This document shows, one piece after another, positions 1 through 64,000 of a stretch of 64,000 nucleotides of DNA. Below the pieces are notes generated by a model that did no database searches, was not told the origin of the DNA, and saw nothing but the letters and a program-made list of their open reading frames with translations. Each line of letters starts with the position of its first letter. Within the stretch, counting starts at the first letter, position 1. Source of the stretch: Nymphaea colorata (taxonomy: Eukaryota; Streptophyta; Magnoliopsida; Nymphaeales; Nymphaeaceae); the NCBI RefSeq assembly GCF_008831285.2, contig NC_045146.1:9808972-9872971 (forward strand), read 5' to 3'. The position numbers and the translations under genes were made by a program.

Positions 1-547
1 GCACAGACTTGCTGATTGATTCAAAGATCAAATTGAGTCTTTACCAAAGAACTGCTTTCCACCAATAGCAATGATGGCAAAGTATAAGATTTTTTTATGT
101 GAAACCATTTTTAATGAATCCTTGGTACTCAATGAAGTCTGAGACTAGTTAATTTATCATTTACCATCAAACTACTTTGGCCCTTTCCGGTTCATTGGAA
201 TGGATTAATCAGTTACTAACTCATTCTTTTTCGATATTGGAAATCCAATTAAAGATCTTTAGTTTATCTTAGTCGTTCGAGCAAGAATTGGCTCATTTCA
301 TTCATGGATGATCGTCACAAATGATCAGGTTGTTAACTAACTTCTTGTTTATTCGTCTTTCTTATAAATGGTGAAATAAATGATTCATATGCTAGAATCA
401 GGGGGCAAACTAGATACTTGTGAGATATACATATGCGTCCATGGAGAATATTAAAAAATAGAATAAAAGATCAATCAATGACTATTCATGATTTAATTCC
501 ATATTGAATCAATCCCGTACTGATTCTGAATTATAGGAATTTTTGTT
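1..547. other. Probable plastid spacer upstream of rps16
   Basis: AT-rich and non-coding. Its position directly 5' of rps16 suggests the trnQ-rps16 spacer, but I see no trnQ tRNA in it. The small open frame on the minus strand at 546-779 has no recognisable content. Confidence 0.4.
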
Positions 548-1635
548 ATGGTAAAACTTCATTTGGAATGATGTGGTAGAAAGCAACATGCGACTTGAAT
601 GACATGATCAGCTGTGGATTTTGACATCCATCATCTTCAATGAGGATGCTCTTGGCTCGACATATTTTGTTCTGTTTCACCATTACTCCACAATGTTGGG
701 TTGTAATGTAAATAAAATAGTACATGATGGAGCTCGAGAATAAATGATTATCAGAGGCAGGATCTAGGGTTAGTGCCAATTAATAATTTGGAACGACTTT
801 GTAAGTATGTCTTCGATATAGAAAAGGTCAAATTGGACCAACTTTTTAATGAAAAAATTTGCTGTAATTGGTGAGACTATTTCGATGATAAAGAAGTGTA
901 TCACATGGAAATTAATGGAATTGAATCATTCCTATGATTCTTTGACATAAAGAAATAGCCAAAAGGTATGTTGCTACCATTTCAGAAGATTAAAGTTCAC
1001 CGAAGTAATGTCTAAACCTAATGATTCAAGGATAAGTGACTCCAAAACAAGAAGACACCATTTTCAATGACTGTCTCAATCAAGTGGATTGGATCATAAT
1101 GAGTAAGAAATTGAAATATATTCCAGACGAGACAAAAAAGGGGTTATAGACTGCTCAATAAATATTTATTTAAGGATTTCTTTTTTAGTCCTTTGAGAAT
1201 TACACAACTTGAGTTATGAGGATGAATGATATTTTTATTTTTAAAGGAAGGAATAAGGAAAAAAGATGACTTCAATCATAATTTAATTGATGATTTCAAG
1301 GATCTGTTTGCTATAGATTTATATCCATAAATTTTAATCATTCTTTCTCGAGCCATATGAGGAGAAAACTTCCTATATGTTTCCAGGGGGTATTGCCCAT
1401 TGATTTATCCCAATGATCCACCTATCGAATCATTGCAATTGATGTCAGATCCTAAAGAGAGGGAAGAGATCTTCGAAAAGTAGGCTTTTACGACCCGATA
1501 AAGAATCAAACTTATTTAAATGTTCCTACTATTCTATATTTCCTTGAAAAAGGAGTTCAACCCACAGGAATTGTTCATGATATTTCAAAAAAGTTAGAGG
1601 TATTTAAGGAACTTCGAGTTAATCAAACAAAATGA
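548..1635 (+). pseudogene. rps16: rps16 (plastid ribosomal protein bS16), NUPT copy with group II intron
   Basis: Exon 1 is 548-587, 40 nt as in plastid rps16, and starts with ATG. It carries missense changes and an in-frame TGA at codon 8. The group II intron should begin GTGCG; here the first base is mutated, giving ATGCGACTTG. A domain V-like hairpin sequence (GAGCCATATGAGGAGAAAAC) precedes exon 2. Exon 2 is about 1415-1635. It reads clearly as the S16 core (for example [17 protein letters not shown]) but has an in-frame TAA where Arg is expected and ends in TGA. The mutated 5' splice site plus nonsense codons make it non-functional. In the plastid the protein would be part of the 30S ribosomal subunit. 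Confidence 0.9.
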
Positions 1636-2299
1636 ATATGAAATCAAAAGATGGACCGGTATAGTAGCTAGTTCTAGTTTTGTTTAATTGTTTCTTTACC
1701 ACTCTCTTGCTATATTCATAACTATTTGCTATTGTTCCTATGTGGTTTGAGATAATGTAAGGACAAAGAATGACAAAGAATTTCTTTGTCTTTTTATATT
1801 TATATGAATATGAGAGGGTTAGAAAAAGGATTATATTATATGTAATAACTAAAATCCATGAAATTATGGGATTACCATTAATCCGATGGTTTTCCTTGGG
1901 ACTCCCTCACCTCAACAAACAATAGGTAATCTTGGGGCCTATAGCAATAGTGAATAAATACGACATTCTTTTTTACCTACTTCTTCTTTACTATATATAT
2001 ATATATATATAATATAACGAATTTATGGATTTGCATCCACATGTATGTATGTAGGTTGATTATAAATTGATCTCTATCAAGTCCATATTTCATATCTTCA
2101 TACAATAGATAGTACAGTAGAAAGGTTCATATAGTTCTCCCCATCATACTATCTCATCTATTGGATACATACACCGAGGATTCAATCCAATCTGCTCACT
2201 TAATTTAAGACTTGGAATTGTCATCCCTTTCTTTCATTTATTGAATCCTTTTAAAAGAAATAAACTAATAAAATTGGACTAACTCAAGTTTCATTCAAA
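1636..2299. other. Plastid spacer containing the rps16/psbM junction
   Basis: AT-rich and non-coding, with a short TA run near 1993-2010. The join between the rps16 3' spacer and the petN-psbM spacer must lie here, because these genes are not neighbours in plastid genomes. I could not find petN, which normally lies beyond psbM on this side. The exact junction cannot be placed without a plastid reference. Confidence 0.5.
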
Positions 2300-2404
2300 T
2301 TAATCATTTTGATTGACTATTTTTACGTAGATGACAAGTAAAAAAGCAGTAGAAACTAGAATGAACAGCGTAGTAGCAATAAATGCAAGTATATTTACTT
2401 CCAT
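2300..2404 (-). pseudogene. psbM: psbM (photosystem II protein M), NUPT copy with intact frame
   Basis: The minus strand reads 34 codons plus TAA with no interruption, starting [11 protein letters not shown]. This is the usual length of plastid psbM, a single-span membrane subunit of photosystem II. A few residues differ from the highly conserved plastid protein, for example a Pro replaced by Ser in the membrane span. The frame is intact probably because it is short. Expression in the nucleus is not expected, as there is no transit peptide and all neighbours are decayed. Confidence 0.92.
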
Positions 2405-3184
2405 AATCTCATAATTTAATTTTATTTTGCTTCGCAAGAAATTGGGATCTAATCCCTTAGAGATGATCAATCATTCTCCATAATTTTGAAATTCAATGGC
2501 ATTAATTAAATCCTGATGATACTGAATCAGATTCTAATATCATGAATAACAATATCTGATCTATCAAATCAATTCATCGTCAAGAATTGAATAGTATAAC
2601 ATAGGAAGATCTTTTATCCATACTGAATCGAAAGATTGCATTCCTGACCCCCACCCAAGAATCCCTTTGAATTTCTCATATTTTTCTACTTTTTCGTTCC
2701 TTTCTATAACCCGCCGTCCTCATTCTTTATAGAATGACATCATATGAATGAGGTTTGACCAGGATTCCATTCGTCATAGATACAAACAGTAGAAATGAAC
2801 TGGAAAACGAATTAAGTTCTAAGCTAAGTTTTTGTGATGACCTAATCTTCTTGAAAGACAGAGAAAAATGAAAAAAAGATTATTCGTTCCATTTTCTATT
2901 CTCCACCCCCATAACAGAAAGATAGGATCTTTGATTGATCTTTTATTAGTATTTGTATCCTCCTTCCTTTCCTTAATTCAGATGTATAAATTGAGAATCC
3001 AACATGCAATTTGGGCGAGATAAAGAGATTGTCCCCAATTCAGTTAGTAATTGAGCTTACCTTGCCCGATGATAAATGTGAAATAAGGATCCTTCCACAT
3101 GGAATTAGACACTGCTCTTTGTCTCCTCCACTTCGTAGAAGGCGGAGCAATGAATCAATTGATTCATAGGATCCCAGGTCAGTG
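2405..3184. other. Plastid psbM-trnD spacer
   Basis: Non-coding AT-rich DNA lying between psbM and trnD, as in plastid genomes. No gene seen. Confidence 0.6.
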
Positions 3185-3258
3185 TGGGACTAATGGGGCT
3201 CGAATCTGTAGCTTCCGCCTTGACAGGGCAGTGCTATGACCAATTGAACTACAATCCC
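3185..3258 (-). tRNA. trnD-GUC: trnD-GUC, NUPT copy
   Basis: A 74-nt match to plastid tRNA-Asp on the minus strand, with anticodon GUC in the loop TTGACAGG (plus strand). Both acceptor arms are recognisable. Several C-to-T type changes lie in the D and T arms, for example GAATCTGTAGC where the plastid has GAACCCGCAGC. Probably a relic, since it lies in decayed plastid DNA. Confidence 0.9.
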
Positions 3259-3687
3259 AAGAAAAAGAGGTGTACAACTTACATTATTTATTGTTTATTT
3301 TGATTTTGTATTTTGATTTTATTTCATTGAACCATAACCATATAGATATATCATATAACAAAATAGATTGTAATTGATGCCTGTAACGGATATATTGATA
3401 TACATATCTACATAGATAGAAGAGAAGATGGATGGATAAATAACAAAGCAACTTGTGGTTATTGCCAAATTGACTGACAATCCATCTTTCAATGAAAAAG
3501 GGCTCTTTTTTTCATCTTTTCATTTTATTTCTCGAATTGGCTGAAAATAATTCATAGATCCAGATTGTTAGAAACATGAGAACACGAAGGAACAAATAGA
3601 ATCAAGTTGACTCTTTATTCCTTCATATCATCATGTATTTTTGGAGTATGGATTGGTTAATATCATCCTCAAGGATCGGCGAATTCT
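3259..3687. other. Plastid trnD-trnY spacer
   Basis: AT-rich non-coding sequence in the position expected for this spacer. No gene seen. Confidence 0.55.
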
Positions 3688-3771
3688 TGGGCTGAGCTGG
3701 ATTTTAACCAGCGTAGACATATCACCAACGAAATTACAGTCCATCCCCATTAACCGCTCAAGCATCGACCC
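3688..3771 (-). tRNA. trnY-GUA: trnY-GUA, NUPT copy
   Basis: An 84-nt match to plastid tRNA-Tyr (a long-variable-arm tRNA) on the minus strand, of the usual length. The anticodon GUA is still readable (plus strand AATTACAG), though the adjacent loop bases are altered. Transitions are scattered through the arms. Considered a relic. Confidence 0.88.
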
Positions 3772-3834
3772 AGGAAGAATAAGTTGTTGGTGTATTGATA
3801 ATTCATGGTCAACTTTTCTTTCGTTGTACCCTAT

Positions 3835-3852
3835 TACCCCTAGGGGAAGTCG
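3835..3852 (-). pseudogene. trnE-UUC remnant (3' acceptor and part of T arm only)
   Basis: The plus strand TACCCCTAGGGGAAGTCG matches the last 18 nt of plastid trnE-UUC. It is preceded by a CTAT spacer at the expected distance after trnY. The remaining 55 nt of the tRNA are absent and the sequence becomes unrelated at about 3853, so most of trnE has been deleted or rearranged. Confidence 0.75.
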
Positions 3853-4282
3853 CTTTTGTGATTCCATATACATATTAATGTAAGAAAAATTCTCTATTGT
3901 TCATTCAGGAACCTTTCATTACATTATATATTCTTATATAACAAAGATTAATTCTATAATCTAATCATAATCAAAATAACGGAGTATAAGGGATGTCTTG
4001 CCCGACAGAAAAAGTCAAACCCATTCATTCTAATTTTCACTCAATGATTCATACATCATTAAGATATAATAGACATAGACTGTTATATTACTATTCATTT
4101 CAAATATGTATTTATATATGTATTCAATTGAATTAACTATTCATTGTTCCTGAATGAGCCCCCATCTATATATGTAAATTGTATATATTGTATACAATAT
4201 ATACAATATATAATTGTACAAGATAAAATTGTATAGGTATGTCCAGTAGATTCTTAGTGGGCTAAATTTGTGAATTAAACAG
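3853..4282. other. Plastid trnE-trnT spacer
   Basis: AT-rich, with a self-complementary run (TATACAATATA) around 4188-4212. No gene seen. Confidence 0.5.
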
Positions 4283-4354
4283 GCTCTTTTAACTTAGCGG
4301 TAGAGTAACGCCATGGTAAGGCACAAGTCATCAATTCAAATCCAATAAAGGGCT
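4283..4354 (+). tRNA. trnT-GGU: trnT-GGU, NUPT copy
   Basis: A 72-nt match to plastid tRNA-Thr on the plus strand. The anticodon GGU is intact (GCCATGGTAAGGC). The T arm carries G-to-A changes (TCAATTCAAATCCAATA), which weaken pairing. The strand agrees with the plastid order trnT(+)-psbD(+). Confidence 0.9.
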
Positions 4355-5854
4355 TTTGCATGAAGCTGCAATGGTCATTTTTCCACATTCGGTAGAGATG
4401 GCATAAAAAAGGGAACTGCCTGTCAAAGTTATAATGAGTTATGGGGTTGAAAACCTGTTCATTCATTATGATAATAGGATGTCCCGCATTAGGAAGACTA
4501 CTACATTACTAAGGGATATATTCTCGTTATTCGTATTTTTTTGTCTTGGGACATAGATATTCTAGATACCCAAGTAGCAATTACCAAAGTATTCATACTT
4601 CTCTCTTGTTCCAATCAGGATCAAATCCAGCGGAAAAATGAGAAATAGAGAAAAAAAGTAAGTGGACCTGACCTGTTGAATCATGACTATATCAGCTATT
4701 CTCATACTAAGACTGATAGCAAGATTCGATATAAATGAAATTGTACAAGCAGATCTGTAATTTCCTTGGACCATGCAACATATTGTGGGTCGATTGAATC
4801 TTCTTCCTCCTCCTGGGTGCCCCATAAGAATGCCACAGGAATAAATCACTATTTATTTTCTCTTCTCCACTGAAACCGTTCATTATGAGTTACAAGAGCA
4901 ATCTATTTTTCTATATCTTTGACTGATTCTAGAAAAAAAAAGACTAGGTTATGTCTATATAGAATTTATATACAGATATCTGATCATGAACTCACGCAGC
5001 ACCATTCCTTACTGATGCATCTGATATTTTAGTTCCGCCAATGGTGAATAAACCTGAATCATGAAAAGGAATTTTTATTTCTAGTTTCCTATAGGAAAGA
5101 GGAGACAAAGTTTCTTTTTTTTTTTTTTGCTTCAACCCCTGAAAACATATACTTTGGGTGAAAATAAATACTCTAGAATTTGAGATTCATCCAAGGAAGA
5201 AAAAAATAAAAAAATTAAACAGTAACAAAAAATATTATTACTATTAATATAACTATAAATAACTATAACTACTTTATTTGATTATAACTAGATTATTTAT
5301 AAACAGTAGTATAGAAAGAAATAGTAGTATAGATCAGTAGTATAGATCATACTATTAGTAGTATAGATCATATTACATTAATATAGTATATAGTATACAG
5401 AGAAATATAAATTAGGGGAATCTATTAATTGCATAGATATACACAGAAATTGAGAGAATCCATAACATAAATAGTTGATCTTTTCTTAATATCACCACTA
5501 AGATCCAACAATCAAATCAATTGATGGAAGGGAGGGGGAGATAGATCTAGAAAGCAAGTGGTAAGGAAAGAAGGGACCGGTTGCTTCTTGTCAGTTATTT
5601 CATAAATTGAATCTGATTGATAAGGCATAAGACAATTCCGGTATCAGATGGTTCGTAGGAATAGAAAAGAATAATTGAGGTGAGCTAGGATGCCTAGGTC
5701 GGTTTGGTACAATAGAAAGGAAGGATCCGTATTGTATCTTCGAAACTAAAAATTTGGAAAAGGGTAGTGGATGGGGAATCATCTATAGACGATAAAACCT
5801 TCATATACTCAGATAATGATATGAGGTGTTTGAAAATGGTTGAAGTAGTTAAAT
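4355..5854. other. Plastid trnT-psbD spacer
   Basis: About 1.5 kb of non-coding DNA in the position of the trnT-psbD spacer. That region in plastids carries the psbD light-responsive promoter, which I could not identify with certainty here. There is a poly-T run near 5115-5127 and an AT-rich repeat (AGTAGTATAGATCA) around 5325-5370. The minus-strand frame at 4562-4849 looks fortuitous. Confidence 0.55.
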
Positions 5855-5860
5855 AGGAGG
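5855..5860 (+). promoter_or_regulatory. Plastid-type Shine-Dalgarno before psbD
   Basis: AGGAGG ends 6 nt before the psbD ATG at 5867, as in plastid psbD. It supports the start chosen for the pseudogene and has no role in nuclear expression. Confidence 0.7.
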
Positions 5861-5866
5861 ATCACT

Positions 5867-6928
5867 ATGACTATAGCCCTTGGTAGATTTACCAAAGAAG
5901 AAAATGATTTATTTTATATTATGGATGACTGGCTACGAAGAGACCAGTTCGTTTTTGTGGGTTGGTCCTGTCTATTGCTCTTCCTTGCTCCTATTTCACT
6001 TTAGGAGGGTGGTTCACAGGTACAACCTTTGTACCTTTATGGTATAACCATGGATTGGATAATTCATATTTGGAAGGTTGCAATTTCCTAACCACTTCAG
6101 TTTCTACCCCTGCTAATAGTTTAGTGCATTTTTTATTGCTACTATGGGGCTCGAAAGCACAACAAAATTTTACTCGTTGGTGCCAATTAGGTGGTTTGTG
6201 GACTTTTGTCACTCTCCATGGCACTTTCGGACTAATAGGCATCATGTTACATCAATTTGAATTTGCTCGATCGATTCAATTGAGACCTTATAATGTGATT
6301 GCAATCTCTGGTCCTATTGTTGTTTTTGTTTCCATATTCCTAATTTATCCACTAGGTCAGTCTGGCTGGTTCTTTGCGCCCAGTTTTGGCGTAACAGCTA
6401 TATTTCAATTCATCATTTTCTTCCAAGGGTTTCATAATTGGACATTGAACCCATTTCATATGATAGGACTTGCCGGAGTATTGGGTGCTGCTTTGCTATG
6501 CGCTATTCATGGTGCTACCATAGAAAATACTTTATTCAAGGATGGTGATGGTGCGAATACATTCCATGCCTTTAACCCAACTCAAGCTGAAGAGACCTAT
6601 TCTATGGTCGTTGCTAACCGGTTTTGGTCACAAATCTATGGGGTTGCTTTTTCCAATAAACATCGGTTACATTTCTTTATGTTATTTGTACAAGTCACCA
6701 GTTTATAGATGAGTGCTCTTAGGGTAGTCGGTTTGGCTTTGAACCTACGAGCCTAGGACTTCATTTCCCAAAAAATCCATGCAGCAAAAGATCCTAAATT
6801 TGAGACTTTCTACACCAAAAATATTTCTTTTAAATGAAGGTATTCGTGCTTGGATGGTGGCTCAGGATCAGCCTCATGAAAACCTTATATTCCCTAAGGA
6901 GGTTCTGCCTCATGGAAACGCTCTTTAA
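5867..6928 (+). pseudogene. psbD: psbD (photosystem II D2 protein), NUPT copy
   Basis: Similarity to D2 runs from ATG ([13 protein letters not shown]) to the expected terminal TAA overlapping psbC, and the total span of 1062 nt equals the normal gene length. It is nonetheless dead. A one-base deletion near 5980 shifts the frame, and a one-base insertion near 6829 shifts it back, so the length is restored by chance. Within the shifted frame a Trp codon is TAG (6706-6708) and a Tyr codon is TAG further on. Many replacements are of the kind G:C to A:T (Arg to Gln/His, Glu to Lys). Five-helix segments such as [12 protein letters not shown] and [10 protein letters not shown] remain clear. Confidence 0.95.
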
Positions 6929-7231
6929 TGGAACTTTAGCTTTAGTTGGTGGTGACCAAAAAACCACCGGTTTTGCTTGGTGGGCGGGGAATGCCCGACT
7001 TATCAATCTATCTGGTAAATTACTCGGAGCTCACGTTGCCGGATTAATCGTATTCTAGGCTGGAGTAGTGAACCTATTTGAAGTGGCTCATTTCGTACCA
7101 GAGAAGCCTATGTGTGAACAAGGATTGATTTTACTTCCCCAGGCTACTCTAGGTTGGGGGGTAGGCCCTCGGGGGAAGTTGTAGACACCTTTTCATACTT
7201 TGTATATGGAGTTCTTCACTTAATCCCACAG
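6912..7231 (+). pseudogene. psbC: psbC (CP43) 5' fragment, NUPT copy
   Basis: Starts [15 protein letters not shown], overlapping the end of psbD as in plastids. The start is ATG, and the plastid start is commonly GTG, so this is itself a G-to-A change. A 6-bp deletion removes two residues after GAHVA. The next Trp is TAG (7056-7058). A 3-bp deletion and a frameshift follow, and similarity ends near 7231, about 110 residues into a protein of about 470. The end of similarity marks the NUPT boundary. Confidence 0.92.
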
Positions 7232-8400
7232 TGCTTCTATCGTAGCTTGTTTCTTATATCTCGATTTTGTTGACCGATGATTTTTTTATATGCTGCAACC
7301 TTGCTTTGATCAAGTCCATCCCCTTTGTGCAATTAGCTGAATCTTGATTCATACGCTTCATATCTTCTTGCATACTTGTCAACATACTCAATAATCATAT
7401 CATCCTCAGGCCTTTCTAATGGTTGAAAAAGGACGAAGAACCGTAGGCTCTAATACCAATTTGATGAAGAGATTAGAAATTTTGCTTCAATTGGATCAAA
7501 GCCTGACCAAGTTGGAGAAAATGAAAAAAAATGGAACATAAATAACAATAAAAAATAGAGAAAGAAAATGCAAGGAAACAATTAGGATTTTGATTCAACA
7601 AATGACTGATCATGAACCCAAAACACACTTATTGGATCCTTAGATGTAGATCCAAAACTAAAAATAACAAAGTCCAACTCAATCCATTAAATGAAAACAC
7701 AAAAAGAGATCCAATGCAAGATAGCACTTTCATTTGCAAGATACTTCTGTTCAAGAATTGGTTTTAGTAGGTTTGTAAGACTTCTGCTCTTCTAAGAACT
7801 AGAGTAGAATATTTATAGGGCTTACTATTTCATAGCTGTCAGAACAGTTTTTCTTATGGTTTAGGCACTATTTCATATGAGTATTACCCTAGCTTTCCGT
7901 TATTTAGTTGAGTAAATTAGGCTGTTCTTTAGATTTTTGGTGAGTGTTAGAGTAGTTAGATTAGGTTTCTTCTATGCTCCACATATTTTGTTTTCTAATA
8001 TCATTGCCAAGCTCATAGTTAGCAGTCGGTTTGCTTAGTTTTGCTTACTGTGTGTTCTAATAATCTCATCTGTCTAGAAATAATACTTTTTCCGATTCAT
8101 AATTGATTTAACTGAATCGGCCGATTTAGAAACCCGCAACTGGACGGATTCCGACTCAATTTCCTAATTTTAAAAACATTCGTTGAAACAAACAAATAAA
8201 TAAATGATGTCCGACTCCAGTCCTCCTGTCGGGTTGGACGGTGAATAGACAACTCTGTGAATACTCTTGTGAATTGGAACCCAAGCGGCGGACGGGGACC
8301 GAAGGCAGAGTCGGCGGTGGTGCTGTCCTTTCCTCTCCTCCCGAGGGGGAAGTGAAAGAGAAGTCGATTGAGCGCAAAATTCGTTGGAAAATTTGAAGAA
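7232..8400. other. Upstream and 5' untranslated region of the glucosidase II beta gene; no other gene seen
   Basis: Non-coding. 7446-7458 reads GGCTCTAATACCA, the complement of an initiator-Met tRNA primer-binding site with one change. A decayed minus-strand LTR retrotransposon may therefore have ended here, but I cannot define its LTR. GC content rises from about 8210 and CT-rich tracts appear (about 8325-8350), which fits a transcription start and 5' UTR just before the ATG at 8401. I cannot place a TATA box with confidence. Confidence 0.5.
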
Positions 8401-8503
8401 ATGACTTATTGGATCTTTCTACTTGGATTCATATGGCTCGCCGTTACTTACAATGGAGTCGAGGCGGATTCCGCCGTGCAACTCCTAGGACTGTCTCCCC
8501 TAG
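8401..8503 (+). CDS. Glucosidase II beta exon 1
   Basis: Codes residues 1-34: signal peptide and start of the mature protein. Donor CTAG|GTAAGG, ending in phase 1. Confidence 0.93.
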
Positions 8504-11500
8504 GTAAGGCGATTCGCGAACTCTCATTTTCCTACTTGCTTCTCGGACATTCAACCACGTTCCTTTTTCTGATTCTTCAGATTTGTAATCTTTCTTTCTG
8601 AATGCTCTTATTGTGTGATCATCAGATGAGAAATACTTCAAATCAGAAGCGATTAAGTGCAAGGACGGATCGAAGAGTTTCGTTAGGGCTAGATTGAACG
8701 ATGGATTCTGCGATTGCGCGGACGGAACGGACGAACCTGGTGAGCAATCTCTTTCTCTCTCTAACTTCTTTTTTGCGTTGTCTTACCGAATTCGAGGAAG
8801 CTTTCTTTTCTCATGAGCTTGCGATCGAAGTTTGATGCTTTCTTTTGCGTCTGGTAACTCTTGGTTTTATCAGTACGGTGAGGGTCCCCCCCCCCCCCCC
8901 CCCCCACAACCATTTTTGAGCTCGGGAATGAAGCAGGGTCTGTCCATTGATGATGCGGAAAAAGCAGATTCACGCATTATTTGTTTCTATTGTGTAGGAA
9001 CGCCTGCATGTCCTGAGGGAAGATTCTTCTGCAGAAACTCCGGCCACACGCCCCTCACATTATTTTCTTCTCGTGTGAATGATGGCATTTGTGGTAAGGG
9101 TTTCTTTCCACTAAACTAAAATGATGTTTCTTTTTCTGCTATTTGATTGAGGGTTTGATTCTGTACCATCAAATGCTTCTGAATTTGCTTCTTGTTGTTC
9201 AAGCAAATTCTTAGTGATTGATTGTTTGTTTTATGGGGGAGCATGTTGTGTGTTAACGATGGTATTGCCACAAGATTGCTTCTTGAATTGGGCCGAAGTT
9301 TGCTTGTGTTTCTTGAACAGTTGATTGTCGTTCTGTTTGTAGTAATCTTGATGCCATCTGAAGTTGATTTTTCTTTAGAAGTTAGCTTATTTGAACCTGA
9401 CCGTCTGATGAGTGAATAGTCAAACATCTACTTTAGCTGATAGATTACATCCTCATTACATGACTTAGATGTGCCCGGAGCCATAATGAACTATGAAGTT
9501 CTTGTTTGATATTTTCAGTTTCTTTTTTTGTACTCATTGAGCAGATTGTTGTGATGGAAGTGATGAATATGATGGGAAGATCAAATGTCCAAATACATGT
9601 TGGGAGGCTGGCAAAGCAGCTAGAGAAAAATTAAAGAAGAAGATTTCTACATTTCAGGAGGGTTCTGCTATACGTAGGCAGGAAATTGAGCATGCCAAAC
9701 AAGCAATTGAGAAAGAAGAGGCAGAGCTATCAAAGCTGAAAAAAGAGGAGAAACTGCTCAAAGATGTAGTTGACAAGCTCAAAGGTAACTTGGCAAGGTC
9801 TTATCGTTTTACCCAGCTTACTCTTTATTCTACTGTCACTCAATGATGGCAAATTCTTATATATAAGAGAGAGAGAGAGAGAGAGAAGCCCTTGAACTTC
9901 AGCTTTGGATGCTATTATGCATTCTAGATTCTGCTCAAGTTTTAGACTAATTTGCACAAATAGCTTTAGTCTCAACTACTGCATAGGTTGTGTCTTGCTT
10001 TGAGAAGGTATATGCTTGCATGCCATTCATGGAACGTGTCTTACGTGTCTTAATAAGTTTTTCATGGAACGTGTCTTAATAAGTTTCTCTTATTTGCAAT
10101 TTAGCTTCATTGATATCCTGGATGTTCTCAAACTAATGCTAATATATCTAACCTACTGTTACTTATATAAAATGTTGTAAAAAGCATATTGTAAGCCATA
10201 TCAGTCCAATAGATACTTTGTATCGTAAAGTATCGTAACGTATCGTATATGTATCGTAAAATTGTATTTTTCAATATTGTAAAAAGCGTATCGTAAGCCG
10301 TATCGGTCCGGCTACTAGAATACGCTTTATCGTAAAGTATCATAACGTATCGTAAATTTATTTTTTAATTAAAAAATAAAAAAAATTAAAGAAAAATCAG
10401 ATAAATGAAGAAAAATAAAATTTATGTTTTTTAAATAAAAAAACATGTTATACATAATGGCAGGCTTATTATAGGTATGAAGTTACTTCACAAACACTAA
10501 TAAGTGGTCATAATATCATATAGTAACACAACATGATCTAAGACATCAAGAAACATAATTTATATGATGACCTACATAATAACTCACAAGTAAGTTATAA
10601 GATACATAACGTATCAAAAACCAAGTTTTACGTACACTATACATCACATCACAAGACAAAATTGTTCAATGTGAATGCAAATAACAAATGAAAACAGGTT
10701 CATTCATAATCTTTATCATCTCATTCTCATTTTCATCTTTTGTAGAAGATATAAACCCCTCTTTATGTATCCATGCATAAATCTGCTTTCAAATTGATGA
10801 TTTCATGGTGAAATTGATTATTCCTTCTGAAGATTGCCACAATCTCCCTCTCCTTCAACTATTAAATATGTTCAGAAATGAAGAGGGTGACAAGTTTTAA
10901 AAATTAGTTTGAAAAAGGATGGTTTTAACCACATACTTCTCAAAATAGACATGTATCGTGCGATATGAGGTGTATCGCCCTATATCGTACGATACAAGTT
11001 GTGTATTGCATGATACATGCGATACACATACGTTACACCACCTGTTTGCAATACAGGTGATGTATCATATTGTAAATTTTAAAAGCGACGGTATATATCA
11101 TACGATACGGCCCTAATGCGTACAACAGTGGTTTTTTTAATTCAGAAAATAAGAAAAAGTCAGAAATAAAGAACAAAACAGATAAGTAAAAAAATATGGT
11201 TTTTTTAATGAAAAAAAATGTTATACATAATGATAGGCTTATTGTAGATACAAAATTACTTCACAAACATTAATAACTCATAATATCATATAGTGACACA
11301 ACATGATCTAAGACATCAAGAAACATAATTTATAAGATCTACATAATAACTCACAAGTAAGTCACAAGATCCATAATCATCAAAAAACAAGTTTTACATA
11401 CATTATACGTCACATCCCAAGACAAAATTGTTCAATTTTAGTGCAGATAACAAATGAAAATAACTTCATTCATAATCTTTATCATCTCCATTCTCATTTT

Positions 11501-14500
11501 CATCTTTTGTAAAAGATATAAACCCTCTTTATCTAATCAAGAATCAGTAATCCATGCATAAATCTGCTCTCAAATCGATGATTTGATGGTGAAACCGATT
11601 ATTCCTTTTCAAAATTGTTAGAACCTTCCCCTCCTTCAACTGTTAGATATGTTTAGAAATGAAGGAGGCAAGTTTTAAAAATTAGTTTGAAAAGGGGGGC
11701 TTAACCCCACATTTTCCAAAATAGACATGTATTGTATCCTTAGTTGTTAAGATGTTGCCTAGGCGACGCTTAGTCATGGACTAGGTGACTTAGGGGGGGA
11801 TTTGGTGTTGGCGCCTAGGCGGTCCTGGGCTGGACTAGACACTAGCACACGTAGTCCATGGAAGGTGACTTTTCACCTTCAAAGAGTTTTTTTTTGTGTT
11901 TTCTGTTCAACATGTTTGCTGTGTGTTTTCAAAGTGTTTACTGTGTGTATAATGTGTTTCAAAGTATTCAAAGTGTTTTTCTGTGTGTTCTACCAGTATT
12001 TATTTGTCTATGAGTTCTGAAGAAACATGAGCACAAAGAAAGAGAATACGAGGAACACGATGTAACGTGGAAAAACCCTCAACAAGAGGAAAAAAACCAC
12101 AGATGAGGAGGAGCTGGTTGCCCACTAGCCGCCAGACTCTCTCTCTCTTAAGATTTCATTAACCATAAGGATTAGGGTTACACGACTTAAGTAATGCCCA
12201 ACAAGGGCTACAAGATGGATCGGGTATGGATTCAGACCCAGTCCCGAGACCCGTCTAACATACTTCAACACTCCCGCTCAAGTTGGGCATACATATCAAA
12301 CATGCCCAACTTGGATACATTTCTCTCGAATGAAGTTGAAGATAGAGCTTTCGTCAGAACATCAGCTGTTTGGTCTTCAGATCTCATGTAAGGAAGTACA
12401 AGTTCTTTAGCATCAATTCTCTCTCGAATTAAATGTCGGTCAATCTCAACATGCTTTGTTCTGTCATGAAGCACAGGGTTGTTGGCCAAGTTGATTGCAG
12501 ACTTGTTATCGCAATACATCTTCATTGGTTCTTCAACCTTTATACCAATATCCGTCAACAATACTTTTAGCCACAAAAGCTCTGAAACTCCCATAGCCAC
12601 TGCTCTGTATTCTGCTTCAGCACTGGAACGAGAACACACATCTTGCCTTTTACTTCTCCACACTATGAGATTCCCTCCCAAATAGATACAATAACCAGAG
12701 GTGGACCTCTTAGTGTCAATACAGCCTGCCTAGTCTGCATCTGAATAACCTTCAATCCCAAGAGTGTCTTGCTTGACATACAAAAGACCTTTGCCAGGAT
12801 TTCTCTTCAAGTAGCACAAGATACTGTCAACAGCCTTCAAGTGGGCATTCGTGGGAGCATGCATGAACTGACTCATCACATTCACAACAAAGGTAAATCA
12901 GGTCTAGTGAGAGTAAGATAAATCAACTTCCCTACAAGACATTGATATCTTCTTTTGGCCTCTTCACAGATAGGCTCCCCATCTCTAAGACTTAACTTAT
13001 GGCCAGCATATAGAGGAGTAGAAGCTGTTCTACACCCTAATTTCCCAGTCTCTTTTAACAAATCTAGGGTGTACTTCCGTTGATTTAGCACGAGGCTAGT
13101 CCCAGACCTAGCAATTTCAATGCCAAGAAAATATTTCAACTTACCAAGGTCCTTGAGATTAAACTCGATCGCCAACAGTTTCTTTAACTTAATTATTTCA
13201 TCTTCATCATCACCTGTGACAATCATATCATCAACATATACCAACAAAATAGTAACCTTTTGTTTATTTCTCTTCACAAAGAGTGTATGATCTCCATTCC
13301 CTTGATGGTATCCACATTGTCTCATGACAAGTCTAAGTCGTTCAAACCATGCTCGAGGAGATTGCTTGAGCCCATATAAAGCTTTCCTTAACTTGCAACA
13401 TTTTCCAGGTTCCTCATATCCTGGAGGCATACACATATATACTTCCTCTTCAAGGTCTCCATTGAGAAATGCATTCTTGACATCAAGTTGGTACATCTTC
13501 CACTCCTTCATCACAACTAAGGAGATAATGACTCTGACAGTCTTCATCTTCGCAACAGGAGCAAAGGTCTCCAAATAATCAATCCCATATTTCTGACTAA
13601 ACCCCTGGGCCACAAGACGAGCTTTGTATCTTTCAACACTTCCATCTGGTTTGTACTTGATGGTGTAGACCCACTTATATCCAACCAAGTGAGCCGCCTT
13701 AGGAATCTTTATAACTTCCCATGTCATGTTTCTTCTCAGGGCTTCCATCTCTTCTTGCATTGCATAAGTCCACTTGGGATCACTTCGAGCCTCAGCAACA
13801 TTCCTGGGAATCATAGCCAAAGAAAGAGAAGATACAAAACATTTGTAGTTCTTGCTCAGTCTAGAATATGAAACAAAATTACCAATAGGATGTTGAGTAC
13901 ATGACCTGACACCCTTTCGCAGGGCGATGGGAAGCTCTTCACTTGCAATAACAGTCTGAATCTCTTCTTCAACAGGTTGCTTCTGAGCACGACTTGGGTC
14001 ATCCAGGGAAGGACTAACTGGATTGGGAGCAGAATTCTCACCACCTATCATCTCCTCAGTACAGACTCTTCGCCTAAAATAAACTTGCCCAAACAGACGA
14101 TTGCATTCCTCTCCTGCCCCAGTAGAACACTCTCCATTTTTCTCTTGTTCAAGCACCTCAATAGAAGGACCAATGGATTCACGCCTGTAGTCTAAAAAAA
14201 CTGTAAACAGAATTTCTTGACTCGAAGAATATTCTTCCTTTGACATAGAATTCTCCCCCTGAAGAGGATTCTCACCAAAATAGGAAGTATGTTCAAGGAA
14301 AGTCACATCTTTGGTAACATAGGCACGACCAGTGGAAGGGTTCCCGACACTTATACCCTTTTTGAGTGGGAGAATAACCTAGAAATACGCCCTTAATAGA
14401 CCTTGGATCAAGCTTTTTAATGTGAGGACTATGATTATGAATAAAGCAAAGACTCCCCGGTAACATAGAGTGAGGCGTCTGCCCATTCAACACACGACTA

Positions 14501-17500
14501 GGCAAACGGTTTATAAAATACGCACTGGTCAACACAGCATCCCCCCAATACCTTTTAGGAACATGACGTTGAAAAAGAAGAGCTCGAGTCATATTCAATA
14601 ACTGACGATTCTTTCGTTCAACAACTCCATTTTGAGGAGGAGTATAACTACAAGAAGTCTCATGAACAATTCCTTTTTGTCGAAAGAAGTTATCAACAGA
14701 CTGACACATATACTCACGAGCATTGTCAGATCGAAAGGTCTTAACAGATGCTCTATATTGAGTTTCCACATAAGCAATGAAAGTCTCTATGGCAATAGGA
14801 ACTTCACTATGGTCTTTCAACAAGTAGACAATAGTGTGACGAGAACAATCATCTATAAAGGTGATAAAATACTGAAAACCATGATAAGAAGGAATCCCTG
14901 AAGGCCCCCACACATCAGAATGAATCATGGCAAATACCCCATTAGACCGATGGCTAGACAAAGGATATGAAGCCCTAACATGTTTGGCCAGGTGACAGAC
15001 ATCACAGGACACCATAGTCATATCTAACCTGGAACATAAATCAGGAAACAACTGTCTAAGAATTCCAAAAGGCAGGTGTCCAAGGCGCTCATGCCACCGT
15101 AGAAGCAATTGAAGGGACTCCTCTCTGTTCTTCGTTGCTTGACTGACTGCCGTCATGAGAGCCTGAGCAGTACGCATGGGTAAGCGATATAGCCCGTCAT
15201 AAGTCAGACCAATCCCAATCCTCTTCCCTGTCACCAAGTCCTGCATAACACAACGATCAGCAGAAAAAATTAGTTCGCAATTCAACTCTTTTGTAATCTT
15301 GCTAACCGACAAGAGGTTCAAGGGAAGATGGGGAACATGTAGAGCATTGTGGACAAAGAACTTGTTCAAAAGTGGGAGATTCCCTTTCCCAGCCACAGAG
15401 ATAGAGGAACCATTAGCAAGAGAAACACGTTCCTTTCCTGACGAAAGCTTATACCCATGAAAGACTTTAGGATCGCCGGTCATGTGGTGAGTAGCGCCAC
15501 TGTCGATGATCCACTCTCCCATAGGGGAATCCGCCATCACGTCGATCGAACACCCAAATTTCTCCTGCAGTGACAAAGGGCAGCCGCGGCAATGGGGAGC
15601 ACGCAGCAACTGGTGTGAGCAGAGGTGCTGGAACTTTGCAGCAGACCCGCAGGAGAACAATGATGCAGGGAGTAGAGGCAGCGCTAGACGGAAAGGCAAC
15701 ACCAGGAAGCAGGTCGGGCGACGGAAGACGTTGTTGGTCAGGCGGAGCAGGGAGCAGGTCGGGCGCCGATATGGACGGCGCAGAGGGCGACGGCAGGGAG
15801 GAAGGGGGGCGACAGCGAACGGTGGCAGCAATGGAGGGCACCACTGGAGTAGGGCCGACCCAGAAGGCGACGACGCAAAGGATGATGGCAGGGAGCAGGG
15901 CGCGACGTCAGGGAGCAGGTCGACGGCGCGGTCGTAAGGGCGGTGACGCCGGTGGCGGTGTCAGCAGCGTCGTCGGACGATGCAGCAGAAAGGTAACGGC
16001 GTCGGACACTGCGGCGGCGGTGGAAACGACGACGGTGACAGCAGCGGCGGCGGGTGAAGAAAACTCCACGATCACCAAAAAAGTCCCAATCTCGTGGGCT
16101 CTGATACCATGAAGAAACACGAGCATAGAGAAAGAGAATACGAGGAACACGATGTAACGTGGAAAAACCCTCAACAAGAGGAAAAAAACCACAGATGAGG
16201 AGGAGCTGGTTGCCCACTAGCCGCCAGACTCTCTCTCTCTTAAGATTTCATTAACCATAAGGATTAGGGTTACACGACTTAAGTAATGCCCAACAAAGGC
16301 TACAAGATGGATCGGGTATGGATTCGGGCCCGGTCCCGAGACCCGTCTAACATACTTCACAAGTTCCATATTTGTTTGTGTATATATGTAACTTGTTACA
16401 TCATTAAAAGCTTTTATGGTAACTGGTTTCCTCTTCTAACTCTCCATACATTGAATGCAATCCTATCATTATTGGTAACTGATTTCTTCTTCTATCTTTT
16501 CTTTCATAAATTTTGGTAACTGATTTCTTCTTCTATTTCTTTATATGTTGAACTAATCTCCATACACAAAAAACTGTTTAAGGCCTTGCATTTGACCAGA
16601 ACCAACTATAGCCTGACATTTCACTATTTGTCAAATACAACTTGAAAAACCTAAAGCTGTTTGTCAATGCATTTGATCAGAACCAACTATATCCTGGTAT
16701 TCCACTATTTGCCAATGCATTAAACATTTTATTTTGCTGTTTTATAAATTGATTTTGATTAATCCTAACTTGCTAACATGCTATAACATATAAAACATAA
16801 AACTAACATTTTAAAATTAAAAATAACGAAGCAAAAATGCAATGACTTTTGGCACATGGTGCTTAGGCAGCGGCTAGCTGCCTTGACAACTAAGATTGTA
16901 TCGTACAATATACGTCGTGTATCACACTGTACATATGATACCTGTTACGACCAGAGAGAGAGAGAAGCCAAAAAGATGCCCTTTACGTAACCCTAATCTC
17001 AAAGAGATTAGGGCTGGCGATACACTAATCAGTCCAAGAAACATAAGAAAATATTTAAAGACCTACTCTCCAACTTTCTAATATTGCAGAAACACTCTAA
17101 TCGACTGTGTAGACTGTAGAGTATTTAACACTTCCCTTCCAGTTGGAGCTTAGATATCAATCATGCTCGGCTTATTACAACCTTTCAGGAAATCGCTTAT
17201 GGAAAGAGCCTTGGTAAAAATATCAGCTGCCTGATCTTTTGAGGAGACATAAATAGTGCTAATAACTCCTTTTTGTACTAAGTTCCGAACATAGTGGCAA
17301 TCCATTTCAATCTGTTTCGTCATCTCATGGAAGACAAGATTGTTTGCAATATAGGTTTGTTGCCTTGTTGTCACAATACATCTTCGTTGGGAGCAATGTT
17401 ATCCGTATCGTACGATACGGACGCGTATCGTACGATACGTATCGTATAGGTCAAGAAAACCTATACGATACGATGTTTAAAGACGATACGCGTCTGTATC

Positions 17501-20500
17501 GTACACGTATCGCACGATACGGGGGCCGTATCGTACGATACGGGCGATACACCCCCATATCGTACGATACGGGTTAAAACACAAAATTTTTTATTTTTTA
17601 AAGTTTAAACACTCCTCCCTCTCTCTCTTCTTGTATTTAAAGACTCCAAGAGACGTAGGAGGGAGAGATTTTGCACATTTTCATAAAAAATAACCAAGGA
17701 TTCATCGATTTGGAAAATATTATCGTTAAATCATGAAAGATGATAAGTTGATAACTATATGTTTTGAACTTATAAAATTGTGATGTAATATAAGTCCTAA
17801 AACTCAAAGTCCTAAGACTCTAAGTCTTAAGATTCTATAAAATTTTCAAGTTTAAAATTGTGATGGATGCTTATTATGTTATTTTGAATATCTAATTTCT
17901 AATTTTTGTATGCGTTGTTGACACACATGAATGTTCCTTATGTATGATGATCTTTTTTATATTTGAATATATTTTTCTTGATTTCTTATTTTTTGTTTAT
18001 TTTTTCAGATTTTTAATAAATTTTCTCTATTTTTTCTGATTTTTAAATATTTTTTAAAATTAAAAAATTAATTTTACGATACGCTACGCTACGTTTACGA
18101 TACGTTACGATACAGCGTATAGGTCAGCCCGACCGATACGCGATACGCTACGCCTTTTATAACATTGGTTGGGAGATTCACTGAAACACCCAAATCTAGA
18201 AGCTCTGATCTGACTCATGACATTTCAACCATAGTTTGAGTCATAGCCCTATATTCAGACTCAGTACTAGATCGAGCCACCACATTCTGCTTCTTGCTCC
18301 TCCAAGAAATAAGATTACCTCCCACTAATACACAAAAAACCTGTAGTAGACTTCCTGTCATCTACAAACTTTACCATCACTATAAACTTCTATGTGAACA
18401 CCTTCTCCATGTTTGAATCATAACCCCTTTCTCGGGACTGATTTCAACTATCTTACTACCATTAGTGCAGCCTCCCAATGAAGCTTTCGGGGTTTTTCTA
18501 TGAATTGACTTAGCTTATTTACAATAAAGCTAATGTCAAGTCATGTAACAGTCAAATATAAAAATTTTCCTATCAGAGATCTGTAAGATCTAGAGTCAAA
18601 CTGCTCTGATTCATCATCATGGATATGAACTCGAGGATTCATAGGAAGTGTGGCAGGTTTAGCCCCCAATAAACCTGTTTCTTGCATAAGATCAAGAACA
18701 TATTTTTTTTTGAGACACTACAACTCCTTTACTACTACGTGCCACCTCAATACCAAGAAAATAACGAAGTTGACCAATGTTCTTTGTGACAAAGTGCTTC
18801 TTTAGGAACTCCTTTGTCTGAGCTATCTCTTGATTACTTTTCCCGGTGATCATCAACATATACAATCAATATCACGATATCAGATGTGTCTCGTTTGATG
18901 AGCAACAAGTGATCAAGCTGGGATCTTCGAAATCCACACTTAGATACAACCTCAGTTAGCTTATGGAACCATGCACGATGACTTTGTTTCAGTCCATGGA
19001 TAGCCTTCTTTAGTTTGCATACCTTGGAACACTTGTCATTGTTGCTCAAAACCAGGCGGTTGCTACATATAGACGGTTTCAGAGAGATCTCCATAGAAAA
19101 AGACATTTTTCACATCCAGTTGAAATAGAGGCCAATCTTGCTGGACAACAAGAGATATAATCAGTCGAATAGTACCCAACCGAGCCACAGACGAAAATGT
19201 CTCAAAGAAGTCAACCCCATACGTTTGTGTATATCATTTAGCGACAAAGCAAGCTTTAAACCGTTCAACTGAATCATCAGAATGATACTTGATGGTAAAT
19301 ACCCATTTGGAGCCAACCACATCACAATGCATTGGTGGATCCACCAAGTCCCACGTCTCCCTATAAAGTCTCCCTATAAATAAGAGCATCCATTTCCTCC
19401 TGCATGGCTGGCCTCCACCGTGAATCTAATAAGACTTGATGGTGAGAAGACGAGATAATGTGACTAGACATAGCCCGATCAAACTGCACCAAATTTGTAC
19501 TCAGATAGTAGAGAGCAATGTTGTAAAACGTGTATCGTAAGCCGTATCGGTCGGGCTTTAAGATACGCCGTATCGTAACGTATCGTAACTGTATCGTAAA
19601 TTTTTAAAAAATAATAATAATAAATCAGAAAAAATTAAAAAAAATCGGAAAATTCATAAAAAAAATCAGAAAAAATTAAAAATAATAAATTCTTCATAGA
19701 AAACATGTTTTGGTCTTTTAGATAATGATAGACTTATTATTTTGCTAAATGCTATAAACTTACGCGTTCACGCGGACGGTTCATCATTCATTCTTCATAG
19801 ACATCAAAATTCATAACAATATTATTCTTTTTCATCTTCATCTTCATGGTTTAGAAAAACCCCTTTCCTTCCAATGGGAATCAGCCACCCATGCACAAAT
19901 CCATGGTTTAATAGATGATTTCACAATGGAAATCGATGATTTCCCTCTAAGGCGGTACAATCTATAGATTAGAAATGAAGAAGGGGTGAGTTTTTATAAA
20001 AAAAAACTCGAAAAAATGGTTTCAATCCCCCTTTTTAGAGATCAGCCCGTATCGTACGATACGGGGGCTCGTATCGCACGTATCGTACGATACAGGTACG
20101 ATACACCCCCATTTACGATACAGGGGGTGTATCGTATCGTATTTTGTAAATGATACGGCCCCGTATCGTACGATACGTACAACACTGGTAGAGAGAATTA
20201 AAAATTAGATGTAGTGTGCATTGTTGCTTGCCCTTGCGAATAGCAATAGGTAGATCATCTGTGGAGTAGTCATCATTTAAACCTGAGTCAGTCTTATCAG
20301 TGGAGCTTACCTCTTGAGAAGGTGCTGGTGGGTGGTTTGGGGAGGAAAAATGTTCGTGACGACGAGTGTAGACTAAGGGAGGATCAAGGAAACAATCATG
20401 TGACATAGGTGGAGAAGGGGGAATTGACTCAAGTGACACAGGAGGAATAAGAAGAGGAATAGAAACTGACATCTCAGACGTAGAGGGACTAGGACTCAAA

Positions 20501-23500
20501 GAATGTAACATCCGCATTGATAATCTCTTTCTTTGTCTGGGGGTCAAAGCACTTATAGCCTTTTTGATTGGTAGAATGTCTAATAAATACACATTTGATG
20601 GCTTGGGCAGCAAACTTGTTTTTGTTAGGGCCTAGGGCGTGTGCAAAACAGGTGCATCCAAATACTTTGGGAGATATATGAAATAATGAACGATCTGGAT
20701 ATAAAATTTAAATGGGAATGCGTTCTAAATAGAGTCCCTCACATTCAGGGCTGCCATCAATCATCTTTCCAGTTAGTAAGTCTTGAAAAGAACATGAACT
20801 AGGGTAAAAAATGACTCTACATTGTAAATCACTAGCCAGTTGCTTAACATATAACAAATTAACAGGGAATCAATGAACATATAGCACATGTGTAATGGTG
20901 CTTGAGTGTGAGAGGTAAATATCATTGCTGCCCAAAACAGGGGACAACTTGCCATCAGCTAGTCGGACATCTTGTCGAGTAGAGAATCTGATGAAGGAAG
21001 AAAACATCTGCGGCTGATTACAACAGGGCTTGGATGCTCCTGAATCTATCATCTACATCATACCTAGGTCATCGGTAGGGGCACCAATGGAGAAGGTTGA
21101 GTTTACTGCTAATGTGGTGGCAGATCTCTAAACAAGAACAAGATCATATTCATTTTTACTTAAGTGAATATGACGTGGGTGTAAGAGAATCAATAGAAGA
21201 CCCAACCATAGATATAGTCGCCTTCGAGAAAGCTGCTTGGGATGAAGAAGACCCTTTGGCTGCAGTGATTCTACCTCCACCACCCTCGGATAGACTAATA
21301 GAATGAAGATGAGGATGCTTATCCTAACAAATGGCCCAATTTGCCATAAAATGTACATTGAAACCTGCCACGTCCTGCACCGCGGCTTTACCACGTCCTC
21401 TAGCTCCAACATAAGGACTATGGCCACGTCCTGCACCACGATTTTACCATGTCCTCTAGCTCCAACATAAGGACTATGGCCACGTCCTCCTGATATCACA
21501 AGTGCAGATTCTGGCGTATCATGCGTAGGCTGAGAAAGAGTGACTGCAAGACGACTCAATCTATTATATGTGTCTGCTAATCTGGAAGATCATTGCCTGT
21601 GAGGATTTGAGACTTTGCCACAGAGTACTTTGAAGATAACCCAGATAGAAACTTTGCTACCATACTAGTTTTAAGGTGTGATGCATAGCAATGTTTGCAA
21701 GACAGACAAAGAGCTTTTAACCATTCATATGCAGCAATTAATGTAGCAAAATATTGTGACAGGTCTTGATCTCCTTGCCGTATGTTACAAAGCTCCTCTT
21801 CCAGTTGTAGAATCTTAATAACATTAGTAGCATGAAAATATGTCTTCTTCAAGAAAGACTCTATATCTTTAGCCCTGGTGTAGTATGCAATTGTTGGAGC
21901 TATACGGGACTCTACACTGTTCATAATCCATGACATTACAATGTTATTATCTTCATCCCACAGAGCATATTTCCTCTTTTTCTCAGGAGGTTCATCTTCT
22001 TCAAGAATATATTTCTTCCTATGACCAGCCACAGACATCATAAACACCCTAGACCAGATTTCATAGTTTGAACCATTAAGTTTGATCGTGGTTCCATATG
22101 AGAAAGAATTTCCAGCCATCTTGTAGTCATTAGAACCCTCAAACATATTACCATTAGCCATAGCAAAACCCCACATAGAATTTTTCGCACAATATATGTA
22201 TGTATAAGATGCAACAGTCAACAACAGTCGAGAAAGGTATCTCTACGGACCACAGAAATATTAAACCAAATATAATAAGCTGGGCAACACAAAAGGATCA
22301 CAATCACTAGTCCTGAATCAAACCTGAACCGTCTAACAAGAGAAGATACCACCTTATTACTGTTTCAGCCGATGACTGCTGCAGCCCAGTCTTAGTGATC
22401 CCATATACGACTGCACATAGGACTAGCAATTTTAACCACCATTCACGTATGGCAGATCAATTCTGCTATACTGCTCCACGTGATCATCTGATTACTTCTT
22501 AACCAATGTCCACATATGGCAGATCACTGCTACAATACTCTAATCATCATCCACAGCCAGCATATTCTGATCACGCTTGAAACTGCATCCACGAACAGTA
22601 GAAAAATATTTTCCTGCTCCACACGATCCACATGAGGATCTGATCACACCTTCCACACAGGCGTGATCAGGTCCTCCATGCAGCAAGGTCTATCCTCTTA
22701 TCTCCTCTTTGCTGATTGAGATAGATGACAATAGAAGATAAGAGGAAAAGAGATAAGAAGATGCCGGAGAAGAGGGAACAAGTCGCCAGAGAGAGGTGCC
22801 CCGGAAAATCTGCTTGGCTGCCAGCGTTAGGTCGTTCTTGGCTCTGATGCCATGTTACGATCAGAGAGAGAGAGAAGCCAAAAAGATGTCCTTTACGTAA
22901 CCCTAATCTCAAAGTTAAAGAGATTAGGGCTGGCGATACAATAATTACAAATTCAGTCCAAGAAACATAAGAAAATATTTAAAGACCTATTCTCCAACTT
23001 TCTAATATTGCAGAATCACTCTAATCGACTGTCTATAGTATTTAACAATGCCACGATACACAAGCTGTTTGCGATACAGGTGGTGTATCGTGTCGTAAAT
23101 CTAAAAAGTGATGATATGCATCGTACAATACAGCCCCGTATGCACCATATGATACAGCCCCGCATCGTACGATACATACAACACTAAATATGCGATTTTT
23201 TTTTCGTGTTGTTTTACAATCATTGTTGATCTGATGTATGGGTGAGTATTATTAACCTCTTGGTCCTCTTATTCTCTCCCCCCTTCCCCCATTGTTTTCT
23301 TTCTTTAGTTTTGTCTTTTGAAGGAACAGCAGTCTCATTTTGAACAACGGATACATAATGATTGTGAAAGTAAGCAACGTTGCACTGTGTTGATGATAGG
23401 TTATGCCAAAATAGCAAAAACATACAAATGCAATTAATTGGAGCTGCGGTTTTGAAATTTCATGATCTCAAACCATGATTTCTGTTTCTTTTTTTGTTTT

Positions 23501-24200
23501 TATTCTTTTGTAGAGAACAAGCAACAGATCGAAAAAGCTGAAGAGGAGGAGCGCTTAAAGAAGGAAAAAGAAGCAGAGAAGTTAAAAGAAACTGGGAAAA
23601 AAGTAGAGCAAGTAAATGAACTAGAGGAAACTCCACCTGCGACACCTGATGAGGCGGTAAGAGGATCACCTGAGTCACCTGATCAGGTTAGGTTTCTCAC
23701 TTAATATGCTGTTTCAGTTTCGTGGCTGCACTATTTTGGCCCATAATTTAGTTACGGCCTGGGCTGTGTTTGGAAGGGAGGTGTCCTAACAATTTTTGAT
23801 TGAATATAAAGAATCCTGACCTTATTGTTGGTTGTCAAACCACTGACTAGTCGGCCTAGTCAGTGGTCAACTAGGCCTTGGCCTGAAAGTCACCAAGGCC
23901 TAGTTGGGTGTCTAGATCATTGACTGCCTAGTTGGTAGGGTGGTTTACGCTCATGCTTTTATATCTGTGTTTTTTTATCTTTCTTTTAGAGTAGGATAAC
24001 TTATAAAAAGTTTAAAAACCATTGTAAAAGTTAGATGTGCCATATAATTCTTTATTTTTCTCCGTCTGGGTTTGGATGGGAAAATCCTCTGGCCTCTCAT
24101 AGCATACTGATGCATTGCACTAGACAGTGTTCAGTCACACCCACCCGATGCAATGTGGCAGGTGATTGTGATTGGACGGAGCTCAAGATGGCTTGGGGGT

Positions 24201-24266
<66 letters not shown>

Positions 24267-27200
24267 TTACTCATTTATTTTTTCATGTTTTTTAATAGTC
24301 TGCTTTTAGATCCTTATGTTAATTTTATTTTAGTCAAATAAGGTGGACTGACTGGTGGTGACTAACCTTCTTAGGGCCTTGAGTTATCTGCCTCTGAATT
24401 TCAATTTTGATAACTTAGGGTTGCCTCCAAGTTTCCTGCCAGCTGTGGTATAAGCACGATGGAGATCGGTTTGCGACTTAGAAATTTTGTACTAGTAATC
24501 TGACTAAGGCCTGGCCTACTTAGGGTAAGGACTAGGAGGCACTTAAAGCTACCCCTGCCTGATGCCTGCCCATGAACAGTTTCAAAATTTATGGAGGTCT
24601 AGGTTTGCAACATTGTAATCATTTCAATTTTTCAAATTCTTTGGCCCAACCTAGTCTGCCCATGTACAATTTTACAATAATTACCGTTTATCCTTGATTC
24701 CCTTTCACAACAGTTGTAACGGCAGGTTGTTGTCATCACTTATGTGGTGGCTTATTTTTTTCCACCTATATCTGGATCAAAGGATGCAATAAATTGTTGA
24801 GGATATGGCATGAACCGAGTTGTAATTGTGGGAGTCCAATTTTTATCTGTTTGTGAGAATCTCCTGGAGATGTAATAAATTGCATTTCATTCACCGTGTA
24901 ATAAAAGACATCTTTTTCCTTAGGGGAATATCTGATTTGATGTGTGTTCTACAAAGTCACAGATTTTACCAATATTTTGAAAGTATCTTGATACTGTTGT
25001 CGTTTTGAATCCAGCAATTAATATTGGCAACATAACCTGATGTAATCAAAATATTGTGGAAAATGAAAGTATCACAATATTATTTTGGTATTATCCAGTG
25101 ACATTCTCAGTATTTTCCTGAGGCATTGAAGTTCTTTTTTGATCACATGTGTTTTTTATCTTTTGTTTCTTTTATGTTAAAAAACCTTTCTGCTGTTTTT
25201 TATTTTTTCACAAGAAAAATGGGACAAAAATGTATTATTTCATCCTTTTTTTTGTGTTTTTATAATCTTCTACTTTTAAAGTTTCCAACAGTTTCCAGAG
25301 AAAAACCACATCTTAAAAAGAGAAGTTTCCAAATTGAATGATATTGGTGGCTATTTTGTCTATTTGACTACGTGAATAATCTAGGTAGCAACTTTTTTCC
25401 CAAGCAATTGGACGTTACATTTTCTGAATGAACTGTGCACCTATTAAGGCCAGGTCCTCAAACATGGGAATTTAAATCCCAAATTTAGAAAAAAGAGCAA
25501 ACTCCATCTTTTCCCCACCTTTCCTTCTTCTAGGATGTGAAATTTGGATTAAGCTCTTTTCACCTTAACAATGTATTGTTAGGAAACTAGGTAACTGATA
25601 TAGTTTAATTTTCTGATCATCTATTACTATAATGTTAATAGCTTGTACTATTAGCAATTGCTTGCTGGCATAATTAATATGACCACCTGCGGCTGCCATG
25701 ACTATCATGATTACCACCACAACATGCAACTGCTACAAAATAGTGTTACTACTGTTTTATCTAACTAAAATAATCATATTCCGACTGTTCTTGCCTTTCT
25801 TGGTATTTAATATTAATGCAAAGGTAGTGGAGACTTAATCTAATAGTAAACTTTTTCAACTCGTGAAAAATCATATTGCTTTTGTAAGAAATTCTTTTGC
25901 AAAGAATTGATTGTATATCTGGGTTGTCTAGGTGCCACCTAAGCGTGAGTCCACACCCATCTCCTAAGTCCACCGCTTAGGCAAGGGGATATGTGCTGCT
26001 GCCTAGGCTGGCACCTAGGTTGGCCTAGGCACCAGCATGCCTAGTCCATGGGAAAAAGAAAAGTCTTCCCTTCCAATTGAAGTTTCTTAATTAGTTATGG
26101 AACACAATTTTGAAAACTGTTAAAGATTTATTTCTGATTGTGGAAACTGAAAAGGTTCCACAAACAAATTAGTATATACAGATACGAAGGAGCTGCATAA
26201 TGAGCAACCCCTTCATTGTTAGTATGGTTATGTACTTATATGTATTGTTACTGTTTTGTAGTTATATGTATACTATTATGTACTATTAGCCTTTTTTTGT
26301 TATATTACGTGTTCTTTAAGTATAATTTGCTATAATTGTGATATTATATAACTTATATATAAATATATTATGTAAACAGTTTATCTGTTTTATATATGTT
26401 TCTGTTTCTGATTTCAGTTTGAATTGTTAATTGGTTATGTTTCTCTTTCTGTTATATGACTGTCTCTGAAGTCATTTCTGTTATATACTAATAGTATATA
26501 TGATTGTTTCTGATTTCTAATTTCTAATAATATATATACTGTAAGTCTGTAATATACTGTAACATGTTATAGCTGTTTCTTGTAATATGATTTAACCATT
26601 AGTAGACTGTTATATGTATTCTGTTTATGATTCATATCATGTATTCTGTTTTAGTTCATAATACAGTCTGTATTACTGTTTAGACTTTAGAGTCTTTAGT
26701 CTGTTATAGAGATTAGATTTAGTTTGTTTTTTTGTTTCTTTAGATTACATTTAATGAGCAATGTTAAACTTCGTCTATTGATTTTGCATATTCAATGAAG
26801 TCAACAATTAATTTTTGATTGTTTAAATTGATTATGCTTGTTATATTACTGCCCTCCACATTTCAAATATTAATAATAATTAATCAAAATAACTTGGCAT
26901 ATTAACATAACTAAAAAAAAAAAATTGGTTGCCTTTTTTGCCTAGGCCGCCACCTGGGGCCCAGGCAGCCCCTTGGCCTTGACAACATGTTTAAGTTGAT
27001 TATGCTTGTTATATTAGTACTCTCCACATTTCAAATATTAATAATAGTTAATCAAAATAACTTGGCATACTAACATAACTAGAAAAAAAAAAAATTTCAT
27101 CGCCTTTTTCTGCCTATGGCACCAGGCAGTGCCTTGGTGCCTTGACAACGTAGGTGTACATGCATAATTTCTTAAGGTTAGTTTTAATAACTTGGACAGC

Positions 27201-30200
27201 ATATCTCACCTTCTTGGTGAATTTGTCAGGTGGATCTTACCCTATAGTAGAAACAGAAAGAATCTATTGATATTGATCTGGTTGACATAGGTATAAGAAA
27301 CCATAAAAAGTGGTATGTCGTTTAGGAAACAACCTTTTTAGTTTCCAAATAATTTGCCTTGCTAATTGTTAGAATATCTTGTGTAAGGGAACCGGGTCTG
27401 GATATGGACCCGGTCCCATGGGCACGGGAACCGAGAGTGGCTCGGTACCCTAGGTGGGTTTCCCCCTTATAATCCCACTTAGTGTTGTTTTGTTGATTAA
27501 GTGGAATATATTTTTCTCTCTCCTAGGGTTGCGGTTTTGCCCCTAGGTTAGAGCTTCTCCGTGGTTTTTCACCTCTTCTTGAGGTTTTTCACGTATATCG
27601 TGTGTTTCTTCTCTTTTCCTCTCTTCCGTTACATATTTCTTCATGGTATCAGAGCTACCGTGTGTGGGTTTTGCTCTGTGATCGTGTGTTTCCATCGTTT
27701 CTGCCGCTGGTCGTCTCCCGCCGTCGCCGCCTGTTCCAGTGCCGCCGCCGCCAGTTCCAGCGCCGTCGCCGGCGTCATTTCCAGTGCCGTCGCCTTTCCT
27801 GCGTCGCCGGCGTCATCGTCGCCGTCGTCATTGCTGCCGCCGTCGCCTTTCCTGCATCGCCGGCGTCATCGTCGCCGTCGCCGCCGTCATTGCTGCTGCC
27901 GTCGCCTTTCCTGCGTCGCCGCCATCGCCGCCGTCATTGCTATCACCGCCAGTAATTCTTCCGCCTCCGTTGCCTCTTGTCTGTCGTCTCTGGTGCTGGG
28001 TATTGCTTCTCTTTGGTGATTGTGATGGCCGAAGCGATGACTCCTAAGATCGATGATGCCCTAGATACGGGCAGCAATACCAAGAGCGAGAACTTGCCTG
28101 TTCAAGTCACCTCCATCCGACTGAACAAGGACAACTATCTCTCTTGGTCTGCTGCCCTAGAAATCGGGATAACCAGTCGTGGTCGCCTGCCCTATATTAC
28201 TGGGGAGAAACCTGCACCTTCAAAAACGGATCCGCGATGGGCGACTTGGGCGTTGGAAGATAGTCAGGTGAAAGTATGGATCATTAGTTCTGTTTCCGCA
28301 GATATTCAGCCTCTGATCTTGCGTAAATCGACTGCATACGACATGTGGACTGTGCTTGCGCGGATGTATGGCCGTAAGAAGAGAGTATTGCATACGTACC
28401 AAATCAAACGTAGCATCTACTCTCTTAAACAGGGTGACTTGTCTGTAGCTTCTTTCTTTGCAGCCCTGAAGACTAAATGGGAGGAACTAGACTACCATGT
28501 GAATGATGACTGGCATTGTGGTTCTGATCATGCCCTGTACTGGGACAAAGAATGGATGGACCGGACTTTTATTTTCCTTGGAGGCTTACGCGATGAATTT
28601 GAATCCATTAGGAGCCAAATTCTCAATTGTGAGGAGATTCCCGGGATTGAGGAGGTGTATGCCCGGGTGGAATCTGAGGAACAACGTCGTCAAGTTATAC
28701 ATATTGACTCCAGCCATGGGAGTTCCCCCTCAGCGTTTGTTAGCCGTGCCTCTGGGACTGGACAACGTTCTGTTCGACGTTGTAGTCATTGTAACAAGTT
28801 GGGGCATTCTGTGGATTTTTGTTGGGATATTCATCCTGAGAAGAGTCTTGTTCGTGTCGCCCTCCTTCTAGTCGGCGGGGTTCTTCTGTTCCTGACTCTA
28901 GTCAGGGTAGTTCCTCAACTGTTGAAAAATCAAAACTTTCCTCCGATCAAATCAAGGAATTACAAGCTTATATCAGTCGGCTGTCTACTACGCAAAAGGA
29001 AACTTCCACGTCCGAAGTAGCTAAATTAGCTCAAGCTCTTGTAGCCACAAGCGATCAAGGTAATCCCTCACTTGGTGATTGGATTGTTGACAGTGGGGCT
29101 ACGCATCATATGACAGGGAATCCTAAGCTGTTTCAAGAATACCAATTGTCCTCAGGGCAGCAACGCGTGTCTATGGCTGACGGGTCTTCTATTTCTGTGG
29201 CTGGAAAAGGGAGTTTGTCCTTGTTGAATAAATATCATCTTCATAATGCTCTCCATGTTCCCAATATTCCTGTGAACTTCTTATCTGTCAGCAGTATTAC
29301 CAGAGAACTCAATTGTAATCTAATCTTTTCTGCTGATCATTGTTCCCTGCAGGACTTGGTGACGGGGAAGAAGATTGAGATTGGTTCGGTTATTGATGGA
29401 CTCTACAGACTGCCCGTGCAAGTTGCGTCTGCCTTGATCTCAGCCACTAGTGGACGGGTGTCAGGCATGAAAGACAGATCTACCATTATGTGATGGCACG
29501 AGCATCTTGGGCATCTTCCTTTCCAGTTGATCAAGAAGTTGTTTCCAAGGCTTTTTACTTCTGTTTCTATTGACTCTTTCTCATGTAAAGTTTGCCAGTT
29601 GGCTAAACATGTCAGGGCTTCGTACCCTATTTCTCTCAATAAAACCACTCGTCCGTTTGCTTTGGTTCACTCTGATGTTTGGGGTCCTTCGGGAGTACCC
29701 ACTTGTCGTGGTTTTCATTATTTTATGACTCTTATTGATGATTACTCCCGTTGTACGTTCGTGTACCTGTTGAAAGAACGTAGTGAAGTTCCCATCATTG
29801 TCAAAAATTTTGTTGCATTTGTTGAGACTCAATTTCAGACCTCTGTTCAAGCTTTCCGCACCGATAATGCTCGGGAGTATGTCTCCCAATCTATAGATGA
29901 TTTCTTGAGGAGCAAGGGTATTATTCATGAGACATCCTGTAGTTACACACCTCCTCAAAATGGCGTGGCCGAACGTAAAAATCGCCATTTATTAGAAGTC
30001 ACCCGTGCCATTATGTTCCATAGGCATGTTCCTAAGCGCTACTGGGGTGATGATCTTCTCACTAGTGCCCATCTGATTAACCGTATGCCTACTCGTGTGT
30101 TGAATGGTCGTTCTCCCTACTCTGTTCTTAGGCCCACTCATAACCCTTGGCCTCTTACTCCTCGAGTGTTTGGGTGTACTTGCTTTGTTCATGACCATAG

Positions 30201-33200
30201 TCCAACCCTTAAGAAACTTGATCCTCGGTCCGTCAAAGCTGTCTTCTTGGGGTATTCTCCAACTCAGAAAGGATATAAGTGTCTTGACCCTACTACCTCC
30301 AAAATTTATGTCTCTCGGGATGTTACCTTTCATGAACATGAGGCGTATTTTCCTGTGAATCCTCTTCAGGGGGAGTGTATAGGGAAAAGTGTGGAAGAAT
30401 ATTCCTCAGACCAGCTGGTTCAGTTTATGGATTTTTTGGAGTACAAGGTCAGCCACAGTGTGACAGAGACAGTCAGAGGTGATAGCGACAGCCCTGTGCA
30501 AGGGAACTCTGTGGATGATCAGCCCACAGCCCGTGATCATCTGTTCGGCCAGGTGTACATCAGAAAGAAGACAGATGTGGTTGAAGATGTTGATGTAACC
30601 AATCCCAATCCTGTGAGTTCCCCGGATGACCCAAGTCCAATAGATGAAGAGCTTCCCATAGCCTTGCGCAAGGGAACCAGGTCATGTACTTCTCACCCTA
30701 TTCAGAGATTTGTCTCTTATGCGAAACTTAGTAAGAATTACAAATGCTTTATTACATCCTTGTCTAAGTCTATGATCCCCAGGTGTGTGGAAGATGCCAG
30801 AGAGGATCCTAAATGGCTACAGGCCATGACAGAGGAGATGAATGCCTTGGCAAAGAACAGCACGTGGGAAGTTGTTGATATCCCCAAGGACACTCATTTA
30901 GTTGGTTCCAAGTGGGTGTTTAGTGTGAAGTACAAACCTGATGGTACTGTGGAAAGGTATAAGGCTCGCCTTGTTGCAAAGGGGTTCAGTCAGAAATATG
31001 GTATTGATTATCTTGAAACTTTTGCCCCTGTTGCCAAACTGAAAACCGTGAGAGTCATCTTAGCACTTGCTGTGCAAAAGAAGTGGAACCTGGACCAGCT
31101 TGATGTCAAGAATGCATTCTTGAACGGCCATCTAGAAGAAGAGGTCTATATGAGCATGCTCCTTGGATATGCCCAAAGCGAAAAATGTTGTCATCTCAAG
31201 AAAGCCTTGTATGGACTAAAGCAGTCTCCTAGAGCTTGGTTTGAAAGACTGAGGATAGTGATAAAGACTAATGGATACAAACAGGGAAATGGTGATCACA
31301 CCCTATTCATTAAGCAGAGAAATAGTTTGGTGAGTCTCCTTCTTGTATACGTTGATGATATGATTGTCACATGTGACGATGAAGAAGAGAAAAAGAAGAT
31401 GAAGGAGATGTTAGCTGCTGAATTTGATCTGAAAGATCTGGGTAAACTAAGGTACTTTTTGGGGATAGAGATTGCTCGATCAGAGACAGGGCTTGTTATG
31501 AGCCAAAGGAAGTACACTCTGGATCTCTTAAAGGAGACAGGTAAATTTGGATGTAGGCCCTTTCTAACTCCAATGGAGTCTGGTACGAAGATAAGCATCA
31601 AAACTGACAACATCCTGGATGAAGAAGGAAAAGGTCGGTATCAGAGGTTGGTTGGTAAGCTCATCTATCTTACCCTCACTCGCCCTGATATCACCTATGT
31701 TGTGAGTGTGTTGAGTCAGTTTATGCATGCTCCTACTGATTGTCACTGGAAGAGTGCAGAAAGAGTGTTGGGGTATCTGAAAAATGACCCAGGGAAAGGA
31801 TTACTGTATACTCAGCAAGATCAACTTAATATTGAAGGATACTCTGACGCAGATTGGGCAGGGTGCACTGATACTAGGAGGTCTACCACAGGGTACTGCA
31901 TCTTTCTAGGGGGTAACCTGGTTGTTTGGAGAAGTAAAAGGCAGGAAGTTTGTTCTAGATCCAGTGCTGAGGCTGAATACAGGGCGGTTGCTATGGGAGT
32001 TACAGAAATGCTATGGTTGAAGATCCTTCTAGCAGATATTGGAATTGAAATGGAAGAGAAGATGAACATGTACTGCGACAACAAATCTGCGATTAACCTT
32101 GCAAATAATCCCGTCCTGCATGACAGAACCAAAAACGTGGAGATTGATCGCCACTTCATACGGGAACGCATTGATTCAAAGGAGTTGATCTTGCCTTATA
32201 TGAAATCTGAAGATCAAATTGCAAATGTTTTAACCAAAGCCTTATGTACATCTCAATTTGAAAAAAATGTGAGCAAGCTTGGCATGTTTGACATGTATGC
32301 CAAGCTTGAGGGGGAGTGTTAGAATATCTTGTGTAAGGGAACCGGGTCTGGATATGGACCCGGTCCCATGGGCACGGGAACCGAGAGTGGCTCGGTACCC
32401 TAGGCGGGTTTCCCCCTTATAATCCCACTTAGTGTTGTTTTGTTGATTAAGTGGAATATAATTTTCTCTCTCCTAGGGTTGCGGTTTTGCCCCTAGGTTA
32501 GAGCTTCTCCATGGTTTTTCACCTCTTGAGGTTTTCCACGTATATCGTGTGTTTCTTCTATTTTCCTCTCTTCCGTTGCATATTTCTTCACTAATAATAG
32601 CATTACACTAGTACAAGTCAATATTCTTACTTTTATAATCTACTTGAAATTTTGTTATTGGGTTTTATGCAGTCAATCTCCTAGATTTTGTTTCTTATAA
32701 AGCATTTTCTTTTCTAAAACAGCATGCAGTAGAAGATGCTGATTTCGGAAATGAATTTGAGCAAGATGGTAGTGATGTTAGCAACCAAGCTTCTGGTCTT
32801 AACGAAGTAAAGGTATAGTTCTCTCTCTCTCCCCAGTACATATATATATATATATATGTATATATAATGTCTTCTCGTGGTTCATGTTTCATTTCCCATT
32901 TCCCTTACTGATTTTCTCATACTGCTATGAATCATAGTTTATTGTAGTTTTTACCTTTTAATATGATCCTTTCAGGATTTTCTAGACTGAAATCTCTGCT
33001 GACTTCCACATGGTTCCTTTATTTTACCATGTATGTGTACATTATGGTTTATGAAGATTTCAAAATCAAGATTTGGGCCACTACAGGAGTACGTTTGTTG
33101 GCATTCTCAGCTTTTCTAGTGATTGGTTGTGTTTCTCTTGTAGCAAGGATCACATGTTTGTCATATGGAAAAGTGTCCTTGTTTTTCAGATTTCCAACTG

Positions 33201-36200
33201 TTTAGTCCTCTTTAATGTGAAATAATATTTGGCTTTTGAACTGAAACCCAAGAAGGAACTATAGACATGGCTTGGTGTTCCCCTAGGTCTTACAAAAGGG
33301 CTATTGCGTGAATTTTTTTCCTCTAGGCATTGAAAACAACCTTCACAGGCACATTGTTCACCAAGGTTGCTAATTCAGGTTTGAAGGTGGCCTCATTGTT
33401 GTTTTATGAGTTAGTCATTGTTCATTTCGCAGCCTCACCATCATAGCTGGGATGGACTTAACATTTAGCATTTTACTGTCCAGTTGAAGTATATGGACAA
33501 GCCTCTCTTGTTCCCTGTCAGATGATTGTGTTTCATCCTTGTCTCTTCCTTTTTTATTAGATTGTGTCATATACTTTTTATCCTTCAACAATTTTTTTTT
33601 TTGGGTAAAAAGGTTTAGTTGGATGTTACTTATATGAAGCAGTATTTAATGTTTATGACTTTAATGACCCATGAGGAGGGAAATCACAATACATTTTTGT
33701 TTCAAGTCTACGTTGCATGTGACTAAGATATGTTCTTATGCGATGATATTCTGAAGGAGGAAACTTTTGAGAACACAGAGAGCATGTCTAAAGAAGAACT
33801 GGGTCGTGTAGTAGCTAGTCGATGGACAGGACAACATTCAGATGACCACACTGAGGAACTGCATCATACTGGAGATATAGAGGATGATGATGATTCTGGT
33901 ACTCCAGAAAATCGAAGTGATGACGAATATGATGGTTATCATTCAGACAGTGGGGGACATGACAGAACTTATGGGGATGACATGGAACCTGACAGTCTCG
34001 AAGAAGATGATGTCGAGGAGCATGTTGACCATGACATTTCAAGCAATTCTGACCTTGACGATGCCACTAAAATCTCAGGTTATTATTTCATATCCTTGTT
34101 TTCACTTTTGAGAAAGAGTGAGTTATTTTTACAATAAAACAAGTTTAAATAGTTAAATATGTATCAAGAAAGTGTCTCAGAAGTCTACATTGGCTTTAGG
34201 AATGTAAATTGTTGGGATTGGGTTTGAGATATTTTGTTGTTTTGGTGTACCAAATCTGACTGTATCCGAATTTTAATACACCTAGACTATCAGAATCCCA
34301 GTCCTTATATCCTTACTTGGCTCAAACACAAGGAAGCAAACCCTAGTGTACTCCTTTTGAGGCATCTTGTTGAAGGTGTTGGACTTGAGGTGTCTATCTG
34401 AAACTTGAATTTGCTAGACTTAAACTTGAATTTGCTACACTTGGATGATTTCTTGCATGCCAGCTGCTTAATCAGTGAAACAGGGAGTCTCTGTTATGGC
34501 TTCAAGTTGGTACTTTTATCCAAGTTTTTTAGTTTTATGCTTCATAACATGTTTTTCATGAGAAAATTTTGAGCCTTATCTACATTTTAGCAGCACAACT
34601 AACTCTTTATTTTATACATTTTGGTTTATCCATTCTTGATGTGTCATCTTGGTTTGATGGTTTTGTGCACCATACCATGTTTTTCATGAGAAAATTTTAA
34701 GCCTTGTCTACATTCTTAGTAGCATGGCTAACTATTTATTTTGTGTGTCAGATTTATCAGTTATTGGTGCGTCATCTTGGTTAGATAAATTCCGGCAGTC
34801 ATTTCAAGCAGTTCTACAGTCACTTAAACTGTTCAAGACCCCAGTTAATACATCAGGTAAACATAATTGCATATTGATTTCTTTGAGCAATTTACTGCTA
34901 AATTCAGATGAAATTTTGCTGCTGAATCTTTAGACTAAAATTGTGGTTAATGAGTATATCAAACAGATGCTAGTCGAGTACGCAAGGAATATGATGATTA
35001 CAGTGGGAAGTTACTGAAGATGCAATCAAGGATATCAAGCTTGTCTGAAAAGTTGAAGACCGACTTTGGTAAGTATACATGTTCACATAATGTTCGTTAC
35101 ATCTTTCTTTTTTGTTGCATGTAGGCACAAGTATCATGCTAGTGGCATTCTCCAATATTTTGGTATCATTTCCCCATGAAACCTTTGACCCGTGTGCTTA
35201 CGGTGATTCATATGAATTCATTAGCTAATGGACATGAACATGTATGTTCATCTGTCTAGCACATGTGTGTACATGTGAAAGGGAGAGTACAATCTATCTT
35301 TCTTGATTCATTTCTGCAGAAGTCAATTCATTTTCAGGTAATACTTATTATATCTGACCGGTTCTGTATGATACAGGGCCAGAGAAGGAATTTTACTCTT
35401 TTTATGATTCTTGTTTTGAGAAAAAACAAGACAAGTATGGAACCTTATCTTTGCTTTGTGTTCCTTTCTTGTTAACCTTTACTGTTGTCTTCCTTTTCTA
35501 TGTTTCATCCATTGTCTTTTCTTGTCCTAAGGTACGTTTACAAGGTATGTCCTTTTCAGCAAGCTTCCCAGGTGGAAGGTCATAGTACCACCCGGCTAGG
35601 GTAAGTTTTCCTACCTTACATTTTACATTTTTAATTTTTGACTTTCTTAGTCTTGTTAAGAAAAAACACTCTATTCAATAGGCTTCCATGTTTCGTTATG
35701 CACTATTATAGCTGTTCGGTGGGATACATTTACACCCTTAGTTGTTAAGGCATGGACTAGTCCATGCCTAGGCATGAGTCCACACCCGTCACCTAAGTCC
35801 ATCACTTAAACGACATGTGATAGGCTATTAGGCTGGACTAGGTGCTAGCACTTCTAGGCCATTGGAAGGTGAAAAGTCACCTTCCCTTCAAATTAAGTCC
35901 TGTAATTTTATTATACACTGTTATACCATATATATTTATATTATATGCAGTTATATTATGTAATTTCTGTTCTTGAAGTACACTTTGCTGTACGTTAATT
36001 ACATATCCTATATCAACTCATCAAGTGGAAGTCCCAGCCATACGTTAAGTACATATTCTATAGAACCAATGAATTTCTGTATATGTCTTATGTGCTCTTA
36101 AACATATTTTGTGGAACCTATGCCAGCCTTTTTACCCATGTTAAAACCTAGGTTTTTGGTAAAATGGCCACAGTTTTCTTGTTTAGTGCATGTCTAGTAA

Positions 36201-39200
36201 CCAGAGAAATACGTGTGGACCTCACTTTTGCAACCTGAATACAGATTTATTTTCTCATTTGTGAGGGTGTTTTTGTGTGTTATATGTATATTATATGTTA
36301 TATTTACAATCTGTTGTAAACTTGTAATGTATATTATATGTACTGATTTGATATGATTTTTGTTTGAAATGATTCAAATGAAATAGTCTGTAAGGTCTAT
36401 AACTGAAATAGTTAACATTGTCTAGTATGTAAATTGTAAACAACACAATTTTCTTTTGCGTATCAAACTAAGGCATCAGCTAGAACATTACAACACAGTT
36501 TTCCAGTATGTAAACATGCTGGAAACGTACTGTTAATCTGTCATGTAAACAAGAACAGAACACTTTTTCATGTTTTACTCTTTGGCTTCACTTTACAAAG
36601 TATAATCATCCAATCAGGACAGAACAGAACAGAACAGTTTTTCAAGTTTTACTTGGAAAATAAGCTTATAGTTCAGTCAGTAACTATATAATTTTATTAT
36701 GTAATGATTAACATAACTAAAAAAACAAAAAAAAAGTCGCCTTTTTTGCTTCGGCGCCTTGAAAACTAAGTTTACACCCAGAACGTGCATTTGCAGGTCC
36801 TTTGACCAGTATGAAATTGGTGAAATTCTTTGAACTCTCCAACCACAACTGCGCTTCCAATATAGTTGTTATTCTGCCTGTTTTCTCCCCCCTTGATCTT
36901 ACTTTTGTTAAGAGAACTTGATCCAAGCATTGGAGTGAAAGCCGTGGTTCAGAATGTGCCGGCTAAGGGTTAAAAAAGGGTTCCCCCTAGGTTGCTTTTG
37001 AGCTTGCAGTTTGGCATGATTGATTGTTGCTGCTAAGATTGCCAATGTCGATGAAAACATGAGATATAGATACAAGGGATAACCCTTAGTTCTTAGGTTT
37101 TCTGGAACTATAATATGTTCTTTTAAAATTTAAACATGGTTTGATTTAAAAAAGTATAATTACTTTTCTGATGTCTTTTTTTTCATATTGCTTGAGTTAT
37201 GCATGGTTGAAATTATTTCTAAGAAGTTTGTTAAGCTTCTGATGCAAGGCTGATATGTTGGGAACGGGTCTTGTAGAGAGGTCATTTTATGTCTGCTTTA
37301 TTATGGATTAGTAGACCTTTTATTTTCTGATCGAGATTTGTTTTGGATCCAGATCCATATTTAGTCTATTTAAGAGGGACTTGTGATTCATTTGAATTTT
37401 ATTGAAGATTAATGAAAACCTTAATCTCTTCTTTTAGGTTATTTCCTTCCTTTATTTATATGTTTTCTCTATGTTCCTCGATTTGCTTTTTTACTTGTCA
37501 TTTAGATAGTAGTTTGCAGCGGGGATTAGAACTAACCCTCTAATCACTGCATCAGCTTCTGGTACTGAATTTATTTTTAGTTATGAAATACATGAACATT
37601 ATGTTTGTTTGTGGACAAGTTTCAGATGAGACTTAAGCCCACATCATTCCTTAGAATGGAGATGGATCACAAATGGTACTATTAGTTCTTTCTAAAAATC
37701 TACATGATTTCTTGAAAACATCAGAAATGTCAGCCTGTGAACTCACTTGATACAAGACCTGAATGTGCAGAGGTTCAATGCGTGTCCTTTATATCATGTG
37801 TAGGGAGTTATAGATTTCTTTATAACATTTTTGTGTATGTCGCTTACGCAGCCTTAAGTAGTTGTTGCAGTTAGTATATGCTGAGGCATAAATTAGGTAG
37901 TACAGATGGAGTTGATGAGGAGGGACTGGACACATGGATTCATCTTCGTCTCCTTTCATGGGTTCAGTGAAAGGTTTGCTCCTATATCGATTTGGCTGTA
38001 TAAGAAGCATGACAGTCTACTTCAGGATACTGTACTTGTATACCAACTTTGTCCTAGCATTTGTAAGAATCAACATATTGCAAATATGAATGTAAACAGT
38101 CGAAGAAAAAAACTCATAGCCAACTCACAATAATAAGCATTAAGGCCAAGACACCAAGTGATAGAGAATGAAGAAAATATTATTGATTCACAAAAGAAGT
38201 TGTAAAACAGAGCATACCTGTGACAAAGAATCAAGGTGATATACGTGCAACAAAGAATAAAGATCAGAGAAGACCTTTCAGAGAGGTAGCCATTGGACTA
38301 GCTCCAATGGCTAGATCCATCTCAGCTGCACCTGAAAATAAAAAGTCCAAAAACAAGGAAAGTAAAAATAATAAACATGTTACAACTTCCTATATACCAG
38401 TATAAACATTAAATGCACACACACACACACAGAGATCTATGAATCATAGTCAGTGAAATTTATACAAGTATTTAACGTATAATTTAAAATCCCTCCTCAA
38501 ACTTATGGTGTGATCACTGCAAGTTGCCTAAAAGAAATTTAAATCTTGGTGGGCACAAAGGTTTGATGAAGAAATTAGCGAATTGAAATTCTGAAGGAAA
38601 ATATGACAGATAGATTGTCTTCTTCGAAAACTTTTCACGATCGTAATGATAATCCATATTTATATGATTAGTACGCTTATGAAATTTGCGATTCTTAGCT
38701 GTGCATATAGAACTTTTATTATCACAGTGCAACTCAGTGGGCTCTTCTATTCTTGTTCCCATATCAAGCAGCAGTTGTCTCAGCCATACTATTTCCATAG
38801 TTTAAAATGCCGTTGAAATTAACTTACCACATGTACTGCATGGGCAATATTAGGATGAGTAATGCTAAGGTATATGAGTGATCCCACTATATTCCTATAT
38901 GGTATAGGATTATCCAGAATTACACCATCATCAATCTTTATTTTAGAATCTTAGATCATGCCACCTGAGTTATGACTGAGTTAGCCAAGTCACAGGTTGG
39001 TTTAATTGATCATTGCTGCCCCTTTATGCGGCCTCCAACAGCATCGAGGAAGGCAACGACCTCTGCCCGCAGGTCTGTTGTGGCAGACCTGCATCATTCT
39101 TTATGTTTTTCCATTTAAAGGAGAAAAGGACCGTACAATTAAGAGAAATCTGATGGCCCTAAAAACGGTTGTGTGGGGTACGATGCAGTTGGCGTCATTC

Positions 39201-42200
39201 CTCATGTTATATGTTCCATGAAATTTTTACTGTATTACACAAGAGATGCATATGCATTTAATGTGATTGTAGTAAGATGTTACTGAAATTTGCTTCACAT
39301 ATACATATACAATATAATACGTATTATATACTGAGTTGACCTAGTGAGTCATGAGTCAATCTACTTTGAGTTCAGTCCCGAGTCATTGGGTTTTTGCTAC
39401 TTTTGGGTTTTGATGATGACTCAGATCCTTTGGGGGTTGCTTGGCAGTGATAACATTTTGTGAGTGTTGCATACTTCTATTTCAAAGCTTGAGGTAGATT
39501 CATGAAACACTTGTTCTATATGAATATGTTACAGTCTAGGGTTCGGATTTGAAATCGGGTCTGTATCAGGTCTACTAGACTGACCCAGATGATTACGATC
39601 TATGTCACACGGACACGGCAAAATGGGCCACGTACCGGTGTCGACACTCTGACACCTGGATACCGACACTTGGACACGGCAGGATACGTTTTGGATCGGG
39701 TCTGGGTCAGACCCTATCCGAACCACTTTACTAACCCGACATTCTTTGTTTTGTTTGAGAATTTCTTTCTTATGACTTATGAGATTGGTGATGAACAATG
39801 TTTTGTTTGAGAATCTGAGACTTTCTTTCTTATGACTTATGAGATTGTAAGAGTGAATTATTAATTTAATGTTTTTTTTATTTTATTTTATTATCCTTTT
39901 TAATTTTTTAGAATATAAAATTCGCCGTGTCCGCGTATCCTAAAATTTTGAAAATTGTCGTGTCCGCGTACCCGTACCCGTACCCTTATCGTACCCGTAC
40001 CTGTGTGACATAGATTACGATAAATAAGGGAATTGTGGGGGTCGTTAAGGGGATCAAAAGAAATTAGGTCTCTCCTCTGGTGAGGGAATTTCTCTAATTG
40101 GGTTATGGTAGTGCGTGTGAGTGAGTTTGGGTGGAATTACCAAGTATGAGGAGATAGATAGCAAGTGGTTGCTAACAAGGTATCAGAGCTAGAGGGCGGC
40201 AGAGAGAGTTACCACTCGCCATGGCAGCTGTGGAGCAACTCAATGGAAGGGGCTTAGGTCGGTAGATTATGGGAGAGTACCCTCGCAGGGATCAATCAGA
40301 AGTTGGACCAAGTGGACGAGAAGTTGCGATACTGCTAAGACAGCGGCGGATGAGGGTCTTGCTTGAAGAAAGGCTTCACGACATGAGCACTCGAGTATCT
40401 CCTGAAGATATCTTCACAACTTGGCAGCAACAAGGCCAAGAAAACTCCAGGATGACAGGGCGGAGATGCTGCCACCGCAAACCTACTGAGTGCATTCATT
40501 ACTGTAGGGTCCAGCCTCCTACCACCACCAACCACAGTTCATGTTAGTGGCGACAAAACATCTATGTTCCATGAGACTCTTGGAATCTCCAATAATGAGG
40601 AGAAAGGCTCCCGGGCTCCATTTCTGCCATTGAGCCACTCTCAGTGTTGACCCACCTTGCAAAAGAAATTACGGTCAAGGGAGCAAGCAAGAAGGCCTTC
40701 TACAATGCCGCCTCTCAAGTGAGCAGATTCAATCGTCGGCTAGATCAGCGACATTGGTGTGTTGGTTCGACCACCCAAGGACTACGCTATCTTCATGTCA
40801 ATAGCACCTACAAATCCAAGTATGCTTGAGTCTAGTGAAGTTTTTGTAGGAATCGAGCAATGAGGAAAGAGGAGCAGGCACGTATTGCAGCCAGGAAAAC
40901 CTCCTTGGCTACAATCCAGGGGCGCCTTAAGGGTGTGGGTTTCTGCAGCCAAACCCATAGTCGTGGAGAGACTGCAGTAGCTGGATGGAACAATCAAAGA
41001 GATGCGCAACAGGGAGAAACAAAAGCTTAAGTAGAAAGGTAGCTGGAGTAGCAGGCGTGGAAGAAACTGACATAATTCGCATAGTAATGATGTGAAAAAT
41101 TACAGTGACACATTGTTGGGTTCTTGTAGCCTTATTGTGTGCGAAGCAATACGAATCAATTCAATGAGAAAATGGAAAGGGGGAAGTCCTCAGTTGGAGA
41201 AACTCCCCTAGTATGGCGAACGTGGTCACTCAATTAACAACAAAAAATCATGGTTGAACCCTAGCTTTCATCTTCTTATTAAAGGTGATAATGACTTCAT
41301 GTCAGGAGATGAGGTCCCTGTACCGCTCCTCAGTGGCTCTAGGATGGCATCTCTAACAAGCAAGGAACGAAAGATGGTCGCGGATGGAGTCTTCTATGTG
41401 GAGTTGAATGAGGTGCTGACGGAGGAAGGACTGGCAGCAGAGAACCCCTTCGTCCCTGCATTAGGGCACAAAGATGGCGACACTAAAGAATGGAAAGGGG
41501 GCTCAATAAGGCAGCCTGAGAAAACCCCTTGGAGCTGAGGAAGGCAGGGAGGCTCAAGGGAACAAACATCTAAGGTACTATTATTTGATATTATAATCAA
41601 TTATCTTATTCACTTGGAGATTGACAATCAGGTTCCAGCGAAGGGTATGCTCCATGTCAGGTATACACCAACAACATGCCTTAGAGAATAAGGGAGGGCT
41701 GACTGGTTCATAAGGATGGGGAGAGGTTGTCGATGATTGCTCTTGCAATCCGTATCGATAGGAGGATGGTGGACACTGACCATAAACAACAAACTCTCAG
41801 TCTCAACACTAAGGACACATCGAAGGTTATAATGCTTGTTATTGAAGCTCAGATGTAGAACGTTGTGCTCTATCATGATATGCTGAAGATAAAAGCAGGC
41901 TTTTTTGCCACTTGCTCATCTCGTATGATTAGGGGGACATGTTCTTTGCACCAGCCACCCATGGCCAAAATGGATATTGAGATGAAAATATGCAATGACT
42001 GTATAATGATGGGAAAGGATTTTCATTTGATTGGCGCTTTATTGGATAAATTCTTGGAGTCATTCCAACATATTTTGGAGGAGCTTGTTTCCTTTGCAAG
42101 ACCAGCATCTGTTGTATTGCAATCCTGAAATATTCTAGAAGGTGTTGATTTAGCTGGTTTTGTATTGGGAAAGCTTGGGTGGCCTAGTCAACGGAGGTTG

Positions 42201-45200
42201 CCCACCTCATCACCTACTTCTCTGCTGCAAGTGGTCACATCTCTAAGGGCTATCACTTCCCTATTGAAGTTATATGTTCATTTGGAGGATGGCCTTGTTA
42301 CTTCAGCAGTTGAGTTTTGGTGAAGTTACACTTGGAATGTGATTACATTGCTGCCGCCATAACAGAAGCTGAAGCAAAAGTTCAGTTTGTGCACATGAAG
42401 CCCTGATTGATGCTCTGTAGGCATTAATTACAATTCTCCCTAGAGACATTCACATATTAATGATGAATGGCAATCCTATAGTTGGAGAGTCAGAAACAAG
42501 AATCATATTGGATTCTTTAGTGAACAAATTTCTTGACTATATCAATGAGCTTCTTGCAATAGGAATGCTAGCTCGCAGTCAGTGAGTTGTTTTGATTCAC
42601 TGGAAGTGGTGCAGCTTGGATTTGTTGCTACTTATCCCCTACTACATAGTTAATAGTGGAGGTCACACCCTGCAAATCAAATGCGACTCTTAATCGAGTT
42701 CTTGTTGATGTCGTTGACAGCTTTGCAAATGCAAGTGAAGGTTCTTTCCTTCCTATGCTGAATCAATTAAATTTGTAATGGAGTTGCAATCTTCAGCTTG
42801 GGGCACAAGAATCACATGGGTAGCACAAAATGAAAGCACTCTCCACTTTCATTCATAATCTTTATCATCTTTATTCTCATTTTCATCTTCATCTTCATGA
42901 AGTTGAACACCCTCATCAACATAGCCAACAGCTCTCATGCATTAGCAATTTCTGTTACTTCAGCTTCAATGTTGAAGCATTGAAGATGATCATCAAATAT
43001 TGTAGTTGGTTCATCCCATGGTTCTAGCACATCAAAGTTGTCCCAGCTGATAGGATCAAACAGAGATGTGTGTTTTCTTGCTGATGTTTTTTGTAATTGC
43101 CTATGTTAAATAAGAGAAAACTTGTTAATATACAATTATATATATTATATAACAAATGTATGCTACACTAAGTTGTATTATGTTTGTGTGAACCTCATAT
43201 TATAAAGAACAGAAACAAGGTCATTCAACCTTTTATGTTTGAACCTGTTCCTGTTGTGGATGTGTTGGAAAATGCTTTAATTCATTTCGTATGCACTAGC
43301 ACTACATGTTTGGCTAAGGGCTTTAATTGCAAAAGTTTTACGGTTTTGACAATCATTCCCAAACTTATTCCACTATAAATGTAAACAAAAAAAAAGAAGG
43401 AATCTCACGTAAAAGTAAAACAACAAAAAGATAACAAATGCAAAGTAAATTATTTTTTTTTTGTGTAATTACCTGGACACATGGTTGTCCTGGTTCGAAT
43501 GGTTGTGCTTATTTTCATGTCTTCTATACAATTATCATAAAGTTCCAATTCATTGTGCACACATCTTGTGCTCTAGAATTTGTCATTAACACTTCAACAC
43601 AATTTAGCAAACCATGCATGACTTCTCTCTCCTTTGTAAATGTATTCCAATGGCAGGATTTAGGTAGTAAGTTGCTGCATGAAGATGTTGATGAATTGTC
43701 CAGTCCACCTTTTATCTATAATATTTCATATGGACACGTATAACTTTTTCATTCCTTTCAAGTTCTCTTGAATTTCCTCTTTTGGTCTATCCATAACTTC
43801 ATACAAGTACCCTATGGAAGGCTTGTCTTCACTGTTAGCTAACCTGAGGACTTTAATGACTGAGACACAAATCTTCAATAACTTCACATATGATTCTCAT
43901 AATTCATTATTAAATATATATCTTTAACTATAGAAGATTTTCTTTTACGAGCATGTGGATATGCTGTCCATTCTTCATGGAGGACATTTGCCTCAACGGG
44001 GTCTTTGTTTCACTATGCTCTGCATAGTCAACACATTTGTAGCAAATCTAGTTTGTGCAGGTCATATTAATTCAATCCCTTTGTATTGTTCTCATCAAAA
44101 TCAATACGTGTGCATGATTATAGATAAATTTTGTAATCTCTTGGCCTTAGTCAACAACTGATCTCATATCATACGTTTCGCCAAGATCTTGAAGCATTAG
44201 ATTAACACAATGAATGACACACAAACTCCAATAAAATGTATACTTTTGAAACAACATATCTCATGCAACTCTATAATTTTCAGCGTTGTCTATAATAAAC
44301 GGTACAATGCTTGTAGGTCCAACTTCTTATACGATATTATCAAAAACATTGATAAAATTTCAACAGTCTTAGAAACATCAAACAAATCAAGAGATTTCTA
44401 GAAGACTCCTTTAGGGCTATAAACAAGAAAATTCACAAGTGTTTTTGACTATATATCAGTTCATCCATCTCCCTTAATGAGGCAACATGTTTCCTTCCAA
44501 CTCAATTTCAATTCGTTGCAAGTTCCATTACTTCTTTTACTGTAGCATCAAGAAATTTGCCCATTGACTAATGATATGATGGCTTTTTAAATCAAGGGCC
44601 TATAGAAGCAATCACATCTGCCATGGCCTCAAACTGAAAGAAATTACCTGCATCGAAAGGAATACATGCATTATAAAATCATTTCCTTACAGTCATTTGT
44701 GCTTGCTCTAGCATACCTTTAGATGTCATAGCTGCACGAATATGGGGCTGAGAACTTGGGCTAGTATATGAAGGGAAAAAGTTCTTGATGGAACCAACAC
44801 TAGACCTGCCACTAGGAACTCTATCGCTAGGTCTACAACAACCATGAGGTCCCCAACCACCACGCCTAATATTTGATTCACCTCTTGTCTTCCTCCCAGA
44901 TGGGACAGATCTACCTCGGAACTATCGACATTTGTTCTTAGACTGATGTCACATTCATCATTTTCAACGTTTTCATCATCTTCTTCAACTTCTTCATCAT
45001 AGCCCTGATCTGCCTCTTCCATTTGTTTTTGCACCTTCTTTTGATGTAAAACATTAATCCAGTATTGTACGTATCGTATGATACGGAGCCGTATCGTACG
45101 ATACGTATCGATACAAATACGATACGATACACCTCTCATATCGTACATTTACGATACGAGCACCGTATCGTACGATACGGTTACGATATGGCAATGATAC

Positions 45201-45873
45201 AATTACGATACGACACGATACAGTTACGATACGGCACGATACAGGTACGATAGGGTAATTTTTATTGATTTTTTATTATTTTTTGAGAATTTTTTTATAT
45301 TTTTTCTGATTTTTTTTTTAAAATAAAACGATATGGTTACGATACATTACAATAGATTACGATACAACGTATCTTAAAGCCAGACCGATACGGCATACGA
45401 TACGCTTTTTACAACATTGCATTAATCATATCTAGACATTACTGATGCACAAATGGAGGCAAATATTTGTTTGCTTTTCCAATTCATGGAGCCACATCAC
45501 AATGTGTCCTTGCAAAATGGTGTTGCATTCTAATAATCCCTCCTGAAAATATACTGTCACAACATTCGCATTGGATTCTTAACTGGTCATTCTCCTTCAC
45601 CCTTTTTCAGCACTGCCATGTGGGATCGGACGATGCCATATTTTTAGAAAAAAGTGAAAACCTACAGTGAGCGTAACAAAAAACAATTGGAATCTATGAA
45701 TTTATAGTAAAAATATATGAATCTATGGTTAAAACGAGAGATTTCATACCTTATGGAGAAGAAATCGAAAAAACTCCTTTCTTCCCAATGGGGAATTCAC
45801 CACCCACACACCAATCTATGGTTTAATCGATGCTTGCAGGATGAAAATCGATGATTCCCCTCCAAATCGGCAT

Positions 45874-45909
<36 letters not shown>

Positions 45910-48900
45910 CCCTCCAACTCTAGAATAGGTTTGGGCATGAGGAGGGGGTGGGTTTTAAAGCAACATTTGTAAAAAGATACAACTATGGTACACCATCTGT
46001 TTAGGATACAAGTGTTGTACCATATCGCGTTTTCAAAATGCATACATACAACGCTGGGGTAGAGTTCCTACTTGTTGCGCAACATTAATTACATGAATAC
46101 CTATAGAAAATATGGTTGCATAAACTGGATTCCAACTGCTCAGAAGTTGGAAGCAATTCCTCCATAGTAATGCAAGTATTGATTGTACGTCATAGAAATG
46201 TTTTGGCGTCTTCTTTTCTCAGGTTGATGATGATTAATGAATAAAAAAGTACCGTGGCTGTAAAGAAATGAACTTCCACTTGATGTTTGGCTTATTTTAA
46301 CGTGATGATTCCTACTTGTTGCGCAACATTAATTACATGAATACTTACGGAAAATATGGTTGCATAAACTGGATTCCAACTGCTCAGAAGTTGGAAGCAA
46401 TTCCTCCATGTAGAAACACGCAGCGGAAGAAGAGAAGGGAAAACAAACACAGAATTTATGTGGAAAACCTCAGAACGAGGTGAAAAACCACGGGGAAGCA
46501 CTAACCTAGGGGCAAAACCGCAACCCTAGGAGAGAGAAATCTTAATTCACTTAATCAACAATTACAATAAGTGATTAGAATAAAAGAGGGAGGAAGAGAG
46601 ACCCGCCTAGGGAACTGAGCCCGTCCTCGGTTCCCATGCCCATGGGTACCGGGTCCATATCCGAACCCGGTTCCCTATTACACGGTATTCTAAGTTTCTA
46701 ACACTCCCCCTCAAGCATGGCATACATGTCCAACATGCCAAGCTTGCTAACATTCTTTTCAAATTGAGATGTACATAAGGCTTTAGTTAGAACATCTGCA
46801 ATTTGATCTTCAGACTTCATATAAGGAAGGATCAACTCCTTTGAATCTATGCGCTCCCGTATGAAGTGGTGATCTATTTCCACATGTTTGGTTCTGTCAT
46901 GCAGGACGGGATTATTTGCCAGGTTAATCGCAGACTTATTGTCACAATACATTTTCATCTTCTTTTTAATTTCAATTCCAATATCTGCTAGAAGAATCTT
47001 TATCCATAACATCTCTGTAACCCCCATAGCAATAGCCCTGTATTCAGCCTCAACACTGGATCTAGAATAGACCTCCTGCCTTTTACTCCTCCATACCACC
47101 AGGTTTCCCCCTAGAAAGATGCAGTACCCTGTGGTAGACCTTCTGGTATCCGTGCAACCAGCTCAATCGGCGTCAGAGTATCCTTCAATATTAAGTTTGT
47201 CCTACCGTGTATACAGTAACCCTTTACCTGGGTTATTCTTCAGGTACCCCAACACTCTTTCTGCACTCTTCCAGTGACAATCAGTAGGAGCATGCATAAA
47301 CTGACTCAACACATTTACAACATAAGTAATATTAGGGCGAGTAAGCGTAAGATAAATAAGCTTACCAACCAGACTCTGATACCGTCCTTTTCCTTCCTCA
47401 TCCAGGATGTTACCAGTTTTGATACTTATCTTTGTACCTGACTCCATTGGAGTTAGAAAGGGCCTGCATCCCAGTTTACCTGTCTCTTTCAAGAGGTCCA
47501 GAGTGTACTTCCTTTGGCTCATAACAAGCCCTGTCTCTGATCGTGCAATCTCTATTCCCAAAAAGTACCTTAATTTTCCCAGATCTTTAAGGTCAAATTC
47601 AGCAGCTAACCTCTCCTTCATCTTCCTTTTCTTTTCTTCATCATCACCTGTGACAATCATATCATCAACATACACAAAAAGAATGCTCACCAGGCCACTT
47701 CTCTGCTTAATGAACAGGGTATGATCACCATTTCCTTGTTTGTACCCATTTGTCTCCATTACCACCCTTAATCTTTCAAACCATGCTCTAGGGGACTGCT
47801 TCAGGCCGTACAGGGCCTTCTTGAGATGACAGCATTTTCCACTTTAAGCATATCCGGGAGGCATGCTCATATAGACCTCCTCCTCTAGATGGCCGTTCAA
47901 GAAGGCGTTCTTGACATCAAGCTGGTCCATGCCCCACTTCTTTTGCACTGCAAGTGCCAAAATAACCCTCACAGTCTTCAGTTTTGCAACAAGAGCAAAG
48001 GTTTCAAGATAGTCAATTCCGTATTTTTGGCTGAACCCCTTTGCAACCAGACGAGCTTTATACCGATCCACAGTGCCATCAGGTTTATACTTCACACTAA
48101 ACACCCATTTGGAACCAACTAAGTGAGTCCCCTTGGGAATATCGACCACTTCCCAAGTGTTGTTCTTTGCCAAGGCATCCATCTCCTCTGTCATGGCCTG
48201 TAGCCATTTAGGATCCTCTCTAGCATCTTCCACACACCTGGGAATCACAGACATAGACAGAGTGGTAATAAAGCATTTGTATTATTTACTGAGTTTTGAA
48301 TATGAGACAAATCTCTGAATAGGGTGAGAAGTACATGACCTGGTGCCCTTGCGCAAGGCTATGGGAAACTCTTCATTCATTGGACTTGGTTCATTCGGGG
48401 AACTCACAGGATTGGGATTGGTTACATCAACAGTCTCAACCACATCTTTTTCCTTTCTAGTGTAAACCTGCCCAAACAAATGATCACAGGATGTGGGGTG
48501 ATCATTCCCCTTCCACATGACTGTCTTTATCATCTCTGACTGTATCTTCCACACTATGACTAAGTTTGTAGTCCAAGAAGTCAGTAAACTGAATAAGCTG
48601 ATTTGGAGAATACTCTTCCACACTGTCCCCTATACACTCCCCCTGAAGAGGATTCACAGGAAAATACCCCTCATGTTCATGAAAGGTAACATCTCGGGAA
48701 ACAGATTTTGGAGGTAGTAGGATCAATACATTTATATCCCTTCTGAGTGGAGGAATACCCCAAGAAGACAGCTTTGACAGACCGAGGGTAAGTTTCTTGA
48801 TGGTGGGACTATGGTTTTTGTTGAAGTATGTCATAACGAGTGAAACACATTATGTTAATTATAGTTGATGAGGTGGGCACTAGTGAGGAGAGCATCGCCC

Positions 48901-51900
48901 CAGTAGCGCTTAGGAACGTGCCTGTGGAACATAATAGCTCGGGTGACATCTAATAAATGGCGATTTTTACGTTCGGCCACGCCATTTTGAGGAGGAGTAT
49001 AACTACAGGACGTCTCATGAACAATACCCTTGCCCCGTAGGAAGTCATCCAGGGATTGGGAGACATACTCCCTGGCATTATCAGTACGGAAAATCTGAAC
49101 AGAGGTCTGAAATTGATTTTCGACAAAGGCAACAAAACTTTTGACAACGACAGGAACCTCACTGCGTTCTTTCAACAAGTACACGAATGTACAACGGGAG
49201 TAGTTATCAATCAGAGTCATAAAGTAATGGAAACCACGACAAGTGGGTACTCTCGAAGGACCCCAAACATCAGAGTGAACCAAAGCAAAAGGACGAGTGG
49301 TTTTATTGATAGAAATGGGGTACGAAGCCCTAACATGCTTAGCAAACTGACACACTTCACATGTGAAGGAGTCCATGGAAACAAAAGTAAACAACCTAGG
49401 AAACAACTTCTTAATCAACTGGAATGGGAGATGTCCAAGGCGCTCGTGCCATCTCATAATGCTAGACCTGTCCTCCACGCCCGTCAACTGTCTGCTAGTG
49501 GCTGAGATGAGAGCAGAGGCAACCTGTACGGGCAGTCTGTAGAGGCCATCAATAACCGAACCAATCCCAATCTTCTTCCCCGTCACCAAGTCCTGCAGGG
49601 TACAATGATCAGCAGAGAAAATTAGATTACAATTGAGTTCTTTGGTGATACTACTGATAGATAACAAATTCACAGGAATATTGGGAACATGAAGAGCATT
49701 ATGCAGAAGATATTTATTTAATAAGGACAAACTCCCTTTTCCAGCCACAGAGATCGAGGACCCATCAGCCATAGATACGCGTTGCTGCCCTGAAGACAAT
49801 TTGTACTCTTGAAACATCTTAGGGTTCCCTGTCATATGATGAGTAGCTCCACTGTCAACTACCCAATCACCAAGTAAGGGATTACCTTGATCACTTGTGG
49901 CAACAAGAGCTTGGGCTAACTGAGCTCCCTCAGGAGGCTTCCTCCTTAGTAGTAGATAACCGGCTGATGTAAGCTTGTAATTCCTTGATTTGGTCAGAGG
50001 AAAGCTTCGGTTTTTCAACACTGGGAGAGCTAGTATCAGGCACAGGAGGCCCCCGCCTACCAGAGGGAGGACGACCACGGGTGAGCCTCTTCTCAGGATG
50101 AAGATCCCAACAAAAATCAACTGAGTGTCACAACTTGTTACAGCGACTGCAACGCCGAATAGGACGCTGCCCAGTCCCTGGAGCACGGCTAACAAAAGCA
50201 GAGGGAGAACTACCATGACTAGAGTCAATATGCATCACTTGACAACGTTGTTCCTCATATTCCACCCGGGCATACACCTCCTCAATTCCAGGGGTCTCGT
50301 CACAGTTGAGAATTTGACTCCTAATGGATTCAAACTCATCACGCAGACCTCCCAGAAAAATAAAAGTGCGGTCCATCCATTCTTTCTGCCAGTACAGTTC
50401 ATGATCAGAACCACAATTTCAGTTATCATTCACATGATAATCCAGTTCCTCCCATTTAGTTTTCAGGGCTGCATAGAAGGATGCCACAGACAAGTCACCC
50501 TGTTTAAGAGAATAAATGCTGCGTTTAATCTGGTATGTACGCAGGACTCTCTTTTTACGGCCATACATCCTCGCAAGCACAGTCCACATGTCATATGAGG
50601 TCAACTTTCGCAAAATAAGGGGCTGAATATCAGCAGAAACAGAACTAATAATCCAAACCTTAACTTGACTATCTTCGAACGCCCAAGTCGCCCATCCAGG
50701 ATCAGTTTTACTAGGCACAGGTTTCTCCCCAGTGATATAGGGCAGACGACCGCGACTAGTGATCCCAATTTCAAGCGCAGCAGACCAAGAGAGATAACTA
50801 TCTTTGTTCAGTCGAATAGAGGTGACTTGAATAGGCAAATTTTCACTCTTGGTAATTGGTATTGCTGCCCGTGTCAAAGGTAACATCGGTCTTGGAGGTC
50901 ATCTCCTCAGCCATAACGACCACAAAAAAAAAATCCAATAGTCAGAGAATACCAGAAAAACGCAGGAGGACCCGGGCGCTGTGGCACTTTGCCTACAATG
51001 GAAGACGGGCAGCGGGATCTCCGGCAAGCAGGCACAGGGCGGGGAACAGGCCAGGCGTCGTGCGGGGAACAGGCCAGGCGACGACGGGCGGCGGTGGGAC
51101 GGCGGGCTGCGTCGGCGGCGGGACTTAGGGCGACGTCGGAGATAGAACTCCAGCAAGGTCAGACTTAGGGTTCCAAAAAAAAAAAACCCTAAATCACACA
51201 CGAATGAAGAAGCCAAACAGCACGAACCTGGCTCTGATACCATGTAGAAACACGCAACGGAAGAAGAGAAGGGAAAACAAACACAAGATTTACGTGGAAA
51301 ACCTCGGAATGAGGTGAAAAACCACGGGGAAGCACTAACCTAGGGGCAAAACCGCAACCCTAGGAGAGAGAAATCTTAATTCACTTAATCAACAATTACA
51401 ATAAGTGATTAGAATAAAAGAGGGAGGAAGAGAGACCCGCCTAGGGAACTGAGCCCGTCCTCGGTTCCCGTGCCCATGGGTACCGGGTCCATATCCGAAC
51501 CCAGTTCCCTATTACACGGTATTCTAACACTCCATAGTAATGCAAGTACTGATTGTACGTCATAGAAATGTTTTGGTATCTTCTTTTCTCAGGTTGATGA
51601 TGATTAATGAATAAAAAAGTACCGTGAGTGTAAAGAAATGAACTTCGACTTATGTTTGGCTTATTTTAACATGATGTTATTTTCTCTGTTTTAAACAATA
51701 GAGCTTTTGGTTCCTCAATTTTTGGAAAGAGTGTGTGCATAACTCTTTTTATCATTTGATGAGCTTTCTTATCAAGGGCAATGAACTTTTTATGCTTTTA
51801 TTTTTTTCTAATTTTTGAAGATTCCTCTGTTAATGGAAGTAAAAGACACATTAACCCAACAAAGTACCATTAGCCTGGAGTCTGAACGTTGTTGAGTTAT

Positions 51901-52893
51901 TCAGAGACATGGACACAAATAATGGTCCATATTGAACTTCGCATTCTGCTGTCTTGACATTTTATAGTCACACTATCAAACTCCATAAGATATCATGGTT
52001 ATCTGGAAGGCAACTGTCTTCGACATGTTAATTTGACATAGATGTTCCTGTCAACGCCATTAATTCAGCTCCAGTTTCTGGTTGGTGTCACTTGTCAGGA
52101 ACATCAGTGCATCTCTCTGAAATTCTTATGTTACTGACTCGATGTTTGTTGTTCAACCTATATAGGTCTATCGGCAATAACCCTCAACAACTTAATTTTG
52201 CATTGTTTGCTTCCGATATTTGTCTTCTGCGCTATCTACTTACCCTATCTTGTCTCAGGGGTTAGTTGTTTTACTTGTTTTGCCAAATTCTTGGTGATGC
52301 TTGGTCATGGTTTTCTTTTTCCCTGCTTTTTTGGCTAAATGATAAGCCTGACTTAGTTTTTCCTCTTCCTATGACCAGACATTGGGAGAAGTTTGAGGAA
52401 GGTTACAGGGTCATGCAATTTTCAAATGGTGAAAGGTGTTGGAATGGACCTGATAGAAGCTTGAAGGTATTGATGTAGCTATCTCTGTGGCCTTGCAGTT
52501 GTGTTTTTACTTGTTTTAACATGATGTTGTTTTAACATGATGAAGTTACGCAGGTTAGACTCCGGTGTGGTCTAAAGAATGAGCTTGTTGATGTTGATGA
52601 ACCAAGTAGATGCGAGTAAATCTCTCTCTCTGTCTCTCTCTGTCTCTCTGTCTCTCCCATCCCCCTTCTTCCTCTCTCACGCACTTATTATTGGATGCAT
52701 GACAGATATGAATCGGTGATGTCATCTCCTGCTGTATGCCTTGAGGAAAGATTGAAGGTACTATATTTTTTCAGCATCACTGAGTTTTTTATATTCTTTA
52801 CTTACGCATTGTGCATGTGCCCTTTAATAGGAGTTGCAAGATAAGCTTGACTCCATGAATGAGGGCCGCATGGAGGGCCATGATGAGCTTTGA
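8401..52893 (+). CDS. Glucosidase 2 subunit beta (PRKCSH/PSL4 family), 15 coding exons
   Basis: The beta subunit of ER glucosidase II retains and helps the catalytic alpha subunit, which trims two glucoses from N-glycans in the calnexin/calreticulin cycle. Fifteen exons join in phase to 578 codons plus TGA. Residues 1-22 are a signal peptide ([15 protein letters not shown]...). Residues 35-120 hold paired Cys/Asp-rich LDLa-type repeats, including [15 protein letters not shown] and [15 protein letters not shown]. Residues 125-230 are a Lys/Glu coiled coil. About 280-375 are very acidic. Residues 449-555 are the mannose-6-phosphate-receptor homology (MRH) lectin domain ([36 protein letters not shown]), and the C terminus is HDEL. 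The ATG at 8401 is chosen because it opens the signal peptide; the upstream in-frame start at 8368 is only TTG. Arabidopsis PSL4 is somewhat longer, so a small exon could have been missed. No frameshift or nonsense codon is seen. Confidence 0.95.
8626..8739 (+). CDS. Glucosidase II beta exon 2
   Basis: Acceptor ATCAG|ATGAG. Codes [12 protein letters not shown] through [14 protein letters not shown], the first LDLa-like repeat. Donor CCTG|GTGAGC, phase 1. Confidence 0.95.
8740..8997 (+). other. Intron 2, with poly-C tract
   Basis: Contains a pure C run at about 8886-8905, an unstable homopolymer in which assembly length errors are likely. The overlapping open frames on both strands are products of this run. 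Confidence 0.7.
8998..9093 (+). CDS. Glucosidase II beta exon 3
   Basis: Acceptor TGTAG|GAACG. Codes [19 protein letters not shown] to RVNDGIC, starting the second Cys-rich repeat. Donor TGTG|GTAAGG, phase 1. Confidence 0.95.
9094..9544 (+). other. Intron 3
   Basis: A 451-nt intron, T-rich before the acceptor (TTGAGCAG). No feature seen. The open frames on both strands lack recognisable content. Confidence 0.85.
9545..9784 (+). CDS. Glucosidase II beta exon 4
   Basis: Codes [15 protein letters not shown], then the start of the Lys/Glu-rich coiled coil ending KDVVDKLK. Donor AAAG|GTAACT, phase 1. The adjoining intron 4 has grown to 13.7 kb. Confidence 0.95.
9785..10169 (+). other. Intron 4, 5' host part
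   Basis: Ordinary intron sequence with a GA microsatellite (about 9868-9887) and a small direct repeat (TTCATGGAACGTGTCTTA, at about 10026 and 10062). Apart from about 330 nt at the 3' end, the rest of intron 4 is the transposon nest. Confidence 0.75.
10272..11130. mobile_element. Family A hAT-like MITE A1a (nested in A1b)
   Basis: 859 bp with ends CAATATTGTAAAAAGCG and CGTACAACAGTG. The flanks GTATTTTT (10264-10271) and GTTTTTTT (11131-11138) match at 7 of 8 bases as an 8-bp target duplication. The ends carry TATCGTA-type repeats. The interior is AT-rich and shared with A1b at high similarity (ACATGTTATACATAATG..., GTAAGTTATAAGATACATAA...). It lies in the same orientation as A1b, so at first sight it looks like a tandem duplication. 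Confidence 0.8.
12018..12270 (-). repeat. TE1 3' LTR
   Basis: 253 bp. In element orientation it begins TGTTGAAGTATG and ends TTTCTTCA. It is preceded by the polypurine stretch GAGCGGGAG (12271-12279 on the minus strand). Confidence 0.93.
12265..15831 (-). pseudogene. TE1 pol (protease, integrase, RT, RNase H), broken
   Basis: On the minus strand, 14293-15831 carries the aspartic protease ([13 protein letters not shown]), the pre-integrase zinc motif ([17 protein letters not shown]) and the integrase core ([28 protein letters not shown]). A frameshift near 14300 leads to the reverse transcriptase in 12882-14306 ([26 protein letters not shown]). A second frameshift near 12885 and a TAG for Trp near 12731 precede RNase H ([22 protein letters not shown]) in 12265-12681. 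A short stretch after LNGQTPHSM in the integrase C-terminal region is missing compared with TE2. The stop codon TGA lies inside the LTR. Residues upstream of about 15540 are low-complexity leader and not gag. Confidence 0.9.
15540..16096 (-). other. TE1 GC-rich leader in place of gag
   Basis: GC-rich, biased GGCGACGG/CCGTCGCC-type sequence like the leader of TE2 (27700-27950). Gag is expected after it but is absent, so an internal deletion fused leader to protease. Long open frames on both strands here (for example + strand 15506-16112) result from the composition. Confidence 0.75.
16110..16361 (-). repeat. TE1 5' LTR
   Basis: 252 bp. It lacks one T after the leading TGT compared with the 3' copy. 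On its left is GGCTCTGATACCA (16097-16109), complementary to the usual initiator-Met primer-binding site. Confidence 0.93.
16943..17130 (-). repeat. TE4 3' LTR
   Basis: 188 bp. In element orientation it starts TGTTAAATAC and ends TCGTAACA. It is preceded by a purine-rich GGAAGGGAAG. Confidence 0.88.
17150..19450 (-). pseudogene. TE4 RT-RNase H, broken and interrupted by A2
   Basis: 17150-17374 gives the end of RNase H ([13 protein letters not shown]). RNase H continues beyond the A2 insertion at 18176-18300 (minus strand, [11 protein letters not shown]-like). 18834-19106 is RT ([23 protein letters not shown]), with earlier RT homology up to about 19450. Stops and frameshifts are frequent. 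Confidence 0.8.
17394..18167. mobile_element. Family A hAT-like MITE A2
   Basis: 774 bp with perfect inverted ends CAATGTTAT/ATAACATTG and perfect 8-bp target duplication GTTGGGAG (17386-17393 and 18168-18175). The palindrome CGTATCGTACGATACG occurs at 17404-17419, 17424-17439 and 17527-17542. The other end has ACGATACGCTACGC-type repeats. The middle is AT-rich and non-coding. Confidence 0.9.
19516..20187. mobile_element. Family A hAT-like MITE A3
   Basis: 672 bp with ends CAATGTTGTAAAACG and CGTACAACACTG, and perfect 8-bp target duplication GTAGAGAG (19508-19515 and 20188-20195). The palindrome CGTATCGTACGATACG occurs at 20048-20063 and 20162-20177. The interior shares TCCAATGGGAATCAGCCACC-type sequence with the large hAT element at 45.8 kb. 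Confidence 0.92.
20196..21060 (-). pseudogene. TE4 protease and post-integrase linker; integrase core missing
   Basis: The protease active-site region is near 20990-21056 (MIDSGAS). Going 5' to 3' on the minus strand, the pre-integrase segment ([11 protein letters not shown]-like, about 20750-20790) passes within about 100 nt to the region after the integrase core ([15 protein letters not shown], about 20640-20690). The catalytic DDE core is therefore deleted. 20196-20613 codes the Ser/Pro-rich linker before RT. Confidence 0.8.
21128..22224 (-). pseudogene. TE4 gag
   Basis: 21577-22224 is a continuous frame of about 215 codons containing a copia gag (retrotran_gag/UBN2 type): [60 protein letters not shown]. 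The good start is an ATG within the frame ([10 protein letters not shown]). A second frame at 21128-21559 follows after a frameshift and is low complexity, with a duplicated CCACGTCCTGCACC segment near 21365-21440. Confidence 0.82.
22853..23047 (-). repeat. TE4 5' LTR
   Basis: 195 bp, similar to 16943-17130 with small indels. It is directly preceded on the plus strand by the PBS complement GGCTCTGATGCCA. Confidence 0.88.
23195..23513 (+). other. Intron 4, 3' host part
   Basis: Ordinary intron sequence ending in a T-rich tract and the acceptor TTTTGTAG. No feature seen. Confidence 0.8.
23514..23686 (+). CDS. Glucosidase II beta exon 5
   Basis: Codes the charged coiled coil ([20 protein letters not shown]...) and an acidic Pro-containing stretch. 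It begins in phase 1 and ends in phase 0 at GATCAG|GTTAGG. A stronger-looking donor lies 30 nt upstream, GCG|GTAAGA at 23657. It also ends in phase 0 and would drop only ten residues. Confidence 0.9.
23687..25918 (+). other. Intron 5, 5' part with TA microsatellite and hairpins
   Basis: Contains perfect inverted repeats at 23840-23866 (11-bp stem) and 23868-23906 (14-bp stem), and a long (TA)n at 24207-24263. Several CCTAGTTG/AGGCCTGG-type stretches (23.8-24.6 kb) suggest decayed family B-like pieces. No gene is seen; open frames here are short or composed of the TA repeat. Confidence 0.6.
24207..24263. repeat. (TA)n microsatellite
   Basis: 57 bp of uninterrupted TA. Length is likely to vary between individuals and assemblies. 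Confidence 0.97.
25919..27153. mobile_element. Family B hAT-like element B2, with duplicated 3' end
   Basis: Left end CTGGGTTGTCTAGGTGCC, right end GGTGCCTTGACAACGTAG, inverted and related to CTTAGTTGTCAAGG. The flanks TTGTATAT (25911-25918) and GTGTACAT (27154-27161) agree at 6 of 8 bases. The last part is present twice in tandem (about 26821-26991 and 26992-27153, each with TTAACATAACTA-like sequence, an A run and a CTTGACAAC end). The interior is AT-rich and non-coding. Confidence 0.72.
27367..27643 (+). repeat. TE2 5' LTR
   Basis: 277 bp, TGTTAGAATATC ... ATTTCTTCA. Contains the inverted motif GGGTCTGGATATGGACCC. The PBS follows immediately. Confidence 0.96.
28025..28857 (+). pseudogene. 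TE2 gag
   Basis: Starts ATG ([11 protein letters not shown]). Contains the copia gag core ([68 protein letters not shown]) and a CCHC zinc knuckle [14 protein letters not shown] near 28780-28820. The frame is lost by a one-base deletion near 28856, where TE3 has one more base. Otherwise gag would read straight into protease, as is usual for copia elements with a single gag-pol frame. The upstream leader from 27712 is CCGTCGCC-rich and open in all frames but probably untranslated. Confidence 0.92.
28858..32322 (+). pseudogene. TE2 pol (protease-integrase-RT-RNase H), one nonsense codon
   Basis: Protease [13 protein letters not shown] (about 29080-29120). Pre-integrase WHEHLGHL and CKVCQLAKH. 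Integrase DDE at [17 protein letters not shown] and [13 protein letters not shown] with [12 protein letters not shown] and YVDD at 31348-31359. RNase H with [18 protein letters not shown] and [13 protein letters not shown]. The frame is continuous from 28858 except TGA at 29491-29493, in place of the conserved Arg before WHE. From 29494 to 32322 it is open for 943 codons. The end LEGEC is encoded by the polypurine tract and the first bases of the LTR. Confidence 0.95.
32317..32590 (+). repeat. TE2 3' LTR
   Basis: 274 bp. Preceded by the polypurine tract GAGGGGGAG (32308-32316), which is part of the pol frame. Confidence 0.96.
32723..32812 (+). CDS. Glucosidase II beta exon 6
   Basis: Acceptor AAACAG|CATGCA. 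Codes [16 protein letters not shown] to GLNEVK, all in phase 0. Donor AAG|GTATAG. Low conservation is expected in this linker, so it is supported mainly by splice sites and phase. Confidence 0.82.
32813..33756 (+). other. Intron 6
   Basis: 944 nt, with a TATATA microsatellite at about 32840-32862. No gene seen. The open frame 32963-33205 has no recognisable content. Confidence 0.85.
33757..34078 (+). CDS. Glucosidase II beta exon 7
   Basis: Codes [18 protein letters not shown], a motif typical of plant glucosidase II beta, followed by a highly acidic Asp/Glu/His stretch. The acceptor is CTGAAG|GAG at 33757. A second AG three bases on (AAGGAG, NAGNAG) would remove one Glu and keep frame. Donor TCAG|GTTATT, phase 1. 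Confidence 0.9.
34079..34751 (+). other. Intron 7, with a partial duplicate of exon 8's 5' end
   Basis: 673 nt. The last 120 nt plus the first 40 nt of exon 8 are a copy of 34544-34660, described in the findings. The upstream copy has lost its acceptor AG and frame. Confidence 0.8.
34544..34660 (+). repeat. Upstream copy of intron 7 end / exon 8 start
   Basis: Matches 34672-34790 (ATGTTTTTCATGAGAAAATT..., TTTATTTT..., GTCATCTTGGTTTGAT against GTCATCTTGGTTAGAT). The offset is about 128 bp. Confidence 0.8.
34752..34856 (+). CDS. Glucosidase II beta exon 8
   Basis: Acceptor GTGTCAG|ATTTA. Codes [19 protein letters not shown] to KTPVNTS. Donor TCAG|GTAAAC, phase 1. Confidence 0.9.
34967..35068 (+). 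CDS. Glucosidase II beta exon 9
   Basis: Codes [19 protein letters not shown] to SEKLKTDF, the helical segment preceding the MRH domain. Donor TTTG|GTAAGT, phase 1. Confidence 0.95.
35069..35376 (+). other. Intron 9
   Basis: 308 nt, no feature seen. Ends TGATACAG. Confidence 0.9.
35377..35434 (+). CDS. Glucosidase II beta exon 10
   Basis: Codes [20 protein letters not shown], the first strands of the MRH domain. Donor ACAA|GTATGG, phase 2. Confidence 0.94.
35532..35600 (+). CDS. Glucosidase II beta exon 11
   Basis: Codes [20 protein letters not shown], including the conserved mannose-contact Gln region of the MRH domain. Donor TAGG|GTAAGT. The following intron 11 is 16.8 kb. Confidence 0.94.
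35737..36770. mobile_element. Family B hAT-like element B3
   Basis: 1034 bp with ends CTTAGTTGTTAAGGC and GCGCCTTGAAAACTAAG, and perfect 8-bp target duplication TTTACACC (35729-35736 and 36771-36778). Subterminal GACTAGTCCATGCCTAGGC-type sequence. AT-rich interior with ATATTATATGT-like repeats and no coding capacity. Confidence 0.9.
36779..37234 (+). other. Intron 11 segment, no feature seen
   Basis: Plain intron sequence between B3 and the solo LTR. No gene or repeat recognised. Confidence 0.6.
37240..37554. mobile_element. Solo LTR
   Basis: 315 bp with inverted ends TGATGCA/TGCATCA and perfect 5-bp flanks GCTTC (37235-37239 and 37555-37559). Contains an LTR-like run (ATTTAAGAGGGACTTGTGATTC) and no coding sequence. 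Consistent with recombination between two LTRs of an element not otherwise present here. Confidence 0.75.
37560..38513 (+). other. Intron 11 segment, no feature seen
   Basis: Non-coding. A short (CA)n lies at about 38418-38430. The purine-rich GAGGAGGGA complement at about 38491-38499 could be the polypurine tract of the copia remnant to its right. Confidence 0.5.
38514..38970 (-). pseudogene. Ty1/copia RNase H remnant
   Basis: On the minus strand 38514-38798 reads [27 protein letters not shown] followed by [13 protein letters not shown] and a C-terminal segment, the standard copia RNase H end. Weaker similarity ([13 protein letters not shown]-like) continues to about 38900. The rest of the element is absent. 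The lineage differs from TE1-TE3. Confidence 0.85.
38971..39526 (+). other. Intron 11 segment, no feature seen
   Basis: Non-coding. No recognised repeat or gene. Confidence 0.5.
39527..40177 (+). repeat. Single LTR of a decayed retrotransposon, interrupted by element C
   Basis: Begins TGTTACAGTC and ends GCTAACA. It is followed at 40179 by GGTATCAGAGCTAG, an initiator-Met primer-binding site. Without element C and its duplication the LTR is about 229 bp. No second LTR was found, so the 3' end of the retrotransposon is lost or unrecognised. Confidence 0.65.
39600..40013. mobile_element. Family C hAT-like MITE
   Basis: 414 bp with inverted ends CTATGTCACAC/GTGTGACATAG and perfect 8-bp target duplication ATTACGAT (39592-39599 and 40014-40021). 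Subterminal GGACACGG and (CCCGTA)n repeats. Non-coding. TIR and repeats differ from families A and B. Confidence 0.88.
40178..42130 (+). other. Remnant LTR-element interior containing a ribosomal protein S3-like fragment
   Basis: Follows the PBS at 40179. Short open frames (40269-40547, 40644-40829, 41865-42128) have no family I recognise. 41344-41440 reads [15 protein letters not shown] and [15 protein letters not shown], resembling the N terminus of cytosolic ribosomal protein uS3. The next sequence is unrelated. No RT or integrase motif is seen, so this may be a non-autonomous element that captured host sequence. Confidence 0.5.
41344..41440 (+). pseudogene. Ribosomal protein uS3 (RPS3) N-terminal fragment
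   Basis: About 32 codons from ATG align with the start of plant cytosolic uS3 (pattern M-A-x-x-x-S-K-x-R-K-x-V-A-D-G-V-F-x-x-E-L-N-E-V-L-T). Similarity stops before the KH domain. Too short for function. It is either a captured exon or a scrap of a processed copy. Confidence 0.6.
42131..42823 (+). other. Intron 11 segment, no gene recognised
   Basis: Non-coding sequence with interrupted frames. I recognise nothing in it. Confidence 0.45.
42870..45639 (-). pseudogene. hAT transposase (BED finger, DUF659, hAT core), decayed
   Basis: Minus strand from ATG at 45639 ([10 protein letters not shown]). The BED-type zinc finger [19 protein letters not shown] followed by ARTH keeps both Cys and both His. 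An acidic linker ([16 protein letters not shown]) lies beyond A4. A DUF659-type segment [19 protein letters not shown] is at about 44600-44680, ending near KKPSYH. Less clear core segments follow, and a C-terminal piece ([20 protein letters not shown]) is at about 42980-43040. Nonsense codons and frameshifts occur throughout, so it is inactive. In active relatives the protein binds subterminal repeats and TIRs and cuts out the element. Confidence 0.8.
45060..45419. mobile_element. Family A hAT-like MITE A4 (inserted in the hAT transposase)
   Basis: 360 bp with ends CAGTATTGTACG and TTTTTACAACATTG, and perfect 8-bp target duplication CATTAATC (45052-45059 and 45420-45427). The palindrome CGTATCGTACGATACG occurs at 45090-45105 and 45164-45179, with many ACGATACG units. 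Confidence 0.93.
45877..45904. repeat. (CT)n microsatellite
   Basis: CT run inside the 5' part of the hAT element. Confidence 0.9.
46065..46308 (+). repeat. 244-bp tandem duplication, copy 1
   Basis: TTCCTACTTGTTGCGC ... ATTTTAACGTGATGA. Copy 2 is 46309-46408 continued at 51530-51676, split by TE3. The copies differ at only a handful of sites. Confidence 0.92.
46409..46703 (-). repeat. TE3 3' LTR
   Basis: 295 bp. In element orientation TGTTAGAAAC... to TGTTTCTACA. It contains 8 bp absent from the 5' copy. Preceded by polypurine GAGGGGGAG. Confidence 0.94.
46698..49930 (-). pseudogene. TE3 pol, multiply frameshifted
   Basis: Minus strand, from right: protease [13 protein letters not shown] and integrase ([45 protein letters not shown]) within 48855-50228. 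After LLTSAHLIN about 130 nt present in TE2 are replaced or lost (near 48840). RT is in 47844-48254 and 47202-47765 ([24 protein letters not shown]). RNase H is in 46698-47099 ([22 protein letters not shown]), ending LEGEC-stop inside the LTR. Confidence 0.92.
50128..50914 (-). pseudogene. TE3 gag
   Basis: Start ATG at 50912-50914 (minus). Core motifs [36 protein letters not shown] and [17 protein letters not shown], then a zinc knuckle CSRCNKL interrupted just after (near 50128). A frameshift near the start and a stop near 50419 also break it. Confidence 0.9.
51243..51529 (-). repeat. TE3 5' LTR
   Basis: 287 bp, TGTTAGAATACCG ... TGTTTCTACA in element orientation. Confidence 0.94.
51530..51676 (+). 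repeat. Tandem duplication copy 2, part beyond TE3
   Basis: Continues 46309-46408. Matches 46161-46305 up to TTTTAACATGATG. Confidence 0.9.
51677..52378 (+). other. Intron 11, 3' host part
   Basis: Ordinary intron sequence ending with a pyrimidine-rich tract and the acceptor ATGACCAG. No gene seen. Confidence 0.8.
52379..52466 (+). CDS. Glucosidase II beta exon 12
   Basis: Codes [20 protein letters not shown] and WNGPDRSLK, the MRH core. Phase 2 in, phase 0 out. Donor AAG|GTATTG. Confidence 0.95.
52554..52615 (+). CDS. Glucosidase II beta exon 13
   Basis: Codes [20 protein letters not shown], with the MRH Arg and Glu region. Donor TGCGA|GTAAAT, phase 2. Confidence 0.95.
52706..52757 (+). 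CDS. Glucosidase II beta exon 14
   Basis: Codes [17 protein letters not shown], the last MRH strand with the conserved Tyr and Cys. Donor AAG|GTACTA. Confidence 0.94.
52831..52893 (+). CDS. Glucosidase II beta exon 15, HDEL terminus
   Basis: Codes [16 protein letters not shown] and HDEL, then TGA at 52891-52893. HDEL is the plant ER-retrieval signal and confirms both frame and gene end. Confidence 0.96.
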   Translation, partial: ELQDKLDSMNEGRMEGHDEL

Positions 52894-55800
52894 TTGCTTG
52901 AACGGATAATTCTTGCTTTCTGTGCATCGTCACCATGGAAACAGCTAACATAAGACAGGTGAAGTTGTTTCTTTCTTGCGGTATACTTCTCAAATTTTCG
53001 AGGGATATAGGACATTTTGGTAGTGCATTTGCAAGGTATAGACTGCCACCTTATTTTTGGAGCCAAGTGAAGCTGCCAAGACACATTGGACGCATATTTT
53101 ATTCGGTAAAAATGACTCGTCTGTCTACATAACCCTATTTGTTTCACTTCATTTTTCATTTGAGAAAGTTCTGCTATTTTTTCGAGCTGTATTTACGTTC
53201 TCCTGGTTGGGGCTCTCATGTTTTATGACTGGGGAACTCGATCTCTTGCACTTTTCTTGTAAAGATGGAAGGTGTCAGTTAGCAGCCTGAAAATCTAAGT
53301 TCCGCTGTGAAAACTATCTTTGAGACGGGCTTTGGTTCTCCAACTTTCTATCTATAGCACTTCTTTTTCTTTTCGTTTTTTTTTCTCGAGTCTCTAGGGC
53401 TTGTGTGCGATCTGCACCTTGCTGATCTGTTTCTGGGCACCATAATTCGTCTGGCTACATAACTAGGGTTGCGTCTGAATCGGCACGTACCGGTTGCTGA
53501 ACGATACCGCCGGCATATTATACGTCGCCACATAGTTTTTCTTTTTTAATTTTAGAATGATTAAAAACAGAGTTGCACCAGCAAAAAAATAATAAGGAAT
53601 ACCTTTCTCTTAAAACCATGGCAGGAAAGGCATGGTGTAGCTAAAGTGCATGGGCATGTAAAAGGACGCTTGATTACTGTCGCTTCCATGCTTTTGTATT
53701 TAAGTGATGTGATGAGGCATGGTACCCTAGTTAGGGTTTCCGATTGCCATTCTTGATGCTGATGCAGTAGAATTTTCAGCCTTTCTTTTTGTTTTTTTTT
53801 TTTTGGCGGTGGGTCCTGCCATTCTTGATGCTGATGCAGCAGAATTTTCAGCATTTTTGTTTTTGGGCGGTGGGTCCTTTTACACCCCAGAAAACCAAAT
53901 GACAATGGCCCGTTTGATGCACGAGTTTCAAAGAGGCTAATTCGAGGCTGATTCGATGACAACGGGGTAGAAAAAGGGAAGCCTAACATATCATTTCCGG
54001 AAGAAACTTTTAGACGGAACTACTGACTCTGCACCCCTTGTCAAGAAACTTGGAAAATAGAAATTTTACTTATTATGGTTTGTCCTCTGATCTAATAAGA
54101 GATTCAAAATCTGAACATGAAATGGCTTCCTAGAGTTTGGTCAAAATCTGGTTCCTGTTCTTTTGTTTCATAAGTGAAATATATTTAATTGTTTCATAAG
54201 TGAAATATATTTAATTCACAATGGCTTTGTAACATCTACTTTTAAGACCTATTCAATTAGAAACTTATGACTATCTAACATTGCACACAGCAAAAAGCGT
54301 AGTATATCTAAGAGCAAATTAGAAAATCTAAATAGAAATGCTAAGATTTTCAAAAAATTAACAACGATGAGCCACACCCTAGACTAGCATGCACGAATAT
54401 AGTTAACAAAATTTTGGAAAAGACACTTATTATATCTCATGCAATGCATTAACAACACGTCAAGTTTATTCTGCTAAATCAATTCAAAAGAAAGAAAAAA
54501 TAGCCCTCCAGTAGGGCAAGGTCTAATTAGTTCTAGACTAAGTGATACGAAATCCCAATTCTAGTAACGTGCACCCTTTCAAATCATAATTGAGAAACAT
54601 AGACCATTTAAATCACAAGCACAAAATGAACTACAGAATCTAGATAATGAAGAAGCAGTTAAAATGACCAAGAACGACTAGAATCATTACTTACTAAACT
54701 GCCCTCTACCAGGGTCGTTCTACTCAAACAAGAAACTGACATACAAAAACCTAATCTACTTATACCAGATAACTGGCCAATCATGACAAGTCAAACATAA
54801 ATGAAGACACTTGGATTACACTAACCTATACTGGAATATAAATCCAAACACCTAACTAATGAATAATTAAGCAAACTCAAATTGAAAACATGATCGAACA
54901 AATTACCAGACTATATAAAACAAGGGGGACCAAAATTGTGGATGACAGATGAGGATGGAATCTGATATCATTACAGCTCATGTGCTAGAAAGAGCTCACC
55001 CATGCCAAGGAGGAGGAGGAAGCAGAAGAAGAAGAGAGGAAAAGAGAATAAAAAGATGAATATAGAGAGGAAGAGAAACAGGTGGCTGGTTAGGGTTTGA
55101 AGGATGTGTTCAGTTGGGGCCTGACTCTCACTTAATAAAAATTAAAACCTAAGTCTGAAACGTTAAGAATGTACTCTAGTTGGTTATGTATAATAAAATA
55201 AATATTACTTACATACTTAACTGAGACCTTATTCTAAGCTGAACAAGAGTTGATGCCAAAAGGCAATAAATTCTGAGAGTTCATAAATTATCTACCATAC
55301 TATTAAGTAGCTAAGTAATTAAGAAATAAAACAAAATAATAAGCTTACTAACTGGATACATGGGGAAGCCACTTGGCGGGCGCGGGGATAGGGCGTCCTT
55401 GGGTCTTCACTCTCCAAAATTGGTGCAGAAGAGCTTTGCCTCTTTCCTAGTCCTATTCAAGACAAAATCCAGGAATCAATCTACCCTACCTAAACCTTCA
55501 CAGTGGTATTTTTAAAGAATCCAGGACTCCACTAAAGGCTTTTGGATAACCAAGTGGGGAGAATCCTAACGGGACGGTGGCGCCTCCTTGCCCCTTTTCT
55601 ACCAAAACTTCAGAAACGAAGTGAAATGACTCACTAGCCCCTGTAGAGTAGCATTGATTGACCTGGAAAAATATCCAAAAAAGTGGACCAAATTCTAGTC
55701 CTAGCTTAACCAGATGAAGCCTAACTAGAATTCAATTTGAACCAAACCAAATCAAAGCCTAACTAAAACTTGATGCCTAATTACCACTTAGTTAACTAGT

Positions 55801-56142
55801 TTCAGATGCATAAACTAAGACGCGTAAGTTAGTGAAATGAAGCATGACGACGCATTACATATAGACAAAACATAAAAGCTACACCAGCCAACTAGTCCAG
55901 AAAATATTGAAACAATGGGCGAAATTGCTGCAATAATAGCCATATTCAATGGAAGATCACCAGTGATAAGTACATAGAAAAAGCTAATCAAACAGGACCA
56001 AAACAGAGACTAATAGAGAAATCGATATAGCAGGACATGAAACAGAGGAGACACAGAAAAAAAAAGCTTGGAGTGAAAGACAGGAACAAGCATCTGCCCT
56101 TTTTTTTTGATATGTTAGCTATTTATACCTTTTAAAATTATT
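52894..56142. other. 3' UTR and gene-free intergenic DNA
   Basis: The first few hundred bases should hold the 3' UTR, but I could not fix a polyadenylation site. Two local duplications are visible: about 53748-53878 (CCATTCTTGATGCTGATGCAG repeated after about 72 bp) and 54157-54214 (TTGTTTCATAAGTGAAATAT, twice). From 54.2 to 56.1 kb the DNA is AT-rich without recognisable coding sequence. It may include an LTR of TE6, which I could not define. Confidence 0.55.
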
Positions 56143-56780
56143 TTAGTTTACATAAAGAACAATGCCATAAATAATCAAGTTCATTAGAGAATGGTATGGT
56201 TCTTTTCCGGCACATAAAATATCTAGAACCGTTTCTGAGCCAAGGCAATCAACCTCAATGTGTTTCATGTTCTCATGAAACGAAGGGTTGGATGCAATAT
56301 GTAATACAACCTGGTTACCGTAGAACAAGTTGACAGCTTGTATGTCTCTAACATATAAATATGCAACTAACGCCTTGATCCATATTAATTTTTTTGTTTT
56401 CTGAGATATATGATTTTTTCCCAAAAATATGCAATACCCAGTGGCCGAGCGCCTTGTCTCTTTGCAAGCAGCCCAATCGATGTCATAGTAGGATGTCAAC
56501 TGAATTTCATTATTTGATTTCATCAAAATCTCTCGTCCTGAATTCTTCTTAAGGTAACACGCCCCGTTGAGCACAACTTTCATATGGTTTGATCCATTGG
56601 GATTTTAGATGGCTTTACATTCAAATATCATATTTCTTCTAAGATGTCCATTGTGTACTTACGTTGAGAGATAAATAGGCCCTATTTTGCTTGGGGGAAC
56701 TCATTCCCCAAGAAGTACTTTAAATTGCCAAGATCATGTGGAACAATTTGCCCATGAAGAAATGCATTATGGATATCCAT
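56143..56780 (-). pseudogene. TE6 RT 3' part and RNase H
   Basis: Reads NAFLHGQ, DLGNLKYFLG, SQRKYTMDIL, then DIDWAACKETRRSATGYCIFL and HENMKHIEVD. Stops and frameshifts are present. Confidence 0.82.
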
Positions 56781-57145
56781 TGTGAAGACGTGCATTCTTG
56801 AAGAAGATGAGATAACAACGAAAATGAAAAGGTAAACACAAGAAAAGTCGACCTGCTCCTCAACCGATGCCTGCTCAACAGATGCATCGGTCTGCTCCTC
56901 AACCGACGCCTTCTCAACAGATGCGTCGATCTGCTTCTCAACTGACGCTTAAAATCAAACGCAGGGAATATTTCCTTTATGTAAAAGTAGTATTTAAACA
57001 TTAGTGCGTGAGGCTCAAAGCACAGCTGAAAAATTTTGGGACCTCCTACCGTGGATGTAGGCTTAACAGCCGAACCATGTTAAATCCTTCTTCTTTGAGT
57101 GTGTTTGTGTTTGCACAATTGTTTGCCTTCATCCTGTGTTTTACA
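56781..57145 (+). repeat. TE5 5' LTR
   Basis: 365 bp, TGTGAAGACGTGC ... GTGTTTTACA. Contains repeated GCTCCTCAACCGA/TGCTCAACAGATGC units around 56850-56950. Confidence 0.78.
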
Positions 57146-57239
57146 TAGTATCAGAGCCGAAATGGCCAATGCCGATGTTTCAACTTCTCACATCAGCTGA
57201 AACTCTAAGATAAGTAGTCAATTCCCTGTTTTGCCATCA

Positions 57240-58420
57240 CTTCCTACTCCTAATTCTTTCCAGCATTTTTTGTCGATCAAATTGGATGGTGAAAATTACT
57301 CTCTATGGGTCTCTCATTTTAGACCACTTTTTATCTCATACGACTTGGATGGTTACGTTGATGGAACCAAAACGTAGCCTAAAAAATTTGTTATAGTTGA
57401 CATACAAAAAAATTATTTACCCCGAGTATGTGGTCTGGCGTCGTCATGAGCAGCTTCTCTTGAGCTGCATTATACCAGCTCTCTCTCAGTGCTCAGGTCA
57501 TTGGATTAGAAACTTCCTATGAGTCTGCACCTCCCTTAAGGAAGTCTATGCGGCTCAGTCAAAAGCTTGAGTAATGCAATTGAAAGAGCAGTCAGGCTTC
57601 TCACCAATTAGGTATTACTGGCAAACCAGTTCCCACTGATGAACTTGTGCTTCATAGCTTGCGAGGATTACCTTCTGAATACGATCCACTCAAATATAGT
57701 GTCTCTATCTACTCAAAGACATAATCTGAATATTATCAAACTGCATAGCCTTCTCCTTTCATATGAGGCCTTTCTTGGTGACTCTGAAGACACCGTGAAG
57801 GGCGTTGAAGCTCAGTTGGCTCTAACTAATCCTAGACCACTACACTCTCATAATAGTAATAATAGTGGTGGTAACCAAGGAAACTACAGAGGAGGATTTA
57901 GAGGAAGAGGCAGTGGATGGCAAGGTGACAACAGAGGCAACTTAATTCAGTCGATCGTTTACCAATACTGTGATGAAACGGGACATTCTGTCAAGAACTG
58001 TTTTAAAATACATCCAGAGAAACAAGGTACATGTCCACATGCTTACAGTGTTGTCACGTCTAATATTGTTACAGGCGACAGGTCGGTCATGGTACCCAGA
58101 CTCAGGTCCTACTCACGACATTACCCCCGATCTAAATGCCTTATCCACGCACACCGAGTATCAGGGATCTGGCTTTGTGAAATTGGAAATGGAATAGGTT
58201 TGTTCACATCTCATTTTGGTAACTCCATTATAAATTCTGTTGGATCTAAACTCCATTTAAATGAGATATTACATGTTTCCATGATTACTAAGAAGTTTCC
58301 TTCTGTACAAGGATTTGCAAAGGACAATGGAGTAATTTTCACGACGAGGAGTGCCGAGTTCGAGACAAATTACAAGACATCAGTATGCAAAAGGCTCAAT
58401 TGAAGACGAGGTTTATACAA
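57240..58420 (+). pseudogene. TE5 gag and protease
   Basis: Gag from about 57270 (IKLDGENYSLWVSHF-like), continuing in 57639-58403 with LLSYEAFLGDSEDTVKGVEAQ, a Gly/Arg/Asn-rich tail and a zinc knuckle YQYCDETGHSVKNC in which the first Cys has become Tyr. Protease WYPDSGPTHDIT is in another frame (57970-58197), its DSGA motif altered to DSGP. Confidence 0.78.
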
Positions 58421-58429
58421 GCTTGACTT

Positions 58430-61072
58430 TGATGTTTTACATAAGAATTTGAAATTTGCTTTTGTAGGAGAAAAGACTGGTTTTTATACTTGGCCCGTAG
58501 GTTGGGACATGCTAGTCTAAATATTGTTGATAGAATTGTCAAAAGGTTTGAGTTGGGTCCTAATGTTCATGGACATTTTGTCTGCTCTGCTTGTTAATAT
58601 GGCAAGATACATAAATTTCCATTTCAGCATATTGATTACTCCAAACTAGAAGCCCTTGAAATTGTGTTCAGTGATGTTTGGGAACCTGCGCCAGTGTGTG
58701 GCGTGAATGGGACTAAATATTATGTCATATTTGTTGTCACACGATCAAGGTGTACTTGGATTTATATGTTAAAAAGTAAATCAGATGTAATGGAAGTTTT
58801 AAATCCTTGAAGGTTCTTGTTGAAAATGTGATCTGAAAAAAATTAACTATATTCACACTGATGGAAGAGATGAGTAAACTCAAGAACAAGACATCTCAGA
58901 AAGGAAGCATAGGCACATTGATGGCACATGATTGACACTCATGACTCATACTCACATTTCTACACATGCGCTTTTACTACCGTTGTTTATTTGGTAGAAA
59001 GGAAGCATAGGCACATTGATGGCACATGATTGACACTCATGACTCATACTCACATTCCTACACATTTCTGGAAGACCTTACCATAATCATAAACTCAACT
59101 TCGGATCCAAAGACCACGTGTTTACGGGGTATAGTCCTAATCACCATGTATCTCTGTTTGGATCGTGAAACCTATAAGATAGTCATCTCTAGGGACGTCA
59201 TCTTCAATGAACAAGACTTTCCTTTTGAAAAACGTCAGACCAGTAGACAAACACCCAACCATGATTTAGAAAAACCAGTTATTGTGTCAAGTTGGATACC
59301 CATTCCAATCCAAAATGCTCAGGTCTCCCAACAACTGTCACAAATCACCCTGAACCTGAAAACCATGAGCCTCATAATTTTGAATCTAATTCACTAATCT
59401 CAAATAGCTCTTTAGGCCAGCATCAAAGTTTGCCTCAAACTGAAAACCTTGGGCCTGAGACCCAACCTACTCCTCCCATTCAGCATACACATCCCATGGT
59501 CACATATACCATGGATGGTACAAGGAAACCAAAGGTTTATCTATCTAAACATACCTTCTCATTTACCTTACTTACCCTTGAGTCTAAACCCACTACTACC
59601 TAGTAAATGTCCTCAAATAGTGCCAAATGGAGGAAGAATGCCAAGCTCTTCAATGGAATCGAACTTGGAACTTGATTCCAACAGGCGATGCTTAGAACAT
59701 AGTAGGGTGCAAATGAGTGAACAAAATAAAGAGAAGATCTGATGGAACCCTTGAGAGGTTCAAGGTAAGACTTATCATCGCATTCTTCAAGAAGAAGGTG
59801 TAATTTTTTTGAGACTTTTAACCTTGTGGTGAAACCAACTATGACCAGAACCGTTCTAGCCTTGGCTATCAATCAAAGATGAGCAGTGAGGCAACTTGAC
59901 GTCAATAATGCTTTTTTAAATTGCACTCACTGAGACCAAGTACATGATTCAACCACTAGGATTTATTGATAAGAGAAATCCAACTTATGTTTGTAAGCTA
60001 AATAAAGTTTGTATGGTTTGAAACAAGTGCCAAGGGTTTGGTTATAGCTAAAACTTGCTCTCACTAATTTAGGTCTTTCAAGCTCCAAGTTTAATCCTTC
60101 TCTTTTTATGTACAAGAATAATAGAGAGGCAGTTTTTATTTTAGTCTATGTGGATGACATCCTTGTGACTGGATGTCCCAACAATTTTGTTGAGAAGCTC
60201 ATTTCCATCAAAGATTAATTCTATAAAGGAAAATTTGCCTTCAAGGACTTGGGGAGACTTCATTTTCTTAGGCCTTGAGGGCTTCCTATACTAAGGATGG
60301 TCTCTTGCTCTCTCAAAGAAATCACATCCTTAATAATATTTTAAAATGAACAAACATGTTGGAAGCTAAACCTATGATGACGCCAATGGCCACCTCCACC
60401 AAGTTGTTTGATCAAGATAGTCCGATAGCCCACCCATGGGCAACACCATTCTTTATTGACATACAGTGGGAGCTCTACAATATTTTACCATAAAGGCTCT
60501 ATAATATTTTACCATAACACAACTTGATATTGCATCTAGTGTGAATCGAGTATGTTAGTTTATGCATTGTCCTACTTCAGTGGGGAGCTGTCAAGAGGAC
60601 CTTCTACTACCTGAAGCAAACCATTCACTATGGACTCCTCCTTTCACCATCCCGAGATCAAAGTATAGATGTCATATAGATGTAGATTGTGTAGGATGTC
60701 TTGTTGATGGAAAATCCACGTCTAGGTATGCTACATACTTTGGTCCAAATCTAATATCCTAGAGTTCAAGAAACCAAAGAAGCTGAATACAGAGGAATAG
60801 CCAACACTGCTGGTGAGGTGTTGTGGATCAGCTCCCTTTTCTTAGAACTTGGAATTCCTTTGTCACAAATTCCCACAATATGGCACGACAATCTTAGTGC
60901 AAATTCTCTAGCTGATCAAATAACGTTTCAAAATGGAAGAAAGCACATGGTAATTGATGTGCATTTTGTTCGAGATAAAGTATAAGGTTGTGCAATTTCG
61001 ACTTTTAAGTTCCAATACACAAATTGTAGACATCCTTACTAAGCCTCTTTTACTGTGCAGCTTATGGGGGGA
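58430..61072 (+). pseudogene. TE5 integrase-RT-RNase H remnants
   Basis: Pre-integrase GHASLNIVDRIVKRF and the integrase start (LEIVFSDVWEPAP) lie near 58510-58700. The middle of integrase is scrambled, with an approximately 60-bp repeat (AGGAAGCATAGGCACATTG at 58901 and 59000). 59026-59397 is the linker. RT QLDVNNAFL and VYVDDILVTGCP lie at about 59890-60190. RNase H (CHIDVDCVGC, EAEYRGIANT, WHDNLSANSLA) is at about 60660-61060. No long frame survives. Confidence 0.78.
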
Positions 61073-61234
61073 TGTAAGTACATGTACTCTCGAAGAATAT
61101 GAGATAACAACAAAAATGGAGAGGCGTGAACACAAGGAAAGTCGATATGCTCTTCAACCAACACCTGCTCAACAGCTATGTTTGTGTTTTTTACAATTGT
61201 AAGATTGCCTGTTGTCGTCATCATTGGTTTTACA
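61073..61234 (+). repeat. TE5 3' LTR (internally deleted)
   Basis: 162 bp. Matches the start and end of 56781-57145 but lacks about 200 bp of its middle. Confidence 0.75.
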
Positions 61235-63560
61235 TCCATTTGGTGAAGATGCCGGTCAAATTTTGCTGTAAGAGTAAGATGACACCTTAACATAGCTGAT
61301 TTGGCTACCAGTGCAAATGTTTAGTGATTCAATTTGTGAGTTATCCTTCGCAACCATGACAATTGCTTTACATTTGATCCTAAAAGCCAATTTACATACC
61401 ATTGGTTTTACTCCAAGTGGTAATGATGAATGGACCCATGTGTTGTTGTCTTCTAACACTTTTAATTCTGCCGACATAGCTTCCCTTCATTGAGGTGACT
61501 ACATTGTCTCATTACAAAAATTAGGTTCTGACTCACTACAGAAAGACAAGACGAACAATTGATGTATAGGTGAGAATTTTTTGGAGGTAATGCAACTTGA
61601 AAGACGATACTGATAGTTGTTTCCAAGTTCCAGTGAAGATGATGAACCTGAATTTTGAGAGACTGCATTATAGTAGAAGTCCTTCTGTAACACTGATGGT
61701 TTTCTTGGACAAGCAAACTTTCTCGGTTCAAATGATTCTTGAGGAGATTTTTCTGGGAAAGCAAGGATATGTTCAGGAACAAGTTCATGAGAAATAACAT
61801 AGTTCATTTGCTAAGTTTGTGGTACTCAATGGGGGGTTCATTGGGTTTGTTGTCTTCATGAGAAATATTTTCTACCAAGGAGTTTATTGGCTGTGGTGTG
61901 GAGGCATTAGTTGGTCCCTTAGTCATTACAATTCTCTTGTTTCAAGCTATATCATATGCAATTGATATAGGTAAAACGGCTTCCATTTTTTTTGTTTTTA
62001 TCATCTTTGTAAGGAGAAAACATTTTCAGAGAATGTAAGATCTTTGTCAAAAAATATTTTATGCAGACAATACACTTTTTGAACAGGTGCATGTCACACA
62101 CCATTTTGGCTTTTGATCAACTTTATGTTTTGTTTCCAAATTTATGCATAATATAAGCAACTGAACACTTTAATATGATCAGAAACATGTTTTTTTTTTA
62201 TATAATCATTCAAAAAGAGTCAATCCTTGAAGCACTGGTGATGGTGTTCTATTTATAAAATAGGCTACCATCAAAATGTTTTTCCCAAAACTTCGGTGTT
62301 ACCTTTGCTTGAAATTGCAATGCTTTGGCCACACAAAGTAAGTGCTAGTATTTTCTTTCAACACATTGCTTTGTTATGGAATTTTGGGGCAGTTGTGCTC
62401 ATGTGAGGTCCCTTTCATCAAGTAAAAATCAATATGTGAAAAAATTCTGCATTATTGTCCATTTTTTGCTTGTGTCACATGAGGTACACCTATGCCAATC
62501 TAGTGTAGTCATCTACAATGCTTAAAAAAATGTTAAGCACCACTTAGAGAACTTTGTGAATAAGGACTGCATATGTCAAAATGAAGGAATTCAAAAGGGT
62601 CACAAGTTTTAATTGTAGACAAAAAAAATGGAAATCGAGTTTGCTTTGAGATGTTACAAATCTCATAGTAATAATTGTTCGTCTTTATAGCATATAAGTC
62701 AGCTAATGGACATAAGATTAATTTAAGACTAGACACAGAGAAAACTTGTTGCAAGATTAATGATGAAGAGAGAATGACAATACCAACATTTGAAGCATAG
62801 CCCATTGTTATTGGGTAGCATTCTATGAAACAATTTCCCAAGTTTTAAATACTAAAAGTTGAAGGACAAAGTTGATACCAAGTGATCAGTAGCATTGCTA
62901 TATAGGATCCATGTGTCACCAAAGAAAAATGACATACCAACAAATTGAGTTTAGGATGAAGAGGAAGATACTATTTCATTGATAAGTTGAATGGCTTTTT
63001 CATATCGTTCTAAAGTAAAGGTTAGCATAGTCTTGTTGTTGACCATCTTCCTATAGCATGTAGGTTTAAAAGCATTAACAATATTAACATTAGCTGGTTT
63101 CTCAACATTTGGTGTAACCCCGTTTTTGGTTATTCTACCTCAATTTTTTATTCTTGAAATTACAAGGAAATCTATGTAACTCAAAACATTTTTCCCTAGC
63201 AGGGCCAATGATTTGAGAATACATGCAAGAAACTTGCTGCCAATTAGGATTCTTGTTCCATTTTTGATATGTGTTCATAGCTGCAACACCATAATGCATA
63301 GGAATTCCAACCATTCATGCCTCCGTTCGTTTTTTTTTTTTTTTGAATGACCAACACATACATTTTTGCTAAAGAAGGAATTGGTTCTTGAAGAAGAATT
63401 TGGCCTCTTATGGAGTTATGCGAGTCATTAAGGCCCATTAAAGATTGAATGACTTTCTCCTCCTGTTGTTTTTTTACCATAACCTTCGTAGCTCAAAAGG
63501 TGCAACACAAGAAAGGATCATAAGATGTCAACTCGTCCCAATATAATTTCAGCTTAGTAA
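61235..63560 (-). pseudogene. TE6 gag to RT 5' part
   Basis: 61256-61477 RT start. 61462-61807 linker. 61810-62530 mostly unreadable with poly-T/A tracts. 62533-62841 pre-integrase zinc region and integrase start. 63244-63560 gag. Frameshifts between all of them. Confidence 0.75.
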
Positions 63561-63599
63561 AATATGCAACGATGGACTGATTTTCTTGAACATGCCTAT

Positions 63600-64000
63600 T
63601 GACCATTGATCTTATTTGGTGTTTTCTTGGGGTAGTGCTTTGCATCCTTTAAGTCCGGCCAAATATCTCTGGCATTCATTCCATGTGTTACATTCTCAGC
63701 TAGATCAGAGACGGCTGAGTCTCTTGTAGGCTTCAGCTAGATCAGAGACTTTTGCTCCGGTCAACATCTGTGTCTTTGCTACTGCGCATTCAGGAGAGAG
63801 TCCCTGTAGAAACTTCGCAACCATAGATTGTTCACCATGAGTCTCACGGCATGTTGGACAAGGGGGACGTAATGCTTTAAGCTGTTCATAGATCGATGAG
63901 GGAAGCAAAATACTGAGCAAGACTTTGGTCACCCTGTTATAAATTAAGTAATTCTTCATCCACTTGCAATATCTTGCTAACATTCTTGTCATTCGAGTAA
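63600..64000 (-). pseudogene. Partial copia gag of TE4-like type
   Basis: 63705-63992 reads MVAKFLQGLSPECAVAKTQMLTGAKVSDLAEAYKRL in overlapping parts, close to the TE4 gag ([19 protein letters not shown]). The sequence CTAGATCAGAGAC is repeated at 63699 and 63735 near its junction with TE6. It continues beyond the window. Confidence 0.75.

What the first reader, a model, noticed from the sequence alone, without database searches (positions are those of the whole stretch)
10170..46056. hAT-like family with ends packed with the palindrome CGTATCGTACGATACG, plus a transposase-bearing relative in the same gene
Five non-coding copies (A1b, A1a, A2, A3, A4) and one element with a decayed BED/DUF659 hAT transposase share TIRs of the form CARTGTTGTA and subterminal sequence. 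Four copies have clear 8-bp target duplications. The subterminal zones are arrays of TATCGTA/TACGATA, often fused into the perfect 16-bp palindrome CGTATCGTACGATACG; I count seven perfect copies (17404, 17424, 17527, 20048, 20162, 45090, 45164). In known hAT elements subterminal repeats bind transposase. An array of perfect palindromes suggests a dimeric binding mode, and such ends could also form cruciforms. I do not recognise this family.
Basis: partly seen in the sequence, partly recalled or inferred. Interest (0 to 1): 0.72.

Follow-up and report, generated by a model that had tools for sequence, protein, structure and literature searches.

The report
Plant jumping-gene family with palindrome-studded end
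These are pieces of a large family of plant cut-and-paste jumping genes, still represented by near-identical copies with open genes, in which one end carries regularly placed DNA palindromes that its enzyme probably grips in pairs, an arrangement seen in simpler form in two animal relatives.

Summary
All seven perfect palindromes are there; the host genome (407.8 Mb) holds 1198 (control 0). Two sister hAT subfamilies carry them: alpha (TIR CARTGTTGTA) and beta (CAATGTTATC; window copy A2). All 22 transposase-bearing loci fetched (13 alpha, 9 beta) have perfect 8-bp target duplications and a palindrome (at most 1 mismatch) starting at base 11. Beta includes open frames (predicted 774 aa; BED, DUF659, hAT dimerisation domains; Hermes-like by sequence) and copies 99.8% identical. 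Short copies are internal-deletion derivatives. Correction: palindromes sit only at the transposase-gene end; the other end has the half-site CGTATCG in one orientation (258:0 over 64 copies). Palindromes stay alike between alpha and beta although silent sites are near saturation. This resembles Hermes, where two BED fingers bind a quasi-palindrome just inside the left TIR, but multiplies it. Against a strict palindrome requirement, 9 of 32 bounded short alpha copies carry the first box as a direct repeat, all with perfect duplications. No binding was tested. New variant of a known kind.

The parts
10170..10271 (-). A1b, 3' end fragment (alpha-type); its remainder is interrupted by A1a, other elements and copia-like sequence as far as 23186
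   Evidence: blastn 10171-10257 at 82% to bounded alpha copy L032; start AAATGTTGTA
10272..11130 (-). A1a, old non-autonomous alpha copy nested in A1b
   Evidence: TIRs CAATATTGTA/CACTGTTGTA, 7-of-8 TSD; 68-81% to L002/L039
17394..18167 (+). A2, non-autonomous beta copy, 774 bp, palindrome end on the left
   Evidence: perfect TSD GTTGGGAG; 98% to bounded beta copy L086; clean empty site in copia-like relative L104
17404..17571 (.). A2 palindrome zone: perfect at 17404, 17424, 17527; one mismatch at 17506, 17556
19516..20187 (-). A3, non-autonomous alpha copy, 672 bp, palindrome end on the right
   Evidence: perfect TSD GTAGAGAG; of 40 scored genome places one is A3 itself and the other 39 are 80-91% identical
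20048..20177 (.). A3 palindrome zone: perfect at 20048, 20162; one mismatch at 20079
23052..23186 (-). A1b, decayed 5' (palindrome-side) end fragment
   Evidence: blastn 78-81% to alpha copies; end TACAACACTA
42829..46056 (-). decayed transposase-bearing alpha element (5' TIR at 46047-46056), 3' truncated, interrupted by A4
   Evidence: 77-79% to full-length L002; TIR CAGCGTTGTA; short broken frames
45060..45419 (+). A4, non-autonomous alpha copy, 360 bp
   Evidence: perfect TSD CATTAATC; 86% to L032
45070..45179 (.). A4 palindrome zone: perfect at 45090, 45164; one mismatch at 45070

Best explanation
These are copies of a recently active plant hAT family (alpha and beta subfamilies) with transposase-bearing elements of about 3.43-3.65 kb and many internal-deletion derivatives. 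Shown: TIRs, perfect 8-bp target duplications, an empty site, open BED-DUF659-hAT transposase frames, one-ended palindromes in a recurrent register (+11, +31, then about +122, +143, +172), and same-direction half-sites at the other end. Inferred mechanism: the N-terminal BED fingers of the transposase read the half-site CGTATCG. At the 5' end two fingers sit on each palindrome, the first centred 18.5 bp from the tip, and the phased array loads a multi-subunit complex. The 3' end carries single sites in one orientation and is captured second. The asymmetry sets the polarity of end pairing, as in Hermes. Then the DDE core cuts and joins at staggered 8-bp targets.
For: 22 of 22 transposase-bearing loci have perfect TSDs and a palindrome (at most 1 mismatch) at +11; TSD was a selection criterion for none of them, and nearness to palindromes only for four (L001, L002, L014, L015). 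Short alpha copies selected on the 3' end: 32 of 60 bounded (26 with a perfect TSD), control with neighbouring 8-mers 1 of 216; short beta, selected on the 5' end: 14 of 20, control 0 of 102. Half-site CGTATCG in 64 copies: 3' ends 258 forward, 0 reverse; 5' ends 275/319; 1 in about 67 kb of interior (the alpha 3' selection pattern itself holds two forward sites per copy). Alpha L006 against beta L014 transposase: 64% aa identity over 637 codons, dS 1.37, dN 0.26; four pairwise alignments of 5' zones give 79-95% identity inside palindromes and 49-57% outside. Pfam DUF659 2.8e-57, Dimer_Tnp_hAT 1.4e-13, BED 5.1e-6; Hermes 6dww E = 2.4e-7 with D, D, CxxH and E aligned. Empty sites for A2 (clean) and A3 (6 extra bases). 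Hermes precedent: PMC10368747, passages.
Against: No binding or mobility test. In 9 of 32 bounded short alpha copies the +11 box is CGATACGTACGATACG or a decayed form of it, i.e. direct half-sites, and two more (L047, L080) keep only one half there; all nine have perfect TSDs; the genome holds 50 matches. Only 14 of 32 have the +11 palindrome with at most 1 mismatch. Hence an exact palindrome at +11 is not strictly required, at least when transposase is supplied in trans. In the six full-length beta copies counted only 11 of 29 palindromes (at most 2 mismatches) are perfect. Conservation could partly reflect turnover within the array rather than selection, and columns were marked because they are palindromic in one of the two sequences. 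Hermes binds no BED at its right end, whereas here the 3' end is rich in half-sites.
Confidence: 0.68

Rival explanations
1. The palindromes are mainly regulatory: they lie upstream of the transposase gene and bind transposase or a host factor to control transcription, and are dispensable for mobility.
For: They are confined to the gene's 5' side; in L014 they start at 68-229 and the predicted ATG is at 570.
Against: Short copies without a gene keep them (28 of 32 alpha with at most 1 mismatch), down to a 242-bp copy with perfect palindromes at +11 and +31; the first palindrome abuts the TIR at the same distance in both subfamilies. Recent derivatives could simply have inherited them, so this is not excluded, and both roles may coexist.
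Confidence: 0.17
2. The half-site, not the palindrome, is the functional unit; palindromes are one of several tolerated pair arrangements and arise because short repeats at the 5' end turn over and invert. (Not exclusive of the best explanation.)
For: The direct-repeat box in a branch of short alpha copies with perfect TSDs; variable numbers of palindromes; monomeric sites at the 3' end.
Against: All 22 full-length loci keep the palindrome (at most 1 mismatch) at +11; comparing the printed lists by eye, none of the 50 direct-repeat 5' ends lies within 4 kb of a transposase match printed (that list is cut short); a sequence-unrelated hAT family in the same window also has a perfect palindrome directly inside one TIR.
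Confidence: 0.3
3. The array acts through DNA structure (cruciform or hairpin), for silencing or for recognition.
For: The 5' 200 bp of L014 folds far better than shuffles, z = -11.3.
Against: Any palindrome array folds well; the 3' end shows no such excess (z = -1.8); arms of 8 bp are short for stable extrusion (general knowledge).
Confidence: 0.06
4. Chance or low-complexity artefact of AT-rich repeats.
For: The TIR 10-mers alone are not enriched in the window.
Against: 0 palindromes expected; genome 1198 against 0; TSD controls.
Confidence: 0.005

Closest known systems
Hermes (housefly hAT), left end LE11-27 with BED fingers (PMC10368747; passages read)
   Same: BED at the N terminus and hAT core by sequence; an inverted pair of sites at bases 11-27 (centre about 19 by the bases named there) just inside one TIR (here 11-26, centre 18.5); site orientation differs between the two ends; 8-bp duplications (recalled for Hermes).
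   Different: Hermes has one quasi-palindrome near the tip, built of AAGT/AAGC, and no BED contact at the right end; here there are several 16-bp palindromes of another sequence and many half-sites at the 3' end. The transposase has a DUF659 region.
Tol2 (medaka hAT)
   Same: A perfect palindrome (AAGTACTT) directly after the left TIR, as stated in PMC10368747.
   Different: 8 bp, a single one, other sequence; the transposase was not compared here.
Ac/Ds (maize hAT), AAACGG subterminal repeats (PMC3260210; passages read)
   Same: Autonomous element plus abundant shorter derivatives; many short subterminal repeats; 8-bp TSD.
   Different: The Ac repeats are non-palindromic hexamers; 'palindrom' does not occur in the held text of that paper.
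Second hAT-like family in this window (TIR CTTAGTTGTTAAGG, 35737-36770)
   Same: Perfect 8-bp TSD and a 22-bp perfect palindrome directly inside one TIR only.
   Different: Unrelated palindrome sequence; autonomous partner not sought.

Membership tests
hAT superfamily | 8-bp target-site duplications | tested here: met
   22 of 22 full-length perfect; short copies 32 of 60 and 14 of 20 bounded, controls 1 of 216 and 0 of 102; weak preference nTTnnAAn over 60 sites after symmetrising
hAT superfamily | Short terminal inverted repeats | tested here: met
   10-bp CARTGTTGTA (alpha) or CAATGTTATC/A (beta) at both ends of the bounded copies; end sequences were part of how most copies were selected
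hAT superfamily | Transposase with BED finger and hAT C-terminal dimerisation domain | tested here: met
   PF02892 5.1e-6, PF05699 1.4e-13, PF04937 DUF659 2.8e-57, all above gathering cut-offs, for the predicted protein of L014
hAT superfamily | RNase-H-like DDE core with CxxH motif | tested here: met
   By sequence alignment only: D, D, CxxH, E line up with Hermes 6dww, E = 2.4e-7; the residue roles are recalled; no structure was predicted
hAT superfamily | Subterminal repeats bound by the transposase | tested here: inconclusive
   Repeats confined to the ends; binding not testable here
Hermes-type end recognition (mechanism, not membership) | BED pair on an inverted site just inside one TIR only | tested here: inconclusive
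   Layout matches; binding not tested; direct-repeat boxes exist
Hermes-type end recognition (mechanism, not membership) | Octameric ring of transposase | not testable with these tools
   Needs purified protein
MITE / non-autonomous derivative | Short, no transposase gene, ends shared with an autonomous element | tested here: met
   E.g. L044 = about bases 1-387 plus 2918-3130 plus 3261-3452 of L002; L093 = about 1-404 plus 3078-3482 of L014

The most novel reading that the evidence does not exclude
A hAT transposon with a two-ended code: a phased array of palindromic boxes (up to six perfect ones, L096, hence up to a dozen BED half-sites) at the 5' end and a same-direction ladder of the identical half-site at the 3' end, read by one transposase assembly. 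One-sided palindromes next to the TIR would then be a general way for BED-type hATs to tell their two ends apart, reached with unrelated sequences in at least two families of this genome.
Probability: 0.3. Interest if true: 0.62.

Novelty: new variant of a known kind. Interest (0 to 1): 0.45.

Why it matters
To my knowledge (recalled, and as PMC10368747 says of purified transposases) how hAT transposases choose and pair two different ends is known in structural detail only for Hermes. This plant family has nearly identical copies with open transposase frames, hundreds of derivatives with countable, phased sites, and a natural direct-repeat variant of the first box. That makes the rule 'inverted pair at one end, monomers at the other' testable, and could yield a new plant transposon tool. 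It does not overturn any known biology.

Tried and rejected
TIR search alone as evidence: rejected, the 10-mers are not enriched in the window. Chimeric beta/alpha element at C7:10549131-10552911, suspected from an alpha-like 3' end beside a 68% transposase: rejected, the full beta element ends earlier with its own perfect TSD GTACAGCG, and the alpha end belongs to something beside it. Palindrome loci outside the family: one search prints palindromes only up to 10.04 Mb of contig 1, 27 clusters by my count; I fetched 16, and 15 of 16 have a 5' TIR with at most 1 mismatch within 220 bp (L105 does not); only 4 of the 16 (L107, L109, L116, L120) could be bounded at both ends in pieces of about 1.5 kb. 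The other 11 clusters are in the lists or 26 or were bounded. A3 empty site: all 40 scored relatives (of 261 candidates) match across the joined flanks, but the one aligned, L103, has 6 extra bases at the junction; for A2 all 40 scored (of 857 candidates) match and the one aligned, L104, is clean. So only A2 gives a clean empty site.

Selection and rows dropped: L001 and L002 were fetched because both end patterns were printed about 3.4 kb apart; L003-L013 and L021 because a printed 3'-end match lies beside a transposase match; L014 and L015 because palindromes lie beside a transposase match; L016-L020 and L022 for high-scoring or long open matches. Of the 100 places printed (512 counted) I fetched 60 as short-copy candidates, leaving out those with a transposase match nearby and some at the end of the list; the printed places are nearly all exact matches, so young copies are favoured. 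28 of these 60 and 6 of 20 beta places could not be bounded and are not in the palindrome counts. First fetches L010, L017, L021 and L022 cut off an end and were replaced by L122, L124, L121 and L123.

Structure prediction: not run, because its stated rule does not list loci cut by the fetch from genomes. Literature: the palindrome string, 0 papers; its 12-base core, 2 DNA-nanotechnology papers, listing only; TIR strings, 148 papers of which 20 were listed, titles and abstract starts only, none of those 20 about transposons by title; topic searches, listings only except PMC10368747 and PMC3260210 (passages). The library is open-access PMC only, and Repbase/Dfam could not be searched, so the family may already have a name there. 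Host: 407.8 Mb, and the 13 contig lengths seen (C1-C12 and C14, 12.6-44.0 Mb) resemble the 409-Mb, 14-pseudo-chromosome Nymphaea colorata assembly (PMC7015852, passages), but 783 contigs does not equal the 804 scaffolds reported there, and identity was not tested.

Full report
OBSERVATION. The window is contig 9, 9808972-9872971, of a 407.8-Mb genome in which the palindrome occurs 1198 times and its reversed control never. A2, A3 and A4 have perfect 8-bp duplications; A1a has 7 of 8 in a T run; for A1b I read none. The transposase relic (42829-46056, minus strand) is interrupted by A4 and lacks its 3' end. The broken-up A1b and the relic are old (77-82% to their nearest copies here); A2 is young (98% to another copy). 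The TIR 10-mer alone would not have been significant.

GENOME-WIDE FAMILY. TIR joined directly to the palindrome occurs 359 times for alpha (at most 2 mismatches, control 0) and 257 times for beta (at most 3, control 0); the alpha 3' end 512 times (at most 3, control 0). A 238-aa transposase fragment of one alpha copy gives 151 matches from 150 scored of 1053 candidates. I fetched 22 transposase-bearing loci: 13 alpha and 9 beta. All 22 have TIRs and a perfect 8-bp duplication once the full element was in the piece; how they were chosen is told under Tried and rejected. In one search, apart from the two outliers L001 and L002, alpha copies are 96-99% identical to one another, and six beta copies 94-99.8%. 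L014, a beta copy, has an open three-exon reading of 774 aa; the same model stays open in 5 of 7 further beta loci (759-778 aa) and its junctions were not found in the other 2. A main frame of 639-662 aa is open in 9 of 13 alpha loci (8 of 12, and L122); their last exons were not joined. Six beta matches have the same score at six loci, which with 99.8% identity of L014 and L016 points to recent transposition.

TRANSPOSASE. BED, DUF659 and the hAT dimerisation domain all pass Pfam cut-offs. In the sequence search of solved structures four distinct sequences match: two labelled Hermes, two labelled only transposase (4d1q is Hermes according to PMC10368747; 2bw3 is Hermes by recall); the best has E = 2.4e-7 over residues 238-676, with the catalytic D, D and E and the CxxH motif in register (roles of these residues recalled). 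Alpha L006 and beta L014 differ at 36% of residues, with dS about 1.37 and dN about 0.26 over 637 codons, i.e. purifying selection with silent sites near saturation.

END ANATOMY. Oriented with the transposase gene, the 5' end carries palindromes (at most 1 mismatch) at +11 in 12 of 12 alpha and 6 of 6 beta full-length copies, at +31 in 8 of 12 and 6 of 6, and further in most often at +122/123, +143/144 and +172/173 (3-5 of 12 and 3 of 6 each); the four re-fetched loci also have +11. Spacing within the first pair and the next pair is 20 or 21 bp, about two helical turns. In short alpha copies +11 is kept in 14 of 32 and +31 in 6 of 32. The 3' end has no palindrome even at 2 mismatches; its half-sites CGTATCG all read inward (258 against 0 in 64 copies), while the 5' end has both orientations and about 67 kb of interior has one. 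The alpha 3' selection pattern contributes two forward sites per short alpha copy, but cannot explain the absence of reverse sites. In four alpha-beta pairs of 5' zones, palindrome columns are 79-95% identical and the rest 49-57%; the marking favours palindromes somewhat. In decayed palindromes 89 of 163 mismatches are C-to-T or G-to-A at CpG, as expected of methylated DNA.

NON-AUTONOMOUS COPIES. Selected on the 3' end only, 32 of 60 short alpha loci could be bounded (26 with a perfect TSD; control 1 of 216); 28 of 32 have a palindrome with at most 1 mismatch and 20 of 32 a perfect one. Selected on the 5' end, 14 of 20 beta loci were bounded (13 perfect; control 0 of 102). Many of the larger ones are about the first 350-400 bp joined to parts of the last several hundred base pairs of a full-length copy. 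The smallest, 242 bp, keeps two perfect palindromes 20 bp apart and a 3' ladder of half-sites. A2 and A3 sit in copia-like sequence (my reading); 40 of 40 scored relatives of each joined flank pair read through the empty site, cleanly in the one aligned for A2, with 6 extra bases in the one aligned for A3. Over 60 perfect duplications, made symmetric, T is favoured at 2-3 and A at 6-7.

MECHANISM. Shown: an element family with the anatomy above. Inferred: BED fingers read CGTATCG. The closest tested case is Hermes (PMC10368747, passages read): two BED fingers bind a quasi-palindrome at bases 11-27 of the left end, cooperatively and without touching each other; a 1-bp shift away from the TIR impairs cleavage; the right end binds no BED; and site orientation differs between ends. 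The same paper notes a perfect AAGTACTT palindrome directly after the Tol2 left TIR. Here the first palindrome occupies bases 11-26 (centre 18.5; the Hermes centre is about 19 by the bases named) and is repeated. I therefore think that two BED fingers sit on each palindrome, that the phased array loads the transposase assembly at the 5' end, and that the 3' half-sites are engaged afterwards. The binding steps are untested.

RESULTS AGAINST. In one branch of short alpha copies the +11 box is two direct half-sites, CGATACGTACGATACG or a decayed form: 9 of 32 bounded copies (L030, L039, L044, L055, L069, L072, L076, L081, L082), all with perfect duplications; L047 and L080 keep only one half. The genome holds 50 matches within 2 mismatches, two of which look nearer to the palindrome. 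So an exact inverted pair at +11 is not indispensable. By eye, none of the 50 lies within 4 kb of a transposase match printed, whose list is cut short. In six full-length beta copies 11 of 29 palindromes (at most 2 mismatches) are perfect. Array turnover could help to keep palindromes alike. One palindrome locus of 16 fetched has no recognisable 5' TIR (L105). The 3' half-sites have no counterpart in the Hermes model.

BREADTH. A sequence-unrelated hAT-like family in the same window (35737-36770; TSD TTTACACC perfect) has a 22-bp perfect palindrome directly inside one TIR only. A pattern containing that palindrome has 50 genome matches, control 0. Of 16 copies fetched, 8 were bounded with at most 1 TSD mismatch, 5 of them perfect (no TSD control was run for this family). 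L127 and L128 appear to be one place duplicated, and L125 and L130 share a target sequence and may be. These were selected on the palindrome, so they say nothing of its frequency, but the layout recurs.

VERDICT. A genuine, recently active hAT family; new variant of a known kind because of the repeated, phased, one-sided palindromes. I found no description of it in the searches listed under Tried and rejected, which cover open-access PMC only.

Noticed in passing
window 35737-36770: A different hAT-like family: TIR CTTAGTTGTTAAGG, perfect TSD TTTACACC, 22-bp perfect palindrome AGGCATGGACTAGTCCATGCCT directly inside one TIR only.
   Followed up: partly
window 11739-16894: Another element with CTTAGTTGTTAAG/CTTAGTTGTCAAG ends and a perfect TSD ATTGTATC (flanks printed), containing what reads like copia sequence and itself lying inside A1b.
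   Followed up: partly
window about 27372-32590: By eye, a copia-like retrotransposon with long direct end repeats (TTAGAATATCTTGTGTAAGGGAACCGGG...) in an intron of the glucosidase II beta-like gene.
   Followed up: no
G000 C1:20372542 and 49 other places: Direct-repeat variant of the first box (CGATACGTACGATACG) right after the TIR: a natural test of whether inversion of the half-sites matters.
   Followed up: partly
beta 3' ends, e.g. L014:3494-3506: A second, different near-palindrome (GGTCGGCCCGACC) in the beta 3' end, about 33-46 bp from the tip; alpha copies read here have only one half of it.
   Followed up: no
G000 C11:12103207-12115107 and C14:11502349-11507859: Local clusters of two or three transposase-bearing copies within 12 kb, perhaps short-range transposition.
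   Followed up: no
L105 (G000 C1:1038057-1039607): A perfect palindrome without a recognisable 5' TIR within 220 bp; probably a fragment.
   Followed up: no
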